Below are positions 1 to 64,000 of a stretch of 64,000 bases of DNA, piece by piece. Source of the stretch: Aeromonas tecta (GTDB taxonomy: Bacteria; Pseudomonadota; Gammaproteobacteria; Enterobacterales; Aeromonadaceae); assembly GCF_000820185.1 (NCBI RefSeq), contig NZ_CDCA01000020.1:250011-314010 (forward strand). The letters run 5' to 3'. Within the stretch, counting starts at the first letter, position 1; every line of letters begins with the position of its first letter. A model generated the notes under the pieces. The model had not been told where the DNA came from, ran no database searches, and worked only from the letters and a program-made list of their open reading frames with translations. The translations under genes and the position numbers were made by a program.

Positions 1-1013
1 ACGGCGCCACAGGCGATGGTGATAAACAGGAAGGGGAACAGATCCCCGGCCCAGACCGGGCCGGTGCCGTCGATGAACTGGGTCAGCGCCGGCATCTGCA
101 AGGTCGGCTGGGTCACCAGTATGCCGATGGCGAGGCCCACTATGGTGCCTATCTTGAGGAAGGTGGAGAGGTAATCCCGCGGCGCCAGCAGCAGCCAGAC
201 CGGCAGTACCGAGGCGACGAAGCCGTAGCCCACCAGCATCCAGGTCAGTTGCACACCATCGAAGTCGAAATAGGGCGCCCAGGTTTCGCTCTCGGCCACC
301 CAGCCACCGGAGACGATGGCGAAGATCAGACACACCAGGCCGATGATCGACACCTCACCGATGCGGCCCGGCCTCAGGTAGCGGGTGTAGATCCCCATGA
401 AGATGGCGAGCGGTATGGTGAAGGCCACGGTGTAGGTGCCCCAGGGGCTGTGGGCCAGCGCCTTGACCACTATCATCGCCAGCACCGCCAGGATGATCAC
501 CATGATCATGAAGGTGGCAATCAGGGCGATGACGCCGGCCGTCGGCCCCATCTCCGCCTTGACCAGCTCACCGAGGGAGCGGCCATCCCGGCGGGTGGAG
601 ACGAACAGCACCATGAAGTCCTGCACCGCCCCCGCCAGCACCACCCCGGCCAGCAGCCAGAGCATGCCGGGCAGGTAGCCCATCTGGGCCGCCAGCACCG
701 GGCCGACCAGGGGGCCGGCACCGGCGATGGCGGCAAAGTGGTGGCCAAACAGTACCTTCTTGTCGGTCGGCACATAGTCCAGACCGTCGTTGTGACGCAC
801 CGCCGGCGTCATCCGGGTGGCATCCACCGCCAGCACGTGCTTGGCAATAAACAGGCCGTAGTAGCGATAGGCGATCAGATAGACGCACACCGCCGCAACC
901 ACAATCCAGAGTGCGTTGATCTGTTCGCCCCGATTGAGGGCGATATAACCGAGGGAGCTGGCACCGACCAGCGCCATCAGCATCCATCCAAGGTGTTTCC
1001 CTAACTTGTCCAT
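1..1013 (-). CDS. cstA: Carbon starvation protein CstA, 5' part (cut by window edge)
   Basis: Inner-membrane peptide/pyruvate-type transporter of the CstA family. Only the N-terminal ~337 residues are present; the reading frame is still open at base 1. The translation opens MDKLGKHLGWMLMALVGASS and contains hallmark stretches such as ALNRGEQINALWIVVA, TPAVRHNDGLDYVPTDKK, VLFGHHFAAIAGAGPLVGPV and APRDYLSTFLKIGTIVG. These match E. coli CstA more closely than the paralogue BtsT/YjiY. Multiple hydrophobic segments alternate with short loops, as expected for a roughly 16-18 TM family of about 700 residues. The ATG at 1013-1011 is the first start, with no in-frame competitor. A perfect 6-6-6 inverted repeat lies about 40 bp upstream. 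The gene is divergent from nothing close; menA follows on the same strand after a terminator. Confidence 0.93.
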   Translation of the reverse strand, partial: MDKLGKHLGWMLMALVGASSLGYIALNRGEQINALWIVVAAVCVYLIAYRYYGLFIAKHVLAVDATRMTPAVRHNDGLDYVPTDKKVLFGHHFAAIAGAGPLVGPVLAAQMGYLPGMLWLLAGVVLAGAVQDFMVLFVSTRRDGRSLGELVKAEMGPTAGVIALIATFMIMVIILAVLAMIVVKALAHSPWGTYTVAFTIPLAIFMGIYTRYLRPGRIGEVSIIGLVCLIFAIVSGGWVAESETWAPYFDFDGVQLTWMLVGYGFVASVLPVWLLLAPRDYLSTFLKIGTIVGLAIGILVTQPTLQMPALTQFIDGTGPVWAGDLFPFLFITIACGA

Positions 1014-1051
1014 CAGTGTGCTCCCTCCATGGTTTTTACACGAAATGCCAG

Positions 1052-1069
1052 ATACAGCTACATCTGTAT
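1052..1069. promoter_or_regulatory. Perfect inverted repeat upstream of cstA
   Basis: ATACAG-N6-CTGTAT is a perfect 6-6-6 palindrome centred 48 bp upstream of the cstA start. It could be an operator for a dimeric regulator. It is not a LexA box, because the half-sites are in the opposite order. The cognate regulator is unknown. Confidence 0.4.
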
Positions 1070-1220
1070 AGCAATCACCCTGGCGCCACAATCGGGCCCC
1101 GTCACAACTCCTGAGCCTGCCCCGAGAATTTCTCAATATTGCCGACCGGATCACGGCCATTTTAGGAGACATGACCTCAATGGGACTGAATTGATTGGAA
1201 AAAGTGGCGGTGATAGCCAC

Positions 1221-1245
1221 AAAAAAGGCCCCTCAAAGGGGCCTT
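1221..1245 (-). terminator. Rho-independent terminator of menA
   Basis: AAGGCCCCT and AGGGGCCTT form a 9-bp stem with a 3-base loop. On the minus strand it is followed by a run of T (1226-1221). It lies 31 bp past the menA stop codon. Confidence 0.85.
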
Positions 1246-1275
1246 CATGACTAGCGCTTGGGTACGGATTCTTGC

Positions 1276-2181
1276 CTAGGAGAGCGCCAACCCGATGGAG
1301 AGCAGCAGGCTGAACAGGAAGGCGCTGATGGCGGTCTTCTTAAGGGCGCCGGTCAGCACCTCACCATCGAAGCTCACCCGCAGGGTGCGGGCGGCATCGG
1401 TGAGCGGCTTCATGGCGGGCAGGAAGATCCAGGGCCAGAGACCCGTTTGCTGCGTCAGCAGGAAGACGATGGTGGTGAGTAGCGCCGCTCCCAGCAGCAG
1501 CCAGTGGTAGACGATGGCGCGGTTGCGACCGAGCCGCACCGCCAGGGTGATCTTGCCGCTGGCGGCATCGGTCTCGATGTCGCGCACGTTGTTGATGTTG
1601 AGCACAGCCGTCGCCAGCAGACCGCAGGCGGTGGCCGGCAGCAGCAGATCCCACTGCAGGGTATGGGTGAACAGGTAGTAGGAGCCGAGCACCCCCAGCA
1701 GGCCGAAGAACAGGAACACCGAGATGTCGCCAAAACCGCGATAGCCGTAGGGCGTCTTGCCCACCGTGTAGGTGATGGCCGCAACGATGGCCGCGCCGCC
1801 GAGCAGGACGAAGGTCAGGATCTGCTGCCAGGCCTCCCCGAAGGCACAGGCAAGCAGGGCCAGTCCGCTCACCACCGCCGCCAGGGCGGTCAATCCCATG
1901 GCCACACACATCTGTTTACGGGTGATGAGGCCGGAGACCACGGCGCGCTGGGGACCGATCCGCTCGCCGTTGTCGGCGCCGGATACCGCATCACCGTAGT
2001 CGTTGGCCAGGTTGGAGAGGATCTGCAACAGGATGGCGGTCAGCAGGGATAGGCCCATGATGGCCCCGTCGAAGGCACCCCGGCTGGCGGCGAGGCCCGA
2101 GCCCAGCAAGATGGAAGAACAGGCAAGCGGCAGTGTTCGCAAACGCGCCGCCAGCAACCAAACAGAGCAGGTATTTGTCAT
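1276..2181 (-). CDS. menA: 1,4-dihydroxy-2-naphthoate polyprenyltransferase MenA
   Basis: UbiA-family inner-membrane prenyltransferase that attaches the isoprenoid chain to DHNA, giving demethylmenaquinone. The ~301-residue product has nine or so hydrophobic segments and both Asp-rich motifs: NLANDYGDAVSG (first prenyl-diphosphate/Mg site) and DIETDAASGKITLAVRLG (second). The start is the ATG at 2181 (MTNTCSVWLLAARLRTLPLA); a TTG six codons upstream also keeps the frame but is less likely. The gene is transcribed away from menF, so the men genes form a divergent pair of units: menA makes the membrane step while menFDHBCE makes the naphthoate. A terminator follows directly. Confidence 0.95.
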   Translation of the reverse strand: MTNTCSVWLLAARLRTLPLACSSILLGSGLAASRGAFDGAIMGLSLLTAILLQILSNLANDYGDAVSGADNGERIGPQRAVVSGLITRKQMCVAMGLTALAAVVSGLALLACAFGEAWQQILTFVLLGGAAIVAAITYTVGKTPYGYRGFGDISVFLFFGLLGVLGSYYLFTHTLQWDLLLPATACGLLATAVLNINNVRDIETDAASGKITLAVRLGRNRAIVYHWLLLGAALLTTIVFLLTQQTGLWPWIFLPAMKPLTDAARTLRVSFDGEVLTGALKKTAISAFLFSLLLSIGLALS

Positions 2182-2281
2182 ATTGTGATGGCCAAACAAT
2201 CAGATATTGATCGTGTTAAGGGTTATCGAACCGGATTTAGGTATACTTGGCTCCGTGGGGGCTTTAGGCTCCCTCGGGCAA

Positions 2282-2309
2282 TTTACATGGAAGAATGGGC
2301 AGATAATAT
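2282..2309 (+). promoter_or_regulatory. Candidate sigma-70 promoter for the menF operon
   Basis: TTTACA (2282-2287) is five of six to the -35 consensus and is followed after 16 bp by TAATAT (2304-2309) as a possible -10. The site is about 85 bp upstream of menF in an otherwise GC-rich region. It is pattern-based only. Confidence 0.4.
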
Positions 2310-2393
2310 ATAGGAAATCATCGCCCTTTGGCATCAACCTGCGCCATCCTCCCTCCAGAGCGATCGCCACTATCCGGCTCAGACACGACATCC

Positions 2394-3734
2394 ATGTTGG
2401 CTCAGACCCATATCAAGCAACAACTGGACGCCCTGCGTCACAGCACTGTCAGCGGCTTCGTGCGGTTGCGCGTGGCGGTCGAGGTACACTCCTTTCTGGG
2501 CTGGCTGGCGGCGCAGACTCTCTATCCCCGCATCTACTGGCAGGCCCGTGGCCCGGCCCGGCCCGAATATGTCGCCCTCGGCCGGATCCATGAGCTGACC
2601 CGTCCGCAAGATATCCAGCGCGTCTGTGACAACACAGGTATCGACAGCGAAGACAGTCCCCGTTACTACGGCGGGCTGGCATTCGATCCGACCCAGCCCG
2701 GCTGGCCGGACTTTGGCCCCTGCCGTTTCGTGCTGCCACGCATCGAGCTGGTACGCCGGGGCGAGTGTGCCAGCCTCTGCCTGAACCTCTGGCTGCCGGC
2801 GCGCGATCAGGCACACGCCTTCGAGGCCGAGCTGAGAGCCGCCGAAGCCGCGCTGGATCTTCTGCAACCGGAAGCGCCCCTGCCGCCGCTGCACAAGCAC
2901 AGCTGGCAGCGTACGGATTGCCCCTCCCGCGCCCAGTGGCAGCAGTTGGTGGCCCGGGTCACCGCCCCCGAGTTTCAAGCCCACACCCCCAAGGTAGTGC
3001 TGTCGCGGGAGAGCCGCCTTGGGGATGATGAGCCGAACGATGGTCAAACCGCCATCTCCCCCTGGTCCCTACTGGCCCAATGGGCGCAGCATGCCCAGGA
3101 GTGCTTCCACTTCGGTTTTCAATTCAGCCCAGAGCAGGCCTTTATCTCCTGCTCCCCCGAGCGACTCTATCGCCGGGAGGGACGCCACCTGCTCACCGAG
3201 GCGCTGGCTGGCACCATACGCCGCGCCGGGGATGATGCCATCGACCAGGCCCTGGCCGCCGAGCTGCTGGCCGACAGCAAGAACCGGCTGGAGAACCGAC
3301 TGGTTCATGCGGATATCCTCAGCCGACTGGCACCGCTCAGCACCCATACCAGCCTGACCGAGCCGCGCATCCTCAAGCTGAGGTTGCTGCAACACCTCAA
3401 GTGCGACATCGAAGCCGAGCTCAAGCCCGGGGTCTGTGACTGGCAACTGCTGGACGCCCTGCATCCTACCCCGGCGGTGGGTGGTGCCCCGCGCGAATCG
3501 GCGCTGGCCTTCATCCGTGAGCACGAGCCCTATGACAGAGGCTGGTACGCCGGTGCCTGCGGCATGCTGAGCCGGGAGACCTCGGAGTTCTCCGTCGCCA
3601 TTCGCAGCGCCCTGATCCAGGGCGGGGCCATCCGTCTGTTTGCCGGCGCCGGCATAGTGGCGGGATCCGAACCCGCCGCCGAGTGGGCCGAACTCGACAA
3701 CAAGATCGCCAACGTGCTCTCCCTCTTGGGATAG
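2394..3734 (+). CDS. menF: Isochorismate synthase MenF
   Basis: Cytosolic Mg-dependent enzyme converting chorismate to isochorismate, first step of menaquinone synthesis. The 446-residue product carries the chorismate-binding fold in its C-terminal two-thirds: FISCSPERLYRREG, the EALAGTIRRAG segment, DSKNRLENRLVHADI, LHPTPAVGG and YAGACGMLSRE, with the final FAGAGIVAGSEPAAEWAE that binds the carboxylates. The length is close to E. coli MenF (431). The start was placed at ATG 2394 (MLAQTHIKQQ); an in-frame ATG at 2328 would add 22 residues of uncharacteristic sequence. No strong Shine-Dalgarno precedes either. First gene of the menFDHBCE run; menD follows after 33 bp. Confidence 0.93.
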   Translation: MLAQTHIKQQLDALRHSTVSGFVRLRVAVEVHSFLGWLAAQTLYPRIYWQARGPARPEYVALGRIHELTRPQDIQRVCDNTGIDSEDSPRYYGGLAFDPTQPGWPDFGPCRFVLPRIELVRRGECASLCLNLWLPARDQAHAFEAELRAAEAALDLLQPEAPLPPLHKHSWQRTDCPSRAQWQQLVARVTAPEFQAHTPKVVLSRESRLGDDEPNDGQTAISPWSLLAQWAQHAQECFHFGFQFSPEQAFISCSPERLYRREGRHLLTEALAGTIRRAGDDAIDQALAAELLADSKNRLENRLVHADILSRLAPLSTHTSLTEPRILKLRLLQHLKCDIEAELKPGVCDWQLLDALHPTPAVGGAPRESALAFIREHEPYDRGWYAGACGMLSRETSEFSVAIRSALIQGGAIRLFAGAGIVAGSEPAAEWAELDNKIANVLSLLG

Positions 3735-3767
3735 CGTTTTCCATCGTTTCCTCACTGCGAGAGCCTC

Positions 3768-5501
3768 ATGTCCGCGCGCCCAGAGTTTGCCACTCACCAT
3801 GCCACCTTCAACCACGTCTGGTCCTCCCTGCTGCTGGAGGAGCTCTATCGCCTCGGCGTGCGGGACATAGCGCTGGCCTCCGGCTCCCGCTCGGCGCCCC
3901 TCACCATGGCCGCCGCCGTCCACAGCGGCTTTTGCCGTCACCTGCATTTTGACGAGCGGGGCCTGGGCTTCATGGCACTCGGCCTCGCCAAGGGCACGGG
4001 CCGACCGGTGGCGGTGATCATGACCTCGGGTACCGCGGTGGCAAACCTCTGGCCCGCGGTGGCCGAGGCCCAGCTGACCGGGGTGCCGCTCATCATCCTC
4101 TCGGCCGACCGCCCCCCGGAGCTTATTGACAACGGCGCCAACCAGGCCATCGATCAGCAAGGGATCTTCGGTCACTACCCCGTCTATCAGCTCAATCTGC
4201 CGAGCCCCACCCAGACCATTCCCGCCGCCTTCGTGCTGAGCTCGGTGGATCAGGCCCTGGCCCAGCAGGCGCGCACTCCCGGCCCAGTGCATTTCAACTG
4301 CATGTACCCCGAGCCGCTCTACCCCGGTGATGCCTATCTGGATTTCGGCGACTACCTGGCGCCCCTCGGCGACTGGCTGTGCTCGGAGAAGCCCTGGAGC
4401 CCTTGGCTCCCGAGCGAACAGAGCTGCCCCATCCAGCCCGACTGGGAAGCACTGCGGGGCAAGCGCGGCGTCATAGTCGCGGGCCGCATCCAGGATCCGG
4501 TGCAGGGCCAGACGGTGGCCGAACTGGCACAGCGCCTCGGCTGGCCATTGCTGGCGGATCTGCAGAGCCAGATCCGCTTTGACAGTCGCAACCTCATTCA
4601 TATGGATTTGGCGCTGCAAAACAGCTGCTTCGTGAGTGAGCTGGCCCGCGCCGAGGTGCTGCTGCAGTTCGGTGCCCGCCTCATCTCCAAGCGGCTCGGC
4701 CAGTTTATCAAGCAGCACCCCTGGCAGGATTACTGGCTGGTGGATCCGCAGCCGGCCCGGCTCGACCCGGATTACCGGCTGCGTCGCCGCCTGCTGTGCG
4801 AGCCCGTCGCCTTCACCGCCGCCCACCCGGTTGGCGAGCAGCAGCAACCCTGGCACAAGCTGGCGGAACGCCAGCAACAGGCGACCCGTCAGGTGCGCGC
4901 CGCCTGCGATCGTTTCTCCGAACTCGGGGTCTGCCACCGCCTGAACGAGCTGATTGAAGGTCAGCTGTTTGTCGGCAACAGCATGCCGGCCCGCTTGATG
5001 GACATGCTCGGCGAGACCGGCAAGGGGCCAAGCCGGGTGATGACCAATCGCGGCGCCTCCGGTATCGATGGCCTGATCGCCACGGCCTATGGCTTTGCTC
5101 AGTCAAGCGATCAGCCCACCACCCTGCTGCTCGGGGATCTCAGTGCCCTGCATGACCTCAACAGCCTGGCTCTGCTCGGCAAGGCGAGTCGGCCGCTGGT
5201 AGTTATGCTGCTTAACAACGACGGTGGCAGCATCTTTCGCATGTTGCCGGTGCCGACCCAGGATCAGCTGCTGGAGACTTACTACTGCCTGCCCCACGGC
5301 CTGCACTTCGATCACGCCGCCGCCATGTTTGGCCTCGCCTATCACGCGCCCACCACCCTGGCCGAGTTCGAGCAGGTCTATACAGCCGCCTTGGAAGACC
5401 AAAGCTCGCAAACCCGAGCAACCCTGATTGAAATCAAGGTGCCGAGCAATGAAGTGGCCGAGGATCTCAAAGCATTGGGTAGTGCGATCCGTGGCAACTA
5501 G
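3768..5501 (+). CDS. menD: SEPHCHC synthase MenD (ThDP-dependent)
   Basis: Catalyses decarboxylation of 2-oxoglutarate and its addition to isochorismate, giving SEPHCHC; needs thiamine diphosphate and Mg. At 577 residues it is full length. Visible features: N-terminal [13 protein letters not shown] and [15 protein letters not shown], the [15 protein letters not shown] segment with the conserved Glu, and the C-terminal ThDP motif from [12 protein letters not shown] to [13 protein letters not shown]. Start ATG 3768 with GAGAG upstream. The stop TAG (5499-5501) overlaps a GTG at 5491 that looks like a menH start. The product's last 24 codons recur in diverged form just downstream (5524-5601), so this 3' end belongs to one of two versions present at the junction. 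Confidence 0.95.
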
Positions 5502-5601
5502 CGCAGAGGCAAACATCATCCCGATTGAAATCAAGGTTCCACATCACGACGAAGTGGCTAAGGATCTCAAAGCATTGGGCAGCGCGATCCGTGACCTCTA
5601 A
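5491..5601 (+). pseudogene. Junction scar: menH 5' stub fused to a second menD 3' end
   Basis: The GTG at 5491 overlaps the menD stop exactly where menH would start. It reads [11 protein letters not shown] and then runs in frame into IEIKVPHHDEVAKDLKALG and SAIRDL, ending at TAA 5599-5601. That second part is a diverged copy of the MenD C-terminus ([18 protein letters not shown] then SAIRGN). Of the single-base codon differences between the two menD tails, five are synonymous (GTG/GTT, CCG/CCA, GCC/GCT, GGT/GGC, AGT/AGC) and two are not. The real menH starts at GTG 5591 inside the second tail, at the same relative position as the stub's GTG in the first. The 36-codon frame is probably not a functional gene. 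Confidence 0.8.
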
Positions 5602-6364
5602 TCCAGGCGACTACAAGCTGCCGCTGGTGCTGCTGCACGGCCTGCTCGGCGATGGCCGCGACTGGCAGCCGGTCATCGATGCCCTACCAGGAGTCGACTG
5701 CCACGCACTGGATCTGCCGGGCCACGGTCACAACCAGCCTCTGCGGGTGAGCGATTTCGACGAGGCCAACGAATGGCTCTGTGGCGAGCTTGAGTCGCGC
5801 GGCATCCGCCGCTACCGGCTGGTGGGCTACTCCCTCGGTGGGCGGCTGGCGCTCTATCACGCCAGCCACTCCCCTGCCGGGTTGCAGGCCCTGCTGCTGG
5901 AGAACTGCCATCCGGGCCTGCCCGCCGCCGAGCGCGCGGCCCGCATCGCCCACGATGAGGGTTGGGCCCGGCGCTTCGAGGGCGAGCCCTTGACCGAGGT
6001 GCTGGCAGACTGGTACCGCCAACCGGTGTTTGCGGATCTCGACGCCGCCGGACGGGCCCGCCAGATAAGGCGCCGGCTCGGCAATCAGGGTCAGGCAGTG
6101 GCCGCCATGCTGCGCGCCACCTCCCTTGGCAAACAGCCGGATCTCGCCCCCTGGCTTGCGTCCGCGCCCTTGCCGGTGACCTGGATCTCCGGCACGGAGG
6201 ATCAAAAATTCCATCGGCTGGCTTGCCAGCTGGTAAAGTTGGGCTGCAATATCAATCACTTGACCATGAATGGCGGCCACAATCTGCACGCCAGCCAGCC
6301 CGAGACTTTTGCCCGGCTCCTGCGGGAGTGGGTTAACCAACCAGAAGAGAAGCTCCATGATTGA
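5591..6364 (+). CDS. menH: SHCHC synthase MenH (alpha/beta hydrolase)
   Basis: Eliminates pyruvate from SEPHCHC to give SHCHC in the cytosol. The 257-residue product has the alpha/beta-hydrolase signature: oxyanion segment [14 protein letters not shown], nucleophile elbow [13 protein letters not shown], late Asp in SGTEDQKFH and catalytic His in [11 protein letters not shown]. The start chosen is GTG 5591 ([15 protein letters not shown]), which sits in the ATCCGTGAC context overlapping the vestigial menD end. A frame open from 5525 would add residues that are only the menD remnant read out of frame. Its 3' end overlaps menB by 8 bp. Confidence 0.9.
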
Positions 6365-7217
6365 AGCAATGAGCGAAGCCGAACTGTATGCACCCATCGA
6401 GTGGCAGGATTGCTCCGCCGGTTACGAGGACATCCTCTATCACAAGTCCCAGGATGGCATTGCCAAGATCACCATCAACCGTCCCCAGGTGCGCAACGCC
6501 TTCCGTCCCCGCACCGTCAAAGAGATGCTGCAGGCGCTGGCCGATGCCCGTTACGACGATCATATCGGCACCATCATCCTCACCGGCTTCGGCGAGAAGG
6601 CGTTCTGCGCCGGTGGCGACCAGAAGATCCGGGGCGACTACGGTGGATATCAGGATGACGAAGGCACCCATCACCTCAACGTGCTCGACTTCCAGCGCGA
6701 CATCCGCACCTGCCCCAAACCGGTCGTCGCCATGGTGGCCGGTTATGCGGTCGGCGGCGGCCATGTGCTGCACATGATGTGTGACCTGACGATTGCGGCC
6801 GACAACGCCCAGTTCGGCCAGACCGGTCCGAAAGTCGGCTCCTTCGACGGCGGCTGGGGCGCCTCCTACATGGCCCGTATCGTCGGCCAGAAGAAGGCCC
6901 GCGAGATCTGGTTCCTGTGCCGCATGTACGATGCCAACCAAGCCCTCGACATGGGGCTGGTCAACACCGTGGTGCCCTTGGCGGAGCTCGAGCGCGAGAC
7001 TGTGCGCTGGTGCCGCGAGATGCTGCAAAACAGCCCGATGGCGCTGCGTTGCCTGAAGGCGGCCCTCAACGCCGACTGCGACGGCCAGGCCGGCTTGCAG
7101 GAGCTGGCGGGCAATGCCACCATGCTGTTCTACATGACCGAAGAGGGTCAGGAAGGGCGCAACGCGTTCAACGAGAAACGCCGTCCCGACTTCTCCAAAT
7201 ACAAACGGAACCCCTGA
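6357..7217 (+). CDS. menB: 1,4-dihydroxy-2-naphthoyl-CoA synthase MenB
   Basis: Crotonase-fold enzyme closing the second ring of OSB-CoA to DHNA-CoA. The 286-residue product has [15 protein letters not shown], the oxyanion-hole region [18 protein letters not shown], and [20 protein letters not shown] with the [19 protein letters not shown] loop typical of MenB. The ATG at 6357 gives [10 protein letters not shown]; an alternative ATG at 6369 lacks a ribosome site. The start overlaps the menH stop in the string CATGATTGA, implying translational coupling. The stop TGA overlaps the menC ATG (TGATGA). Confidence 0.95.
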
Positions 7218-8146
7218 TGACACTCGCCCTCTATCGCTACCATCTGCCCTTTACCCAGCCTCTGACCTTTCACGGCAAGGTGGAGGTAGCGCGAGAGGGC
7301 CTGCTGGTGCGCATCAACGACGGCTGGGGGGAAATCGCCCCCCTGCCCGGTTTCTCCAAGGAAACCCTGGCCGAAGCCCAGAGCGAGGCACTTGCTTGCC
7401 TGACGCAGCTGGCCAAGGGAGAGACCATCAGCCCTCAGCTGCCTTCGGTACAATTTGGCGTCGACTGTGCTCGTCGCCATTGGCCCGCCCAGACAGCCTC
7501 CCTGCCCGAGCCCTATCCCCTCATTCAGGGCTCCCCCCAGGAGCTGCTCAAGAATTGGAAAGTCTGGCTGCACGAGACGCCCCTCAAGGCCAAGCTCAAG
7601 GTGGCCCGCTACCCCATGCGTGACGAGCTGGCGCTGATCCGCCTGCTGCTCGACCGACGCCCGACCCTCAAGCTGGTGCTGGATGCGAACCAGGGCTGGA
7701 CCCGCGAGGAGGCCTGGGCCTTCTGCGGTCACCTGGATCCGAACCGGATCGAATACCTGGAAGATCTCTGCGCCAGCTTCGACGACATCGCCTTCGTGGC
7801 CGCCCGCACCAATATGCCGGTGGCGCTGGATGAGCTGCTGAGCCGGGGCGATCCCTGGCAGCCCATCCCTCAGCTCAAGGCGCTGGTGCTCAAACCCATG
7901 CTGCTCGGCAGCCTCGCCAACAGCGAGGCGCTGGTGGCCCGCGCCCGTGAGCTGAAGCTCAAAGTGATCGTCTCCTCCTGCTTCGAGTCCGGTGTCGGCC
8001 TCGGCCAGCTCGCCCGTCTCGCCGGCGAATGGGCGCCGGACCAGGCCCCGGGCCTGGACACCAAGCGCTGGCTGGCGGGGGATCTACTGGATGCCCAGGG
8101 CCAGCCCGACTTGAGCAAACTCAAGCCTCTGTTCCACCGTGATTGA
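7217..8146 (+). CDS. menC: o-succinylbenzoate synthase MenC
   Basis: Enolase-superfamily dehydratase making o-succinylbenzoate from SHCHC. The 309-residue product shows the catalytic Lys motif (LKAKLKVAR), metal ligands in VLDANQGWTREE, EYLEDLC and ALDELL, and the second Lys in ALVLKPMLLGS. The ATG at 7217 overlaps the menB stop by one base. A frame open further upstream is only a shadow of menB. Its end overlaps the menE start by 8 bp in the string CGTGATTGA, almost the same junction as menH/menB. Confidence 0.94.
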   Translation: MTLALYRYHLPFTQPLTFHGKVEVAREGLLVRINDGWGEIAPLPGFSKETLAEAQSEALACLTQLAKGETISPQLPSVQFGVDCARRHWPAQTASLPEPYPLIQGSPQELLKNWKVWLHETPLKAKLKVARYPMRDELALIRLLLDRRPTLKLVLDANQGWTREEAWAFCGHLDPNRIEYLEDLCASFDDIAFVAARTNMPVALDELLSRGDPWQPIPQLKALVLKPMLLGSLANSEALVARARELKLKVIVSSCFESGVGLGQLARLAGEWAPDQAPGLDTKRWLAGDLLDAQGQPDLSKLKPLFHRD

Positions 8147-9551
8147 GGCCCAGTCGCCCCAGATCGAGCAGAGCAGCGAGCCTTGCCCGGTGCGCCACTG
8201 GGCAAACCTGGCGCCGGAGCGGATCGCCATCCACGGCGACAACGCCCTCAGCTACCGACAACTGGACGCGCGGCTTAACGCCCTGTGTCGACAGCTTGAA
8301 TCTGCTGGTTTGAACACGGGTGACAGGTTGGCCGCCGTGGTGCGTGGCGCGCAGGCAGATGTATTGATTGCCTGGGCTTGTGTGCGCAGCGGTATCGTCT
8401 TCTGCCCGCTTAATCCCGCCTTCCCCTTGGAAAAACAAGCAGAGCTGGCCGCCCAGCTAGAGGTTGCCGCCTTCTGGTCGGCGGGAGAGATCCCGGACGG
8501 CCCTTGGCAACCCCTGCGACTGGATACCGAGGCCGAGCTGGCTGCGGGCCATGATCTGCTGGCGCTGGATCCCGAGCGGCTGTGCAACATGATCCTCACC
8601 TCGGGATCGAGCGGCACCCCCAAGGCGGTGGTGCATCGCCTCGCTAATCATCTGGCCTCGGCCCGGGGCTCCGCCACTCTGATCCCGCTGGACGGCGACT
8701 GTGGCTGGCTGCTCTCCTTGCCGCTGTTTCACGTCGGCGGCTACGCCATCCTGTTCCGGGTCTTCCTGGCCGGCGCCAGCCTGGTGCTGGACGATCGCAG
8801 CCAACCCCTCGGCACGCGACTGACACAAGCGCCCATCACCCACCTATCCTTGGTGCCGACCCAGCTCTGGCGCCTGCTGGCCCAGGGCTTCGACCCCGCC
8901 AACACCCGGCTGCGCGAACTGCTGCTCGGCGGCGCCGCCATCCCCGAGCCCCTGGTGAGCCGTCTCAAGACGCTGGGCATCACTCCCAAGGTGAGCTATG
9001 GCCTGTCCGAGATGGGCAGCCAGGTCTGCACCGGCCAGCCCACCGGCGCCGGAGTGGTCGGCCGGCCGCTGCCGGGGCGAGAGGTATGCATCCGCCAGGG
9101 GGAGATCTGCGTGCGGGGCGCCACCCTGTTTGCCGGCTACTTCAAGGGCGGCCAGCTGGAGCGGCCACTCGATGAAGAAGGCTGGTTCCACACCCGCGAC
9201 AAGGGGCACGTCACCGAGCGCGGCGAGCTGGTGGTGGAGGGACGGCTCGACAACCTCTTCATCTCCGGCGGCGAGAACATCCAGCCGGAGACCATAGAGC
9301 AGCGGCTGGTGGATCACCCCGCCGTGGCCCAGGCGCTGGTGGTGCCCATCCCGAGCGACGAGTGGGGCCAGCGCCCCGCCGCCTTTATCGACTGGCACGG
9401 CGAGCCCGTCTCCCATGCCGAGCTGAGTGCCTGGATCCGGCAGTCACTGCCCGGCTTCATGGTGCCGGACCGCTGGCTGTCCTGGCCGGATCTTGGCGGC
9501 AGCCTCAAGCCCTCCCGCACCAGACTCGCCACCTTGGCTGCCTCGGCCTGA
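8139..9551 (+). CDS. menE: o-succinylbenzoate--CoA ligase MenE
   Basis: ANL-superfamily adenylating enzyme that activates OSB with ATP and CoA. The 470-residue product contains the P-loop-like AMP motif MILTSGSSGTPKAVVH, the SYGLSEMGSQVCTG segment, GWFHTRDKGHV with the hinge Asp, and LFISGGENIQPETIEQ. The start is GTG 8139, overlapping the menC stop, so it is probably translated by coupling. Last gene of the men run; a hairpin with a T tract follows about 85 bp downstream. Confidence 0.94.
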   Translation: MIEAQSPQIEQSSEPCPVRHWANLAPERIAIHGDNALSYRQLDARLNALCRQLESAGLNTGDRLAAVVRGAQADVLIAWACVRSGIVFCPLNPAFPLEKQAELAAQLEVAAFWSAGEIPDGPWQPLRLDTEAELAAGHDLLALDPERLCNMILTSGSSGTPKAVVHRLANHLASARGSATLIPLDGDCGWLLSLPLFHVGGYAILFRVFLAGASLVLDDRSQPLGTRLTQAPITHLSLVPTQLWRLLAQGFDPANTRLRELLLGGAAIPEPLVSRLKTLGITPKVSYGLSEMGSQVCTGQPTGAGVVGRPLPGREVCIRQGEICVRGATLFAGYFKGGQLERPLDEEGWFHTRDKGHVTERGELVVEGRLDNLFISGGENIQPETIEQRLVDHPAVAQALVVPIPSDEWGQRPAAFIDWHGEPVSHAELSAWIRQSLPGFMVPDRWLSWPDLGGSLKPSRTRLATLAASA

Positions 9552-9634
9552 ACCCCCTCCTATTCGACTATCCTGTCCACGACACCTTAATCTGATACTT
9601 GCCCCCCATATGGGGCTGAGTCCTTGCTATCGGT

Positions 9635-9660
9635 ACGGCCCCTAATGGGGCTGCTTTTGT
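9635..9660 (+). terminator. Terminator after menE
   Basis: GGCCCC-TAAT-GGGGCT stem-loop followed by GCTTTTG. A second short hairpin (GCCCC..GGGGC) sits at 9601-9616. The two together would end the men transcript before the collagenase gene. Confidence 0.7.
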
Positions 9661-9775
9661 TATGTTGCATGAGAAGGGAATGATTGCCCCGCCCCATCTG
9701 GTTTGTTGATGTTCCTTTGGAACCCAATACCCTGCCCGGTTCCCCCACGCCACTCCATCCACCAAAGGGATCACA

Positions 9776-12520
9776 ATGAACCACCTGGGTATCAGGCTGC
9801 TGTTATTGGCAGCCCCCGGCCTGCTCGCCACCTCGGCGCAGGCCAACTACAGCGCCGACTGGCAGCACTACCGGCTGAACGGCGAGTCGAGTCGCCAGCT
9901 TGGCGATCGGGTCACCGAAGTCACCTATGAACTGAGTGCTAGTGACGGCAACGCACCCTATCAGCAGTTGCGGGTCTATCGCCGCTTCGACTGGCAGTCG
10001 GCCAACCTGGACGCCTTGGCCGAACAGCAGTGCGGCGAGCCGCAGCTCAAGGTCGAGCAGGGCTGGCAGATCCGCTATCGCAGTTGCGAGCAGGTGGTGC
10101 CGGTAGGCAAGGCAGTGCCAGCCAGAAGTTATGACTTCGGCTACGGCCTGCTACAGGGGCGCTGGGAGCCGCTGACGGGCACCCCGACCGCGCCACGCCA
10201 GGATGCCCTGCCGCTGCCCGAGCGCCTGGTGCTCGGCCACAGCGAACAGGAGCTGGATCGCTGCGAGCTCAATGCCGAGGGTCGCTGCGCCGAGCAGAGC
10301 TGGCAGTATCGGCCCCAAGACTGGCAGCAGCTGAGCGTGCTGGAGGAGACCCCCAACGAGCGGGATGGCCGACTCGAGCAGATCTTCTTCCGCCTGCAAC
10401 CCGTGGCGGGCAATCAGGCCGCCAGCCAGGTGCGCGAACTGCACGTCTGGCGCCAATACAGCTGGTTGCTGGAGGAGGCGAAGACCCAGCAGGAGTGCGA
10501 TGAGCCCCAGACGCGCCAGGAGGGAAACAAGGTCATCAGCTTCCGAGTTTGCCGCCAGACCCTGCCCGCCGGCAGCGAGGTGCAGGTGGTCTTGAAAGAC
10601 ACCGGCTATCAATATCCGGTCGGCGGCAGCCAGTGGCAGGCGCTGCCGGAGACCAGCGAATGGCAGGAGAGCCGGGTGCTCAATCGCCCCATAGTGCTGG
10701 CCAGCAAGGAAGAGCTGCTCGACTGCCGCCGCAGCGATGGTCGCGCCTGCTCCGAGCCGGACCTCCCTGATACGGATCTGCTGGATGCTGAGGCCGCCAA
10801 AATCGTGCAGGACGCCAGTGGCCAACCCGCACCTGTGTGGCAGGAGAACTACGGCCACGACGATCACAAGCTGCTAGTGGTCTCTCGCGGCATCCAGCGC
10901 CTGCTGGCGGCCAACCAGCCCGCCCACCCGGCCATGAAGCAGCTGCTCGAATACGTGCGCGCTCACAACTATTACAACTACGGCAAGCATCAGGAAGATG
11001 GCCCGGCCGCCGCCGAGGCCCTGGCCGAGGCCCTGACCGCACTCGGCGCCCATCCGTTGCTCTATCCCGAGCAGGCCACGGACGAAGTAGGGGCCGTCAT
11101 CGGCGCCTGGAGCATCGCCCTGCATGGCCAGTTCAGGAGCCCGGCGGTGCAGAGCCGGTTCGGCACCCTGCTCGGCCAGTTCAACCAGATGCTTGCCTAC
11201 AGCACCCAACATGCCAGCGAGATCAATGGCCGCCACCCCTGGGCGACTGGCCTGTTCGATCTGCTCAACTTCATCGACTTCGCCAGCGACTATGCGACCC
11301 CCTTCGCCGCTGATTTCCGCCAGCAAGACGATGAGCTGCGCCAGCAGCTGCGTGCCATCGGCATGAGCGAACTCGCCTTGTGGCAGGGACGGGACGGAGC
11401 GGATCTGTTCCTGCTCAACAACGTGCTGGACGCCTACACCCGCCTCTACCGGGTTGCCCGCTACACTCGCCCGGACGAAGCCGAAGCCTATCGCAAGCAG
11501 CTGGATGAGGCCGTCATCGCCCAGATCCGCCATCATGGCCTGATCCCGGGTGGCAGTCAGAGCCAGACGCTGCTGGACGACATGTCCCTGACCCTCTCCA
11601 CCTACTACCTGACCTACACGGATCGCACCAGCGAGGCCTGCATCAGCGGCGACTTTGCCGGCCTGTGCACCCCGATCCGGATGGAGGATGTGCTGCCGTT
11701 CGAGCACACCTGCTCGCCGACCCTGCGCCTGCGGGCCCAGGAGCTGACCATGAGTCAGGCCGAGGGGATCTGCCGTGAGCTGGGCGCCGAGGAGCAGCAG
11801 TTCCACCGGCAGATGGAGACCGGCGGTCAGCCGGTAGCGGACGATCACAATGAGGCGCTGGAGCTGGTGATCTTCGACTCCTCCACCGACTGGAAACGCT
11901 ATGGCGGCGCCCTGTTTGGTGGCGTATCCACCGACAACGGCGGCATCTACATCGAGGGAGATCCGGCCCGTCCCGGCAACCAGGCCCGCTTCTTCGCCTA
12001 CGAGGCGGAGTGGAAACGCCCCGCCTTCCAGGTGTGGAACCTGCGTCACGAGTACGTGCACTACCTGGATGGCCGCTTCAACCAGTACGGCAGCTTCGGC
12101 CACTATCCTCTCAACCGCACCACCTGGTGGTCCGAAGGATTGGCGGAGTTCATCGCTCACGGTCAGTGCTTCGCCCGCGGCATGGACAACGTCGCTGCCC
12201 GCCCGGCCACCGAGCGGCCGAGCCTCGCCGAGATCCTGCATCTGGATTACGACAAGGGGGGCGAGATGGTCTACTCCTGGTCCTATACGGTGCATCGCTT
12301 CCTGAACGAGACCGGCCGTGGCGGCAGTTGGCTGGCACTGGCCCAGGCCCTGCGAGGCCCGGATCAGTCGCAGGCGATGAGCGCCTTCGAGACCGAGCTG
12401 GATCAGCTGATCGCCAGCGACAGCGAGGCTTATCAGCAGTGGCTAGCGCAAGAGTTGCTGCCCTGGTGGGAGTCCAACAAGGAGTCTGACGAGTGCAAGG
12501 CCAACGACTCCTCCCACTGA
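9776..12520 (+). CDS. Secreted M9 collagenase-type metalloprotease
   Basis: Zinc metallopeptidase expected to degrade collagen or gelatin outside the cell. Residues 1-23 form a signal peptide (LGIRLLLLAAPGLLATSAQA). The zinc site is HEYVH at residues 758-762, with the third ligand Glu at about 787 in WWSEGLAEFIAHG; HEYVHYLDGRF and EGLAEF are the M9 (Vibrio type) signatures. The N-terminal third holds two copies of a ~100-residue module with paired Cys (near 30-140 and 170-300). The middle, about 330-620, is the helical activator domain with HDDHKLLVVSRGIQ and HPWATGLFDLLNFIDF. The 914-residue product ends without a recognisable PKD domain. Start ATG 9776 with AAGGGA upstream. Likely monocistronic. 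Confidence 0.9.
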   Translation: MNHLGIRLLLLAAPGLLATSAQANYSADWQHYRLNGESSRQLGDRVTEVTYELSASDGNAPYQQLRVYRRFDWQSANLDALAEQQCGEPQLKVEQGWQIRYRSCEQVVPVGKAVPARSYDFGYGLLQGRWEPLTGTPTAPRQDALPLPERLVLGHSEQELDRCELNAEGRCAEQSWQYRPQDWQQLSVLEETPNERDGRLEQIFFRLQPVAGNQAASQVRELHVWRQYSWLLEEAKTQQECDEPQTRQEGNKVISFRVCRQTLPAGSEVQVVLKDTGYQYPVGGSQWQALPETSEWQESRVLNRPIVLASKEELLDCRRSDGRACSEPDLPDTDLLDAEAAKIVQDASGQPAPVWQENYGHDDHKLLVVSRGIQRLLAANQPAHPAMKQLLEYVRAHNYYNYGKHQEDGPAAAEALAEALTALGAHPLLYPEQATDEVGAVIGAWSIALHGQFRSPAVQSRFGTLLGQFNQMLAYSTQHASEINGRHPWATGLFDLLNFIDFASDYATPFAADFRQQDDELRQQLRAIGMSELALWQGRDGADLFLLNNVLDAYTRLYRVARYTRPDEAEAYRKQLDEAVIAQIRHHGLIPGGSQSQTLLDDMSLTLSTYYLTYTDRTSEACISGDFAGLCTPIRMEDVLPFEHTCSPTLRLRAQELTMSQAEGICRELGAEEQQFHRQMETGGQPVADDHNEALELVIFDSSTDWKRYGGALFGGVSTDNGGIYIEGDPARPGNQARFFAYEAEWKRPAFQVWNLRHEYVHYLDGRFNQYGSFGHYPLNRTTWWSEGLAEFIAHGQCFARGMDNVAARPATERPSLAEILHLDYDKGGEMVYSWSYTVHRFLNETGRGGSWLALAQALRGPDQSQAMSAFETELDQLIASDSEAYQQWLAQELLPWWESNKESDECKANDSSH

Positions 12521-12537
12521 GGATGAGGCATTGATCG

Positions 12538-12569
12538 ACAGGGGCAGCCATGGCTGCCCCTGTTTTTTT
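12538..12569 (+). terminator. Terminator after the collagenase gene
   Basis: AGGGGCAGCC/GGCTGCCCCT stem (12540-12561) with an AT centre, followed by G and seven T. A strong Rho-independent signal. Confidence 0.9.
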
Positions 12570-12716
12570 CGCGCAAAGGATGAACAGAAATCGCCCCGCC
12601 CACGACAGTCTCTGCCCGAGTGACACCACTGCCGGCTATCAAGCCTGACGCCAACCGCCAACTTGTAATAGAATGGCCCCCTGTCATCCCTTACTTCAGA
12701 CCCGAACGCACCGCGC

Positions 12717-13691
12717 ATGAAGAAGTTTGCCAAGATCCTGCTCGCCTGCCTCTGCCTGTTGCTGGCCTCTGCCGCTACGCTGCTGGGCTACAGCGAGTGG
12801 ACCGTCTCGGACGCCCGTCACTACACCTATGACGACGTCGATGCGGTGCCCTATAACCGGGTCGCCCTGGTGCTCGGCACCTCCAAATACCTGATCGGCG
12901 GTAGCCCGAACCACTATTTCAAGTACCGGATCAAGGCCGCCGCCGAGCTCTACAACAGCGGCAAGGTGGACTACATCCTGGTCTCCGGTGACAACGCCAC
13001 CGTGCAATACAACGAGCCACGCCAGATGCGGCGAGCCCTGATCCAGGCCGGCATCCCGGCCAACGCCATCTACAGCGACTACGCCGGTTTCCGTACCCTG
13101 GACTCCGTAGTGCGCGCCAAGGAAGTGTTCGGCCAGGCCCGCTTCACCGTGGTTTCCCAGGCGTTTCACAACGAGCGCGCCATCTTCATCGCCCGCCATT
13201 TCGGCATCGACGCGGTCGGCTACAACGCACTGGATCCCAGCGCCTATCAAGGTATCCGCACCCGGGTACGCGAGGTGTTTGCCCGGCTGATGGGGCTGCT
13301 CGATCTCTATGTACTGGACAAGGGCCCCAAGTTCCTCGGTGAGCCCATCGTCATCGGTGGCCCTATCCCCTGCCAGGCGCTGAGCAGCATAGGCACCAGC
13401 CAACCCTGCCTGCCCATTCCCCCCGTGGTGCCGGTGAAAAAGCCGCTCGATAAGGCCAGCGTAACCAATACGGCTGTGGCAATCAGCGCAGCAACGGCAA
13501 CCAGTGCAGCAACGGTAACCAGCGCAGCAACGGCAACCAGTGCAGCAACGGCAACCAGCGCGGCAACGGCAACCAGTGCAGCAACGGCAACCAGCGCGGC
13601 AGCGACAACCAGCGCAGCAACGGCAACCAGCACGGCAACGGCAACCAGCGCGGCAGCGGTAACCAGCGCGGCAACGGCAACCGCCCCCTGA
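12717..13691 (+). CDS. SanA/YdcF-type DUF218 protein with Ala/Thr repeat tail
   Basis: Single N-terminal membrane anchor (residues 5-24) followed by a DUF218 domain: VALVLGTSKYLIGGSPN, KVDYILVSGDN, DYAGFRTLDSVVRAKEVF and FTVVSQAFHNERAIFIA. These match SanA, an inner-membrane protein linked to envelope barrier function (vancomycin sensitivity) in E. coli. The family domain ends near residue 235. After a Pro/Lys linker the last ~70 residues are eleven six-residue units of the AATATS type, encoded by 18-bp tandem repeats. The E. coli protein lacks such a tail. Start ATG 12717. A bidirectional terminator separates it from sodA. Confidence 0.85.
   Translation: MKKFAKILLACLCLLLASAATLLGYSEWTVSDARHYTYDDVDAVPYNRVALVLGTSKYLIGGSPNHYFKYRIKAAAELYNSGKVDYILVSGDNATVQYNEPRQMRRALIQAGIPANAIYSDYAGFRTLDSVVRAKEVFGQARFTVVSQAFHNERAIFIARHFGIDAVGYNALDPSAYQGIRTRVREVFARLMGLLDLYVLDKGPKFLGEPIVIGGPIPCQALSSIGTSQPCLPIPPVVPVKKPLDKASVTNTAVAISAATATSAATVTSAATATSAATATSAATATSAATATSAAATTSAATATSTATATSAAAVTSAATATAP
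13487..13684 (+). repeat. 18-bp tandem repeat within coding sequence (about 11 copies)
   Basis: The unit is close to GCAGCAACGGCAACCAGC; copies differ mainly by G/A at the third base and a few GTA or ACA variants. Each unit codes Ala-Ala-Thr-Ala-Thr-Ser or a near relative. The length is a multiple of three, so copy-number change would keep the frame. Confidence 0.9.
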
Positions 13692-13700
13692 ACAGACAGA

Positions 13701-13734
13701 AACAAGAGACCCGCCTGATGGCGGGTCTCTTGTT
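13701..13734. terminator. Bidirectional terminator between sanA-like and sodA
   Basis: AACAAGAGACCCGCC-TGAT-GGCGGGTCTCTTGTT is a near-perfect stem that ends both convergent genes. Confidence 0.9.
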
Positions 13735-13757
13735 TGATGGGTCGAGCAAGGTGGTAC

Positions 13758-14372
13758 TTAGCCCAGCGCCTGCTGGTAGCGACGGGCCACTTCCGGCCAG
13801 TTGACCACCTTGTAGAAGGCGGCGATGTAATCGGGGCGCTTGTTCTGGTACTTGAGGTAGTAGGCGTGCTCCCACACGTCCAGCCCCAGGATCGGTACAT
13901 TACCCTGCATCAGCGGGCTGTCCTGGTTGGCGCTGCTCTCCACCTGCAACTTGCCTTCCTTGTTCACCGTCAACCAGGCCCAGCCACTACCGAAACGGCT
14001 CAGCGCCGCCTGGGTGAAGGCCTGCTTGAAGGCATCCAGCCCCCCCAGATCCCGCGCGATCGCCTCGGCCAGCTCGCCAGCGGGTTCGCCACCGCCCTGC
14101 GGGCTCATCACCTGCCAGAACAGGCTGTGGTTGGCGTGACCGCCGCCGTGGTTGCGCACCGCCCCCTGCACCTTGGCGGGCAGGCTGTCGAAGCTGAGCA
14201 GCAGCTCATCCACCGGCAGGGCCGCAAATTCGGGGGCTCCTTCCAGTGCGACGTTGAGGTTGGTGATGTAGGTCTGATGATGACGGCTGTGATGGATCTC
14301 CATGGTCAGCGCGTCGATATGGGGTTCCAGTGCATCGTAGGCGTAGGCAAGGGCGGGCAGGGTATGGCTCAT
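13758..14372 (-). CDS. sodA: Superoxide dismutase, Mn type
   Basis: Cytosolic enzyme dismutating superoxide. The 204-residue product has the metal ligands in [23 protein letters not shown] and [11 protein letters not shown]. The [11 protein letters not shown] and [10 protein letters not shown] stretches are typical of Mn-SOD rather than Fe-SOD (which has AAQVWNHTFYW). Start ATG 14372. It lies 21 bp downstream of a TPR-like gene whose promoter carries a Fur box, so both genes are probably induced on iron limitation, as for E. coli and Pseudomonas sodA. Confidence 0.94.
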
Positions 14373-14393
14373 GTTCGTCTCTCTTATTGGGGA

Positions 14394-14873
14394 TCAATGC
14401 AATCGGGCTGCGGGCTCGGCCTGACACTGGCACTGACCGAGGCAGCGTTGAATGCCATCGTGGGTGCCGTGCTTGCGCACGAAGGCCAGCAGCTCGGTAT
14501 GGGTGGTGCGGCTGTGGCGCAAGGCGGATGCCCGCAGCGAGGTGGAGCAGGCCGGGGACTGGCTGGTGGCGATCAGGCAATCGTGGATGTGGCACAGCAT
14601 GTCGGCGGCCCTGTCCGGCAGCGTCATCGCCACCAGCAGATCCGCCAGGTTGTGGTGTGCCACCACCAGCGCCGCCACGGCTTCGTCAGAATCGTGCCAG
14701 AAGGAGAACTGCTGGCGGGCCAGCCACAGCGCCTGCTGGTAGTAGTCGAGCGCCTTGGCATGCTCACCGGCATCGAAATGACGATTGCCGCACAGGGTCT
14801 GCTGCTTCCAGTGCGCCATGCTGTTGTCCGCGTCGGTGGCACCGACCCATCCCTTCACCCAGGTTCCCGTCAT
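14394..14873 (-). CDS. TPR-like protein of unknown function upstream of sodA
   Basis: About 159 residues, not recognised with certainty. It has a tetratricopeptide-like helical core (HWKQQTLCGNRHFDAGEHAK, ALDYYQQALWLARQQFSFWH, VVAHHNLADLLVAM) and a C-terminal tail with several Cys (CLGQCQCQAE) that might bind metal. By position it resembles the small orfX gene found between iron-regulated genes and sodA in Pseudomonas, but homology to that gene is not established. Two starts are possible: ATG 14873 (MTGTWVKGW) and ATG 14819 (MAHWKQQTL). Neither has a clear ribosome site; the TPR core begins after the second. The Fur box ends 17 bp upstream of the first. Confidence 0.65.
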   Translation of the reverse strand: MTGTWVKGWVGATDADNSMAHWKQQTLCGNRHFDAGEHAKALDYYQQALWLARQQFSFWHDSDEAVAALVVAHHNLADLLVAMTLPDRAADMLCHIHDCLIATSQSPACSTSLRASALRHSRTTHTELLAFVRKHGTHDGIQRCLGQCQCQAEPAARLH

Positions 14874-14883
14874 GGCTTTAACA

Positions 14884-14919
14884 CTCAAATGATAATAATT
14901 ATTATTTAACTTATTTGAG
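14884..14919 (-). promoter_or_regulatory. Fur box upstream of the TPR gene-sodA pair
   Basis: TGATAATAATTATTA (14890-14904) matches the 7-1-7 Fur consensus TGATAATnATTATCA at all but one position. It is flanked by an additional inverted repeat CTCAAAT (14884-14890) and ATTTGAG (14913-14919). The AT-rich block stands out in a GC-rich genome. Confidence 0.85.
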
Positions 14920-15098
14920 GGGGGGAACACAAGGGATAGTTCAACGGCGGGCTCCTGCCCATATGGGTAGTGTTTTATCGCAATGGCCGGTTTAGTGATC
15001 GCATCCACAGATACATTCGAGTGCGGATACCATGCTGACAGTACTGGCATGACGCCGGTGGCTGCTCCTCGGCAGCCTTGCACACAAGGATGATCACA

Positions 15099-16010
15099 AT
15101 GAAGAGATGGCTGTTGATGCTGCTGTGCGCGCTGCCCATGCTGACTCAGGCGGCAGGCTATACCCAGACCCGTTACCCCATAGTGCTGGTGCACGGGCTC
15201 TTTGGTTTCGACAAGTTGCTCGGGGTCGATTACTTCTACGGCATTCCCCAGGCCCTGACCCGGGACGGCGCCCGCGTCTACGTGGCGCAGGTGTCCGCCA
15301 CCCAGAGCTCCGAGCTGCGCGGTGAACAGCTGCTCAAGCAGGTGCAGCAGGTGCTCGCCATCACCGGGGCCGAGAAGGTGAACCTCATCGGCCACTCCCA
15401 CGGCGGCCCCACCATTCGCTACGTGGCCTCGGTCGCCCCCGAGCTGGTCGCCTCCGCCACCAGCGTGGGCGGGGTCAACCAGGGCTCGGAGATAGCGGAT
15501 CTGGTGCGTGCCAAGGTCAAACCCGGCTCGGTGACGGAACAACTCGCGTTGGCGGCCGCTTCGGCGCTGTCCGGCGTCATTTCGCTGCTCTCCGGTGGCG
15601 GCAACCTGCCCCAGGATCCCCTCGCCTCCCTCGAGGCCCTGACCAGCGCCGGTGCCCAGCGCTTCAACCAGCACTACCCGGAAGGGCTGCCCAGCCGCTA
15701 CTGCGGCGAGGGGCCGCTGCAAGCCACCAACGGCGTCTACTACTTCTCCTGGAGCGGACGCGGCAACATGACCAACATCCTGGATCCGGTGGATCCGGCG
15801 CTGGCGCTGACCGGCACCTTCTTCAAGGAGCCCAACGACGGCCTGGTCGGAGTGTGCAGCAGCCACCTCGGCAAGGTGATCGGCACCGGCTATCGGATGA
15901 ACCACCTGGACGAGGTGAACCAGTCGTTCGGCATCCACCACCTGTTTGAGACAGATCCCGTGACCCTCTATCGCCAGCACGCCAACCGCTTGCAGAGACT
16001 GGGGCTATGA
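15099..16010 (+). CDS. Secreted triacylglycerol lipase, bacterial subfamily I.1/I.2
   Basis: Extracellular lipase. Signal peptide at residues 1-19 (MKRWLLMLLCALPMLTQAAG). Mature protein opens YTQTRYPIVLVHGLFGFDKL with the oxyanion loop, then the nucleophile elbow NLIGHSHGGPTIRYV. Two Cys, in SRYCGEGPL and VGVCSSHLG, fit the conserved disulfide of Pseudomonas/Burkholderia lipases; the charge-relay Asp lies in NDGLVGVC-adjacent sequence and the His in YRMNHLDEVNQ. At ~303 residues it is the normal size. ATG 15099 has AAGGA upstream; two further in-frame starts precede it. Its stop overlaps the foldase gene (ATGA), the usual lip-lif arrangement. Export would need the Sec system plus type II secretion. 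Confidence 0.92.
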   Translation: MKRWLLMLLCALPMLTQAAGYTQTRYPIVLVHGLFGFDKLLGVDYFYGIPQALTRDGARVYVAQVSATQSSELRGEQLLKQVQQVLAITGAEKVNLIGHSHGGPTIRYVASVAPELVASATSVGGVNQGSEIADLVRAKVKPGSVTEQLALAAASALSGVISLLSGGGNLPQDPLASLEALTSAGAQRFNQHYPEGLPSRYCGEGPLQATNGVYYFSWSGRGNMTNILDPVDPALALTGTFFKEPNDGLVGVCSSHLGKVIGTGYRMNHLDEVNQSFGIHHLFETDPVTLYRQHANRLQRLGL

Positions 16011-16759
16011 AGCGGGGTGTGGTGTTGCTGGGGCTGCTCTGCCCGACCCTGCTGCTGGGGATATTGTGGCTCTGCCCGAGCGCAGAGGCTCCCCTCGAGG
16101 TGGCGCCCGAGCAAGGGGCGCTGCGCCACCAGCTGGCCCAGCGCCTCGAGCAGGGCGACAGTGACGAAACGGACGATCTGATGCGCCGTTATCGCGGTTT
16201 TTTGACGGCGGAAGGCAGCCTGACGGTACCGACCGATCCCGGGCTCACCAGCCTGCAACGGCTGTTCGATGAGCGTGAGCAACTGCGCCAGCAACGCTTC
16301 ACCAGCGCCGAGCAGGAGCAGCTGTTTGCCGAGGATCGGCTGATGGAGCAGTGGACCCTGCGCCGCAAGGCGTTGGCAGAGGCGAGCGAGGCTGACAAAC
16401 AGGGATTGGCCACCGAGCTGGAACTCTGGCTGGCGGAGCAACCCCAGTGGTTCAGGGACGCCGAGGCCAACAGCCAGCTACTAGGGGATCTGCAAAGGCT
16501 GGATCCGCTGGCGCCGGCCGAGCGGGATGCCGTGCTGCAGGAGCGAGTGGGGCCGGAGGCGGTGGACAGGTTGCACCAGCTGGATCAGAGCCGACAGGCA
16601 TTCGATCAGCAGCTGGCGGGCTATCTGGCGGAGCTGACCTCGCTTTCCGTCGGTGACAGGGCCATGCAGCAGCAGGAGATACTGTCGAACTGGTTTCAAC
16701 CAGAGCAATGGCGAAGAGTCGAGGCACTAACCAGACTAAAACTCGGTGAAATGCCATAA
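16007..16759 (+). CDS. Lipase-specific foldase-like protein (Lif/LifO), short and divergent
   Basis: Predicted membrane-anchored periplasmic steric chaperone for the adjacent lipase. An N-terminal hydrophobic anchor (residues 4-24) is followed by a highly helical, Gln/Glu/Arg/Leu-rich body (LRQQRFTSAEQEQLFAEDRL, ATELELWLAEQPQWFRDAEA) typical of the Lif helical arm. Start ATG 16007 overlaps the lipase stop. At 250 residues it is shorter than common Lif proteins (about 280-340). The usual Rx2FDY(F/C)L(S/T)A motif is not intact: the nearest match is MRRYRGFLTAEGS. Either the family has drifted here or the fold is reduced; the position makes the assignment likely. Confidence 0.8.
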   Translation: MKRGVVLLGLLCPTLLLGILWLCPSAEAPLEVAPEQGALRHQLAQRLEQGDSDETDDLMRRYRGFLTAEGSLTVPTDPGLTSLQRLFDEREQLRQQRFTSAEQEQLFAEDRLMEQWTLRRKALAEASEADKQGLATELELWLAEQPQWFRDAEANSQLLGDLQRLDPLAPAERDAVLQERVGPEAVDRLHQLDQSRQAFDQQLAGYLAELTSLSVGDRAMQQQEILSNWFQPEQWRRVEALTRLKLGEMP

Positions 16760-16784
16760 AAAAGGGGCCTCTTGGCCCCTTTTT
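16758..16784. terminator. Bidirectional terminator between lif-like gene and 16.8-kb gene
   Basis: AAAAAAGGGGCC-TCTT-GGCCCCTTTTT; T tracts on both strands serve the two convergent genes. Confidence 0.9.
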
Positions 16785-16799
16785 CCATCTCGTCCCGGC

Positions 16800-17513
16800 T
16801 TATAGCGGCTTGTTGGCCGCGGGCATGGACTGCCAGGTGAGGCGCGTCACCTGGGTGCCCTGCACCTCGCACTTGAGGCAGAGATCCTGCCAGCCCTTGT
16901 CCTGGCGCAGGGAGACTTCCCCTTCCAGCCCATTGGCATCCACCTTGATCTTCGTCGGCTCAACCTCAACCTTGTCGCCCTTGGCCAGCGCCATCAGCTT
17001 GCCGCTGCACAGCCACTGGGTCAGTTCGGCCCCCTTCAGCTTGACGCCCCCCTTGGCGGCTTTCTGTTCAACCTGGCTCGGCACGAACAGCTGGCTCAGT
17101 TCGGCGGCCCGCTTGATGAGCCACTCCTGACGCTGCTGCATGCTCATCTTGCTGACGAACTCGGCCGGCTGGCCCTTCTCATCCAGCCACTGAGTCAGGG
17201 TGCCCTTGTCGTCGAAGGCAAATTGGGCGGTAGGCTCCTTCACCCCAAACAGCTGGCCCGCCTTGAAGTAGTACCGGCTCTCCCCCTCCAGCTTGCCCTG
17301 CTCGTTCATGATAGGCACGGCGATGATGACGGGCGCACCGTCGATCCAAGCCTTGATATCGACGCCGTCGTGGCTGAATTGCCGGGTATCGAGGGCACTC
17401 TCGGCCCCCTTCTCCATCAGATTGAACTGCTCGGTCAGGGTAGCGGCCAGCGAAGGCAGGGAACTGAGTCCCAATCCCAAGCCGAGGCTCAGGGCGATCA
17501 GGGTATTGCGCAT
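16800..17513 (-). CDS. Periplasmic protein of unknown function
   Basis: 237 residues, not recognised. A signal peptide is clear (residues 1-23, LIALSLGLGLGLSSLPSLAA). The mature part is beta-rich, with FKAGQLFGVKEPTAQFAFDD and a C-terminal half with two or three Cys (LCSGKLMAL, LCLKCEVQGTQ). The LCLKC pair could form a disulfide or bind metal. No transmembrane segment follows the signal. ATG 17513; the gene may be co-transcribed with the thioesterase upstream (31 bp gap). Confidence 0.75.
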   Translation of the reverse strand: MRNTLIALSLGLGLGLSSLPSLAATLTEQFNLMEKGAESALDTRQFSHDGVDIKAWIDGAPVIIAVPIMNEQGKLEGESRYYFKAGQLFGVKEPTAQFAFDDKGTLTQWLDEKGQPAEFVSKMSMQQRQEWLIKRAAELSQLFVPSQVEQKAAKGGVKLKGAELTQWLCSGKLMALAKGDKVEVEPTKIKVDANGLEGEVSLRQDKGWQDLCLKCEVQGTQVTRLTWQSMPAANKPL

Positions 17514-17544
17514 AAGTGTCCTGTGATGGGCCCGCAGGCCAGGA

Positions 17545-17940
17545 TTAACTCTCTACCAGCCAGACCCGCAGTCCCTCCCGGTGCATCTCGCTCAGGGGAC
17601 GGGATTGACGGGTCTGGTAGTCAAAATGGATCAGGGTCGTTTCGGCGGTGACGGCCAGCTCGCCGCCCTGCCAGGCCTCCTGCCAGAGCGTGAACGAACT
17701 GGTGCCGATACGGCGCACCCCGGTCTTGATCGATACCTGCTGACCATAACGCAGCTCCCGTTTGAACTGCACCGCATAGCCCGCGATGATCAGATGCCAG
17801 TCATGCACATCCAGCTCGGGGGAGAAGAGGCGGAACAGGGGATCCCGGGCCGACTCGAACCAGACCGCCGGCACCGTATTGTTGATGTGGCCGAGGGCGT
17901 CTGTCTCTTGAAAACGGGGTTGGATCTGCATTTCCAGCAT
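17545..17940 (-). CDS. Acyl-CoA thioesterase, hot-dog fold (YbgC/FadM type)
   Basis: 131 residues. The N-terminal QPRFQETDALGHINNTVPAV contains the catalytic-Asp hot-dog motif (D-x-x-G-H-x-N-N) of 4-hydroxybenzoyl-CoA thioesterase-like enzymes. FKRELRYGQQVSIKTGVRRI and SSFTLWQEAW complete the single domain. The substrate cannot be told from sequence. Start ATG 17940 has AAGGAG nine bases upstream. It is followed by the periplasmic protein gene and preceded by the 3' end of sgrR on the same strand. Confidence 0.85.
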   Translation of the reverse strand: MLEMQIQPRFQETDALGHINNTVPAVWFESARDPLFRLFSPELDVHDWHLIIAGYAVQFKRELRYGQQVSIKTGVRRIGTSSFTLWQEAWQGGELAVTAETTLIHFDYQTRQSRPLSEMHREGLRVWLVES

Positions 17941-18029
17941 GGATATCGACTCCTTGTCGTGGGACCGCGCACAGGCTAGCGCGGTAATCCTCGCGACTCA
18001 AGCACCCCGGCGTGCGGGTGGGAGCGAGC

Positions 18030-19730
18030 TCAGGTTTCCTCCGCTGCAGCTGCCTGTACGGGTTTTAGCCAGGCGCTGCGAAAATCGAACCAGCCGAGCG
18101 CCGTCATGCGCACCCCATGCACGCCAACCCGGCTTTCCAGCTCCAGCCAGTGATGAAACAACGGCACAAACCAGTGTTGCCGCTGCACCTCGGCCAGCAA
18201 GGCGCGCGGTCCCGGCTCGGCGCCGCAAGCACGCCACTGCGTCAAGCCCTGCCACAGGCCCGTCTGGCGGCTCCATACCTTCTGTAGCAAGGGCGTGCCC
18301 AACAGCCAGGCATAGGGAGCGAAGGCTTGCGCATGTTCGAGGTTGAGGGTGCCGAGCCAGAGATCCACATCCTCATCCTCCCCGCTCACCCAGCGGTCGT
18401 AATCTAGGCTGCGCACCTCCAGCGTGATGCCCTGCTCCCCCAGCAGGCTGGCCATGGCACCGGCACATTCATTGAATTCCAGGTGCTGGTTGAAACAGGC
18501 AAGCACCAGCCGCACCGGCAGCTGCGCAGGCCCGGGTTGCGGGCTCGGCAGGGGCTCGCGCCAGTGCGGCAACAGGCCGAGGGCGCTGGTCCAGCCCCGT
18601 TGCAACTCGGGGGCGACCCGCGCCATCAGGGCGATGGGGTTGAGCAGGGTCGCCAGCCAGTGGCGCAGAGCCGGATCCTGCAAGGCTTCGGCCCTGTCGT
18701 CCTGCAGCAGGAAATAGCAGCCGGACTCCAGCTCCGACTCACCGCGCATGGTGCCAAGCTCCGGGCTGTCATGACCGAGCTGCAGGTGGCTCTCCAATCG
18801 CTCCGCCAGTTCGGGCAACATCCATATGTCGATCTCGTCGAGCAGGGCGCGCAGGCCGAAGTAGTCGTCAAACGCACTCAGGCACAGGTGCAGGGGATCG
18901 TTGGTGATCACCTTGTAGGGGCCGGTGCCCACCGGCTGCAGGGCAAAGCCCGGCTCCCCCTTGAGCTCTCGCGGCAAGATGGCCGCCACCGGCTCGGCCA
19001 GCAGGTGGGCCAGCCAGGGATCCGGGCTATCCAGATGCAGATCCAGGGTACGCGGCCAGGGGCTCTCGATCTCGCTGAGATGGGCAAACAGCGGGCGCTC
19101 GCGCAAGCCAAGCAGGCTCTCGATCACATCCTCCATCCCCAGCTCGCGGCCGTGGTGGAAACGCACCGCCGGTCGCAGGTAAAAGCGCCAATGGCAGGGG
19201 CCGAGCCGCTCCCAGTGATGAGCCAGATCTCCCTCTATTTCCCCATTTTCCTCATTTCGCCGGGTCAAACCGTTGAAGATCTGGCGGCTCAGGTGTACCT
19301 CGGAGCGCCGCAGCGGATCGGTGGGCAGCAAGCGGGGCAACGGCCGGTAGTAGGGCACCCGCAGGATCTGGCGCCCCTCCCTGGTAGCCTGGCCGAGCTG
19401 CTCGATGAGCAAGGGGGTGAGCAGATCCAACCTGTCTTCCGCCAGCCGTACCGCCTGGGCCAGCAGGCCCTGACTCAGCAGATCCCGCAGTCGGCGCCGG
19501 ATCAGGTTCTCCTGGCTGTCGAGCAATACCAGCCGGGAGCGGCGACCCCGCCCCGCCTCGGCCGACCAGCTGAGCCAGCCTTGTGCCTGCATGCGCTTGA
19601 GCAGGAGGCGAGCGTTGCGCGGAGTGCAGCACAGCAGATCCGCGACCTCGGCGAGGCTTAGCTCCCGCTCGTCGCTGCCGAGCTGATGGGCGAGCCGTTG
19701 AAATTGCTGGTAGAGGCGACTGCTGGGCAT
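18030..19730 (-). CDS. sgrR: Sugar-phosphate stress transcriptional regulator SgrR
   Basis: 566 residues: an N-terminal winged-helix DNA-binding domain (residues 1-110; MPSSRLYQQFQRLAHQLG, LAEVADLLCCTPRNARLLLK, GWLSWSAEAGRG) joined to a periplasmic-binding-protein-like SBP_bac_5 domain (HLSRQIFNGLTRRNEENGEI, HHWERLGPCHWRFYLRPAV). This matches E. coli SgrR (MPSGRLQQQFIRL...), which activates the SgrS RNA during glucose-phosphate stress. ATG 19730 was chosen by that similarity; the frame is open seven codons further. The divergent 58-codon gene at 19831 is an sgrT homologue, the arrangement seen in enterics. Confidence 0.92.
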   Translation of the reverse strand: MPSSRLYQQFQRLAHQLGSDERELSLAEVADLLCCTPRNARLLLKRMQAQGWLSWSAEAGRGRRSRLVLLDSQENLIRRRLRDLLSQGLLAQAVRLAEDRLDLLTPLLIEQLGQATREGRQILRVPYYRPLPRLLPTDPLRRSEVHLSRQIFNGLTRRNEENGEIEGDLAHHWERLGPCHWRFYLRPAVRFHHGRELGMEDVIESLLGLRERPLFAHLSEIESPWPRTLDLHLDSPDPWLAHLLAEPVAAILPRELKGEPGFALQPVGTGPYKVITNDPLHLCLSAFDDYFGLRALLDEIDIWMLPELAERLESHLQLGHDSPELGTMRGESELESGCYFLLQDDRAEALQDPALRHWLATLLNPIALMARVAPELQRGWTSALGLLPHWREPLPSPQPGPAQLPVRLVLACFNQHLEFNECAGAMASLLGEQGITLEVRSLDYDRWVSGEDEDVDLWLGTLNLEHAQAFAPYAWLLGTPLLQKVWSRQTGLWQGLTQWRACGAEPGPRALLAEVQRQHWFVPLFHHWLELESRVGVHGVRMTALGWFDFRSAWLKPVQAAAAEET

Positions 19731-19830
19731 AAAAGAGGAAATCCTTGGCAATGAAGTCGTCAGTTTTTACTTCCTCATTTTAGCTCAATACTGTTGGCGA
19801 ACGTGAGAACCACCGCACAGGAGCACCATC
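19731..19830. promoter_or_regulatory. sgrR-sgrT divergent regulatory region
   Basis: A 100-bp interval between divergent starts. It holds AATACT (19787-19792), a possible -10 for the sgrT side with only a poor -35. The sgrT ribosome site CAGGAG (19818-19823) is strong. By analogy with enterics the SgrR operator should lie here; no obvious dyad was seen. Confidence 0.45.
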
Positions 19831-20007
19831 ATGAGCCAGCAAACCTTGCCCAAACCGAACCGGATCCAGCAAACCCTGCGCCGCTATTTCAAGCGGATCC
19901 TGCCCCAGCCGCTGTCACTGGTGGAGGATCCCATGGCTCAGCTCAATCGCCTGATGCAATGGGACATGACCCAGATAGACGACAGGGAGTACCGCCGCCG
20001 CCTGTAG
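19831..20007 (+). CDS. sgrT: SgrT-like small protein
   Basis: 58 residues. The C-terminal half contains LNRLMQWDMTQIDD, which aligns with LEGLMQWDDRNSES of E. coli SgrT; RRYFKR near residues 17-22 resembles the QHYFTA region, and an LPQPLSLVE segment resembles SVPQRLTMLE. SgrT inhibits the PtsG glucose transporter when sugar phosphates accumulate, and in enterics it is encoded within the SgrS RNA, divergent from sgrR, exactly the position here. Start ATG 19831 with CAGGAG seven to eight bases upstream. The base-pairing part and terminator of SgrS were not recognised downstream. The match is short but covers the conserved core, and the context is decisive. Confidence 0.8.
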   Translation: MSQQTLPKPNRIQQTLRRYFKRILPQPLSLVEDPMAQLNRLMQWDMTQIDDREYRRRL

Positions 20008-20069
20008 CGAAGGAGTGCAATAGCTATACCGGATCTGCTTGTTTACTTCGGACGAGGGCCTGTTAGATT

Positions 20070-20085
20070 GGACGTCTATCCATCT
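20070..20085 (+). promoter_or_regulatory. Possible MetJ operator upstream of the sulfhydrylase gene
   Basis: GGACGTCT (20070-20077) matches the Met box AGACGTCT at 7 of 8; the abutting ATCCATCT (20078-20085) matches at 5 of 8. MetJ binds two or more contiguous 8-bp boxes. The site lies 41 bp upstream of the start. Confidence 0.5.
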
Positions 20086-20125
20086 ATAACAACGGCAACG
20101 AGCAACATCCAACAAGGAGTGTGTG

Positions 20126-21394
20126 ATGAAAGATGCGACCCTGGCCCTGCACCACGGCTTTTCCAGCGACCCCACCACCAAGGCGGTGGCCGTGCCCATC
20201 TACCAGACGGTGGCCTACGAGTTCGACAGCGCCCAGCACGGGGCGGACTTGTTCAACCTGGCGGTGCCCGGCAACATCTACACCCGCATCATGAACCCCA
20301 CCAACGACGTGCTGGAGCAGCGACTGGCCGCGCTGGAGGGTGGGATCGCCGGACTGGTGGTGTCGGCGGGCTCTGCCGCCATCACCTACGCCATCCAGGC
20401 GCTGACCGCCGCCGATGACAACATCGTCTCGACGCCCCAGCTCTACGGCGGCACCTACACCCTGTTTGCCCACATGCTGCCGAGCTTCGGGGTCGAGGTG
20501 CGCTTCGCCAAGGATGACAGCGCCGAGGCCATCGCCGCCCTCATCGACGACAAGACCAAGGCGGTCTACTGCGAGAGCATCGGCAACCCGGCGGGCAACA
20601 TCGTCGATATCAAGGCGTTCGCCGAGGTGGCCCACGCCCGTGGCGTGCCGCTCATCGTCGACAACACTGTGGCCACCCCTGTGCTGTGCAAACCCATCGA
20701 ACACGGTGCCGACATCGTCGTGCACAGCCTCACTAAGTACGTGGGCGGTCACGGCAACTCGCTGGGCGGTGTGGTGGTCGATTCCGGCAAGTTCCCCTGG
20801 GCGGATCATGCAGAGCGCTTCCCCCAGCTCACCCAGCCCGAGCCTTCCTATCACGGGGTGGTCTACACCGATGCCTTTGGTCCGGCAGCCTTTATCGGCC
20901 GGGTACGGACAGTGCCGCTGCGCAATACCGGCGCGGCGCTGGCCCCCATGAATGCCTTCCTGCTGCTGCAGGGGCTGGAGACCCTGAGCCTGCGCATGGA
21001 GCGCCACGTGGATAACGCCCTGCGGGTCGCCCATCACCTCAAGCGCCACCCCAAGGTAGAATGGGTCAGCTATGCCGGCCTGCCCGACCACCCTCACTAT
21101 CCGCTGGCAGAGCAGTACATGGGCGGCCGCCCCTCGGCCATCCTCTCGTTTGGCTTGAAGGAGGGGTACGAGGCCGGGGTGCGCTTCTACGATGCGCTCA
21201 AGATCTTCAAGCGGCTGGTCAACATCGGCGACGCCAAGTCCCTTGCCTGCCACCCCGCCTCCACCACCCACCGCCAGCTGAGCGAGACCGAGCAGGCCAG
21301 GGCCGGGGTCAAACCGGAGATGATCCGCCTCTCGGTGGGCATCGAGGCCATCGAAGACATACTGGCGGATCTGGATCAGGCGCTGGAGGCCTGA
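20126..21394 (+). CDS. O-acetylhomoserine sulfhydrylase (MetY-type PLP enzyme)
   Basis: Cys/Met-metabolism PLP enzyme, 422 residues, matching O-acetylhomoserine (thiol)-lyase length. Visible: PIYQTVAYEFDSAQHGADLF, PGNIYTRIMNPTNDVLEQRL, GLVVSAGSAAITYAI, and the PLP Lys in VVHSLTKYVGGHGNSLGGVV. The C-terminus has SCHPASTTHRQLS-type sequence (LACHPASTTHRQLSETEQ) and GIEAIEDILADLDQAL. It would form homocysteine or methionine from O-acetylhomoserine and sulfide or methanethiol. The window's MetA acylates homoserine, so the two could join, although MetA acyl specificity varies. ATG 20126 follows AAGGAG by six bases; a GTG one codon upstream is less likely. Methionine gamma-lyase is an alternative annotation. 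Confidence 0.85.
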   Translation: MKDATLALHHGFSSDPTTKAVAVPIYQTVAYEFDSAQHGADLFNLAVPGNIYTRIMNPTNDVLEQRLAALEGGIAGLVVSAGSAAITYAIQALTAADDNIVSTPQLYGGTYTLFAHMLPSFGVEVRFAKDDSAEAIAALIDDKTKAVYCESIGNPAGNIVDIKAFAEVAHARGVPLIVDNTVATPVLCKPIEHGADIVVHSLTKYVGGHGNSLGGVVVDSGKFPWADHAERFPQLTQPEPSYHGVVYTDAFGPAAFIGRVRTVPLRNTGAALAPMNAFLLLQGLETLSLRMERHVDNALRVAHHLKRHPKVEWVSYAGLPDHPHYPLAEQYMGGRPSAILSFGLKEGYEAGVRFYDALKIFKRLVNIGDAKSLACHPASTTHRQLSETEQARAGVKPEMIRLSVGIEAIEDILADLDQALEA

Positions 21395-21406
21395 GTCGGT
21401 AAAAAT

Positions 21407-21438
21407 GCGGGCACTGACATAGTGCCCGCTCTCTATTT
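21407..21438 (+). terminator. Terminator-like hairpin after the sulfhydrylase gene
   Basis: GCGGGCACT-GACAT-AGTGCCCGC perfect 9-bp stem followed by a mixed T-rich tail (TCTCTATTT). The tail is weak. Confidence 0.6.
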
Positions 21439-21506
21439 GCCAGGCGGGTGAACCAGTTGCCTGCCCGATACGTATGACAGCCTCTTGCCACCGAATCGAG
21501 GTTCCC

Positions 21507-22133
21507 ATGATAGTCCTGCACCACCTGAACAAGTCCCGCTCCCAACGCATCATCTGGCTGCTCGAAGAGCTGGGGCTGCCCTACGAGATCAAGGCCTACC
21601 AGCGCGACACCGCGACTTTTCTGGCGCCGCCCGAGCTCAAGGCCATTCATCCCCTCGGCAAGTCACCGGTCATCGAGTTCGAGGGGCGGGTGCTGGCAGA
21701 ATCCGGTGCCATCACCGAGTACCTGATCGCCCGCCACGGCGCCGATCGGCTGGCGCCGGCCCAGGATGACCCCGAGTACGCCGAGTACCTGCAGTGGCTG
21801 CACTTCGCCGAGAGCTCCGGCATCTTGCCGCTGCTGCTCGACATGTTCGTGCGCAAAGACGGCAGCCCGATGCGCTTCCTGCCGGGCTATGCCAAGGCGG
21901 AGTGCGCCAAGGTGCTTGGCTATCTAAATGCGGTCTTGAGCACTCGCCACTACCTGGTGGGGGAGCGCCTCTCCGGCGCCGACATCATGAACTCCTTCCT
22001 GGTGGATCTGCTGGCCCAGAGCGGTCAGCTGACCCAGTTCCCGCATCTGCAGGCCTACTGGCAGCGACTCAACACCCATCCGGCCAGGCAGAAGGCAGCG
22101 GCGCTGGAGCGCGAGCTGGATCTGGGCGCCTGA
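21507..22133 (+). CDS. Glutathione S-transferase family protein
   Basis: 208-residue soluble protein with the two-domain GST layout: N-terminal thioredoxin-like part (VLHHLNKSRSQRIIWLLEEL, PPELKAIHPLGKSPVIEFEG, LAESGAITEYLIARHG) containing the Ser/Pro active region and the cis-Pro plus ESGAI glutathione-binding motif, then an all-helical C-terminal part (GERLSGADIMNSFLVDLLAQ). The substrate is unknown. ATG 21507 has GAGG six bases upstream. It is separated from the preceding gene by a hairpin and ends in a bidirectional terminator. Confidence 0.9.
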   Translation: MIVLHHLNKSRSQRIIWLLEELGLPYEIKAYQRDTATFLAPPELKAIHPLGKSPVIEFEGRVLAESGAITEYLIARHGADRLAPAQDDPEYAEYLQWLHFAESSGILPLLLDMFVRKDGSPMRFLPGYAKAECAKVLGYLNAVLSTRHYLVGERLSGADIMNSFLVDLLAQSGQLTQFPHLQAYWQRLNTHPARQKAAALERELDLGA

Positions 22134-22165
22134 TCCCCTGCCCGGTACGCCTAACCCCGCAATGC

Positions 22166-22192
22166 AAAACGCCCCGATCATCGGGGCGTTTT
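22166..22192. terminator. Bidirectional terminator between GST and dehydrogenase genes
   Basis: AAAACGCCCCGA-TCA-TCGGGGCGTTTT, followed on the plus strand by CTGTTT. It serves two convergent genes. Confidence 0.9.
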
Positions 22193-22234
22193 CTGTTTGG
22201 CTTCATTTAGCCTGGAGCAGCTGGATCCTGGGGA

Positions 22235-23386
22235 TCAACGGGCGTGTGAAAGGATCCGCGCCACCTTGTCCGGATCGATGTCCTGCTGCTCTCCCAGCGC
22301 GGTCAGGCCGAAGCGCTTGAGGTTGGAGCAGATCGCCGGGATACAGCGCTCGTCGAGGCCATAGTCGGCGAGACTGGTACCCACCCCCATCTGTTGGAAG
22401 AACTGCTCGGTGCGAATGATCGCCTCCTCGATGCGCAGCGCCTTGTCCTCACGGCTGGAGTGCCAGACCCGCTCGGCAAATTGAGCCAGCTTCTCCTGCT
22501 TCTGGGAGGCTTGCTCCCGCAGCAAGGAGGGCAGCACCACCGCCAGGCTCTGGGCATGATCCAGCCCGTGCAGGGCGGTGAGCTGATGGCCGATGGCATG
22601 GGTCGACCAGTCCTGCGGCACGCCACGACCGATGAGACCGTTGAGCGCCAGGCTGGCGGCCCACATCAGGTTGGCACGCACCTGATAGTTGGTGGGATCG
22701 CTCAGCGCCTTGGGGCCGTTGTCCACCAGCACCTGCAGCAAGCCCTCCGCCAGCCGGTCCTGCACCTCGCCCCCCACCGGGAAGGTGAGGTACTGCTCGG
22801 TGATGTGGACGAAGGCATCCACCACGCCGTTGCCGATTTGGCGCGTCGGCAGGCTGTAGGTGGTGGTGGGATCCAGCACCGCAAACTGCGGCAGCACCAG
22901 CGGGCTCATGAAGGAGAGCTTGGCATCTCCCCGGCTCACCACGGCGGCGGGATTGCTCTCCGAACCCGTGGCGGGCAGGGTCAGCACGCAGCCCAGTGGC
23001 AGCGCCGCCTTGACCGGTGCCTTGTCCAACAGTATCTCCCAGGGATCTTCTCCCTCGAAGCAGGCGGCAGCAGCCACGAACTTGGTGCCATCCACCACAG
23101 AGCCACCCCCGACCGCCAGCAGGAAGTCGATGCGCTCGCGCTTCACCAGCTCGACCGCCTCCATCAGCTGGCTGTACTGGGGATTGGCACCGATACCGGG
23201 AAACTCCTGCCAGTCTATCCCCGCCAGCGCCGCGGTCAGCTGCCCATAGACGCCATTTTGCTTGATGCTGCCACCGCCATAGAGCACCAGCAGGCGACTG
23301 CCGCTCGGTATCAGCTCGGACAGGCTGGCTATCTGGCCCTCCCCGAAACAGATGCTGGTAGGATTGGCATATTGGAAGTTGTACAC
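22235..23386 (-). CDS. YqhD-like iron-containing alcohol/aldehyde dehydrogenase
   Basis: Group III metal-dependent dehydrogenase, about 383 residues, close to E. coli YqhD, an NADPH-dependent aldehyde reductase that detoxifies short aldehydes. Motifs: VYNFQYANPTSICFGEGQIA at the start, LLVLYGGGSIKQNGVY, LAVGGGSVVDGTKFVAAA (cofactor pocket), and metal ligands in NGVVDAFVHITEQYL and THAIGHQLTALHGLDHAQSL. I chose GTG 23386, which has GAGGG seven bases upstream and aligns with family starts. An ATG at 23410 keeps the frame but lacks a ribosome site. Confidence 0.88.
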   Translation of the reverse strand: MYNFQYANPTSICFGEGQIASLSELIPSGSRLLVLYGGGSIKQNGVYGQLTAALAGIDWQEFPGIGANPQYSQLMEAVELVKRERIDFLLAVGGGSVVDGTKFVAAAACFEGEDPWEILLDKAPVKAALPLGCVLTLPATGSESNPAAVVSRGDAKLSFMSPLVLPQFAVLDPTTTYSLPTRQIGNGVVDAFVHITEQYLTFPVGGEVQDRLAEGLLQVLVDNGPKALSDPTNYQVRANLMWAASLALNGLIGRGVPQDWSTHAIGHQLTALHGLDHAQSLAVVLPSLLREQASQKQEKLAQFAERVWHSSREDKALRIEEAIIRTEQFFQQMGVGTSLADYGLDERCIPAICSNLKRFGLTALGEQQDIDPDKVARILSHAR

Positions 23387-23630
23387 GGCAGAGCCCTCGG
23401 TTGAATGCATGCAGGGGGATTGTGCGCCCGTGCTCGCAAGAGGTCAAAAACGGGAGCGGGCTACCAAAATGGGGATGATGGCATTTCTAGCATGGGTACT
23501 CAGGTGCGACTTTGCTATGGTGTTAGCGGGATGAGGTGAGGTAGAGCCTCCCCATCGTCATGGCGCCACCGCCGTATCGCCATCAGGGCGCCTCTCAGGG
23601 GTCCCGTTTCCTAGCCATAAGGTCTCAATC

Positions 23631-24212
23631 ATGAAACTGAAACACGCATGGATTGCCGGTTTGTTCACTCTTTCCGCCACTCTGGTACAGGCTGCCGAAG
23701 TCACCACCAACGTGGCCATGGCGCCCGGTCAGGCCAGCCTCGCGGAGGAGGTGACTGCCAAGGCCACCGTCACCGCCATCGACCAGACGACCCGCAAGGT
23801 CAGCCTGAAGAATGCCGAAGGCCAGAGCTTCGATCTGGTCGCCGGTGACGAGGTGACCAATCTGAAGAACGTCAAGGTGGGTGACGAGGTTGCGCTCAGA
23901 TACCTGCAACTGCTGGATCTGGAGCTGCTCAAGGGCACCGCCGGCGTGAGAAAACGTGTAGTGGAAGTCGAGGGGAGCAAGGCCGCCGCCGGTCAGCAAC
24001 CGGGCGCCGGGGCTGGCATGCAGGTCACCATCTATGCCGATGTCATCGATATCGACAAGGCGCACCAGACCATCAAGGTCAAGGGCGTGGACAAGACCCT
24101 CACCGTCAAGGTCAATGACCCGGCCCAGTTCGCCCTGATCGCCAAGGGGGATCAGATCAAGGCGGTCCAGACCACCGCCGTCGGCATCGGGATTGAGCCG
24201 CAGAAGCAATAA
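23631..24212 (+). CDS. Secreted/periplasmic protein of unknown function
   Basis: 193 residues, not recognised by name. Signal peptide residues 1-21 (KHAWIAGLFTLSATLVQA). The mature part has two similar small beta modules: KATVTAIDQTTRKVSLKN with SFDLVAGDEVTNLKNVKVGD, and ADVIDIDKAHQTIKVKGVDK with LTVKVNDPAQFALIAKGDQI. Both read like OB-fold or barrel repeats with a 'defined to be regulated' D-x-x-x-x-x-x-V/I-K pattern. Start ATG 23631 with AAGG nine bases upstream. It stands alone between intergenic stretches. Confidence 0.7.
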   Translation: MKLKHAWIAGLFTLSATLVQAAEVTTNVAMAPGQASLAEEVTAKATVTAIDQTTRKVSLKNAEGQSFDLVAGDEVTNLKNVKVGDEVALRYLQLLDLELLKGTAGVRKRVVEVEGSKAAAGQQPGAGAGMQVTIYADVIDIDKAHQTIKVKGVDKTLTVKVNDPAQFALIAKGDQIKAVQTTAVGIGIEPQKQ

Positions 24213-24273
24213 CGGCTCCTCTACTCTTTCATCATGTATCCCACAGGGAGCGGCCTCGGTCCTCCCTGCTGTT

Positions 24274-24309
24274 TATCACTAAATGTGTCACTGAATGTGT
24301 CACTGACCC
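24274..24309 (+). repeat. 12-bp direct repeat, about three copies
   Basis: TATCACTAAATG, TGTCACTGAATG and TGTCACTGACCC lie head to tail in the intergenic stretch after the 23.6-kb gene. The function is unknown; it could be slippage. Confidence 0.6.
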
Positions 24310-24380
24310 GCCATCATCGGGCCTGCATCAGGCAAGCGCTTGCCCCTGGGGGCGACAGATGGCCATTTGAATCATTATCC

Positions 24381-24818
24381 CTAGGCGCTCTTCTGCTCGC
24401 TGCTCTGCTTGCCGGTCAGGCGATCCATGGCCGCCTTGAGCATGGCATCGCGCTGCTCGGTCAGTGCCTTGCTCTGGGTCTCCCGCTCTTCGGCCGACAG
24501 CTGCTTGTTATCGGTAATGCCCTTGAGCTGACGCTCGAGATCGTCAAATTTTTTGCGATCGAAGCCGAGCGCCTTGTCCACCAGCTGTTGCATCCCGCTA
24601 TTGTTGACGCCTTCGATAAGCGACGGGCTCTTGCTGTTTTTGGCCAGATGTTCATAGGTCAGCGCCTGCTGCGCCTTGCCGGTCAGCACCTGGCTGGAGA
24701 GGCTGACCTGCTGCTCCCACCCGCTGCTCTGCTGACTGTCATTGGCGCTGAGGGTGGCCAGGGCACGGTTGTGGGACGCACTCTGGGCGAGTTGCTGGCC
24801 ATACGATTTGATATCCAT
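24381..24818 (-). CDS. Hypothetical helical protein
   Basis: 145 residues, not recognised. No signal peptide or membrane segment. The composition is Gln-, Ser-, Lys- and Leu-rich with predicted helices (MDIKSYGQQLAQSASHNRAL, LERQLKGITDNKQLSAEERE, LTEQRDAMLKAAMDRLTG), so coiled-coil content is likely. ATG 24818 was chosen since the longer frame upstream is Arg/Ser-rich and lacks a ribosome site. No neighbouring gene suggests a role. Confidence 0.6.
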   Translation of the reverse strand: MDIKSYGQQLAQSASHNRALATLSANDSQQSSGWEQQVSLSSQVLTGKAQQALTYEHLAKNSKSPSLIEGVNNSGMQQLVDKALGFDRKKFDDLERQLKGITDNKQLSAEERETQSKALTEQRDAMLKAAMDRLTGKQSSEQKSA

Positions 24819-25229
24819 GAGGGCTCCAAGCTGCCTGTCGGCCGAGCCGACGTCCGGGGATCTGCTCCCCACCATGACAAGATGGTGAGCAAGTTACAGG
24901 CCAACTTGCCCATCAGCTGCAGATGACGCGCCTTTTCCATCATCGATCTGCTGCTGTAACGGGTCATCTCAACAGATGTCACCAAGCCAGCAAGTTTTCC
25001 CCATACAAAGATCAATAATGAACAGCAGATCACAAAACAAACAACCACAGAGTCTTACCATGCCAGCGCACAATACAGTCAGGACGCCGTATTGTGGATG
25101 AAATGATTTTAATATCAATAATATGCAGACCAATTCACCGGCGTTTCTCGATGGCCGCAAGCGGCCTGTGGCAACGCCCATCTCATCCCTCGCCTGACTC
25201 TCACTCACCTCCATGTTTCGGGCAAGCGA
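24819..25229. other. Intergenic region, 411 bp, AT-richer than surroundings
   Basis: Between two divergent genes. An AT-rich patch near 25105-25125 (TTTTAATATCAATAATATGC) probably holds promoter elements for the dipeptidase gene. No RNA gene, convincing dyad or conserved small frame was seen. Confidence 0.5.
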
Positions 25230-26702
25230 ATGAAAAAACATACCTTGAGTCTCCTCTCCGCCACCCTGTTAAATCTGATCGGCACCAGCGCCGACGCCTG
25301 CACCGGCCTCATCGTCGGCAAGGGTGCCAGCGCCGATGGCAGCGTGATGATCGCCAGAAATGAAGACTATGGCGTCAACAACTGGAACAAGCACCTGGTT
25401 TTCCACCCCGCTCAGCAAAACGAGGGCAAGAACTGGAAACTGGGCAATGGCCTGGAGGTGCCCATGCCCAAGGCCTTCCTCGCCTACTCCGCCATTCGTG
25501 ACTGGGATGCCGCCACCAGCGATCCCGCCGGCAAGTATTACGAGGAGCGCGGCATCAACGAGGCCAACGTCGCCATCTCGGCCACCACCAGCGCCGAGGT
25601 CAACGACAAGGCCCAGAAAGCCGATCCGCTGATCGAGACCGGTGTCATCGAGGCCATCATCCCAACCCTGATCCTGCCCCAGGCCAAAAGCGCGAAAGAG
25701 GGGGTCGAGCTGCTCGGCCACTACGTGGAGACTCATGGCGCCGGTGAGGGCAACAGCCTCTACCTGGCGGACGTGAACGAGGCCTGGCTGATGGAGATTG
25801 GCTCGGGCCACCACTGGGTAGCGGTGCGGGTGCCGGACGACAGCTATGCCATGGTGGCCAACGGCTTACGCATCCACGGCGTGAACCTGGACGCCGCCGA
25901 TGTGCTGCACTCCCCCAAGCTGCTGGAGTTCGTACGCGAGCACAAGCTGCTGGATAACGCCGACCCGAAAGATTTCAACTTCGCCAAGGCGTTCGGGGTC
26001 ATCGCCGATCCCTACAACGTGGACAGGGAGTGGCTCGGCCAGCAGCTGCTCAGCGCCTCCCACAAGCAAGCGACCCGCCAGGCCCAATATCCCCTGTTCA
26101 TGAAGCCGGATGCCCCCATCGCCGTGCCGGACGTCACCAAATTGCTCAGCGCCACCTATCAGGGTACACCGCTCGATGGCAAGGCGGAGCGGCCCATTCG
26201 CATCGACCGGCAGCTCGAGTCCCACATCATCCAGCTGCGCAAGGAGATGCCAAAAGAGCTGCAGGGCCTCATCTGGCAGAGCTACGGCGTGCTGGCCGAA
26301 TCGGTGATGCTGCCCATCTACAACACCCTGGAGTCCTACCCCCTGCCCTATCACAGCGGCAGTGACAACTACTCCGACGACTCCGCTTACTGGCAGTTCC
26401 GCAGCCTGACAGCGCTCGCCAACACCAACCCGGACAAGTACCTGCCGCTGCTGCGCGGAGTCTGGGACAAGGAGAGCAAGAAGCTCTACCAGGAAGTGGC
26501 GGTGCTGGACAAGACCCTCAAGCAGACCTATGCCAGCGACAAGGCCACGGCGCTGGGGCTGGCGTCGGATTACTCCTACGGCCAGCTTGAGCAGAACTAT
26601 CAGCTGGCCAAAGAGCTTCGCTACAAACTGATGACGGACCTCACCAAGAGCAGCGAGAAAAAGTATTCGGAGGCGGAATTCAAGAAAATCATGAGCCTGT
26701 AG
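25230..26702 (+). CDS. C69-family dipeptidase (PepD-type), exported
   Basis: 490 residues. An N-terminal nucleophile peptidase of the C69/U34 family: after a signal-like stretch (residues 1-23, THTLSLL-type KKHTLSLLSATLLNLIG) the conserved CTGLIVGKGASADGSVMIAR begins with the catalytic Cys, exposed by cleavage. Other family marks are ARNEDYGVNNW, EANVAISATTS, GEGNSLYLADVNEAWLMEIG and HHWVAVRVPDDSYAMVAN. These enzymes hydrolyse dipeptides of broad specificity. ATG 25230 has only a weak ribosome site. The presence of a cleavable leader suggests periplasmic action. Confidence 0.88.
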   Translation: MKKHTLSLLSATLLNLIGTSADACTGLIVGKGASADGSVMIARNEDYGVNNWNKHLVFHPAQQNEGKNWKLGNGLEVPMPKAFLAYSAIRDWDAATSDPAGKYYEERGINEANVAISATTSAEVNDKAQKADPLIETGVIEAIIPTLILPQAKSAKEGVELLGHYVETHGAGEGNSLYLADVNEAWLMEIGSGHHWVAVRVPDDSYAMVANGLRIHGVNLDAADVLHSPKLLEFVREHKLLDNADPKDFNFAKAFGVIADPYNVDREWLGQQLLSASHKQATRQAQYPLFMKPDAPIAVPDVTKLLSATYQGTPLDGKAERPIRIDRQLESHIIQLRKEMPKELQGLIWQSYGVLAESVMLPIYNTLESYPLPYHSGSDNYSDDSAYWQFRSLTALANTNPDKYLPLLRGVWDKESKKLYQEVAVLDKTLKQTYASDKATALGLASDYSYGQLEQNYQLAKELRYKLMTDLTKSSEKKYSEAEFKKIMSL

Positions 26703-26718
26703 CAGGCCAAAACAGCAC

Positions 26719-26747
26719 AAAAAAGAGGCGCCCAAGGGCGCCTCTTT
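26719..26747. terminator. Bidirectional terminator between dipeptidase and ydfG
   Basis: AAAAAAGAGGCGCCC-AA-GGGCGCCTCTTTC. It serves convergent genes on both strands. Confidence 0.9.
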
Positions 26748-26771
26748 CTATCTCGGCAAGGAGTCTACCCT

Positions 26772-27518
26772 TCAGCGACGGCTGATCTGGAGCGGGCCGA
26801 AGGTCTGGGCCACCGGCATGATCTCGATGCTGTTGATGTTGACGTGGGCAGGCTGCTGGCTGACCCAGAGCACGGTGCCTGCTATGTCTTCCGGCTGGAT
26901 CGCCTGCACTCCCTGATAGACGGTGGCGGCCTTGGCGTCGTCACCGTGGAAGCGCACGTTGGAGAACTCGGTACCACCGCACAGGCCCGGCTCCACGTTG
27001 GTGACGCGAATGGCGGTGCCCGCCAGATCCGCGCGCAGGTTCAGGCTGAACTGCTTCACGAACGCCTTGGTGGCGCCGTAGACGTTGCCGCCCGGATAGG
27101 GGTAGGTGCCGGCGATGGAGCCGATGTTGACCACGTGGCCGCGATTACGTTCGACCATGCCCGGCAACAGCAGGCGGGTGAGCAGGGTCAGGCCGCTGAT
27201 GTTGGTGGCGATCATCTGCTCCCAATCCTCCAGATCCGCCTTGTGGGCGGGCTCGAGCCCGAGCGCCAGGCCGGCGTTGTTGACCAGCAGATCCACCTCT
27301 GACCAAGGGGCGGGCAGGCCCGCGATGGCAGCCTTGGTGGCAGCCTTGTCCTGCACGTCGAACACCAGCGGCAGGAACGCTTCACCGAGTTCCTCGGCCA
27401 GGGCAGTCAGCCGCTCGGCGCGCCGGCCGGTGCCGATCACCTTGTAGCCCGAGCTCACCAGCAGGCGGCTGATGGCCTCACCAAAACCGGACGAGGCGCC
27501 CGTTACCATTGCAATCAT
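26772..27518 (-). CDS. ydfG: NADP-dependent 3-hydroxy acid / L-allo-threonine dehydrogenase YdfG
   Basis: Classical short-chain dehydrogenase, 248 residues. TGASSGFGEAISRLL is the nucleotide-binding motif, VDLLVNNAGLALG the NAG motif, and the catalytic Ser/Tyr/Lys lie in VVNIGSIAGTYPYPGG and NVYGATKAFVKQFSLNLRAD. It is highly similar to E. coli YdfG across the length (AGLALGxEPAHK, GGTEFSNVRFHGDDAKA). Start ATG 27518 (MIAMVTGAS), with GGAGG six bases upstream; the ATG at 27530 overlaps that ribosome site and adds four residues. It may be co-transcribed with the DUF3624-like and GNAT genes upstream. Confidence 0.93.
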   Translation of the reverse strand: MIAMVTGASSGFGEAISRLLVSSGYKVIGTGRRAERLTALAEELGEAFLPLVFDVQDKAATKAAIAGLPAPWSEVDLLVNNAGLALGLEPAHKADLEDWEQMIATNISGLTLLTRLLLPGMVERNRGHVVNIGSIAGTYPYPGGNVYGATKAFVKQFSLNLRADLAGTAIRVTNVEPGLCGGTEFSNVRFHGDDAKAATVYQGVQAIQPEDIAGTVLWVSQQPAHVNINSIEIMPVAQTFGPLQISRR

Positions 27519-27562
27519 CTGAACCTCCATTGTCTTTTATCTTGTTGATAGCTAAAACGAAT

Positions 27563-27808
27563 TCATTCATGTTCTCGCGCAGGCTCCACGCACCTTCGCC
27601 AGAGAAACAGCAACAGGTGCAACCCGAACAAGCCTGAGCCTGCGAGAGCAAACAGCAGGGCGGTGAGGGCATTGATCGAGGCATCGGCCCCCAGCCACCA
27701 CCAGGCCAGCCAACCGACGCCGCCGATGGCGAAGGTCTGGACGGCGCACACCGGACAGCGGCCCAGCTTGGCCCCAAGGGCGGTGGCCAGGCAGTCATCG
27801 CAGCTCAT
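27563..27808 (-). CDS. Small DUF3624-like membrane protein
   Basis: 81 residues. Two N-terminal Cys pairs (MSCDDC and GRCPVC) suggest a small zinc or redox site in the cytoplasm. Two hydrophobic helices follow (TFAIGGVGWLAWWWLGA, LTALLFALAGSGLFGLHLLL) with a basic C-terminus. This composition fits DUF3624 of Vibrio and Aeromonas; that family name is from memory of its pattern. Function unknown. ATG 27808; 30 bp downstream of the GNAT gene. Confidence 0.7.
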   Translation of the reverse strand: MSCDDCLATALGAKLGRCPVCAVQTFAIGGVGWLAWWWLGADASINALTALLFALAGSGLFGLHLLLFLWRRCVEPAREHE

Positions 27809-27838
27809 GCAGACTTCTCAGCCGTGAGGCGCCGCAAC

Positions 27839-28312
27839 TCATGTTGCCCCCGGCTCGCTCGGGGCCAGTGGCAGCACCAGCCGGTGCGCGTGCAAGCCTG
27901 GCCCATAGTAATCGGCCAGCCTTAGCCGGGAGCGAAATCCCAACTCGTGATAGAGGGTCTGGGCCTCCTGGTTGGCATCGGCAACCTCGAGCCGGATGGC
28001 GCCCCAACCAGCCGCCTTGCCCTCGGCAATCACCTGCGCCAGCAGGCGGCGGGCCCAGCCCTGGCGGCGCACCGTCCAGCGGATGGCAAGAGTCTGGATG
28101 GTGAGTCGATCCCAGCCCCTGTGTTCCAGCACGCACAGATAGCCCATCAGCTGATCCTTCTCATCCAGCAGCAAGAGGGTGCGCCCCTTGGCCTGGGTGA
28201 GCAGATAGTGCCAGCGGCTGCGGCCGAAGGCGACTTCGGGGGGAAAACAGTAGCGTTCCAGTCTAACGATGGCGCCCAAATCATCGATTCGGGCCGCGCG
28301 CACGGTCAACAC
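27839..28312 (-). CDS. GNAT-family N-acetyltransferase (RimI-like)
   Basis: 157 residues. GNAT motif A is WTVRRQGWARRLLAQVIAEG (the R-x-x-G-x-A acetyl-CoA loop), preceded by YLCVLEHRGWDRLTIQTLAI and followed by IRLEVADANQEAQTLYHELG and FRSRLRLADYYGPGLHAHRL, like RimI-type enzymes. The acceptor is unknown. Start GTG 28312 (reads VLTVRAARIDDL) with AGGA seven bases upstream. It is divergent from an RLAN/ATP-grasp ligase gene only 184 bp away, a pairing that suggests a shared product: ligase plus acetyltransferase. Confidence 0.88.
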   Translation of the reverse strand: MLTVRAARIDDLGAIVRLERYCFPPEVAFGRSRWHYLLTQAKGRTLLLLDEKDQLMGYLCVLEHRGWDRLTIQTLAIRWTVRRQGWARRLLAQVIAEGKAAGWGAIRLEVADANQEAQTLYHELGFRSRLRLADYYGPGLHAHRLVLPLAPSEPGAT

Positions 28313-28496
28313 GGGGTTTCCTCGTTCGGTTATTTATCCTCAGCACCAACAATGCGACTTGTATCACAAGTTACCAAGGCAGATATTAGGCACTGTAACC
28401 TCTTGTTTCCCCTCGCGCCATTGTCGTGCTTGTCGGTGCATCGAAGCCCACTGGGGATCCTGCCATTGTGGCAGTCCTTTCTGTGGAGCCGAAAAT

Positions 28497-29939
28497 ATGA
28501 GTACCTATGTCATCGTCGAGGAGCTCGGCGACTGGCCCTGTCATGCCGATTATCTGCTGACCGCCCGCACCTACCTGCAGCATGGCCTGCCCACCACCGG
28601 CGGGCGGCCCCGCATCATCAACCTGTGTCGTAGCCTGGAGCACCTGAGCGCCGGCTACTACTGCTCCCTGCTGGCCCAGGCCCGCAGCCATCACTGCCTG
28701 CCCGGCTTGCAAGCCATCAGCGTGCTGCAACCCCAGCAGCCGCCCGCCAAGCTGTGGCGCAAACTGCAAGGCTGGCTGACCCGTCAAAGCGAGGACAGGA
28801 TCCGGGTGCGCGCCATCTTCGGCCAGTGCGAACAGAGCGAACTGGCGGGGCTGGCCCGTTACTACTACGGCCTGAGCCAACTGCCGCTGCAGGAGTTGAC
28901 CCTCAAACGCGGTCGCCACGGCTGGTCGGTGCGCCAGCAGCAGAGTCTGTCGCCGCTGGAGTTGAGCCCAAGCGAACAGGAGCTGATGCTGCAACACGCC
29001 CAGGCGCTGGTCGGGACAGGTGACGAGGAGCAGGCGGCCCCGCTCTATCAGCTCGCCATCCTGGTGGATCCCAACGACGGTCGGGCCAGCAGCGACGAGC
29101 TGGCCCTCAGCCGTTTCATCAAGGCTGCCGCCGCCCAGGGGATCCAGGCCGAGTTGCTGCCCCCTTCGGCCATAGAGCGGTTGCCGGAGTTCGACACCCT
29201 CTGGCTGCGATCCGAGACCGCGGTCGGTCACTACACCTTCGAATTTGCCCGCCGCGCCGAGCAGCTCAAGATGCCGGTGATCGACAGCTCCCGCGCCATC
29301 CTCGCCTGCAGTAACAAGCTCTATCTCTACGAGCTGATGGTGCGCAGCGGCGTGCCCATGCCGCCGACCATGGTGGTGACCCGCCGTGGCCGCCACCACA
29401 CCGGCGAGCTGGTGCAACGACTCGGCCTGCCGCTGATGGTGAAGGTGCCCGACGGCGCCCAGGGGCGGGATCTCGCCATGGCGAGCGATGAGACCCAGCT
29501 CGCCCGCCTGCTGGACGAGGGACTTGGCCGCTCCGCCCTGCTGCTGGTGCAGAGCCGGATCCCCGCCGAATTTGACTGGCGCATCGGCTTTCTCGATGGC
29601 TCGCCGCTGTTCGCCTGCCGCCGCTTCCGGCCCGAGCCCGGCAACCGGATCCGCCGCCGCAAGCACCCACTCGACTTGAGCCGTATCGAGGCGCTTCCCC
29701 TCAACGAGGTGCCGGAGCGGGTGCTGCAGACCGCCCGCCGCGCCGTGCATCAGCTCGGCAATGGCCTGTTCGGGGTGGACTTGCGCCAGCAGGGACCGAG
29801 CTGCGTGCTACTGGAAATCATCGACAATCCCTGGATACGTGGCGATATTGAAGACAGAGAGGCGAAGGATCTCTACGAGCGCCTGGCCAAGGCTTTCCGG
29901 CTGCGGCTGGAAAACCGGGGGCAAGGCGTGGCAGGATAA
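28497..29939 (+). CDS. RimK-like ATP-grasp ligase with N-terminal RLAN domain
   Basis: 480 residues in two parts. Residues 1-260 are the RLAN-type domain seen with RimK-like ATP-grasps (MSTYVIVEELGDWPCHADYL, RIINLCRSLEHLSAGYYCSL, CEQSELAGLARYYYGLSQLP). Residues 265-480 form an ATP-grasp fold: LWLRSETAVGHYTFEFARRA, KLYLYELMVRSGVPMPPTMV, LPLMVKVPDGAQGRDLAMAS with the nucleotide Lys, FDWRIGFLDGSPLFACRRF, GLFGVDLRQ and LLEIIDNPWI with Mg ligands. Such enzymes ligate an amino acid to a carboxylate via acyl phosphate. The substrate is unknown. ATG 28497 follows GGAG by eight bases; a longer frame upstream is spurious. Divergent from a GNAT gene; an MgtC-like gene follows after 23 bp. Confidence 0.87.
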   Translation: MSTYVIVEELGDWPCHADYLLTARTYLQHGLPTTGGRPRIINLCRSLEHLSAGYYCSLLAQARSHHCLPGLQAISVLQPQQPPAKLWRKLQGWLTRQSEDRIRVRAIFGQCEQSELAGLARYYYGLSQLPLQELTLKRGRHGWSVRQQQSLSPLELSPSEQELMLQHAQALVGTGDEEQAAPLYQLAILVDPNDGRASSDELALSRFIKAAAAQGIQAELLPPSAIERLPEFDTLWLRSETAVGHYTFEFARRAEQLKMPVIDSSRAILACSNKLYLYELMVRSGVPMPPTMVVTRRGRHHTGELVQRLGLPLMVKVPDGAQGRDLAMASDETQLARLLDEGLGRSALLLVQSRIPAEFDWRIGFLDGSPLFACRRFRPEPGNRIRRRKHPLDLSRIEALPLNEVPERVLQTARRAVHQLGNGLFGVDLRQQGPSCVLLEIIDNPWIRGDIEDREAKDLYERLAKAFRLRLENRGQGVAG

Positions 29940-29962
29940 CCAGCATCGTCCGTAGGGGACTT

Positions 29963-30499
29963 ATGATAACGACGCAGTGGTGGGACATAGCGCCCCTTGG
30001 CTGGGATAACATCCTGGTTTGTCTGATATGTGGCGCCCTGGTGGGGCTGGAGCGGCAGTTGCACGGCAAGCCGGTCGGCATCCGCACCTCTTCCCTCATC
30101 GTGCTCGGCACCTACTGCTTTCTCGCCATCGGCGCCGCCGTCAGCTCGGCACCCGCCGATCAGGCGCGGGTACTGGGCCAGCTCATCACCGGCATCGGTT
30201 TTCTCGGCGCCGGGGTCATGATGACCCGGGATGGGCATGTGCTGGGGGTCACCTCGGCGTCCACCATCTGGATGCTGGCCGCCCTCGGTGCCCTCATCGG
30301 CATGGGGATGCTGCGCCAGGCGCTGTTGCTCACCGGCGTGACCCTGGTGATCCTGGTGGGCGTCCATTATCTGGAAGCCAGCTTCAAGAGCCTGCGCCGT
30401 GGCGTACACAACCAGCTGGAACACTGGCGCAACAGCGGTGACCACCCGCCCCAGCATCATCCCCGTCAGGACGAACCGGGCAGCAACATCGAGAAATGA
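29963..30499 (+). CDS. MgtC/SapB-family membrane protein
   Basis: 178 residues. The N-terminal 140 residues are the MgtC membrane domain: CLICGALVGLERQLHGKPVG, IRTSSLIVLGTYCFLAIGAA, ITGIGFLGAGVMMTRDGHVL and GVTSASTIWMLAALGALIGM, with four to five helices. Known MgtC proteins aid survival at low Mg or in macrophages and act on ATP synthase or cellulose/phosphate transport; which applies here is unknown. The usual C-terminal cytosolic ACT-like domain is largely missing, leaving a short His/Pro-rich tail. ATG 29963 with AGGGGA upstream. Probably in one unit with the ATP-grasp gene. Confidence 0.87.
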   Translation: MITTQWWDIAPLGWDNILVCLICGALVGLERQLHGKPVGIRTSSLIVLGTYCFLAIGAAVSSAPADQARVLGQLITGIGFLGAGVMMTRDGHVLGVTSASTIWMLAALGALIGMGMLRQALLLTGVTLVILVGVHYLEASFKSLRRGVHNQLEHWRNSGDHPPQHHPRQDEPGSNIEK

Positions 30500-30515
30500 G
30501 CCGCGTCGGCGGCAA

Positions 30516-30545
30516 TAAAAAGGGCTCCTTGATGGAGCCCTTTTT
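30516..30545. terminator. Bidirectional terminator between mgtC-like and amylase genes
   Basis: AAAAAGGGCTCC-TTGAT-GGAGCCCTTTTT. It ends both converging transcripts. Confidence 0.92.
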
Positions 30546-30558
30546 GATCCCTTGCCCG

Positions 30559-32175
30559 TTACTGCAGCAGCAGGAAGCGGCCGCTCAGTGGTGGCAACTC
30601 GACCGTCACGCTGCTGCCGCCGATACTCAGGCTTTCGCCGCTCTGCAAGTCCAGCAAGGCGCTGCCACTGCGCAACTTGCCCACCGGCAAGGCATAGCTC
30701 TGGGGCGTGCTGGAGACGTTGAGCAGATAGACTATCTGCTCGCTCGCCGTCTGCTTGATGTCGCCGTAGAGGCTGCCGTCCGCCACCAGCTTGACCCGCT
30801 CCCCCTGATAGAGCGCGGGGTGCTGGGCGCGCAGGCCCAGCAAGGTGCTCAACCACTGCTTGAGCTCCGCCTGCTCGCTGCTGGGTACGAAGCCGGTCAC
30901 CCCGGGCACCTTGCCATCGCTGCGGGCCACGTGATCGTCACACAATCCCTGGGCCGCACAGTCGCCGCTCACCGGCTTGGCAAAGCCCGGCACCTCGTCA
31001 CCAAACTCCTCACCGTAATAAAGGGTGATGGGGCCGGAGCGGGCCGCGAGGAAGCTCAGCGCCGCCTTGTGACGCAGCCAGTAGTCCGCCGGATTGAAGT
31101 TGCCACGTTCGAGCAGGTCGCCGAAGCGCACCAGATCGTGGTTGCCCAGCATCAGGTTCGGCATGGCGTGATTGGGGTAGTTTTCCACCTTGTTCCAGCT
31201 GGCATCGAGCACGCTGGCGCCCTGCCCGCCCTTGCCGGATTCCTCCACCGCCAGCGCCTGCACTATGCCGTAGCGCAGCGGGAAATCGAACGCCGAGGAG
31301 AGCGCCGGTTTGTCGCTCGGGCCATAGGCCTCGGCCCGGATCTCGTCCGCACTCTTCCACACCTCCCCCACCATGTAGCCCAGGGTGCCCCACTGCTGAC
31401 CCGCCGCCTTGCGCGCCGCGCTTGCCTGCTCGACCTCGGCGCGAATGGCGCGCCAGTCGTCCAGCCCGAGTTGATAGGCCTGATCGAGGCGCCAGCCGTC
31501 GATGCCGTACTGCTCGACCCAGTAGCGGGCCACCTCCTTGAAGTAGGCGAGGCTCTGGGGCTGGCTGTAATCCACCAGCTGACCCGGATAGCCGGCGCCA
31601 CCGTTCTTGAGGGCGGGCAGCCGTCCCGCAGGCGAGGGCTTACTCACCCCCACCTTGTTGACGTGGCCGAACACCCCGTCGAGGAACACATAGAGGCCGC
31701 GCTGGTGTGCCGCATCCACCAGTTGCTTGAGCTGGGCATTGCTGCCGAAGTTGGGATCCACGTTGAAGAAGTCGCAGGCGAAGTAGCCGGTGGCATCCAG
31801 CTTGTCGTCCCCGCCCTGGCCGGCGCAGGAGTCGAATACCGGGGTGAGCCAGATGGCGTTGACGTTGAGACTCTTGATGTGGTCCAGGCTGTTGATGATC
31901 CCCTGCAGGTCGCCGTTGTGTTGGGAGGGGCCGTAGCCGACCCCGTAGTTGGCGGCGCCATCCCCGTCGACGAAGGACTCCACCATCAGCTGATAGGTTC
32001 TCAGGTTGCAGGCGGGTTGATCGTCCCCATAACAGGCGCGGCTGCTGGCCACAGGCGGTGGATTGACGATCGGCGGCTCCGTCTCGGTGCTGCTGCCCGA
32101 GCCACCACTGCCGCATGCCGACAGTAGCAAGGCGGCCCCGATCAAGCCGCCATAACGCAACATTCCCTGTTTCAT
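30559..32175 (-). CDS. Lipoprotein GH13 alpha-amylase family protein
   Basis: 538 residues. Residues 1-21 form a lipoprotein signal (GLIGAALLLSACGSGG; the acylated Cys follows LSA), so it is attached to the outer or inner membrane. The GH13 barrel follows: HNGDLQGIINSLDHIKSLNV, NAIWLTPVFDSC, region I FLDGVFGHVN, region II GWRLDQAYQL with the nucleophile Asp, region III MVGEVWKSADEI with the acid Glu, and region IV LMLGNHDLVRF with the third Asp. It should cleave or rearrange alpha-glucans in the periplasm or at the surface. The Thr/Gly/Ser linker after the Cys is typical. ATG 32175; an upstream in-frame GTG is unlikely. Regulation is not visible. Confidence 0.9.
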   Translation of the reverse strand: MKQGMLRYGGLIGAALLLSACGSGGSGSSTETEPPIVNPPPVASSRACYGDDQPACNLRTYQLMVESFVDGDGAANYGVGYGPSQHNGDLQGIINSLDHIKSLNVNAIWLTPVFDSCAGQGGDDKLDATGYFACDFFNVDPNFGSNAQLKQLVDAAHQRGLYVFLDGVFGHVNKVGVSKPSPAGRLPALKNGGAGYPGQLVDYSQPQSLAYFKEVARYWVEQYGIDGWRLDQAYQLGLDDWRAIRAEVEQASAARKAAGQQWGTLGYMVGEVWKSADEIRAEAYGPSDKPALSSAFDFPLRYGIVQALAVEESGKGGQGASVLDASWNKVENYPNHAMPNLMLGNHDLVRFGDLLERGNFNPADYWLRHKAALSFLAARSGPITLYYGEEFGDEVPGFAKPVSGDCAAQGLCDDHVARSDGKVPGVTGFVPSSEQAELKQWLSTLLGLRAQHPALYQGERVKLVADGSLYGDIKQTASEQIVYLLNVSSTPQSYALPVGKLRSGSALLDLQSGESLSIGGSSVTVELPPLSGRFLLLQ

Positions 32176-32299
32176 TGTTCTCTTCCCGCGGTGGTGTGAT
32201 CGGCGCAAAGACGCCGCATATGACACCATGATAACTGCCTGTTCGCGCGGGGTGTGTGACTGAAAACGTTATCTGGCTCAGCGAGTTAGCGAGCAATGC

Positions 32300-32572
32300 T
32301 CAGTGTGGATTGCGCGTCTTGAAGGCCTCGCGTTCATCGACGGCCTTGATGAGGTGATAGACCTCCTGCGCCGCCAGCACGCAGCCGCCTGGCCACGCCA
32401 GCTGATGGCGACTATTGATGAAGACCCGGGCGAAGTGACGCTCCGAGTCGATGGCGGCGAACAGTGGTTGGTCGCGCCAGGGGGTCAGATCCAGCGCCCC
32501 CGTGGTGCCATCGGAGAGCACCACGAACAGGCACCACCCCTGCAGATACTCGACATCGAGAAAGACCGGCAT
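32300..32572 (-). CDS. DUF2442-family small protein
   Basis: 90 residues. The single domain is WCLFVVLSDGTTGALDLTPW, PLFAAIDSERHFARVFINSR and LAWPGGCVLAAQEVYHLI, the pattern of DUF2442 (often a toxin-antitoxin or NikR/HTH-partner-like solitary domain). No partner gene lies next to it here. ATG 32572 with GGAG seven bases upstream was preferred to an ATG at 32605 that adds eleven basic residues without support. Function unknown. Confidence 0.75.
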   Translation of the reverse strand: MPVFLDVEYLQGWCLFVVLSDGTTGALDLTPWRDQPLFAAIDSERHFARVFINSRHQLAWPGGCVLAAQEVYHLIKAVDEREAFKTRNPH

Positions 32573-32785
32573 TTTTCGGCTCCGATTGAGAGATTTCGGC
32601 GCCATTATAGAAAAGCCCCCTTCCCCGCTTTGCCATCAGGATCACAGTTCTTTCAGTCGTTTATGCCGTCTTTTGGATGGGGGCCAGCCAGTTGCACACG
32701 CATATGATAGGCAAATGGACTTTTTTGTTACCCCTTAAGCAACCTTTCCCGAGTCCCATTGTCTTAACCCTGCAACATAAAAAAA

Positions 32786-32805
32786 GGTACCCCCGGATGG
32801 GGACC
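32786..32805 (-). terminator. Hairpin with T run on the minus strand, in the leader of the LTA-synthase-like gene
   Basis: GGTCCCC-ATCC-GGGGGTACC (minus strand) followed by TTTTTTT. It would stop antisense transcription toward the DUF2442 gene. On the plus strand it is a hairpin in the leader only 29 bp before the start. Confidence 0.4.
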
Positions 32806-32833
32806 AAAAAACAGGCTTTTATCAGGAAAAACA

Positions 32834-34798
32834 ATGACAAAAATACGGCATTGGCTGGGTCCATTTTGGCCCATCGCCATTTTTTCAGTGATCGCGCTCG
32901 TCACCCTCTCCGCCAGCAGGATTGGCCTTGGACTCTGGCAGCAGGAGCGGGTCGATGCCGCCGCCGGCTGGTCGCAGATGTTACTGCAGGGAGTGCGCGT
33001 CGACTTCGCCACCCTCTGCTGGCTGTGGGGGGTCCCCGCCGTGTTTACCATGCTGCTGGCCGGCCCTCATGCCCTGGGGCGAGCCTGGCTTCAGCTCATC
33101 AGGGTCTGGTTGACGCTGGGGCTCTGGTTAATGCTGTTCCTGGAGATATCCACTCCCTCCTTCGTCACCGAATACGGGGTGCGCCCCAACCGTCTCTACA
33201 TCGAATACCTCATCTATCCGAAAGAAGTGCTCGCCATGTTGTGGGCGGGGCGCAAGGGTGAGCTGCTGCTGGCGCTGGTGCTCAGCCTGCTGACGCTCGG
33301 TGGCGGCTGGTGGCTCAGTGGCCGTCTGATGCGCGGGCTCAGCTTCCCGCGTTGGTACTTGAGGCCCGCCTTCGCCCTGCTGATCCTGGCCATCGGCTTC
33401 CTCGGTGCCCGCTCCAGCCTGGGACACCGGGCCCTCAACCCCGCCATGGTGGCCTTTGCCAGCGATCCGCTGATCAACTCCCTGGTCGTCAACTCCTCCT
33501 ACTCCCTGTTCTTCGCCATCAAGCAGATGGGGGCAGAGGAGCATGCCAGCGACTTCTATGGGAAGTTGCCCCACGCACGGATCCTGGAGCTGGTCCGCAA
33601 GGAGAGCGGCCGCCCCGAACAGGACTTCAACTCGGAGACCCTGCCCAGCCAGACCTTCAACGAGGCCAGCTATACCGGCAAACCGAAGAATCTGGTGATC
33701 CTGTTGCAAGAGAGCCTCGGTGCCCAGTTTGTCGGCTCCCTCGGTGGCCTGCCGCTCACTCCCAACATCGATGCGCTGTCGAAGGAGGGTTGGGCGTTCA
33801 ACCAGCTCTATGCCACCGGCACCCGCTCGGTGCGTGGCATCGAAGCCGTGCTGACCGGTTTCACGCCAACCCCGGCCCAGGCCGTGGTCAAGCTCGGCAA
33901 GAGCCAGACCAACTTCTTCACCATCGCGGATTTGCTCAAGCAGCGGGGCTACAGCACCAGCTTCATCTACGGTGGCGAGAGCCACTTCGACAACATGCGC
34001 AGCTTCTTCCTCGGCAATGGTTTCAGCCACATCGTCGAGCAGAAGGACTTCGAGAACCCGGTGTTTGAAGGCTCATGGGGCGCCTCCGATGAAGACCTGA
34101 TGGCCAAGGCAGACGAGACCTTCCGGGCCCTCAGCAAGCAGGGCAAACCCTTCTTCAGCCTGGTATTCAGCTCCAGCAACCACGATCCGTTCGAATTCCC
34201 TGACGATCGCATCGCGCTCTATGAGCAGCCCAAGCAGACGCGCAACAACGCCGCCAAGTATGCGGACTACGCCGTCGGCGAGTTCTTCAAGAAGGCCCGC
34301 CAGTCGGACTACTGGAAGGATACCCTGTTCCTGGTCATCGCCGATCACGACAGCCGGGTCAGTGGCGCCAACCTGGTGCCCATTCCCCGCTTCCACATTC
34401 CCGGCGTCATCGTCGGCGAGGGAATACAGCCTCGCCAGGATCAGCGCATCGTGAGCCAGATAGACATGGCGCCGACCCTGCTCTCCCTGATGGGCATAAG
34501 CGCCGACTACCCCATGCTGGGCAAGGATCTGACCCGCATGCCGGACGACTGGCCGGGGCGCGCCATCATGCAGTACGACGAGAACTTCGCCCTGATGCAG
34601 GGCAAGGACGTGGTGATACTGCAGCCGGAGCGCCCAGCCGAGGGCTATCAGTATGACGCGGCCAGCCAGCGCCTCACCCCGGCGCAGCAACCCGACGACA
34701 TGAAGGAAGCTGCGCTGGGACTGGTGCTCTGGGGCAGCCTTGCCTACCAGCAGGGACTCTATCAGACGGCGCCGGACAGCCTCACCGTGCTCAACTGA
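32834..34798 (+). CDS. LTA-synthase-like sulfatase-fold phosphotransferase, inner membrane
   Basis: 654 residues. Five hydrophobic segments in residues 10-200 (FWPIAIFSVIALVTLSASRI, LCWLWGVPAVFTMLLAGPHA, VWLTLGLWLMLFLEI, LLLALVLSLLTLGGGWWLSG, FALLILAIGFLGARSSLGH) anchor a periplasmic alkaline-phosphatase-fold domain. Family motifs are NLVILLQESLGAQFVG, the catalytic Thr in ATGTRSVRGIEAVLTGF, SFIYGGESHFDNMRSFFLGN, and metal ligands in LFLVIADHDSRV and RFHIPGVIVGEG. Relatives transfer phosphoglycerol or phosphoethanolamine to lipids or glucans; the donor and acceptor here are unknown. ATG 32834 with AGGA upstream. Confidence 0.88.
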   Translation: MTKIRHWLGPFWPIAIFSVIALVTLSASRIGLGLWQQERVDAAAGWSQMLLQGVRVDFATLCWLWGVPAVFTMLLAGPHALGRAWLQLIRVWLTLGLWLMLFLEISTPSFVTEYGVRPNRLYIEYLIYPKEVLAMLWAGRKGELLLALVLSLLTLGGGWWLSGRLMRGLSFPRWYLRPAFALLILAIGFLGARSSLGHRALNPAMVAFASDPLINSLVVNSSYSLFFAIKQMGAEEHASDFYGKLPHARILELVRKESGRPEQDFNSETLPSQTFNEASYTGKPKNLVILLQESLGAQFVGSLGGLPLTPNIDALSKEGWAFNQLYATGTRSVRGIEAVLTGFTPTPAQAVVKLGKSQTNFFTIADLLKQRGYSTSFIYGGESHFDNMRSFFLGNGFSHIVEQKDFENPVFEGSWGASDEDLMAKADETFRALSKQGKPFFSLVFSSSNHDPFEFPDDRIALYEQPKQTRNNAAKYADYAVGEFFKKARQSDYWKDTLFLVIADHDSRVSGANLVPIPRFHIPGVIVGEGIQPRQDQRIVSQIDMAPTLLSLMGISADYPMLGKDLTRMPDDWPGRAIMQYDENFALMQGKDVVILQPERPAEGYQYDAASQRLTPAQQPDDMKEAALGLVLWGSLAYQQGLYQTAPDSLTVLN

Positions 34799-34814
34799 TC
34801 AACCGTTCGGACAT

Positions 34815-34842
34815 AAAAAAACCGCCAGCCGGCGGTTTTTTT
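34815..34842. terminator. Bidirectional terminator
   Basis: AAAAAAACCGCC-AGCC-GGCGGTTTTTTT between the LTA-synthase-like gene and the convergent Lrp/AsnC gene. Confidence 0.92.
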
Positions 34843-34870
34843 ATTGCTTGCTGCACGCAGCGAAAGGTAT

Positions 34871-35341
34871 TCAGGGATGGGTGAAGCAGGGCAGCGAGCG
34901 GCTGAATCTGTGCTCGAACACCAGCGAGGTTTCGAGGTGCACCACCTCTTCCCTTGAGGTGAAGTGATCGAACACGAAGTTGCGCAGGTGCTCGGTATCC
35001 GCCACGCAGAGATGCACCAGGAAATCGTCCTTGCCCCCCATGTGGAACAGGCTGATCACCTCGGGCAAGGCCAGGATGGCATCGCGAAAGGCATCGATGA
35101 TCTGACGGCTGTGACGGGCCAGCTGCAGGGAGACCATGGCCTGGATATGACCGCCCAGCGCCTGATAATCCACCTCGCAGTGGGCCCCCTTGAGCACGCC
35201 GTCCTGTTGCAGCTTGCGCACCCGCTCCAGACAGGTGGACGGCGCCACCCCGACCAGGGCCGCCAGATCCTTGTTGGTCATGCCCGCATCGCGAAACAGA
35301 TGGGCCAGGATGTCCAAATCCAGTTGATCCAGGTTTCTCAT
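34871..35341 (-). CDS. Lrp/AsnC-family transcriptional regulator
   Basis: 156 residues: N-terminal HTH (LDQLDLDILAHLFRDAGMTN, KDLAALVGVAPSTCLERVRK, LQQDGVLKGAHCEVDYQALG) followed by the RAM ligand-binding domain (VSLFHMGGKDDFLVHLCVAD, THLETSLVFEHRF-type ending). It resembles the small AsnC-like regulators near amino-acid or phosphatase genes rather than global Lrp. ATG 35341 has AAGGAG six bases upstream; the in-frame start at 35356 overlaps that site. It is divergent from the phosphatase gene at 35502 and may regulate it or itself. Confidence 0.9.
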   Translation of the reverse strand: MRNLDQLDLDILAHLFRDAGMTNKDLAALVGVAPSTCLERVRKLQQDGVLKGAHCEVDYQALGGHIQAMVSLQLARHSRQIIDAFRDAILALPEVISLFHMGGKDDFLVHLCVADTEHLRNFVFDHFTSREEVVHLETSLVFEHRFSRSLPCFTHP

Positions 35342-35501
35342 CTTTACTCCTTGCATCGCTCAATTTTTTTAGACTCTGCCCGTAAACCGGGCCGAACACA
35401 ACGCGGATTGACAAGGCAATCACTGTCTCTATGCTTTGCCGCACTCGGCCACAGCGCCAAAAAACTCGTTTGACACCATGTCAGACCCGACAAGGAGCCT
35501 C

Positions 35502-36020
35502 ATGCACCCATCCCACCCCTTCTGGAGCCTGGAGGTGCCACGCCTCGACGGCCAGCTCCTGCTCACCCCCTGTCCCGGCACCCAGCAGGTTCCTGCGGCG
35601 CACGCCCTCGCCCAGTTGCAACTGGCTGGCGCCCATGGGGTCATCACGCTTATGACAAGCGCCGAGCTGGCCAACTTCGTACTGGATCAGTTTGGCCAGC
35701 AGGTTGAAGCCAGGGGCATGGCCTGGTTCCACCTGCCCATCCTGGACGATCAGGCTCCCGATGCCGCCTTCGAGCAGGCCTGGCAACAGGCACAGCCGTC
35801 GCTCATCGCGCTACTGCGCGACGGCAAGCAGCTAGCCATCCACTGCAAGGGGGGAAGTGGCCGCACCGGGCTGGTGGCCGCCGCCCTACTGATGACCCTG
35901 GGTCAACCGCAGCAGGAGGCCATGGCCGCGGTCCGGGCCCGTCGGCCCAGGGCCTTCAGCCTGGCCAGCCATCGCTACTGGCTCGACGCCCTGGCGCTCA
36001 GGCTGGCGCAAGCCGACTGA
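35502..36020 (+). CDS. Cysteine-based protein phosphatase (dual-specificity type)
   Basis: 172 residues. The P-loop is LAIHCKGGSGRTGLVAAALL (H-C-x5-R-T), with the general-acid loop around FHLPILDDQAPD. The N-terminal PCPGTQQVPAAHALAQL and HGVITLMTSAEL are like CDKN3-type phosphatases found in many Proteobacteria. Substrate unknown. ATG 35502 is preceded by AAGGAGCCTC, a good ribosome site; two longer starts lack one. The 3' end is only 6 bp from the stop of the convergent metA gene with no terminator between them. Confidence 0.87.
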   Translation: MHPSHPFWSLEVPRLDGQLLLTPCPGTQQVPAAHALAQLQLAGAHGVITLMTSAELANFVLDQFGQQVEARGMAWFHLPILDDQAPDAAFEQAWQQAQPSLIALLRDGKQLAIHCKGGSGRTGLVAAALLMTLGQPQQEAMAAVRARRPRAFSLASHRYWLDALALRLAQAD

Positions 36021-36026
36021 CAGGGC

Positions 36027-36974
36027 CTATGCCTTGGGTTGCTGGTAGGTGAACACCTTGCCGATGTCTTCCAATCGATAGCTGGTGAGCTGATAGACGT
36101 AGTAGTTGAGCCAGTTGGAGAACAGCAGATGGCCATGGCTACGCCAGCTGGCCCGCGGCGTCTGGCCGGGGTCGTTGTTCGGGTAGTAGTTGATCGGGAT
36201 GACGGGGGTGAGCCCGGCCGCCAGATCCCGCTGATATTCCCCGTCCAGGGTCAGGGCATCGTATTCCGGATGGCCGGTGACGAACACCTGGCGACAATCC
36301 TTGGTCGCCGCCAGATAGACTCCGGCCTCCTCGGACTCGGCCAGGATCTGCAAGTCGGTGTGGGCGCGGATAAGATCCCCATCAAAAGCCGCATAACGGG
36401 AGTGAGGGGCGACGAACTCGTCATCAAACCCCCGCAGCAGCGCCTCGTGTTCATCAAGGCGATGGTGGCGATAGACCCCCGACAGCTTCTCGCCGTGAGT
36501 CTGTTTTTCCATGCCATACAAGGCCTTGAGTGCCGCCTGCACCGCCCAGCACAGGAACAGGGTCGAGGTCACGTGCTGATGGGACCACTCGATGATCTCG
36601 ACGATACGCGGCCAGTAGACCACCTCCTCGAACTCCACCAGCCCGAGCGGCGCCCCCGTGATGATCATGCCGTCGTAGTTGTTGCCCCGCACCTGTTCGA
36701 AGTCGTGATAGAAGTTCTCAAGGTGCGCCTGTGGGGTGTTCTTGGACTCCCGATCGTCGATGCGCAGCAGATCCACGTCCACCTGCAACGGCGAGTTGGA
36801 GAGCATCCGCATCAGCTGGATCTCGGTCTCTATCTTCTTGGGCATCAGGTTGAGGATGAGCACCCGCAGCGGACGGATGTTCTGGGTGACGGCCCGGGAT
36901 TCCGTCATCACGAAGATGTTCTCCTGCCCCAACACTTCGGCGGCGGGCAACTGGTCCGGGATCTTGATCGGCAT
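36027..36974 (-). CDS. metA: Homoserine O-acyltransferase MetA
   Basis: First committed step of methionine synthesis. 315 residues, matching the family. Motifs: [58 protein letters not shown] with the acyl-specificity position Gly/Glu region, the catalytic Cys in [17 protein letters not shown], and [33 protein letters not shown]. The class is called homoserine O-succinyltransferase, although many members use acetyl-CoA; the downstream partner in this window is an O-acetylhomoserine-type sulfhydrylase. ATG 36974 with AGGGAG upstream. Tandem Met boxes lie 26-42 bp upstream. Confidence 0.95.
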
Positions 36975-37000
36975 GCTTACTCCCTGTACTGCATCGGTAA

Positions 37001-37016
37001 ATATGTCTGGACATCT
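37001..37016 (-). promoter_or_regulatory. Tandem Met boxes (MetJ operator) upstream of metA
   Basis: On the minus strand the two abutting 8-mers are AGATGTCC and AGACATAT, each related to AGACGTCT. Tandem boxes are the MetJ binding pattern. The site is 27-42 bp upstream of the metA ATG. A TATAAT (37024-37029) on the plus strand could serve the divergent HD-GYP gene. Confidence 0.75.
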
Positions 37017-37105
37017 AGAAGCCTATAATAAAGCATCCACGCTGTCATCAGATACCTTTGTATTCACTCCCGCCTTTGACTAGCATACGGCTCAGTGTGT
37101 TTCTC

Positions 37106-38356
37106 ATGCCCAACCCCATGACAGGTATCAAGATCTCGGTAGACCGGCTGCAAGTCGGCAATTATGTCTCCCTACCCCTTGGCTGGCGTGAACACCCCTT
37201 CCTGTTCTCCAGTTTCAAGATCAAACACGAGCAGGAGATCGAGCTCATTCGCCGGCTCGGCCTCAAGCTGGTGACCATCATCCCCGACAAGAGCGACACG
37301 CCGCCCACATCCCTCGACCAGGTTCGTCCGCCCTCGGCCAATAACCAGACGCTCGCCGCCCGTCAGCACGAGATGCAGCAGGAGAAAGTCAGCCGTATCG
37401 AGCAGCTGCAACGCTATCGCCGGGATCTGCAGCAGTGCGAGAAGCAGTTCCAGCAGTCGCTGGCCCAGGTGCGCAATGTGATGAGCAAGGTCCAGTCCCG
37501 CCCCCTCAACGCCATCGGCGAGGCCAGGGAGCTGATCAATGCCATGACAGATCAACTGCTGGCGGTGGATGAGATGGTGCTGCACCTGGTCTCCAACAGC
37601 GAGGATGGCAACAACCTCTATTTCCACTCCCTCAACGTCAGCGTGCTCAGCATGCTGCTGGCCAGGGAGTGCAAGCTGCCGGCCGAGACCATCCGCCAGA
37701 TCGGCATGGGCGCGCTGTTTCACGACATCGGCAAGCTGAAGATCCCGAGCCAAGTCCAGCGCAAGACGACGCCGCTGACCAAACCGGAGCAGAACCTGAT
37801 GGCCCAGCACCCGCGCTACGGCCTGGACTTGCTCAGCCTGGCCAAGGATTTCCCGGCAGAGGCGAAGGGCATAGTGCTGCACCATCACGAATTTCTGGAT
37901 GGCAGCGGGCCACAAGGGCTAAAGGGCGGACAGATAGATCAACTGACCCAGATAGTGTCGCTGATCAACGAATTCGATAACCTCTGCCACCTGCAGGCCA
38001 AGGTGCCCTATTCGGCCCTCGGCAACCTCTACAAGCAGCGCAAGGCCCAGTTCAACCCCGACTACCTCGGCATGCTGATCCGGCTGATGGGGATCTACCC
38101 GCCGGGCAGCGTGGTGCAGCTCTCCAACGGCCAGGTGGGGCTGGTGATGTCGGTCAATGCCTCTCGCCTGCTCTACCCCGCGGTGCTGGTGTACGATCCA
38201 CGCATCCCGCGCCAGGAGGCGGCCATCATCGATCTTGAGCAGGCCGAGCTCACCATCGCCAAGGTGATCCACCCCAGACGCCTGCCTCCGGCGGTGTTCG
38301 AGTACCTCAACCCGCGCAGCCGGATCAGCTATTACTTCGAGCACAACAAACCCTGA
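37106..38356 (+). CDS. HD-GYP domain protein (c-di-GMP phosphodiesterase type)
   Basis: 416 residues. N-terminal DUF3391 (MTGIKISVDRLQVGNYVSLP) occupies residues ~1-130 with a coiled-coil (QEKVSRIEQLQRYRRDLQQC). The HD-GYP domain follows: HSLNVSVLSMLLARECKLPA, LFHDIGKLKIPSQVQRK (HD pair), HPRYGLDLLSL, LHHHEFLDGSGPQGLKGGQI (the GYP-type loop, here HHHEFLDGSGPQGL so the classical Gly-Tyr-Pro is Gly-Pro-Gln, a possible loss), and QIVSLINEFDNLCH. The missing Tyr-Pro may mean altered activity. Two starts, ATG 37106 and 37118, both lack clear ribosome sites. Confidence 0.85.
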   Translation: MPNPMTGIKISVDRLQVGNYVSLPLGWREHPFLFSSFKIKHEQEIELIRRLGLKLVTIIPDKSDTPPTSLDQVRPPSANNQTLAARQHEMQQEKVSRIEQLQRYRRDLQQCEKQFQQSLAQVRNVMSKVQSRPLNAIGEARELINAMTDQLLAVDEMVLHLVSNSEDGNNLYFHSLNVSVLSMLLARECKLPAETIRQIGMGALFHDIGKLKIPSQVQRKTTPLTKPEQNLMAQHPRYGLDLLSLAKDFPAEAKGIVLHHHEFLDGSGPQGLKGGQIDQLTQIVSLINEFDNLCHLQAKVPYSALGNLYKQRKAQFNPDYLGMLIRLMGIYPPGSVVQLSNGQVGLVMSVNASRLLYPAVLVYDPRIPRQEAAIIDLEQAELTIAKVIHPRRLPPAVFEYLNPRSRISYYFEHNKP

Positions 38357-38394
38357 CCGGGTGTGCCGCCGCCACTAATTCCCAAGGAGTTTGC

Positions 38395-39558
38395 ATGCGT
38401 ATCGAGATAGTCAGCACGGGGGACGAGATAGTCACCGGTCTGGTGGTGGACACCAACGCCGCCTGGCTCAGCGCCCTCTTGCTGGAGCAGGGCTGGCAGG
38501 TGCGCCGCCGCGCCACTGTCGGGGATAACCTCGCAGATTTGAAGGCCGTGCTGCGAGAGAGCAGCGAGCGGGCCGAGGTGGTGCTGGTATGCGGCGGGCT
38601 CGGTCCCACCGCCGACGATCTCACCGCCCAGGCGGCGGCAGAGGCGTTTGCCCAGCCGCTGACGCTCTATCCCGACTGGCTCGCCACCATAGCGGTGCGT
38701 TACGCCAGCCGGGGCCGCGCCATGCCAGACAGCAACGCCAAGCAGGCCTGGCTGCCTCAGGGCTGCGACGTCCTCGACAATCCGGTCGGCACCGCCTGCG
38801 GCTTCCTGGTCCGCCATCCGGCCAGCCATGGCCTGAGCCAACTGTTCTTCACCCCGGGCGTGCCGTTCGAGTTCAAGCAGATGGTGCGCGAGCAGATAGT
38901 GCCGCGCTTGAAGGCCCTGGCCGGGGAGCAGACTGACACCGAGCTGCGCCGTTTCTATACCTTCGGCATCTCGGAATCGGCATTGAGCGACAAGCTGGAC
39001 GCAGCCCCCTGGCCGGCCGGTATCGAGCTCGGTTATCGCTCGTCCATGCCGCTCATCGAGCTGAAACTCATCGGCCACGGCGCGAGCGCCGCCGACATGA
39101 ATGCCGCCGAGGCGCGCCTGCTCAGCGAGATCCAGTCCTGGTTGGTAGGGCGCGGGGATCAGGATCCGGCCCGCCAGATCCTCGCCCTGCTGGGGCCGCG
39201 ATCCTTGACCCTGTTCGAGGGGGAGAGCCGGGGCGCCCTGCTCGATGCGTGTCACGAGCACCCTTATCTCGATGCACACTTTAGCCAGCAGCTTGCCAGC
39301 GATCTCGCGCTATTGGAGGGAAGCGATGAGGGACTGAGCCTGACGATAGGTACGGCGGGGCCGGACGGGGTGCCATTGCTGCTCTGCGCCGATGGCGAGT
39401 CGATTGGCCAGACCCTCAAGCTCAGCCACCCGGATCCGGACAGCGGTCGCAAGATCCTCGCCTTCGCCGCCCTCGACATGCTGCGCAGGCACCTCTCGGG
39501 CCTGCCGGTGATCACCGATTACCTCACCCTGCCCAGGACGGCGACGCGCCGGGAGTGA
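38395..39558 (+). CDS. CinA-like protein (YfaY type), degenerate C-terminal domain
   Basis: 387 residues. The N-terminal molybdopterin-binding/COG1058 domain is intact: MRIEIVSTGDEIVTGLVVDT, VCGGLGPTADDLTAQAAAEA, WLPQGCDVLDNPVGTACGF and FTPGVPFEFKQMV. The C-terminal part (SRGALLDACHEHPYLDAHFS to GPDGVPLLLCADGESIGQTL) lines up with the CinA amidohydrolase domain but lacks the catalytic SCTGG-type motif. E. coli YfaY shows the same loss, active PncC being separate. So ADP-ribose pyrophosphatase-like activity is possible while NMN amidase activity is unlikely. ATG 38395 with AAGGAG five bases upstream. Confidence 0.85.
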   Translation: MRIEIVSTGDEIVTGLVVDTNAAWLSALLLEQGWQVRRRATVGDNLADLKAVLRESSERAEVVLVCGGLGPTADDLTAQAAAEAFAQPLTLYPDWLATIAVRYASRGRAMPDSNAKQAWLPQGCDVLDNPVGTACGFLVRHPASHGLSQLFFTPGVPFEFKQMVREQIVPRLKALAGEQTDTELRRFYTFGISESALSDKLDAAPWPAGIELGYRSSMPLIELKLIGHGASAADMNAAEARLLSEIQSWLVGRGDQDPARQILALLGPRSLTLFEGESRGALLDACHEHPYLDAHFSQQLASDLALLEGSDEGLSLTIGTAGPDGVPLLLCADGESIGQTLKLSHPDPDSGRKILAFAALDMLRRHLSGLPVITDYLTLPRTATRRE

Positions 39559-39601
39559 CGCTGACAGACGGCTTGCCGCAGGGCCCGGCTACGTCTTGCG
39601 A

Positions 39602-40147
39602 TCAGCCCGCAGACAGCGCCGGTATCAGCGCCGCGAACCCGCTGAACGCCGTCCCGACATGCACCCAATAGCCCGCCAGCGCCAGGGTCAACAGACAGAA
39701 ACTGGTCTCGTAGCCGCTCCCGCTCTTGAGCGGCAGAAAAGGCAGGCGGTAGCGCTGGCGCAGCGGCCAGAACAGGGGGATGCCTGCCGGGGTGAGCCAG
39801 TCCCCCAGCAGATGGCTGAGATAGCCGATGATGAGCGCATCCTTCACCACCCCCGAGACCATGCCGGGTGCCTGGAACTGCGCCAGCCCCCATATCCCCA
39901 TGGCCACCGCCAGCAGGCTGTGGGTGAAGCCCCTATGACCAAACAGCCGTGATAGCGGCCCCGAGATCCAGGGCAGGCGTCGGCCGAGCAGGGAGTTGGG
40001 GTGATCGAGGTCCGGCAGCAAAGCACTGGCCAGGGCGATGGGCACCAACTGCCAGAGGCTGGCATCGGCCAAGGCCGGGGTGAGCTGCAACTGGTGGGCA
40101 AGCAGGGTGCAGGTAACGGAAAACAGCAGGTGGCCTTGGGCGGTCAT
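39602..40147 (-). CDS. DUF457 / YdjM-type membrane metal-dependent hydrolase
   Basis: 181 residues. MTAQGHLLFSVTCTLLAHQL begins with the family His, and LPDLDHPNSLLGRR plus FGHRGFTHSLLAVAMG carry the Asp/His ligands of the DUF457 'LexA-regulated, inner membrane-bound' hydrolases; GYLSHLLGDWLTPAGIPLFW gives the last conserved His/Asp. Four to five hydrophobic segments. Substrate unknown. ATG 40147 was chosen by family start; the longer frame upstream has no support. No LexA box was seen upstream. Confidence 0.85.
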   Translation of the reverse strand: MTAQGHLLFSVTCTLLAHQLQLTPALADASLWQLVPIALASALLPDLDHPNSLLGRRLPWISGPLSRLFGHRGFTHSLLAVAMGIWGLAQFQAPGMVSGVVKDALIIGYLSHLLGDWLTPAGIPLFWPLRQRYRLPFLPLKSGSGYETSFCLLTLALAGYWVHVGTAFSGFAALIPALSAG

Positions 40148-40382
40148 GATGGGGTTCGATGGAGCAAGAGATGGACGGATGGGGTGCTGGCCCGGCAAGA
40201 CCGGGCGGCAGATTAGAATCTCTCGCGCCGCAATGAGCAAGACGAATGTCGCAAAAATATCACTTTTACAGTCATTTATTCCACAAAATGTCCGTATTGC
40301 ACGTTATTTACGACTCATACAGCACCGAATTCACCGCTAGACAAGGATGTCGGCCAGCCCGAGAAGGCCGGCCGACCTCCAG
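40148..40382. other. Intergenic region between DUF457 gene and ABC operon end
   Basis: 235 bp. It holds an imperfect dyad, GTCGGCC..GGCCGAC (40350-40375), without a T run, near the 3' end of the exporter operon. Nothing else is recognisable. Confidence 0.4.
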
Positions 40383-41477
40383 TCAATCCAGGCTCTTCTT
40401 GAAGCGGCGAGCGGCCAGGGTCAGCATCAGCAGGGTGAAACCCGCCAGCCAGAGCACGTCCGGCAGCAGATCCGCCATGTCGCCACCCCTCAGTACTATG
40501 CCCCTGATCAACCGCATAAAGTGGGTGGCGGGCAGCACCTCGGCGACCCACTGAGCCGGTACCGGCATCCCCTCATAGGGAAACATGAAACCCGACAGCA
40601 GGATCGACGGCAGCAGGATGAACACCGTCATCTGCATCGCCTGCAACTGGGTCTGGGCCAGAGTGGAGATGAGCAGCCCCAGGGTCAGGCTGGCGGCGAT
40701 AAACAGCAGGGTCGCCAGCAGCACCTGGCTCAGGGCGCCATTGATGGGCACCGCGAAGATGAGGTGGCCGAGGCCGAGGATGATGACCACCTGGATCAGC
40801 CCCACCACTATATAGGGCAGGATCTTGCCGATCATCAGCTCCAGCGAGCTGACCGGGGTGGTGATGAGCAGCTCCAGGTTGCCGCGCTCGCGTTCGCGCA
40901 CTATGGCCGCCGAGGTGAACATGATCATGGTCATGGTGAGGATCACCCCGAGCAGACCGGGCACTATGTTGACTGCCGCCCGGCGGGAGGGGTTGAAGTA
41001 GAGCACCGTCTCGAAGGTGGGGGGCGTAACTTCGACCCCTGGCTTGAGCTCCCCCAGGGGCATGGCGCGCAGGCCGAGCAGGGCACCGGCGATGACGGTA
41101 TCCGAGCCATCCACCAGCCACTGGCCTACTCGCTCGCCGTCGCTCAGGCGACGACTCAGATCTGATGGCAGCACCAGCACGGCGCGCACCTCGCCGCGGG
41201 TCAGCGCGGCTTCCGCCTCCTGCAATCCCACGTAGCGCTGTTTGATGTGCACCACCTGGGTAGCCTTGACCGCCTCCACCAACAGCCGCCCCGACACGCT
41301 CTGGCTCATGTCCACCAGCCCGGCCGGGATCTGGCGCACGTCGGTGTTGATGGCGTAGCCAAACAGCAGCAGTTGGAGCAGGGGGATCATCACCACCATG
41401 CCAAAGGTCAGCTTGTCCCGCGACAGCTGCCTCAGCTCCTTCTGGGTAATGGCCCAGAGCCGGCGCAGGCTATTCAT
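40383..41477 (-). CDS. ABC-2 type exporter permease (YhhJ/YbhR-like)
   Basis: 364 residues. An N-terminal helix (LTFGMVVMIPLLQLLLFGYA) and five C-terminal helices (IVPGLLGVILTMTMIMFTSA, ILPYIVVGLIQVVIILGLGH, VLLATLLFIAASLTLGLLIS, MTVFILLPSILLSGFMFPYE, LLPDVLWLAGFTLLML) enclose a large periplasmic domain, as in ABC-2 permeases of multidrug type. ERERGNLELLITTPV is the coupling-helix/EAA-like motif typical of this family. ATG 41477. It follows the ATPase gene after 252 bp that contain two REP-like elements. Confidence 0.9.
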   Translation of the reverse strand: MNSLRRLWAITQKELRQLSRDKLTFGMVVMIPLLQLLLFGYAINTDVRQIPAGLVDMSQSVSGRLLVEAVKATQVVHIKQRYVGLQEAEAALTRGEVRAVLVLPSDLSRRLSDGERVGQWLVDGSDTVIAGALLGLRAMPLGELKPGVEVTPPTFETVLYFNPSRRAAVNIVPGLLGVILTMTMIMFTSAAIVRERERGNLELLITTPVSSLELMIGKILPYIVVGLIQVVIILGLGHLIFAVPINGALSQVLLATLLFIAASLTLGLLISTLAQTQLQAMQMTVFILLPSILLSGFMFPYEGMPVPAQWVAEVLPATHFMRLIRGIVLRGGDMADLLPDVLWLAGFTLLMLTLAARRFKKSLD

Positions 41478-41511
41478 AGTGCTGCTTCCACATGCTGTAG
41501 ATACCCTGATT

Positions 41512-41545
41512 CCCCTCACCCTGGCCCTCTCCCAAGGGGAGAGGG
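41512..41545 (+). repeat. REP-like palindromic element, unit 1 of locus 1
   Basis: CCCCTCACC followed by the stem CCCTCTCCC-AA-GGGGAGAGGG. The unit is a short tail CCCTCACCC plus hairpin. It has an inverted partner at 41648-41690. Confidence 0.8.
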
Positions 41546-41647
41546 AACCGCTCGAGTGTGCATGGGCGCCGCAGTTTGACTGTCACTCGATGTTTTGACT
41601 GACACACAAGCAGGTAACTCAAGGCGCTTGCGCGCAGCCCCGAACAG

Positions 41648-41690
41648 CCCCCTTCTCCCCTCGCGGGAGAAGGGCTGGGGATGAGGGGGG
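41648..41690 (-). repeat. REP-like palindromic element, unit 2 of locus 1
   Basis: Hairpin CCCTTCTCCCC-TCGC-GGGAGAAGGG with tail CTGGGGATGAGGGG. The 39 bases at 41650-41688 are identical to 61575-61613, 20 kb away. Confidence 0.85.
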
Positions 41691-41729
41691 AAAGCGGTTC
41701 ACTCGGATGCAATGAGAACGGAGCCCTGT

Positions 41730-42659
41730 TCATGCCCTGCGCTCCTGACCGGTGCAGCTGACAAAGACGTCTTCCAGGCTGGGTCTGACCGGGGCCAGGC
41801 TGGCATCCGCCAGGGCCGGACAGGCCTGCTGCAACCAGCGCACGGGATCCGCCAGCTCCTTGTCTACCAGCACCCGCAGCCGCTGGCCGAGCTGGGCGGC
41901 GGAGCGCACCGGCGCCAGTTGCAACAGCTGCTGCTTGAGCAGCCGCAGATCATTGGCCTGCACCTCCACCACCCGGGTACTCATCCCCTCCATCAGCGCC
42001 TGGGGGGAGCCCTGAGCGCGCACCTTGCCCGCCTCCATGATGGCGAGGCCGTGGCAGCGCTCCGCCTCATCCATGTAGTGGGTGGTGACCAGGATGGTGG
42101 TGCCCCCTTCGCTCAAGTCGAACAGCTTTTCCCAGAAGTCGCGCCGGTTCTGCGGATCCACCGCCGAGGTGGGCTCGTCCAACAGCAGCAAGTCCGGGCT
42201 GTGGATCACCGCCGCCGCCAGCGCCAGCCGCTGCTTCTGGCCGCCGCTCATGGCCCCTGCCCGGCGCCGCGCCAGCGGGGTCAGCTCATAGGTCGCCAGC
42301 AGCTCGTGCAGCCGGGCGCTCAGGGCCTGGCTGCCCATGCCGTGGATCCGCCCCATAAACTCCAGGTTTTCCCAGGCGGTCAGCTCGTCGTAGAGGGAGA
42401 ATTTCTGGGTCATGTAACCGATGCGCCGACGCAGCGCCTCGGCCTGTTTGGGGATGGCGAGCCCCAGCACCTCGATCTCGCCGGCGCTGGGGGTGAGCAG
42501 GCCGGTCAGCATGCGCAGGGTGGTGGACTTGCCGCAGCCATTGGGACCGAGAAAGCCCTGGATCTGCCCCTTGGGCACCTCCAGCTCCAGCCCGTCCACG
42601 GCGAGGAAGTCACCGAAGCGGCGGCTCACCCCCTGGGCCCTGATCGCCAGCTCACTCAT
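41730..42659 (-). CDS. ABC transporter ATP-binding protein of the efflux operon
   Basis: 309 residues. Walker A GFLGPNGCGKSTTLRMLTGL, signature GAMSGGQKQRLALAAAV, Walker B LLLLDEPTSAVDPQNR with H-loop TTILVTTHYMDEAERCHGLA. The C-terminal 80 residues (QALMEGMSTRVVEVQANDLR) are the extension seen in YhhI/YbhF-type exporters. It powers the adjacent permease. ATG 42659 overlaps the end of the HlyD gene by 8 bp. Confidence 0.92.
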   Translation of the reverse strand: MSELAIRAQGVSRRFGDFLAVDGLELEVPKGQIQGFLGPNGCGKSTTLRMLTGLLTPSAGEIEVLGLAIPKQAEALRRRIGYMTQKFSLYDELTAWENLEFMGRIHGMGSQALSARLHELLATYELTPLARRRAGAMSGGQKQRLALAAAVIHSPDLLLLDEPTSAVDPQNRRDFWEKLFDLSEGGTTILVTTHYMDEAERCHGLAIMEAGKVRAQGSPQALMEGMSTRVVEVQANDLRLLKQQLLQLAPVRSAAQLGQRLRVLVDKELADPVRWLQQACPALADASLAPVRPSLEDVFVSCTGQERRA

Positions 42660-43602
42660 GAGCCGGCTCCGCCTGCAGCGGCAGGCCGCTCGGCAACGCC
42701 TTGGCATCCGGCAGATCGATCTCCGCCAGATAGACCAACCGGGCTCTGTCTTGCTCGTTGAGGGCGTAATAGGGGGTGAAGGCCGACTCTTTCGAAATCC
42801 AGCGCAACCGGCCGCGCAGGGGCTCGTTCACCCCGTCGACGTTCACCACTATGGTGTCGCCAACCCGGTAGTCAGCCAGCGCCGTCTCGGGCACATAGAC
42901 CCGGGCGTAGGGCGCGCTGTCCGCCTGCAGGATCGCCAGCACAGCGCCGACCGGGACCCGCTCGCCGAGGTTGTAAGGCAGACTGTCGAGGCGACCGGAG
43001 CGGGTGGCAATTATGGTGAGATCTGCTAATTCACGTTCAGCCAGCGCCACATCTGCGCTGGCGGATGCGAGTTTGGCAGTGGCTTCGTCTATGTCTTCGG
43101 TTCGCACACCCCGGGTCAGTTTGTCGAGCTGCTGGCGGGCGCCATCCCGCTCGGCCAGGGCACCATCCCGGACGGCGCGCGCCTTGTCCAGATCTGAGGG
43201 GCTCTGCAATTTCTGCATCACCAGCCGCTCGGTGCGCTGGAAGCTGCGTTCCGCCTCCCTGAGATTGGCATGGGCCTTGTCGAGACTGGCGCGGGCGGCG
43301 GCGATGTCTTCCGGCCGCTCGCCATTGGTCATGCGAGCCAGCGCCGCCCTGGCGCTCGCCTCCTCGGCGCGGGCGCGGGCCAGCACCGCCTGCTGGCGGC
43401 GGTCATCGAGTTGAACGAGCACGGCGCCCTTCTCGACCTGGCTGCCTTCCGCCACCGGCAAGGCCCGCACTATCTCGTTGGCGGTCGCGGTCAGCTGCAC
43501 CCGATCCCGCTCCAGGGTGCCGAGCGCTGCCCCCCGGCTATCGGGCTGGCAGCCGCTGAGCAGGCCGAGTAATGCGGTGAACAGCAGACAAACACGCAGC
43601 AT
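42652..43602 (-). CDS. HlyD-family periplasmic adaptor, lipoprotein
   Basis: 316 residues. Signal with lipobox LFTALLGLLSGCQPDSRG (Cys at residue 18), so lipid-anchored. Membrane-fusion protein: barrel-sandwich segments (ANEIVRALPVAEGSQVEKGA, AVLVQLDDRRQQAVLARARA), a long alpha-helical hairpin (residues ~80-190, EASARAALARMTNGE through VALAERELADLTI) and a beta-barrel RSGRLDSLPYNLGERVPVGA. It links the ABC pair to an outer-membrane factor. ATG 43602 with AAGGAG seven bases upstream. First gene of the hlyD-ATPase-permease operon. Confidence 0.9.
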   Translation of the reverse strand: MLRVCLLFTALLGLLSGCQPDSRGAALGTLERDRVQLTATANEIVRALPVAEGSQVEKGAVLVQLDDRRQQAVLARARAEEASARAALARMTNGERPEDIAAARASLDKAHANLREAERSFQRTERLVMQKLQSPSDLDKARAVRDGALAERDGARQQLDKLTRGVRTEDIDEATAKLASASADVALAERELADLTIIATRSGRLDSLPYNLGERVPVGAVLAILQADSAPYARVYVPETALADYRVGDTIVVNVDGVNEPLRGRLRWISKESAFTPYYALNEQDRARLVYLAEIDLPDAKALPSGLPLQAEPAHE

Positions 43603-43627
43603 GGGAGCTCCTTTCGCAGGCCGTCAC

Positions 43628-43660
43628 CCCCTCCCTGCGGCGGTATCACGCCGGGAGGGG
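43628..43660. promoter_or_regulatory. Long GC-rich dyad in the hlyD/DUF342 divergent region
   Basis: CCCCTCCC..TGCGGCG-GTAT-CACGCCG..GGGAGGGG forms a long imperfect stem. It lies 26 bp upstream of the hlyD ATG and 212 bp before the DUF342 start. Lack of a T run makes it more likely an operator or leader hairpin than a terminator. Confidence 0.4.
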
Positions 43661-43871
43661 ATGCAATTGATATAGCTATCGCCAGCATACCCATTGTCAC
43701 GCAGGATTTCCTCAATCCAGCTCACCCATTTGTATTCAGCTCGTTGACCCGGAAGGAGAAATGTCCGAATACTGCAAACCAGAGCTGCCAAGATGGCATC
43801 GGCTTTTGGTGGGGGTTTCGCCCCGTCATCCGCAAGGGCAAGCCGGTTCGAGACAACGAAGGAGGATCCCG

Positions 43872-45560
43872 GTGTTAAGCAAAGCGTGGTTTCAGCTGTC
43901 GACGGACATGACCTATGTCTGTCTGCGCATCGCCCCCGGCCTCACCACTCCCGTCACCGAGGCCGATGTCCGGACCCTGCTGCTGGCCTCCAATTGCCGC
44001 CGCTACCAACCGCTGACCGAGGGGATACGGCAGGGAGTCAGTCTGCTCAACGCCCTGCTGACCCAGCCGGATGCCCCCTCCCATGCCCCCGTTCCCATCG
44101 CCCAACGCCAGGATGCCCGGCTGCTGATCCTGGTGGCTGCCGACAAGATGAGTGCCAGCGCCCAGATCACCGCGGACTGGGGCGGCAAGCCCCTGACCCT
44201 GGCGCAGTTACAAGCCGCCGTGGCGGCCAGCGAGATCAAACAGGGAGTGAGTGAGACGAGGCTCGCCGCCGCCATTCAGGCCGCCGGGGCGGCAGCGCCC
44301 GGCACCCAGCTCAAACCCGTCATCGCTCAGGGCAAGGCGGCGGAACACGGGCTGGATACCCGTTTCGAGCGGCTGGTAGACACCGCGGCCGAGCGGATCC
44401 TCAAGCCCCAGGAGCTGGATCACGGCAAGGTCGACATGCGCGACCTCGGCACCCTGCTCACCGTCAAGGCAGGCGCCCAGCTGATGCGGCGCCACCCGGC
44501 CACCCAGGGCATCGACGGCTTCACCGTGACCGGCCAGCCCTTGCCCGCGAAGGCCGGCAAGGAGAGCACCATGACCGCGGGAGAAGGGGCCTGCCTCTCC
44601 CCCGAGGATCCGGATCTGCTGCTGGCGACTCGCCCCGGCCTGCCCTGTCAGGAGCGCGCCGGCATGAAGGTCGACGAGGTGCTGAGCGTCAAGCAGGTAG
44701 ATATCCGCCACGGTCACGTGGAGTTTGAAGGCTCCTTGCTGGTCACCGGGGACGTCATGCCCGGCATGCGGGTCAAGACCAGTGGCGACGTGGTGATCGG
44801 TGGCTTCGTCGAAGGCGGCTATATCGAGTCGGGCGGCACCATCACGGTGCGCAACGGCATCATAGGCCGCAAGCCGGAACAGGGGGAATACCAGTGCCAC
44901 CTGAGCGCTGGGGGCGAGATCCACGCCAGCTATGCCCAGTACGCCAGGCTGGAGGCCGACGGCGACATTCACATCCAGAGCCAGCTCAGCCACTGCTACA
45001 GCCGCAGCGGCCAGGATCTGAAGGTAGGAGACAGCGCCATGCGCAAGGGTCACCTGATCGGCGGCATCAACATCGCCAACCGGCTGATCATGGCCCCGGT
45101 GCTCGGCGCCTCGGCGGCAAACCGGACCAGGCTGCAGATCCTCGGCGGCTACTTCAGCCAGAAGGAGCAGGAGCAGGCCCTGCGCCAGCGCAAGCAGGCG
45201 TGCCGAGAGCAGCTCGACAAGTTGCAGGATCTCATACTGCGGCTATTGCAACTGCCCCACGACAAGCGCAATCCCGAGACCCTGCAGAAGATAAAAGCGA
45301 TCCGCATCCGCCAGCTCGATGAGAGCAAGTCCCTCGACGAGCAGCTGGTGGCGGCCCAGGCCGAGCTACAGGCGCTGATGGCGAACATGGACATCATTGC
45401 CACCCAGCGGTTGTTTCCCGGCGTCGAGGTAGAGATGGCCCACTACCACAACCGAGTCGACATCGAGCACGGCCCCATCCATTTTGCCATCCGGGACGAG
45501 CAACTGCAGCTGACCCCTTATCAAGCCCACGGCCAGGCGAAGGGCCAGGGCGCGCACTGA
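43872..45560 (+). CDS. DUF342 (FapA-like) protein
   Basis: 562 residues. N-terminal region VLSKAWFQLSTDMTYVCLRI and TLLLASNCRRYQPLT are followed by the DUF342 barrel-like domain in residues ~240-460: GQPLPAKAGKEST, KVDEVLSVKQVDIRHGHVEF, EGSLLVTGDVMPGMRVKTSG and DVVIGGFVEGGYIESGGTIT (polymer-forming-like beta repeats), then a C-terminal coiled coil (QLDKLQDLILRLLQLPHDKR). In Gram-positives such proteins are called FapA and affect flagella; the role here is unknown. GTG 43872 has GGAGG six bases upstream and gives the family N-terminus. A frame from ATG 43761 would add 37 unlike residues. Confidence 0.85.
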   Translation: MLSKAWFQLSTDMTYVCLRIAPGLTTPVTEADVRTLLLASNCRRYQPLTEGIRQGVSLLNALLTQPDAPSHAPVPIAQRQDARLLILVAADKMSASAQITADWGGKPLTLAQLQAAVAASEIKQGVSETRLAAAIQAAGAAAPGTQLKPVIAQGKAAEHGLDTRFERLVDTAAERILKPQELDHGKVDMRDLGTLLTVKAGAQLMRRHPATQGIDGFTVTGQPLPAKAGKESTMTAGEGACLSPEDPDLLLATRPGLPCQERAGMKVDEVLSVKQVDIRHGHVEFEGSLLVTGDVMPGMRVKTSGDVVIGGFVEGGYIESGGTITVRNGIIGRKPEQGEYQCHLSAGGEIHASYAQYARLEADGDIHIQSQLSHCYSRSGQDLKVGDSAMRKGHLIGGINIANRLIMAPVLGASAANRTRLQILGGYFSQKEQEQALRQRKQACREQLDKLQDLILRLLQLPHDKRNPETLQKIKAIRIRQLDESKSLDEQLVAAQAELQALMANMDIIATQRLFPGVEVEMAHYHNRVDIEHGPIHFAIRDEQLQLTPYQAHGQAKGQGAH

Positions 45561-45642
45561 CGCGTGATCCCGGCGGCGATTTTCGCTACACTCGGCCTCC
45601 CCTTGGCCCCATAGGGCGGGCCAGCCAGAGTCAGGTAGTGAG

Positions 45643-46455
45643 ATGATGTACAAGCTGATTGCATTGGATATGGATGGCACCCTGTTGACCCCGCAAGGCC
45701 AGATCACCCCGCGTACCCACGCCGCTATTTCGGCCGCCCGCGCCAAGGGAGTCACCGTGGTGTTGACCTCGGGCCGACCACTGGAGGGCATGACCGCCTA
45801 CCTGGCCGAACTCGGCCTCACCGGCCCGGATGACTACGTCATCTGCTACAACGGCGCCCTGGTGCAGCGCGTGGCGGATCAGCACATCATCCGCAGCCAG
45901 CTGCTGACCGGCCGCGATGCCAGCGCCATCGCCCACCTGGCCGACGAGCTGGGGGTGAACGTACACGGCTTCTCCGTGCGCCAGGGCCTCATCAGCCCCA
46001 AGGTCAGCCGCTATACCGAGCACGAATCCGAGCTGGTAGACATGCCCATCAACCTGGTGGACTTCGCCACCCTGCCAAGCGACGAGCGGATCATGAAGGT
46101 GATGATGATCGATGAGGAGCCCCTGCTCTCCCGCACCATCGCCCAGTTGCCCGCCGAGCTTTATGAGCGCTATACCGTAGTGCGCAGCTCCCCCTATTTC
46201 CTCGAATTCATGAACAAGCTGAGCAACAAGGGCACCGGCGTCGCCGCCTTGGCCGAGCACCTTGGCATCACCGCAGATGAGGTGATCGCCGTGGGGGATG
46301 CTGGTAACGATCGTCACATGATCGAATACGCCGGACTCGGGGTCGCCATGGGCAACGCCACCGACGAGATCAAGCAGCTGGCGCAGCACACCACCAGTCG
46401 CAACGACGACGAGGGTGTGGCCAGGGTGATCGAGCAGTTCGTGCTCAATGCCTGA
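45643..46455 (+). CDS. yidA: HAD-type sugar phosphatase YidA
   Basis: 270 residues, Cof-type HAD. Motif I LIALDMDGTLLTPQG, motif II VVLTSGRPLEGM, motif III Lys in IMKVMMIDEEPLLSRTIAQL, motif IV GVAALAEHLGITADEVIAVGD with DAGNDRHMIEYAGLGVAMGN. It is close to E. coli YidA over the length (CYNGALVQ, ESELVDMPINLVDFA). It removes phosphate from sugar phosphates. Two in-frame ATGs (45643, 45646) are equally likely starts; AGGT is upstream. Confidence 0.92.
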   Translation: MMYKLIALDMDGTLLTPQGQITPRTHAAISAARAKGVTVVLTSGRPLEGMTAYLAELGLTGPDDYVICYNGALVQRVADQHIIRSQLLTGRDASAIAHLADELGVNVHGFSVRQGLISPKVSRYTEHESELVDMPINLVDFATLPSDERIMKVMMIDEEPLLSRTIAQLPAELYERYTVVRSSPYFLEFMNKLSNKGTGVAALAEHLGITADEVIAVGDAGNDRHMIEYAGLGVAMGNATDEIKQLAQHTTSRNDDEGVARVIEQFVLNA

Positions 46456-46460
46456 TCCCC

Positions 46461-46490
46461 GCGGGGCACCTCAGGGTGCCCCGCATGTTT
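46461..46490 (+). terminator. Terminator after yidA
   Basis: GCGGGGCACC-TCAG-GGTGCCCCGC perfect 10-bp stem followed by ATGTTT. Weak T tract. Confidence 0.65.
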
Positions 46491-46823
46491 CACCACAGAA
46501 TCTGCATGTTTAATATATCCACCACGATTCCCCGCCCAATCTGCCCCTCTCCCTGCTCAGGCCCCTGATACTGGGACTCAAGCTAGCTCAGCCACCATCA
46601 AAATTAACATAAACGCATCATTTCGTTTGACATATTGAACGGCCTTGGCAGACTGGGATCAGGATCCAGGCTGTCACTGCCCCGGCTGACCGACGATTCT
46701 GGTACTGCGGCGTGACCCGGATCCCATGACCATGCCTTGAGGCATGCCCTTGCTGCTCAGCCGCGGCAAGGGCCTTCCCAAGGCGCAGGATGAGACACCA
46801 GACAAGGATAGCCAAGGTGACCT
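46491..46823. other. Intergenic region, no gene seen
   Basis: 333 bp. A TTGACA (46627-46632) could be a -35 for the downstream hydrolase, but the expected -10 position is poor. A short repeat of TTGAGGCATGCCC type near 46735 is not a strong hairpin. Nothing else could be supported. Confidence 0.4.
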
Positions 46824-47588
46824 ATGCCAAGTACCCATACCAAACCCGTCGTGCTGATGACCATGGGGGCCCAGCCCCGTAACGGCCATCCCTACCAGGT
46901 CATGACCCACAAATACATCACCCCCCTGGTGGAGATCAGCGGCTGCGTGCCCTTGCTGGTGCCGACCTGCTGCGGCGCCGAGGATCTGGAGCAATATCTG
47001 GACCTGGCCGATGGCGTCTACCTGAGCGGCGCCGGATCCAACATAGATCCCGCCCTCTACGGCCAGGAGAACCTGACCCCGGAGAAGACCCAGGACAGAG
47101 ACAGGGACTTGTTCGATATCCCACTGGTGCGCGCCGCCATCGACAGGGGGCTGCCGCTGCTCGGCATCTGCCGCGGCATGCAGGAGATCAACGTGGCCCT
47201 CGGCGGCGACATTCATCAGAAGGTCTATAACGAACCCGGCTATGCGGATCACAGAGAGGATGCGGACGATCCGGTGGAAGATCAGTATGGTCACAGCCAT
47301 CAGGTCAGCCTGGTGCCCGGCAGCTGGTTTGCCGAGCTGATGGGGCAGGAGCAGATCCCGGTCAACTCCTTGCACGGTCAGGGGATCAAGACGCTGGCCA
47401 AGGGGTTGGCACCACTGGCCTATGCCGAAGATGGTTTGATCGAGGCCATTTATGCCCCCGAGCTGCCCCAGTTCACCCTGGCGGTACAGTGGCATCCGGA
47501 GTGGAAGGCGAGCGAAAACCCCCACTCCATCAAGCTGTTCGAAGCCTTCGGTGCCGCCTGTCGCGAGCGCCGCATGCAGGCGAGCTAG
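46824..47588 (+). CDS. Class-I amidotransferase-type hydrolase (PuuD-like)
   Basis: 254 residues. The catalytic triad is in LLGICRGMQEINVALGGDIH (Cys), AVQWHPEWKASENPH (His-Glu), the peptidase C26 layout of PuuD gamma-glutamyl-GABA hydrolase. DGVYLSGAGSNIDPALYG and TQDRDRDLFDIPLVRAAIDR precede the elbow. The substrate is probably a gamma-glutamyl compound; no other puu gene is near. ATG 46824 with AAGGTGA upstream. The last four bases overlap the stop of the convergent 47.6-kb gene. Confidence 0.87.
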   Translation: MPSTHTKPVVLMTMGAQPRNGHPYQVMTHKYITPLVEISGCVPLLVPTCCGAEDLEQYLDLADGVYLSGAGSNIDPALYGQENLTPEKTQDRDRDLFDIPLVRAAIDRGLPLLGICRGMQEINVALGGDIHQKVYNEPGYADHREDADDPVEDQYGHSHQVSLVPGSWFAELMGQEQIPVNSLHGQGIKTLAKGLAPLAYAEDGLIEAIYAPELPQFTLAVQWHPEWKASENPHSIKLFEAFGAACRERRMQAS

Positions 47589-47998
47589 TCGCCCAAGCCC
47601 TTACCCTTCAGTTTGGGCAGCGCCCCGCGCTCGGGGCGCAAGGTCCGGCAGACATCCATCCCCTTGAGGCCCCGCTGGACGTGATCCGGGGTCTCGCCAA
47701 GCACCATGCCATTGCCGCGATACAACTTGGCATCCTCCAGCTCGAACAGCTCACCACCGATCAACAGTTGCTTGCGATCATTGACCACCTTGCCCCGTTT
47801 CAGGGGCAGGGTCATGTCCACTAGGATCTCGCCGGTGGCGCAGCCCTCACGCCAGCGCGCCTCATCCGAGAAGGGAGAGATTGCGATCTCGCGCCAGGAT
47901 CCGTCCCGAAACTCCATCCGATAGCTGTCGCTCAGCAGATCGCAGCCCGTCAGGGCGATGGGGATAATCAACCAGATGATTTTCTTCAATAAACGCAA
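47585..47998 (-). CDS. Small lipoprotein of unknown function
   Basis: 137 residues. The N-terminus RLLKKIIWLIIPIALTGCDL is a lipoprotein signal with lipobox ALTGC. The body is mixed alpha/beta (YRMEFRDGSWREIAISPFSD, CATGEILVDMTLPLKRGKVV, DRKQLLIGGELFELEDAKLY) with two further Cys. Not recognised. Start TTG 47998 was chosen because AAGGGAG lies eight bases upstream and it gives a clean signal; a longer frame to 48028 also starts at TTG and has no ribosome site. Convergent and 4 bp overlapping with the hydrolase gene. Confidence 0.65.
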   Translation of the reverse strand: MRLLKKIIWLIIPIALTGCDLLSDSYRMEFRDGSWREIAISPFSDEARWREGCATGEILVDMTLPLKRGKVVNDRKQLLIGGELFELEDAKLYRGNGMVLGETPDHVQRGLKGMDVCRTLRPERGALPKLKGKGLGD

Positions 47999-48170
47999 AC
48001 CTTGCACTCCCTTGTCAGCCCGGGCCAAGGATAAAGAAAATCCCCTTTCATCGCATCTGTTTACCCAGCTTCTACTTAGCCGACCCAGGGCGGCGAACAG
48101 AGGATGGCGAGAGCCGGTGCCGATGCCGATGCGCTAGCATGGGCACCTCCCCCTTTTGCGAGACCACATT

Positions 48171-48569
48171 ATGTTACTGATGGCCATGGCCCTCGGCGCC
48201 AGCCTGCAATTTGACTGCCCGCCCCAGATAGAGAGCAGGCAGCAACTGCTGAGCACAGCCGCAGGTTGGCAGGGAGTGAGTCGGGACTTGCATGGTCAGC
48301 CGAGCGAGCGCCTGAGCCACAGACTCGACAATCTCGCCCTGTTCGATGGGGATCCCGCCGAGCTGGCGCAGCTCAAACCGGACAACGGTGACAGCAGCGA
48401 GACCCACTACTGGAGCCTGGACGGAGGCAATGTCCGCCCCTTCTACCTGGTTTGTCACTATCAAGACAGCGCCATCACACTGCAACAGGCGCTGCCCTCA
48501 GGCATCAGCTATTGCCGAGTCAATGAGGCCAGCCCCCATGAGTTGATCGGACTGATCTGCCGCAAATAA
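48171..48569 (+). CDS. Secreted hypothetical protein (STY0301-like)
   Basis: 132 residues. A short signal-like start (MLLMAMALGASLQFDCPPQI) leads to a mature part with Cys near residue 16, Cys at 98 and 117 and a terminal Cys, consistent with two disulfides. The pattern C-P-x-x-I then W-x-G-V with FYLVCHYQDSAITLQQALP and SGISYCRVNEASPHEL looks like the STY0301 family, from memory only. Function unknown. ATG 48171 was taken; a TTG five codons earlier is less likely. It is convergent with yigB, whose stop is 17 bp away. Confidence 0.6.
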   Translation: MLLMAMALGASLQFDCPPQIESRQQLLSTAAGWQGVSRDLHGQPSERLSHRLDNLALFDGDPAELAQLKPDNGDSSETHYWSLDGGNVRPFYLVCHYQDSAITLQQALPSGISYCRVNEASPHELIGLICRK

Positions 48570-48585
48570 CGCAGCAGCAGCGCCC

Positions 48586-49296
48586 TCAGAGCAGCAGTTC
48601 GGCCAGCTCGCTTAAGCTGTACAGCTCCACATCCGGCAGCTGCTGCAAGGATGACCAGGGCGCCCCATGCTCGTTGAGCCAGGCGGCCCGAAAACCGTGC
48701 AGCCTGGCCCCCAGCACATCGCTCTCTGGGTGATCTCCCACGTGCAGTATTTGGTTGGCGGGTAGCTTGAGGGCAGCCTGCGTCTGCAGGAACATGTCCG
48801 GGGCCGGCTTCATCCTAGCCCCCGCTCCGGCCTTGCAGACCAGGGTGAAATAGTCGCTCAACCCGGCCTGTACCAGATCCAGGTTGCCGTTGGTGATCAC
48901 CACCAGCGGGTAGCGCGCGGCGAGGCGTGCCAGCAGGGCATGGGTCGCCGTGCTCACCTCGATGTTTGAACGCTCGGCCAGGAAGGCGGCAAACACCCGC
49001 TCGGCCTCGTGTTCGGCCTGCACCATCGCCATCCCCCCCTGCACCAGGGCCTCGCGGATGCCATATTGGCGCGCCAGGCTGACGTCGTGGCGCAGTTCAG
49101 GATGTGCAAGCAGCAGGTCGCGTTTGAGGGCAAGCCAGCGCGGTTTGTCCAGCATAGCGGTGGCCAGAAATTCGCTGCGCAGATGGCTCAGCATCCACTG
49201 CTCGGCGCGCGCAATGGCGGGGCCGTTGTCATAGAGGGTGTCGTCGAGATCGAACGAGATGGCGGCCACCGGCTGCCAACGACGATAAAACTGCAT
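48586..49296 (-). CDS. yigB: HAD phosphatase YigB (riboflavin pathway)
   Basis: 236 residues. HAD motif I AAISFDLDDTLYDNGPAI, motif II VVITNGNLDLVQAG, motif III/IV KPAPDMFLQTQAAL and LHVGDHPESDVLGARLHGFR. It matches E. coli YigB (MRFYRP..FDLDDTLYDN), which dephosphorylates 5-amino-6-(5-phosphoribitylamino)uracil. It is last in lptM-lysA-dapF-DUF484-xerC-yigB. ATG 49296 with GAGAGG upstream. Its first codons (MQFYRRWQP) recur in variant form (MPLYRCRLL) right after xerC, see the scar at 49334-49432. Confidence 0.9.
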   Translation of the reverse strand: MQFYRRWQPVAAISFDLDDTLYDNGPAIARAEQWMLSHLRSEFLATAMLDKPRWLALKRDLLLAHPELRHDVSLARQYGIREALVQGGMAMVQAEHEAERVFAAFLAERSNIEVSTATHALLARLAARYPLVVITNGNLDLVQAGLSDYFTLVCKAGAGARMKPAPDMFLQTQAALKLPANQILHVGDHPESDVLGARLHGFRAAWLNEHGAPWSSLQQLPDVELYSLSELAELLL

Positions 49297-49333
49297 TGTC
49301 TCTCCTCTCGCTTATATCAGGCGCGGGCCCGCT

Positions 49334-49432
49334 TCACTCATCTTCTGGGGTGGCGGGATCTCGCTTGGCCCTGGCGAATTGGACGCTGTCATACCCATTG
49401 CCAGATAGCAGCCTGCAACGATAAAGGGGCAT
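49334..49432 (-). pseudogene. Junction scar: yigB 5' stub fused to a second xerC 3' end
   Basis: The xerC stop overlaps an ATG (TGATG) that reads MPLYRCRLL, resembling the YigB start MQFYRRWQP (both have TTTATCGT). Within about nine codons the sequence switches to a diverged copy of the xerC end: YDSVQFARAKRDPATPEDE then TGA (49336-49334), against [18 protein letters not shown] in the real gene. Synonymous differences include AGT/AGC, AGA/AGG, GCA/GCC, CGG/CGA and GAG/GAA. The intact yigB follows 37 bp later. Confidence 0.8.
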
Positions 49433-50412
49433 CACGCATCCTCTGGATCTGTGGTATCCCGCTTTGCTCTGGGGTGGGCACTGTCATAGACCTTGGCCAG
49501 ATGCTGGAAATCCAGGTGGGTATAGATCTGGGTGGTGGAGAGATCCGCGTGGCCCAGCAGCTCCTGCACCGCCCGCAGATCGCCGGAACTCTCCAGCATG
49601 TGGGTGGCGAAGCTGTGGCGCAGCTTGTGGGGATGCACGTGGGCATTGAGCGCCTGCTTGTTGCCCCAGCCATCGAGCCGCTCCTGCACGGATCGGGCCG
49701 ACAACCGCTGCTTGCGTTTGGAAACGAACAGCGCTAGCGCCTCATCCCCCGCCAGCAGGGGTCTCACTTTAAGCCACTTTTGCAGCCACTCCACCGCCAT
49801 CCGCCCCATGGGCAGCACCCGCTCCCGGGAGCCCTTGCCGGTCACCTTGAGCTGCCGCTCGTCGAGCTTGATGTCCGTGAGGTTGAGCCCCACCAGCTCG
49901 GCCAGACGAAGGCCGGAGGAGTACATCAGCTCCATGATGGCGCGATCCCGCACCGCCAGCGGATCCTGCTCATCGGTGATGTTGAGCAGCTGATACATCT
50001 CGTCCACGTCGAGGTTCTTGGGCAGGGGTCGCCCCTGTTTGGGGGTCACTATGCCACGGGCCGGGTTGGCCACCAGCCGCCCCTGGCGCACCTGCCAGTC
50101 GCAGAAACTGCGCAGGGCCGAGACCTTGGTGGCCAGCGATCGAGGGGCAAGCCCCGCCTTGTGCATCCGGGTCACCAGGCTGCGTACCTGAGTCGCCTCG
50201 AGCCTGGCCCAGTCGCGCAAGCCGAGGCGCACCAGCTCGGCGGCCATGGCCTGCAGGTGCGCCTCGTAGTTGCTGCGGGTGTGCGGGCTGAGTTGGCGCT
50301 CGACGCGCAGGTATTCGATAAAGGCCGTCAACTCGTCAGCCAGCGCGGCCGGCAGGGGTTCGGCGGCAGGCGGCTGCGCCTTGGTGGGTGATCTGGCTGG
50401 CGCCTTAGCCAC
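49432..50412 (-). CDS. xerC: Tyrosine recombinase XerC
   Basis: 326 residues. With XerD it resolves chromosome dimers at dif. Catalytic residues are visible: Arg in [12 protein letters not shown], Lys in [12 protein letters not shown], His-x-x-Arg in [13 protein letters not shown], second His in [17 protein letters not shown] and the Tyr nucleophile in [13 protein letters not shown]. The N-terminal core-binding domain ([20 protein letters not shown]) is preceded by ~25 Ala/Pro/Lys-rich residues, longer than E. coli XerC (298). Start GTG 50412 overlaps the DUF484 stop by 8 bp. Its 3' end is duplicated downstream (49334-49405). Confidence 0.94.
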
Positions 50413-51085
50413 GGGCCAGCTCGGGCAGACGCAGTTGCAGCAGACGGCCGAGCTGACCCAGCAGCAGGGTGTCGTTGTGAGGGGCGAAGTGACTGGGATC
50501 CGAGCTGGCGAAGGCCAGCACGCCGAGATCGCCGAGTCGCATCAGGGCCACGGAGTTGACCAGCACATCATTGCCAAACAGCGCCTGTTTCTCGCTCTGG
50601 TTGAGCCGGCCGAAGTAGTAATCCGTCCCCGGCAGACGCTGACCCAGCAGTTGATCGAGTTGTTTGCCGTCCGCGAGGAAACGCTGCTCCGGACCGCTGA
50701 GCTGAAATTTCTTTGGATTGAGCCAGAGCCGCAGCTCGGTCAGTCGCAGCCGCTGCACGAAGGCCTTGCCCATGGCCACGCTCAGCTCGAACAGCGTCTG
50801 GCAGCCGTAGATCTCGCCATAGAGATCGGCGTAGACCCGGAAGATCCGCTCATTCTCGCTGGCGATCCCCATCAGTTCGGTGATCTCCTGCTCCAGCTGC
50901 TCGATGCGCTCGCGCTGCCGATCCATCTGCCGCTCCACCAGGGAAACTGAACCCTTGCGCTCATGGGGAATGCGGATCCGGTCCAGCATGGCCGCGTGGC
51001 GCTGGAAAAACTCGGGATAACGGGCCAGGTACTCCAGCACAGTGGCTTCGTCCACCAGTTGCTCCTGCCGTTTGAGTTCGCTCAT
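50405..51085 (-). CDS. DUF484 family protein
   Basis: 226 residues. A GAF-like family always found between dapF and xerC in gammaproteobacteria. [40 protein letters not shown] (coiled coil) and [20 protein letters not shown] show the conserved pattern. Biochemical function unknown. ATG 51085. It overlaps xerC by 8 bp. Between dapF and this gene are 79 bp containing a short hairpin with T tract (AGGGC..GCCCTTTTT, 51102-51120 on the minus strand), perhaps a weak attenuator. Confidence 0.85.
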
Positions 51086-51164
51086 AACTTGGTTGGTCCA
51101 TCATAGAAAAAGGGCACAGGGCCCTGACATTATCGTTGTGCAGAGGGGGCAAGGCCCCCAATAC

Positions 51165-51995
51165 TTATAGCTCTATCTGGCCATCGAACACGTGCTCGGC
51201 GGGTCCTGTCATGTAGACCGGCTGGCCCGGCCCCTTCCAGGCGATGGTCAGCGTGCCACCCGGCAGGCTGACGGTAACCCGCTCCTTGAGCTTGCCCTGG
51301 CTGATGCCGATCACCGCCGCCGCGCAGGCGCCGGTGCCGCAGGCCAGGGTCTCGCCCACCCCGCGCTCGAACACCCTCAGACGGATTTCGGTGGCGTTGA
51401 CCATCTCCATGAAGCCGACGTTGACCCGCTCCGGGAAACGCTCGTGTCGCTCCAGGATGGGCCCCAGGGTCAATACAGGGGCATCGTCCACCGAGGGTAC
51501 CTCGATGACGCAGTGTGGGTTGCCCATGGAGACGACGCCACACATCACAGTGTGTTCCTGCGCCCGCAGCAGATAGGTTTTCTCCGCCTTCTGGGCCCGA
51601 AATGGCACCTTGCCCGGTTCAAACTGGGGCACCCCCATGTTGACCGTCACCTGGTTTTCACCCTCAAGCTGCAGGGTGATGCGGCCACGGGCCGTGCTGA
51701 CCGAGATGCGATCCCGGTTGACCAGTCCCTTCAGCCGCACGAAACGGGCGAAACAGCGCGCGCCGTTGCCACACTGCTCCACCTCGCTGCCGTCGGCATT
51801 GAAGATGCGATAGTGAAAGTCGAGTTCGGGATCATAGGGTGGTTCCACCAGCAGCAGCTGATCGAAGCCGATGCCAAAGTGGCGATCCGCCAGCTTCTTG
51901 ATGACATCATTGCTGAAGAACACCTTCTGGGTGACACCGTCCACCACCATGAAGTCATTGCCCAGCCCATGCATCTTGGAAAAATCTATCAACAT
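51165..51995 (-). CDS. dapF: Diaminopimelate epimerase DapF
   Basis: 276 residues. Interconverts LL- and meso-diaminopimelate for lysine and peptidoglycan. The two catalytic Cys are in [15 protein letters not shown] and [16 protein letters not shown]; the start [19 protein letters not shown] is the family signature. ATG 51995. It is preceded by a stub with a different dapF start (MLEFSR) and by a second lysA 3' end, see the scar at 51996-52103. Confidence 0.95.
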
Positions 51996-52103
51996 CCTGC
52001 GTTCCTGTACCCTTTGGGCAGTAAATGCTCACCACACCGGCGATAGGTCAACGGCTCACGCTCTCGACTCACTGGCGGAACGTCTGGAAAACTCCAACAT
52101 CAT
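51989..52103 (-). pseudogene. Junction scar: dapF 5' stub plus a second lysA 3' end
   Basis: After the lysA stop (52113-52111) comes ATG-ATG reading MMLEFSR, close to the common DapF start MLEFSK, against MLIDFSK in the intact gene. Then follows a diverged lysA end in another frame: [17 protein letters not shown] (52066-52017), against REREPLESLWQGEHLLP in LysA. It lacks a stop there and runs on to TGA 51991-51989, which overlaps the intact dapF start (ATGTTGA). CGG/CGA, CTG/TTG, GGC/GGT and CTA/TTA are synonymous differences. Confidence 0.8.
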
Positions 52104-52110
52104 CCGGCTC

Positions 52111-53361
52111 TCAGGGCAGTAGATGCTCGCCCTGCCAGAGTGATTCCAGCGGCTCACGCTCCCGAATGAGGAATGCCTTGTCGCCGTCCACCAGCACCTC
52201 GGCGGCGCGGGGGCGGGTGTTGTAGTTGGAAGACATGGTGAAGCCATAGGCACCGGCGGAGCGTACCGCCAGCAGGGAGCCCTCAGCGATAGCCAGGCTG
52301 CGCTCCTTGCCGAGGAAGTCACCGGTCTCGCACACCGGTCCCACCACATCGTAGAGCGCCTTCTCATGGGTCGTGTTGTTATCCACCTCGATGATGTTCA
52401 TCCAGGCGCCATAGAGAGAGGGGCGCAGCAGATCGTTCATGCCGGCGTCGATCAGGGCGAAGTTGCGGGTCTCACCGGGTTTGAGGTATTCCACCCGGGT
52501 CAGCAGCACGCCGGCGTTGGCGACGATGGCACGGCCCGGCTCGAACAGCAGGGTCAGCTTGCGGCCAGCCAGCTTCTGCTTGAGCGCCTCGGCATACTCG
52601 GTGGGATGCGGTGGCTGCTCGGCGCCATAATTGACCCCGAGGCCACCGCCCACGTCCAGGTGATGGATATGAATGCCTTCGGCCGCCAGCTCGTCGATCA
52701 GCCGCAGCAGCTTGTCCGCCGCCTCCATAAAGGGATTCAATTCAGTGAGCTGGGAGCCGATGTGGCAATCCACCCCCTTGATCTCGATGTGGGCCATGGC
52801 CGCGGCCTTGCGGTAGATGGCGGGGGCCTGCTCGATGGGAATGCCGAACTTGTTCTGCTTGAGGCCGGTTGAGATGTAGGGATGGGTGCCGGCATCGATG
52901 TCGGGATTGACCCGCACCGAGACCCGCGCGGTTTTGCCCATGCTGCCCGCCACCCGGTTCAGGCGATCCAGCTCGGCTTCGGACTCCAGGTTGAAACAGA
53001 AGATCTCTTTTTCCAGCGCGAGGCGCATCTCGGCCTCGCTCTTGGCCACACCGGAGAAGACCACCTTGGCCGGATCACCGCCCGCCGCCAATACCCGCGA
53101 CAGCTCCCCGCCGGAGACGATGTCAAAGCCCGAGCCCAGACGGGCCAGCAGGTTGAGCAGTGCCAGGTTGGAGTTGGCCTTGACCGCATAGCAGATCAGA
53201 TGGGGGATATCGCCGGCCGCCTGATCGAAGGCGTGCCAGTGACGCTCCAGGGTGGCGCGGGAGTAGACATAGAGCGGTGTGCCGTATTGTTCGGCGAGCT
53301 GTTGCAGCAACAGCTGCTCGGCCTGCAGTTGGCCGTCGGCGTCGTAGTTAAAGTGATCCAA
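52111..53361 (-). CDS. lysA: Diaminopimelate decarboxylase LysA
   Basis: 416 residues, PLP-dependent, last step of lysine synthesis. The PLP lysine is in LICYAVKANSNLALLNLLA; other marks are GFDIVSGGELSRVLAAG, VRVNPDIDAGTHPYISTG, IHHLDVGGGLGVNYG, EPGRAIVANAGVLL and GPVCETGDFLGKERSLAI (active-site Cys). Start TTG 53361 has AAGGA eight bases upstream; the longer open frame reads Arg/Pro-rich sequence from the LptM gene region and is not real. The last 17 codons recur downstream in diverged form. Confidence 0.94.
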   Translation of the reverse strand: MDHFNYDADGQLQAEQLLLQQLAEQYGTPLYVYSRATLERHWHAFDQAAGDIPHLICYAVKANSNLALLNLLARLGSGFDIVSGGELSRVLAAGGDPAKVVFSGVAKSEAEMRLALEKEIFCFNLESEAELDRLNRVAGSMGKTARVSVRVNPDIDAGTHPYISTGLKQNKFGIPIEQAPAIYRKAAAMAHIEIKGVDCHIGSQLTELNPFMEAADKLLRLIDELAAEGIHIHHLDVGGGLGVNYGAEQPPHPTEYAEALKQKLAGRKLTLLFEPGRAIVANAGVLLTRVEYLKPGETRNFALIDAGMNDLLRPSLYGAWMNIIEVDNNTTHEKALYDVVGPVCETGDFLGKERSLAIAEGSLLAVRSAGAYGFTMSSNYNTRPRAAEVLVDGDKAFLIREREPLESLWQGEHLLP

Positions 53362-53380
53362 GGGGCGGTTCCTTCCTAGA

Positions 53381-53590
53381 TTATTGCGGCGCGGCCTCGG
53401 AGGCCGGTTTGGCGGTCGCAGGCGAGGCAGCTTGCGGTGTACTCTCTGTCTTGGACGGAGCAGGCTTTGGCTGCTCAACAGGGGCAGGTTGCTCGGCGGG
53501 CGGCATATAGAGCGGCCCCGTCAGGCCACAGGCGACCAACCCAAGAGACAGAAATGCGGCAAGCAGACACTTGGTGAACTGGGTAATCAT
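53381..53590 (-). CDS. lptM: LptM (YifL) lipoprotein
   Basis: 69 residues. Lipoprotein signal AAFLSLGLVACGLTGPLYMP; the Cys-Gly-Leu-x-Gly-Pro-Leu-Tyr motif is the LptM signature, known to assist LptD maturation in the outer membrane. The remainder is a Pro/Ala/Lys linker. ATG 53590. First gene of the lysA-dapF operon and divergent from cyaY. Confidence 0.9.
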   Translation of the reverse strand: MITQFTKCLLAAFLSLGLVACGLTGPLYMPPAEQPAPVEQPKPAPSKTESTPQAASPATAKPASEAAPQ

Positions 53591-53663
53591 AATGGTTCGC
53601 TGCGAAAAAATTTTTGGCCCTCTATAATCGCACTCACATTGTTAAAAGCAACAGGATAAACCG

Positions 53664-53978
53664 ATGAAGGATCACGAGTATCACGCCCTGACAGACACCT
53701 TTTTCCAGTATGTGGAAGACGTTATCGACGAGGGATATCCGGATATCGACTGCGAGCGAGCCGGCGGGGTCTTGACCCTGAGCTTCGAGAACAAGACCAA
53801 GGTCATCATCAACAAGCAGGAGCCCCTGCACCAGATCTGGGTTGCCACCCGCGAGAACGGTTTTCACTTCGAGCTGCGCGGCGAAAGCTGGATAGACAAC
53901 CGCTTCGGCGAGGAGCTCAAGGCCCTGCTGACCCGTGCTTGCACCACCCAGGCCGGTGAGCCAGTGGTATTCGCATGA
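53664..53978 (+). CDS. cyaY: Iron-binding protein CyaY (frataxin)
   Basis: 104 residues. Frataxin fold modulating Fe-S cluster assembly. ALTDTFFQYVEDVIDEGYPD, DCERAGGVLTLSFENKTKVI, NKQEPLHQIWVATRENGFHF. Acidic residues of helix 1 (VEDVIDEGYPDIDCE) form the iron site. ATG 53664. Its stop overlaps the esterase gene (ATGA). Confidence 0.95.
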   Translation: MKDHEYHALTDTFFQYVEDVIDEGYPDIDCERAGGVLTLSFENKTKVIINKQEPLHQIWVATRENGFHFELRGESWIDNRFGEELKALLTRACTTQAGEPVVFA

Positions 53979-54628
53979 TAGATCTGCATCCCGATGGCGC
54001 TCGCCACGCGGTAATCTGGCTGCACGGGCTGGGGGATTCCGGCGCCGGGCTGGCCCCGCTGGTCGAGGCGCTGGACTTGCCCGCCTCCCTGCCCATCCGT
54101 CATCTGCTGCCTGATGCGCCCGAGCGGCCCATCACCATCAACATGGGCCACAAGATGCGCGGCTGGTACGATATCAAGAGCTTCGAGCAGCCGGCCGATC
54201 GCGCCGTGGAGTCCCATGTGCGGGAATCTGCCGCCCGCATCCAGGGCGTACTGGATAGCCTGATCGCCGAGGGCTTCGCCCCCGAGCGCATCATACTGGC
54301 GGGCTTCTCCCAGGGCGGCGTCATCGCCTCCTTCACCGCCCTGCGCTGTCCTCAGACTCTGGCGGGCCTGCTCTGCATGTCCACCTATCTGGCGGCGCCA
54401 GACGCTCTGCTTGGCGAGATGAGCGACGCCGCCCGCAACCTGCCTATCTGCTACATGCACGGCATCTATGACGATGTGGTGAGCCTCTCCATGGGTTGGG
54501 ACGCGAAGAACCGGCTGGAAGCGGCGGGGCTGACCCCCGAGTGGCACGAATACCCCATGCGTCACGAGATCTGCCGCCCGCAACTCGGCGACATCCGTCA
54601 CTGGTTGCTGGCCCGCCTCGGCGGCTGA
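53975..54628 (+). CDS. Carboxylesterase/phospholipase-type alpha/beta hydrolase
   Basis: 217 residues, the acyl-protein-thioesterase-like family. VIWLHGLGDSGAGLAPLVEA holds the oxyanion loop, IILAGFSQGGVIASFTALRC the nucleophile, YMHGIYDDVVSLSMGWDAKN the Asp and YPMRHEICRPQLGDIRHWL the His. Cytosolic; natural substrate unknown. ATG 53975 overlaps the cyaY stop, so translational coupling is likely. Ends in a strong terminator. Confidence 0.9.
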   Translation: MIDLHPDGARHAVIWLHGLGDSGAGLAPLVEALDLPASLPIRHLLPDAPERPITINMGHKMRGWYDIKSFEQPADRAVESHVRESAARIQGVLDSLIAEGFAPERIILAGFSQGGVIASFTALRCPQTLAGLLCMSTYLAAPDALLGEMSDAARNLPICYMHGIYDDVVSLSMGWDAKNRLEAAGLTPEWHEYPMRHEICRPQLGDIRHWLLARLGG

Positions 54629-54651
54629 CGCTAAGCTCTCCCGGATAAGAC

Positions 54652-54681
54652 AACGGCCTGCATCTGCAGGCCGTTTTTGTT
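54652..54681 (+). terminator. Terminator after cyaY-esterase
   Basis: AACGGCCTGCA-TC-TGCAGGCCGTTTTTGTTT. Strong stem and T tract; convergent with the cyaA end. Confidence 0.9.
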
Positions 54682-54707
54682 TGCTTCACCAATAATTCAG
54701 CAGGATA

Positions 54708-57227
54708 TTACCCTACTTCGCGTGCCGGACCAGGATGATTACGCTGCGGGCTCTGGCTGCGGTAGGGGATCACCTCCAACTCATCACCGGTCTGCACGAT
54801 CTCATAGTACTGGGGCAGGTTGAAGTTGCTGAACTGGCCCGCATTGCTGAAACGCTCATGCCCCGAGGTGTAGAAGCGGTTCACCCCCTGCACCAGCTCA
54901 TCCTTGTTGCCGGCGAAATGCTGGTAGATCTCCACCCGGTTCGCCTCATCCAGGATATAGATGTTGGTGCCGGCATCCCGGGTATCGAAGAAGAACTGCA
55001 CCAACCCTTCGCTGGCGTAGCTGTCCACTATGCCGGGCAGGTGCTGACTGTGGGTCTTGTCGAGGCGCAGCGGCAGGTGATCCAGCTTGTTGTGGGAGAT
55101 GTGGCGGTAGAAGTCGATGGCGTTTTCCAGCTTCTTGACCGACACCCCGCGCCGCTCGAAGAAGATGCCGTACTTCTCCTTGCCGAGCGCCAGGGTCTTG
55201 ACCAGCTGTTGCTTGTCACGGGCGAGGCGCAGTTCGATGCACTCGGCAAGCAGCATCTGGAAGCGGGAACGCACTAGGGAGCGGAAGTGCTGGCTGTAGC
55301 AGAACACCTCGATCATCTCGGGGGCCGCGGCATCCTGATGCATCTTGCCGAGGATAGTGGTGAGCGCATCGACCACCGCCTCTTCCCCCTGGAAATGCAG
55401 GGTGCGGATCTCGCTCCAGGAGTTGCGATAGACCAGGTCCACCGAGCCCACCAGACACTCCTGGTTGCGACCGAACGAGAAGACATCGGCGGCATTGGCA
55501 TCGAACTCGATCACCTGTCCCACCCAGTGGCTGCTGGGATCCGTCTCCAGATTGAGGAAGATGGAGAGCTGATGGATCTCGCAGGGGCGGCTGAGGGCCA
55601 GGTTGGTGGCGAGCGGATACTTGACCGGGAAGGTATCGGACAGATCGCGACAGAACTGGTGCAAGTTGTCGATGTGCAGATCCGAGCCCTGATTGAACAG
55701 GTGTACCCGGGACTGGGGCGTCAGCAGACCGTTGAAGTAAGCCCAGGCCACCAGCTTGCTGATGTAGCCGTTATATTCGAGCGGCGCCCGGCCTATGATG
55801 TCTGCCGGCTCCAGCGAATGCTTGTAGAGGTACCAGCCGGCGCGGTTCAGGCGACCGTGCGGCACCTGCACCAAACTCAGATCCGGCTCGCTCAAGTCTG
55901 GCGCTATCTTGAGGTTGATGCGCTGCACCTTGCCCGGCAGGCTCTCGAAGGCGGCGTAGAGCTTGCGCGACAAGATACCGATGTCTTCCGGGTTGATGGA
56001 CTCGCTGATGTTGTTGCGCCGGGCAAACTGAATGAGGTTGCGATAGCTCTGCATCAGGGCTTCCAGCAACTCGGCGTAAGCCACCTTGACGTCCTCGACC
56101 TTCCACTCCTGGCGATGATCCAGGTGGTGCAACCGCTCCGGACTCCAACCCCAATAGGCCACCAGTTGGGCCATCTGCTCGCGGCGCCAGCTCGGGCTGT
56201 GCTCCTCTTTCGGATGACTCAGGCCATCACACACCTTGAGGTAGAAACAGCGACGCACCAGATCGAGCCGCTGCATGTCGCCGATGGACTTGAGGTAGTT
56301 GGTCACCTTGTCCAGCATCAGGCAGTAGTTGTCGAGTCGGTAGTGCATGCCCTCGTTGTGCTGGAACCAGTCACGACTGGTCACCGACAACAGACGGGTA
56401 TCGGGGTACTCGTGGGAGTAAGCCTCCATCAACACCGACTTGAGCACGGCTTTATAAGGGGAATCGATACCCTTGTAGAGCTGCCACAGGGCGGAGCCGA
56501 AATACTCCTCGGCCGGAATGCGATTGAAACCACCGAGATCGAGCCAGTCGTCCTGACTCAGCTTGCCATGGGCAAACAGGCCATTCACATACTCATCGTA
56601 GTGATCGTCATACTCGGCGGGGACCAGATACCAGAGCAGGCGCTTGCCAGCGATGTGCATGGCGCTGCGGTAGAACTCGTCGAGCAACAGCAGGTGTTGG
56701 GCGCTGCCGCAGCTCTCCCCCTGCATCTGGGCATCGTTGCGCTGGCGGAACTTGTCTTCGGGGATCAGGAAGAAGTTGAGATCGACGCCGCGCTGCTCGG
56801 CCCACATGGACAGTTGCTGGCACTTGAGATCCAGCAGCGCCAGCCGCTCCTGCGACAAACCCGCCACGTGGCAGACCCAGATGTCGAGATCCGAGTGGCA
56901 GCACTGACCAATGGACGAGGTGCTGCCCATGGAGTAGAGGCCCTGGATCGACTTGTCGTGGGTATTGAGGCCACCCTGACAGTTGGCGTTCTGGCACAGA
57001 TCGTTGATGAAGGCTTGCTGAGCCTCGTTGGCGACAAAACTCCAGATACCATGAGGCACATCCCCTGCCACATAGCCGGGTAAGAGAGGATGATTGAAGT
57101 GCAGCATGACTGGCAGCAATTGGAAGACCTGCTGCCCATAGCGACTCATGAGATCCAGCGCTCGTTGCGTTTTGAGACGATTGAGTTCGTCGTAGCGCGC
57201 CACCAGCGTGTCGAGTTTTACCAGCAA
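54708..57227 (-). CDS. cyaA: Class I adenylate cyclase CyaA
   Basis: 839 residues. The N-terminal catalytic domain makes cAMP; the C-terminal half responds to the [23 protein letters not shown]-type sequence ([21 protein letters not shown]) is the nucleotidyltransferase Gly-Ser..D-x-D core. [40 protein letters not shown] and [20 protein letters not shown] match the E. coli enzyme along its length. Start TTG 57227 with AAGG seven bases upstream; E. coli cyaA also starts with TTG, which limits its translation. A CRP-like site lies 60 bp upstream. The C-terminal ~10 residues differ from E. coli. Confidence 0.94.
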
Positions 57228-57285
57228 TGCCCTGCCTTTGACGGGAAGAGAAATGACGCACCAAAACGGGGAGACGTCAAAAAAG

Positions 57286-57301
57286 TGTGATCATGTTAAC
57301 A
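57286..57301 (-). promoter_or_regulatory. CRP-like site upstream of cyaA
   Basis: TGTGA-TCATGT-TAACA fits TGTGA-N6-TCACA at one full half-site and three of five in the other. It lies about 60-75 bp upstream of the cyaA start. E. coli cyaA is repressed by cAMP-CRP at its promoter. Confidence 0.5.
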
Positions 57302-57550
57302 ATGCAAACAGCCGTGGTAAACAAGCCCGCACGGAATCACCGGATTATTTATGACGAGCCTCACAACTGTATCATTGGAAAGCAATAAAAATAATAAATT
57401 TCAAACAGTTAACATATCATTATGACTTAATGAAAATCATTTTCAGCCACCTTTTTTGAACCTGGCCCCGCTTTTGCTGGCTGCGCCATGAAAGCCCCTG
57501 CAAAGGGTGGTAAGATCGTTTTCCTTCTAAAGATGAAACAACTGATTGAT
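57302..57550. other. cyaA-hemC intergenic region, AT-rich
   Basis: About 250 bp with an AT-rich block (57375-57450) uncommon for this genome, presumably promoters for both divergent genes. It holds a CRP-like site and a Fur-like box (listed separately). Confidence 0.6.
57431..57445 (+). promoter_or_regulatory. Fur-like box upstream of hemC
   Basis: TGAAAATCATTTTCA matches the 7-1-7 Fur consensus TGATAATnATTATCA at all but two of its defined positions and is perfectly palindromic about the C. It lies about 105-120 bp upstream of the hemC start. It is the best Fur-like site in the window after the sodA one. Confidence 0.6.
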
Positions 57551-58480
57551 ATGGCAGCCCGAACCCTGAAAATCGCCACTCGCAAGAGCCCACTGGCCCT
57601 GTGGCAGGCCAACTTTGTGAAAGATCGGCTGGAGGCCCTCTATCCCGATCTGCAGGTCGAACTGGTGCCCATGAGCACTCAGGGTGACAAGATCCTGGAT
57701 ACGCCGCTCGCCAAGGTCGGCGGCAAGGGACTGTTCGTCAAGGAGCTGGAGACTGCCATGCTGGAGGGCCGTGCCGACATCGCCGTTCACTCCATGAAAG
57801 ACGTGCCGGTGGACTTCCCCGAGGGGCTGGGTCTGCACACCATCTGCGAGCGGGAAGATCCCCGCGATGCCTTCGTTTCCAACTGCTTCAAACAGATCGA
57901 TGCGCTGCCCCTGGGCGCCGTGGTCGGCACCTCCAGCCTGCGCCGCCAGTGCCAGCTGCGCGCCGCCCGTCCGGATCTGGTGATCCGCGACCTGCGCGGC
58001 AACGTCAACACCCGCCTCGCCAAGCTGGATGCAGGTGAATACGACGCCATCATCCTCGCCGCCGCCGGCCTGAAACGGCTGGAGATGGCCCACCGCATCA
58101 CCGCCTTCATCGAGCCTGAGCAGAGCCTGCCCGCCAATGGTCAGGGCGCCGTCGGTATCGAGTGCCGACTCGACGATCACGAACTACACGCCCTGCTGGC
58201 GCCACTGGAACACGCCGAGACCCGGATGCGGGTGCTGACCGAGCGCGCCATGAACCGCGCCCTGCAGGGAGGCTGTCAGGTGCCTATTGGTGCCTACGCC
58301 CTGGTGCAGAACGATGAGATCTGGCTGCGCGGCTTGGTCGGCAGCCCGGATGGCACCCAGGTGATCCGGGACGAGATCCGCGGTCCTCTGGCCGATGGCG
58401 AAGTCCTTGGCCATGTCCTGGCCCAGCGTCTGCTTGCGGCCGGCGCCGATGTCATTCTGGCCGAGGTTTACCGCGCATGA
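57551..58480 (+). CDS. hemC: Hydroxymethylbilane synthase HemC
   Basis: 309 residues. Polymerises four porphobilinogens. [60 protein letters not shown], and the Cys that carries the dipyrromethane cofactor in [23 protein letters not shown] 57551 ([12 protein letters not shown]) was chosen by alignment; ATGs at 57533 and 57488 keep the frame but are less like the family. No strong ribosome site precedes any of them. First of hemC-hemD-hemX-hemY. Confidence 0.93.
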
Positions 58481-58526
58481 AAGCAGGCACAGCGGGATCT
58501 TGGCCACAACCGGTAAGCGAGACCTG

Positions 58527-59261
58527 ATGGTCCCGCTGGTGGTGCGCCCGGCCAGGCAGGCCGACGAGCTGGTGCAACTGCTGCGCCGCAGCGGCCACCA
58601 CCCGCTCTGCTGCCCGCTGCTGGAAACGCGGGCCGGCAGCGAGCTCCACCAGCTCCCCCAATTGCTGGCGAAAGCGGACGTCGTCATCGCCGTCAGCATG
58701 CATGCAGTTAATTTTGCTCATCATTTTCTGTTGCAAACTGGTCTGACCTGGCCACATATTGATTACTTTGCGGTCGGTCAGGCGAGTGCCGATGCCTTCG
58801 CCGAGGTGGGGATCCAGGCCCAGAGCCCCGAGGATCCCCGCAGCGAAGGCTTGCTGTTGCTGCCGGCCCTGCAAAAGCTCACCGGCAAGCGGGTGTTGAT
58901 CCTGCGCGGCAACGGTGGCCGGGATCTCATCGCCCGGACACTGGCCTCACGCGGCGCACTGGTGCACTATTGTGCCACCTACGAGCGCCATTACCCCGAG
59001 CTCGACGGGAACGCATTGACTCACCACTGGCAAGCGGCCGGGCTCGACAGCCTGCTCATCACCAGTGGCGAACTGTTGCAGAGGCTGCTGGAACTGGTGC
59101 CAAGCCAGCAGCAGCCCTGGCTTTATGACCGCCTGTTGGTGGTGCCCAGCCCCCGGGTGGCCGAACAGGCCGAGGCGGCTGGTTTTACCCGTATCGTGAT
59201 TGCCCAAGGTGCATCCAACCAGGCCCTGACGGCCGCCCTGGAACTGAGGAAGATGGAATGA
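58527..59261 (+). CDS. hemD: Uroporphyrinogen-III synthase HemD
   Basis: 244 residues. Cyclises hydroxymethylbilane with D-ring inversion. LVVRPARQADELVQLLRRSG, VVIAVSMHAVNFAHHFL and VLILRGNGGRDLIARTLASR with YCATYERHYP are recognisable, the family being poorly conserved. ATG 58527. A 16-codon frame ([16 protein letters not shown]) bridges the hemC stop (ATGA overlap) and this ATG (TGATG overlap), so translation may be coupled through it. Its end overlaps hemX by one codon. Confidence 0.87.
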   Translation: MVPLVVRPARQADELVQLLRRSGHHPLCCPLLETRAGSELHQLPQLLAKADVVIAVSMHAVNFAHHFLLQTGLTWPHIDYFAVGQASADAFAEVGIQAQSPEDPRSEGLLLLPALQKLTGKRVLILRGNGGRDLIARTLASRGALVHYCATYERHYPELDGNALTHHWQAAGLDSLLITSGELLQRLLELVPSQQQPWLYDRLLVVPSPRVAEQAEAAGFTRIVIAQGASNQALTAALELRKME

Positions 59262-60319
59262 CTGAACAGCAAGAAGTCCAGCCGAACGCAGCAACCCCTG
59301 CCGCGCCGGTGCTCGAGCCCAAGAACAACAAGAACCGCTCTGGTGCTCTCATTGGCGGGATCGCCATCCTGCTGGCCCTCGGGCTGACCGGCGGCCTCTA
59401 TCTGCACGGGCAGCAAAATGCCGTCGCCCAGCAGGCCGAATTGAATGCGCTCAAGCAGCAGTTGGCCGAGGTCACGGGCAAGCTGGATCAGAACAACAGC
59501 AAGGATGCCGAGCAGCTGGCTGCGCTCGGCAAGAGCCAGCAGCAACTGCAGGATGCGCTGGACGGGCTGCAGCATCGAGTGCTGGATCTCAACGACAAGC
59601 GTCCCAACGACTGGATGCTGGCCGAATCCGAGTATCTGGTACGGATGGCGGGCCGCAAGCTGTGGCTCGAGCATGACATCATTTCCGCCATCACCCTGCT
59701 CGGCAATGCCGACGAGCGGATCAAGGCGCTCAACGATCCCAGCCTGATGCCCATTCGCAAGGCACTGGCGGAAGACATCACCAAACTCAAGGGAATGCCG
59801 CGCGTCGACCGCGAGGGGCTGACCCTGAAACTGGCTGCCCTGTCCGATCAGATAGAGCTGCTGCCACTCTCCACCGTCAGCATGCCACAGGCCAAGGCCG
59901 AACCGGATCAAGCGGTCAGCACCGACCCGGTCGAGTGGGAAAGCAACCTGAAGAAAAACTGGGTCAAGTTCACCGAGAACTTCATCACCATCCGTCGCCG
60001 CGATGGCGCCGTGGAGGCGCTGCTCTCTCCGCAGCAGGAGATTTTCCTGCGCGAGAACCTCAAGACCAAGCTGCTGCAAGCCCAGCTGGCGGTCTATCGC
60101 GAGCAACAGGCGCTGTATGAAGACAGCCTGGACAAGGCCCAACGCTGGCTGACCCAGTACTTCGACACCGACAACAGTGCCACCCAATACATGCAGTCCG
60201 AGCTCGACAAGCTCAAAGGCGAGCAGATCCAGTTCGACTACCCGGATCAGTTCAAGACCCAGGCCATGCTGGAACAGGTGCTGACCGAGCGCCTGCAACG
60301 CATCCTGGCTGGCAACTGA
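59258..60319 (+). CDS. hemX: HemX (uroporphyrinogen-III C-methyltransferase-like, membrane)
   Basis: 353 residues. An acidic/Asn-rich cytosolic N-terminus is followed by one membrane helix (LIGGIAILLALGLTGGLYLH) and a large periplasmic coiled-coil domain (NALKQQLAEVTGKLDQNNSK, LGKSQQQLQDALDGLQHRVL) with the conserved DWMLAESEYLVRMAGRKLWL motif. The name is misleading: no methyltransferase motif is present. Role in haem synthesis complexes is presumed. ATG 59258 overlaps the hemD stop. Confidence 0.88.
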   Translation: MTEQQEVQPNAATPAAPVLEPKNNKNRSGALIGGIAILLALGLTGGLYLHGQQNAVAQQAELNALKQQLAEVTGKLDQNNSKDAEQLAALGKSQQQLQDALDGLQHRVLDLNDKRPNDWMLAESEYLVRMAGRKLWLEHDIISAITLLGNADERIKALNDPSLMPIRKALAEDITKLKGMPRVDREGLTLKLAALSDQIELLPLSTVSMPQAKAEPDQAVSTDPVEWESNLKKNWVKFTENFITIRRRDGAVEALLSPQQEIFLRENLKTKLLQAQLAVYREQQALYEDSLDKAQRWLTQYFDTDNSATQYMQSELDKLKGEQIQFDYPDQFKTQAMLEQVLTERLQRILAGN

Positions 60320-60329
60320 GGAGGCACCC

Positions 60330-61493
60330 ATGATTCGTCTTATCCTAGTGGTGGCCGTGATGGTGGCGGGCCTGATGTTCGGGCCCGAAGCGTCAGGCAA
60401 CAAGGGCTATGTACTCATCTCTCTTGGCAACTACACGGTAGAGTCCTCGGTGACCAGTGCCGTGATCCTGGCGGTGCTGTTCTACGGTGTCCTGCACATC
60501 CTCGAGTGGCTGCTCGGCCGGGTGTTCGGCCTGCGTCGTAAGACCAAGGGCTGGTTTGGCACACGCCGCCGCCGCAAGGCCAACCTGCAAACGGTCAACG
60601 CGGCCCTGGCCATGGCCGAAGGTCACTACAGCCAGGCCGAGAAGCTGCTGGTCAAGGGGGCGGACAACAGCGAGACCCCGCTGCTGAACTACCTCAGCGC
60701 CGCCCGAGTGGCCCAGGCCAGGGGCGATGACATTCGCCGGGATCACTACCTGCAAAAGGCGCAGGAAGAGAACCCTAAGGCCGAGCTGGCACTGACCCTG
60801 TTCCAGACCCAGTTGCAGATAGAGCAGGGCCAGTACGACAGCGCCCTCGGTCGGCTCGAGTCCATCTACGCCCTCAACCCGCGCCACCCCATGGTGCTGG
60901 ATCAACTGCGTCAGATCTATCTGGCACGGGAAGACTGGGCGGCGCTGATCGACCTCGCCCCGGCCCTGCGCAAGGTAGGCAAGCTGACGCCTGCGCAAGA
61001 AGAAGAGTTACTGCAGCAGGCCTGGTGTGGTCGCCTCGACGCCGCCAGCGACACACTCGATACCCTGCGCCCAATCTGGCAGGAGCTGCCGCGCAAGCTG
61101 CGCCAGGATCCCGCCCTGCTGGCCAGCTATGGCGATCGCCTGCGCCAGCTCGGTGCCGATGGCGAAGCGGCCGAGCTCTGGCTGGATGCGCTGCGCAAGC
61201 AGCCTTCCCCCGAGCTGTTCGCCCGTCTGCCCAAACTCAAGCTGGATGACTATCAGCCCATGCTGACCCTGCTGCAGAAGATGCAGGACCAACCGGGCGC
61301 CAAAGCGGCATTGGCCCAGACCTATTTGCTGGCTGGCCAGCTGGACGAAGCCCAGCGCCTGCTGGAGCAGGAAGTGCAGCGGGAACCGAGCGCCGCCATC
61401 TGCCACGCCCTCGGCCAGCTGATGGACAAGCGTCGGCTCACCAACAAGGCCAACGAATACTATCGGCAGGCCCTGGCGCTGGCCGGGATCTGA
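60330..61493 (+). CDS. hemY: HemY (porphyrin-associated membrane TPR protein)
   Basis: 387 residues. Two N-terminal helices (MIRLILVVAVMVAGLMFGPE and SSVTSAVILAVLFYGVLHIL) then the HemY_N motif and a TPR array (NAALAMAEGHYSQAEKLLVK, GQYDSALGRLESIYALNPRH, TKANEYYRQALALA-type ends). It is the gammaproteobacterial HemY, not the protoporphyrinogen oxidase of the same name. ATG 60330 with GAGGAGG upstream, 10 bp after hemX. Confidence 0.88.
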   Translation: MIRLILVVAVMVAGLMFGPEASGNKGYVLISLGNYTVESSVTSAVILAVLFYGVLHILEWLLGRVFGLRRKTKGWFGTRRRRKANLQTVNAALAMAEGHYSQAEKLLVKGADNSETPLLNYLSAARVAQARGDDIRRDHYLQKAQEENPKAELALTLFQTQLQIEQGQYDSALGRLESIYALNPRHPMVLDQLRQIYLAREDWAALIDLAPALRKVGKLTPAQEEELLQQAWCGRLDAASDTLDTLRPIWQELPRKLRQDPALLASYGDRLRQLGADGEAAELWLDALRKQPSPELFARLPKLKLDDYQPMLTLLQKMQDQPGAKAALAQTYLLAGQLDEAQRLLEQEVQREPSAAICHALGQLMDKRRLTNKANEYYRQALALAGI

Positions 61494-61517
61494 TCCCACG
61501 CCGTTGCATCGCTGAAT

Positions 61518-61551
61518 AAAAAAAGAGGCCGCAGGATGCGGCCTCTTTTTT
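61518..61551 (+). terminator. Terminator after hemCDXY
   Basis: AAAAAAAGAGGCCGCA-GGA-TGCGGCCTCTTTTTTG. Strong. Confidence 0.93.
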
Positions 61552-61573
61552 GTGTTGATCCTAATGGTTTTTC

Positions 61574-61613
61574 TCCCTTCTCCCCTCGCGGGAGAAGGGC
61601 TGGGGATGAGGGG
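61574..61613 (-). repeat. REP-like palindromic element, unit 1 of locus 2
   Basis: Hairpin CCCTTCTCCCC-TCGC-GGGAGAAGGG plus tail CTGGGGATGAGGGG; 39 bases (61575-61613) identical to the element at 41650-41688. Confidence 0.85.
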
Positions 61614-61625
61614 ACAACAAGCGAT

Positions 61626-61661
61626 CACCCTCACCCTGTCCTCTCCCCGGGAGAGAGGGCC
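61626..61661 (+). repeat. REP-like palindromic element, unit 2 of locus 2
   Basis: Tail CACCCTCACCCTG followed by hairpin TCCTCTCCC-CGG-GAGAGAGG. Tail-to-tail with unit 1, against the head-to-head arrangement at locus 1. Confidence 0.75.
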
Positions 61662-61667
61662 AATGAT

Positions 61668-61919
61668 TCAGGCGGTCAATCGCTCCAGCTCGCCAATCAG
61701 CCAGATGGCCTCCTGCCTGTGAGATCCACACACGTCCCGCATGGGCCGAAAGCCACTGCATACCGCGGGGCGCTCGGGCCTACCGAAGATCTTGCAGCCC
61801 AGCTGCACATCGAGCTGAACGCACGGCACACCTGCCGATTTACCCGCCGGCATACCGGGGATGGCACTGCTGATACTGGGCGCGATGCAGCAGGCCCCAC
61901 AACCTTGACGACATTCCAT
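61668..61919 (-). CDS. YeiW-like UPF0153 cysteine-cluster protein
   Basis: 83 residues. The C-x3-C-G-x-C-C signature ([17 protein letters not shown]) and three further Cys ([30 protein letters not shown]) make a probable zinc or Fe-S cluster. It closely resembles E. coli YeiW (IPGMP.GK, KPERPAVC). Function unknown. ATG 61919. It stands alone between the REP-like elements and glpX. Confidence 0.88.
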
Positions 61920-62035
61920 GTGATGCTTTCCTGTGCATGGCGAAGCAGTCTATCAAAGCGCCCTGATTCCCCTTAGCCTTATCCCCTTATCCCCTTGCCC
62001 CCTTGATATAGTGAGCGCCCTGCCGCCCGGGCAGC

Positions 62036-62067
62036 AAAAAGCCCGACCGTAAACAGGGTCGGGCTTT
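62036..62067 (-). terminator. Terminator after glpX
   Basis: AAAAAGCCCGACC...GGTCGGGCTTTT stem-loop 28 bp past the glpX stop; the T tract lies on the minus strand. Confidence 0.88.
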
Positions 62068-62095
62068 TCAGTGACAGGGGCTCAGCGCTTACTCA

Positions 62096-63106
62096 TCAGA
62101 GGATGATGTCGCGCACCACGCTGTCTTTGCGATCCAGGAAGTGGATCGACTTGATGCGACGGATGGTACGCGATTTGCCGCGGATCAGCAGGGTCTCGGT
62201 GGTCGCCATGACGCCATCGCTGGTGATGCCTTCCAGCAGATCACCCTTGGTGATGCCGGTGGCCGAGAAGATGACGTTGTCATTCTTGGCCAGATCTTCC
62301 AGCTTGAGCACCTTGGAGAGATCGATGCCGAGCTCCTCGCAGCGGGCAATTTCCTGCTCGCCGAGGGCACGCACTTCCGGGCTGTCGCCCTTGACCTTGT
62401 GACGGGGCACCAGTCGTGCCTGCATGTCGCCATCCAGCGCGCGGATCACCGCCGCCGAGATCACCCCTTCCGGTGCGCCGCCGATGCCATACAGCATGTC
62501 GACTTCGCTGTCCGGCAGGCAGGTGAGGATGGACGCCGCCACATCACCGTCAGGAATGGCGAACACTCGCACGCCCAGTCCCTGCATCTCCTTGATCGCC
62601 TTGTCGTGGCGCGGCTTGGCCAGGGTGATCACAGTCAGGCGGGAGAGCGGCTTGCCGAGTGCCTTGGCAACGGCCTTGAGGTTCAGCTCGAGGGCCTGAT
62701 CGAGATCGATGGCACCCTTGGCCTTGGGGCCGACGATGAGCTTTTCCATGTACATGTCGGGGGCCTTGAGGAAGGAGCCCTTGTCGCCGACGGCCAGCAC
62801 GGCCAGGGCGTTGGACTGGCCCATGGCCGTCATCCGGGTGCCTTCGATCGGGTCGACCGCGATGTCCACCGCATCCCCCAGACCCGTCCCCACCTTCTCA
62901 CCGATGTAGAGCATGGGGGCTTCGTCAATTTCGCCTTCGCCGATCACAATCTCACCATCGATCTGGATCTGATTGAGGATGTGGCGCATGGCCGCAACGG
63001 CCGCACCATCGGCGATATTCTTGTCACCACGTCCGAGCCACTTGTAGCCAGCCAGTGCAGCCGCTTCCGTCACTCGGGAAAACTCGATTGCCAGTTCACG
63101 TCTCAT
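62096..63106 (-). CDS. glpX: Class II fructose-1,6-bisphosphatase GlpX
   Basis: 336 residues. Gluconeogenic phosphatase, Mn-dependent. RRELAIEFSRVTEAAALAGY, KNIADGAAVAAMRHILNQIQ, DGEIVIGEGEIDEAPMLYIG and the metal/substrate core DIAVDPIEGTRMTAMGQSNA are the family marks; the C-terminus has VIFSATGITKGDLLEGI. ATG 63106. It is not next to glpFK here. Divergent from the porin gene. Confidence 0.94.
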   Translation of the reverse strand: MRRELAIEFSRVTEAAALAGYKWLGRGDKNIADGAAVAAMRHILNQIQIDGEIVIGEGEIDEAPMLYIGEKVGTGLGDAVDIAVDPIEGTRMTAMGQSNALAVLAVGDKGSFLKAPDMYMEKLIVGPKAKGAIDLDQALELNLKAVAKALGKPLSRLTVITLAKPRHDKAIKEMQGLGVRVFAIPDGDVAASILTCLPDSEVDMLYGIGGAPEGVISAAVIRALDGDMQARLVPRHKVKGDSPEVRALGEQEIARCEELGIDLSKVLKLEDLAKNDNVIFSATGITKGDLLEGITSDGVMATTETLLIRGKSRTIRRIKSIHFLDRKDSVVRDIIL

Positions 63107-63322
63107 CGCATATCCAACCTTAGGTGCTCGAAAACGGGCGGCATTCTACCACAAGGGCAAACCTTTGCGCGCAAAAGTGGCAGATCGCCATATAAATCGC
63201 GCCGTCACCCAATTGACACCAAACCGCCATCGGTTGTTCACGGCGCGGTAACCCCACTGTCATTTCCCCTGACTAGCATGGCCCCGTCTTTTAAAACAAA
63301 GCTTGCAACACAAGGGATTAAG

Positions 63323-64000
63323 ATGAAAAAGCTGACCGTAGTCGCATTGGCACTCACCTCCGCCTTCCAGGCCCAAGCCGTCGAAGTATACAAAAATGAT
63401 TCCACCCTGCTCGATCTCTATGGTCGCATCTACGCCGGTCAATTCTTCGGCGATAAGAAGGAAGGGGTCGATACAACCCATCCGAACGGCACCCAGGAGT
63501 ACAGCGACAAACAGGGCGCCAACCAGTTTGTTCGTCTGGGCGCCAAGGTAGAGAGCGAGATCAACCCCGGTCTCAAGGCACTGGCCCAGTACGAGCTGCA
63601 GATCTACATCAACGACAGCGAGAAGACCGTCAGCGAGAACTCCGACAACCTGCGCACCCGTCTGGCCTTCGCCGGGGTCGGCGCCAACTGGGGTAACGTC
63701 ACCTTCGGCCGTCAGCAAGGCGCCCCCGGCATGCTGGCCAACTGGACTGACGTCTCCCTCTCCGATGGCTACGGCAACGACGCCCTCGGCGCCAAGACCG
63801 ACACCTTCGCCACCAACCGCGCCGGTTCAGTACTGAAATACTCCGGGCTGTTCAACGGCTTCCAGGTCGATACCAGCTACAAGTTCGATGGCGGTGACAC
63901 CGAAGAGACCACCAGCAAGGACAGCGATGCCGCCTACGGCGGTGCCGTCTCCTACACCTTCCCGTTCAACCTGGCGCTGGGCACGGCCTACAACGTGGGT
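63323..64000 (+). CDS. General porin, 5' part (cut by window edge)
   Basis: Outer-membrane trimeric porin of the OmpC/OmpF superfamily. The first 226 codons are present and the frame is open at 64000. Signal KKLTVVALALTSAFQAQA is followed by VEVYKNDSTLLDLYGRIYAG, the typical strand 1. Strands alternate (LRTRLAFAGVGANWGNVTFG RQQ and VLKYSGLFNGFQVDTSYKF) with an L3-like acidic loop around NWTDVSLSDGYGND. ATG 63323 with AAGGGA six bases upstream. TTGACA at 63213-63218 might be a -35 but the -10 is poor. Confidence 0.88.
   Translation, partial: MKKLTVVALALTSAFQAQAVEVYKNDSTLLDLYGRIYAGQFFGDKKEGVDTTHPNGTQEYSDKQGANQFVRLGAKVESEINPGLKALAQYELQIYINDSEKTVSENSDNLRTRLAFAGVGANWGNVTFGRQQGAPGMLANWTDVSLSDGYGNDALGAKTDTFATNRAGSVLKYSGLFNGFQVDTSYKFDGGDTEETTSKDSDAAYGGAVSYTFPFNLALGTAYNVG

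What the first reader, a model, noticed from the sequence alone, without database searches (positions are those of the whole stretch)
5491..52113. Three junction scars of one kind in 64 kb suggest a recurrent recombination mode
Each scar lies at a tightly spaced, translationally coupled boundary inside an operon, has the same polarity, and shows synonymous-biased divergence. One chance event is easy to accept; three in one window suggests a process. A likely one is homology-facilitated illegitimate recombination during uptake of relatives' DNA: one end of the donor anchors by homology within gene A, the other joins by microhomology slightly off register. Loss of an element that had carried in its own gene ends is an alternative. 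This reading is inference; the architecture itself is visible.
Basis: inference. Interest (0 to 1): 0.85.

Follow-up and report, generated by a model that had tools for sequence, protein, structure and literature searches.

The report
Duplicated gene junctions inside Aeromonas operons
In Aeromonas bacteria, stretches of about 100 bases spanning the end of one gene and the start of the next have repeatedly been doubled, often leaving a tiny in-frame mini-gene that could hand ribosomes from one gene to the next.

Summary
The three scars are real: menD/menH, lysA/dapF and xerC/yigB each carry a diverged second copy of the upstream gene's tail, in a spacer that begins like the downstream gene. They belong to a class found across Aeromonas. 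On this contig 15 of 140 co-directional spacers of 40 nt or more carry such a repeat (shuffled pairs 0 of 1111); seven genus samples give 35 of 489, samples outside the genus 1 of 525. Periods centre on 100 nt and 19 of 28 are 2 modulo 3. Against alleles lacking it, the unit reads as a tandem duplication across the junction in 36 of 36 comparisons. At five tightly spaced junctions the mini-ORF is unbroken in 37 of 37 spacers (about 12 expected), though its amino acids drift. Similar repeats also sit at gene ends without a coupled neighbour. I read this as a genus-wide tendency to duplicate gene ends, with in-frame copies kept where they relay translational coupling.

The parts
3768..5501 (+). 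menD (upstream gene A of scar 1)
   Evidence: ORF, TPP_enzyme_M_2 / TPP_enzyme_N matches
5451..5501 (+). menD tail, copy 1 (within the gene)
   Evidence: direct repeat D2, period 100
5491..5601 (+). mini-ORF of 36 codons: menH-like start (GTG, overlapping the menD stop by 11 nt) fused in frame to a second menD tail; its end overlaps the menH start
5551..5601 (+). menD tail, copy 2
   Evidence: 86% over 50 nt to copy 1
5591..6364 (+). menH (downstream gene B of scar 1)
   Evidence: Abhydrolase matches
52111..53478 (-). lysA (upstream gene of scar 2; start may be at 53361)
   Evidence: Orn_Arg_deC_N match; start choice
52114..52165 (-). lysA tail, copy 1
   Evidence: direct repeat D3
52056..52103 (-). 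dapF-like start ATGATGTTGGAGTTTTCC, open for 15 codons only
52016..52067 (-). lysA tail, copy 2 (not in frame with the dapF-like start)
   Evidence: 73% to copy 1
51165..51995 (-). dapF
   Evidence: DAP_epimerase match; start 51995
49432..50412 (-). xerC (upstream gene of scar 3)
   Evidence: Phage_integrase match; same gene order as the E. coli dapF-yigA-xerC-yigB cluster
49429..49502 (-). xerC tail, copy 1
   Evidence: pairwise alignment
49334..49435 (-). mini-ORF of 33 codons: yigB-like start fused in frame to a second xerC tail; GTG overlaps the xerC stop by 4 nt, ORF ends 37 nt before yigB
49331..49406 (-). xerC tail, copy 2 (one extra codon)
   Evidence: pairwise alignment
48586..49296 (-). 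yigB (HAD hydrolase)
   Evidence: HAD matches; start 49296

Best explanation
The scars are tandem duplications, about 100 nt long, that span a gene end. Aeromonas forms or tolerates such duplications unusually often at gene ends and in spacers. Where the end is a stop/start junction of two adjacent genes, the repeated segment holds the tail of gene A and the head of gene B, so the spacer becomes a short ORF: B's start joined to a second A tail. At tightly coupled junctions, mainly duplications in which that ORF runs in frame from A's stop to B's start are kept. Translation can then pass A - mini-ORF - B by termination-reinitiation instead of being cut by a 100-nt gap. The peptide itself is loosely constrained; it drifts, is re-duplicated, decays where B has its own start signals, or is lost, which restores the tight junction. 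Shown: anatomy, recurrence, restriction to the genus within the samples, duplication relation to unit-less alleles, intact frames with relaxed amino-acid constraint. Inferred: translation of the mini-ORFs, the relay role, loss as the cause of patchiness, and the birth mechanism (short-homology slippage or unequal exchange).
For: Scan: 15/140, 12/112, 6/112 spacers in three genomes, null 0/1111, 1/890, 2/890. The duplication model scores above all 60 shuffled-spacer versions in 36 of 36 comparisons with unit-less alleles (z 6 to 20; breakpoints). At artQ/artM the A tail and B head share TCAGCCTG at the breakpoint in G018. Young repeats: 97% over 106 nt (G027 nudF/yqiB), 95% over 153 nt (G010 menD/menH). 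Period modulo 3: 19 of 28 are 2 (P=0.0002; one per boundary 16 of 23, P=0.0004), the in-frame value for -4, -1 and +2 junctions. Intact chains 37 of 37 at five tight junctions, about 12.2 expected. pN/pS 0.55-0.77 in units, 0.02-0.28 in parents. Tandem repeats of period 55-160 outside gene interiors and tRNA arrays: 41 in 1.23 Mb of three genus genomes (one 18-nt array set aside), 3 in 650 kb of two control genomes. Deepest genomes G009, G028, G030 have tight junctions. PMC10666635 (abstract and outline) reports that about 20 nt of spacing almost abolishes coupling.
Against: The lysA/dapF junction shows no chain excess (6 of 29, 8.8 expected). Duplications persist at gene ends with no coupled neighbour, so keeping them does not need a relay. 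The chain test is permissive and species are not independent. The cell's own gene is the best or tied-best match of the copy in only 16 of 68 comparisons. At pilM/pilN the gene's own tail, not the last copy, is the odd one. Units at menD, xerC, pilM and the dapF head share one extra codon that plain duplication does not explain. Clear microhomology was seen at one junction. In G010 and G018 the chain excess among repeat-bearing spacers is small (4 of 9 vs 2.4; 2 of 5 vs 1.5). G016, G028 and G030 samples had no hit (0 of 99 spacers). No transcript or protein data.
Confidence: 0.68

Rival explanations
1. Homology-facilitated illegitimate recombination with relatives' DNA: the donor anchors by homology in gene A and joins off register, leaving donor tail and head in front of the native tail.
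For: At pilM/pilN the last copy matches the unit-less relatives' tail while the gene's own tail is deviant. In 52 of 68 comparisons another species' gene matches the copy better than the own gene. Merodiploid formation by transformation is known on the 100-900 kb scale (PMC3784515, abstract and outline).
Against: No donor tract by eye beside the artQ/artM unit in G024 vs G023; at nudF/yqiB in G003 and G017 the unit's head matches relatives and the gene's own head deviates, the reverse of the prediction; young repeats match resident sequence; none of the 30 menD tails printed carries the units' extra codon.
Confidence: 0.17
2. Ancient duplications inherited vertically and lost many times, without any selection on frame; intact ORFs reflect chance or recency.
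For: Unit divergence is near the 4-fold divergence of flanking genes at pilM/pilN (0.351 vs 0.349), cpdA/yqiA (0.336 vs 0.278 and 0.325) and nudF/yqiB (0.282 vs 0.288); patchy distribution fits loss; lysA/dapF shows no chain excess; repeats also persist at uncoupled gene ends.
Against: 37 of 37 intact chains at five tight junctions; length changes at pilM/pilN (-6, -3, +9) are whole codons; period skew modulo 3.
Confidence: 0.15
3. The mini-ORFs encode functional peptides.
For: pN/pS is below 1 in all sets (0.35-0.77); a MANKT...AGVEYL core recurs in 5 of 8 pilM/pilN units (G000, G003, G014, G019, G035).
Against: Constraint is far weaker than in the parent segments; at nudF/yqiB units of 19-38 aa with little similarity fill the same coupled position.
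Confidence: 0.1
4. A dispersed MIRU-like mobile element inserts at coupled junctions.
For: Same architecture: short ORF coupled to its neighbours, tandem copies.
Against: The window's three scars have no second place in the genome; the units examined resemble their own flanking genes.
Confidence: 0.03

Closest known systems
MIRU (mycobacterial interspersed repetitive units)
   Same: [quoted passage not shown] PMC4213456 passages).
   Different: MIRUs are one dispersed, apparently mobile family; here the three window units are unique in the genome and units are made of the local genes' ends.
Translational coupling by termination-reinitiation
   Same: Overlapping or closely spaced stop/start codons on both sides of the unit at five junctions; needed for coupling in E. 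coli and H. volcanii (PMC10666635, abstract).
   Different: Here a duplicated junction inserts an extra ORF into the chain; translation not tested.
Short-homology tandem duplication in bacteria (general knowledge, recalled)
   Same: Head-to-tail repeats of adjacent sequence; recent ones near-identical.
   Different: Many per genome in one genus, mostly at gene ends and spacers, and biased in frame at junctions.
Homology-facilitated illegitimate recombination / transformation-induced merodiploidy
   Same: Off-register joining can create tandem copies.
   Different: Merodiploids in PMC3784515 are about 100-900 kb (abstract); no donor tract seen here.

Membership tests
MIRU-type element | one sequence family dispersed over many loci | tested here: not met
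   own-genome searches with each of the window's three spacers give only the place itself; other units not searched
MIRU-type element | ORF overlapping or adjoining the stop and start of both flanking genes | tested here: met
   37 of 37 spacers at five junctions; in the window met at menD/menH only; xerC/yigB overlaps the upstream stop but ends 37 nt before yigB; not met at lysA/dapF
MIRU-type element | mobility | tested here: inconclusive
   some pairs closer than flanking divergence, e.g. artQ/artM G024-G027 5/128, nudF/yqiB G003-G017 4/107; no movement between loci seen
Tandem duplication | unit-bearing allele = unit-less allele with a segment repeated head to tail | tested here: met
   18 unit-bearing genome/junction combinations at five junctions, each against two unit-less alleles: above all 60 shuffled-spacer versions in 36 of 36. 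The margin over linear alignment is partly built in by its gap cost
Tandem duplication | short direct repeat at the endpoints of the original segment | tested here: inconclusive
   TCAGCCTG at artQ/artM; other junctions too diverged or weak
Homology-facilitated illegitimate recombination | tract of donor ancestry anchored in gene A | tested here: inconclusive
   none seen by eye in identity profiles at artQ/artM, cpdA/yqiA, menD/menH (G023/G024) and pilM/pilN; no formal test, and not done for lysA/dapF or xerC/yigB
Homology-facilitated illegitimate recombination | dependence on DNA uptake | not testable with these tools
   needs experiment
Translational relay by termination-reinitiation | expression of gene B depends on translation of the mini-ORF | not testable with these tools
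   needs reporter assay

The most novel reading that the evidence does not exclude
Aeromonas has a genus-specific, continuing process that doubles gene ends and so mints in-frame chimeric mini-genes at operon junctions, by extrapolation about a hundred per genome; these act as translational relays, pass between species by very short recombination tracts, and are a standing source of operon spacer DNA and of new small ORFs.
Probability: 0.3. Interest if true: 0.85.

Novelty: new variant of a known kind. Interest (0 to 1): 0.68.

Why it matters
If right, it shows how operon junctions can lengthen without losing translational coupling, gives natural experiments on termination-reinitiation (the same junction with 0, 1 or 2 relays in related species), and exposes a local birth route for small ORFs. 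It also means that some short ORFs between operon genes are copies of their neighbours' ends. Within the samples the restriction to one genus makes the cause, a mutational bias or a tolerance, testable by strain comparison.

Tried and rejected
Dispersed-element hypothesis: rejected for the window's three scars. Donor tracts: identity profiles around units showed none by eye, only a mild dip beside the artQ/artM unit. Simple recent local origin for all units: rejected as the whole story, because the own gene is best or tied-best match in only 16 of 68 comparisons. A process confined to coupled junctions: rejected, which show similar repeats at other gene ends. Functional peptide: weak constraint only. 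The whole-codon insertion shared by several unit families was considered as a mechanistic signature and left unexplained. One search's comparison with linear alignment charges the insertion a linear gap cost and so favours duplication by construction; one search adds a shuffled-spacer null. Chain test used looser limits and a wrong menH start in G010; one search repeats it with the start reset and tighter limits. In one search the nudF/yqiB spacers of G022 and G025 were dropped because they hold N; G011 nudF/yqiB (chain intact) and G025 pilM/pilN, fetched later, are not in the 37. Each search gave at most 30 loci of 37 genomes; some of the rest were fetched. artQ/artM in the seven late stretches (L357-L363) could not be parsed. 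L039 was cut short by a typing error of mine. One search failed on a formatting error and was redone. For the one-per-boundary count I removed five of 28 periods as second copies of a boundary. The 40 of 542 genus total pools 35 of 489 with 5 of 53 from named Aeromonas dapF loci (where 0.69 were expected from its null), partly the same genomes; neighbouring stretches of G000 and G018 overlap by 500 bases. In some searches I set aside one G000 hit, the 18-nt array at 13463-13682, and four tRNA arrays in the genus samples, two in the controls.
Full report
Setting. The window is G000:C21:250011-314010 of a 4.75 Mb genome.

Observation. A plain self-comparison finds the menD tail repeat as the strongest short-range repeat after an 18-nt array. 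A tail-against-downstream translation scan of all ORFs gives menD/menH (score 78, first), lysA/dapF (54) and xerC/yigB (46), with some spurious antisense ORFs scoring in between; against real gene pairs all three exceed the null maximum. In each case the spacer starts like the downstream gene and then repeats the upstream tail. In menD/menH and xerC/yigB these two parts form one open frame, 5491-5601 (+, 36 codons) and 49334-49435 (-, 33 codons); in lysA/dapF they do not. The menD/menH ORF overlaps the stop before it and the start after it; the xerC/yigB ORF overlaps the xerC stop and ends 37 nt before yigB.

Frequency. With a simple codon-usage gene caller, co-directional pairs with a spacer of 40-450 nt were tested for a copy of the upstream tail or downstream head. 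Strong hits: 15 of 140 on this 447 kb contig (window's three included), 12 of 112 in a 400 kb sample of G010, 6 of 112 in G018:C33; shuffled pairs gave 0 of 1111, 1 of 890 and 2 of 890. Smaller genus samples: G009 2 of 26, G030 0 of 29, G028 0 of 33, G016 0 of 37; named Aeromonas dapF loci 5 of 53, 0.69 expected. Outside the genus: E. coli K-12 0 of 129, a sister genus 0 of 59 and another family of the order 0 of 49, other Aeromonadaceae dapF loci 0 of 31 and other families 1 of 257 with 1.0 expected. Pooled 40 of 542 against 1 of 525, Fisher P about 2e-11; loci are not fully independent and genomes differ. About a hundred or more per genome is extrapolation.

Anatomy. An ungapped repeat diagonal was found in 28 of the 33 hits of the three larger samples (not at the window's xerC/yigB). 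Its period has median 100 nt (57-155) and is 2 modulo 3 in 19 of 28 (P=0.0002; one per boundary 16 of 23, P=0.0004). That is the value for which a head copy reads in frame into a tail copy when the junction is -4, -1 or +2; menD/menH, with an 11-nt overlap, has period 100, 1 modulo 3, as it should.

Not only junctions. A blind search for tandem repeats of period 55-160 in the same sequences finds 51 in 1.23 Mb of the three genus genomes: 22 touching co-directional junctions (one of them the window's 18-nt array), 5 inside genes, 24 elsewhere. Of these 24, 13 include a gene 3' end, 3 a 5' end, 4 no called gene, and 4 are tRNA arrays. E. coli (450 kb) gives 6 (2 inside genes, 1 tRNA array) and the sister genus (200 kb) 1 (tRNA). 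So the genus carries more such duplications at gene ends generally, and gene interiors show no such excess (5 in 1.23 Mb, 2 in 450 kb). Coupled junctions are one class of gene end.

Distribution. Extra copies at menD/menH occur in 5 of 35 genomes read (G000, G002, G005, G010, G023); at artQ/artM in 7 of 30; at pilM/pilN in 8 of 30, plus G025 among 7 read later; at cpdA/yqiA in 4 of 30 and none of 6 read later. On a tree of 36 genomes from ten genes these are patchy. G023 and G024, 97-99% identical in most bins, differ at menD/menH, artQ/artM and cpdA/yqiA. The deepest genomes G009, G028 and G030 have tight junctions at menD/menH, lysA/dapF, xerC/yigB, cpdA/yqiA, nudF/yqiB and pilM/pilN, but G009 has a unit of its own at another junction: 28 codons, ATG at -4 to stop at +4.

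Origin. For artQ/artM, cpdA/yqiA, nudF/yqiB, pilM/pilN and menD/menH, 18 unit-bearing genome/junction combinations were each aligned to two unit-less alleles under a duplication model. The observed score exceeds all 60 versions with the spacer shuffled in 36 of 36 comparisons (z 6.3 to 20.5). Best-preserved repeats are 97% over 106 nt (G027 nudF/yqiB), 98.5% over 68 nt (G014 lysA/dapF), 95% over about 150 nt (G005 and G010 menD/menH) and 92.5% over 226 nt (G025 lysA/dapF). At artQ/artM both parents carry TCAGCCTG at the breakpoint in G018.

Age and transfer. Pooled unit divergence between species against 4-fold divergence of flanking genes A and B: pilM/pilN 0.351 vs 0.349 and 0.349, cpdA/yqiA 0.336 vs 0.278 and 0.325, nudF/yqiB 0.282 vs 0.288 and 0.183, xerC/yigB 0.384 vs 0.239 and 0.275, artQ/artM 0.133 vs 0.231 and 0.279. 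Several pairs are much too similar, the lowest being artQ/artM G024-G027 5/128 and G021-G026 5/128 and nudF/yqiB G003-G017 4/107; others are more diverged than their flanks. Most units are therefore old; a few may have moved between species. The own gene is the best or tied-best match of the copy in 16 of 68 comparisons only, which fits old units but also leaves room for imported copies. At pilM/pilN the unit's tail matches unit-less relatives and the gene's own tail deviates; at nudF/yqiB in G003 and G017 the unit's head matches relatives and the gene's own head deviates. The two cases point in opposite directions for a donor model.

Frame. At five tight junctions (menD/menH 5, pilM/pilN 8, artQ/artM 7, cpdA/yqiA 4, nudF/yqiB 13) all 37 unit-bearing spacers tested hold an unbroken chain from the upstream stop to the downstream start; shuffled spacers give about 12.2. 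At lysA/dapF 6 of 29 do (8.8 expected) and at xerC/yigB 8 of 13 (2.1). In G000, repeat-bearing spacers chain in 10 of 14 (4.4 expected), other spacers in 15 of 93 (15.7); in G010 and G018 the excess is small (4 of 9 vs 2.4; 2 of 5 vs 1.5). Amino acids are loosely held: pN/pS 0.55 (artQ/artM), 0.57 (pilM/pilN), 0.77 (nudF/yqiB; 0.35 in five similar units), 0.57 (menD/menH), against 0.02-0.28 for the parent segments in the same genomes. At nudF/yqiB ORFs of 19 to 38 codons, some with little similarity, run from +1 to -11 or -16. This is what selection for an open frame, rather than for a peptide, would leave.

Literature. PMC10666635 (abstract, outline) reports that coupling needs overlaps or very short distances. 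PMC12548453 (one passage; [quoted passage not shown] PMC4213456 (passages) gives MIRU copies at senX3-regX3. PMC3784515 (abstract, outline) describes large transformation-induced duplications. Nine answered searches of the held library listed nothing that by title or abstract start describes boundary duplications of this kind; apart from the four papers named only listings were seen, and subscription journals are largely missing. The original MIRU description and the definition of homology-facilitated illegitimate recombination are recalled.

Verdict. The most likely reading is a genus-wide tendency to tandem duplication at gene ends, with retention of in-frame, coupled mini-ORFs at tight junctions. 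The relay role and the cause of the genus restriction are untested.

Noticed in passing
menD, xerC, pilM tail copies and dapF head copies in many loci (e.g. window 5522-5600; L093; L046): Units at four different junctions carry one extra codon relative to the parent gene; the unit in L096 (fabG-like upstream gene) has two extra, the one in L126 has fewer. Unexplained.
   Followed up: partly
L072-L130, coordinates: Tandem repeats of period about 100 also sit at gene 3' ends facing convergent or unrelated neighbours (13 of 24 'other' repeats), so the process is not limited to operon junctions.
   Followed up: partly
window 13418-13705: Tandem array with an 18-nt period.
   Followed up: no
L032, L033, L058, L059 xerC/yigB spacers: Some spacers also hold stretches of the type cccttctcc...ggagaaggg that look like ordinary intergenic inverted-repeat elements next to the unit.
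   Followed up: no
L230 vs L225, about 1000-1600 of L230: Identity between the close pair G024/G023 dips from 96-100% to 92-94% for about 300 nt upstream and 93% for 100 nt downstream of the artQ/artM unit.
   Followed up: partly
L190, L195, L196, L203 (and L212, L213, L215), pilM/pilN: In four of eight unit-bearing genomes the gene's own tail ends in GGGAGGTGA(G/A)C(G/A)ATGA, Shine-Dalgarno-like before the mini-ORF ATG; three others share GATGATCAATGA; tails of genomes without the unit differ.
   Followed up: partly
nudF/yqiB junctions, L160-L189: The likely yqiB start seems to differ between alleles: GTG directly after the nudF stop without a unit, an upstream ATG (MPLVQSPMKRY..) with one. 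Read from the sequence, not tested.
   Followed up: no
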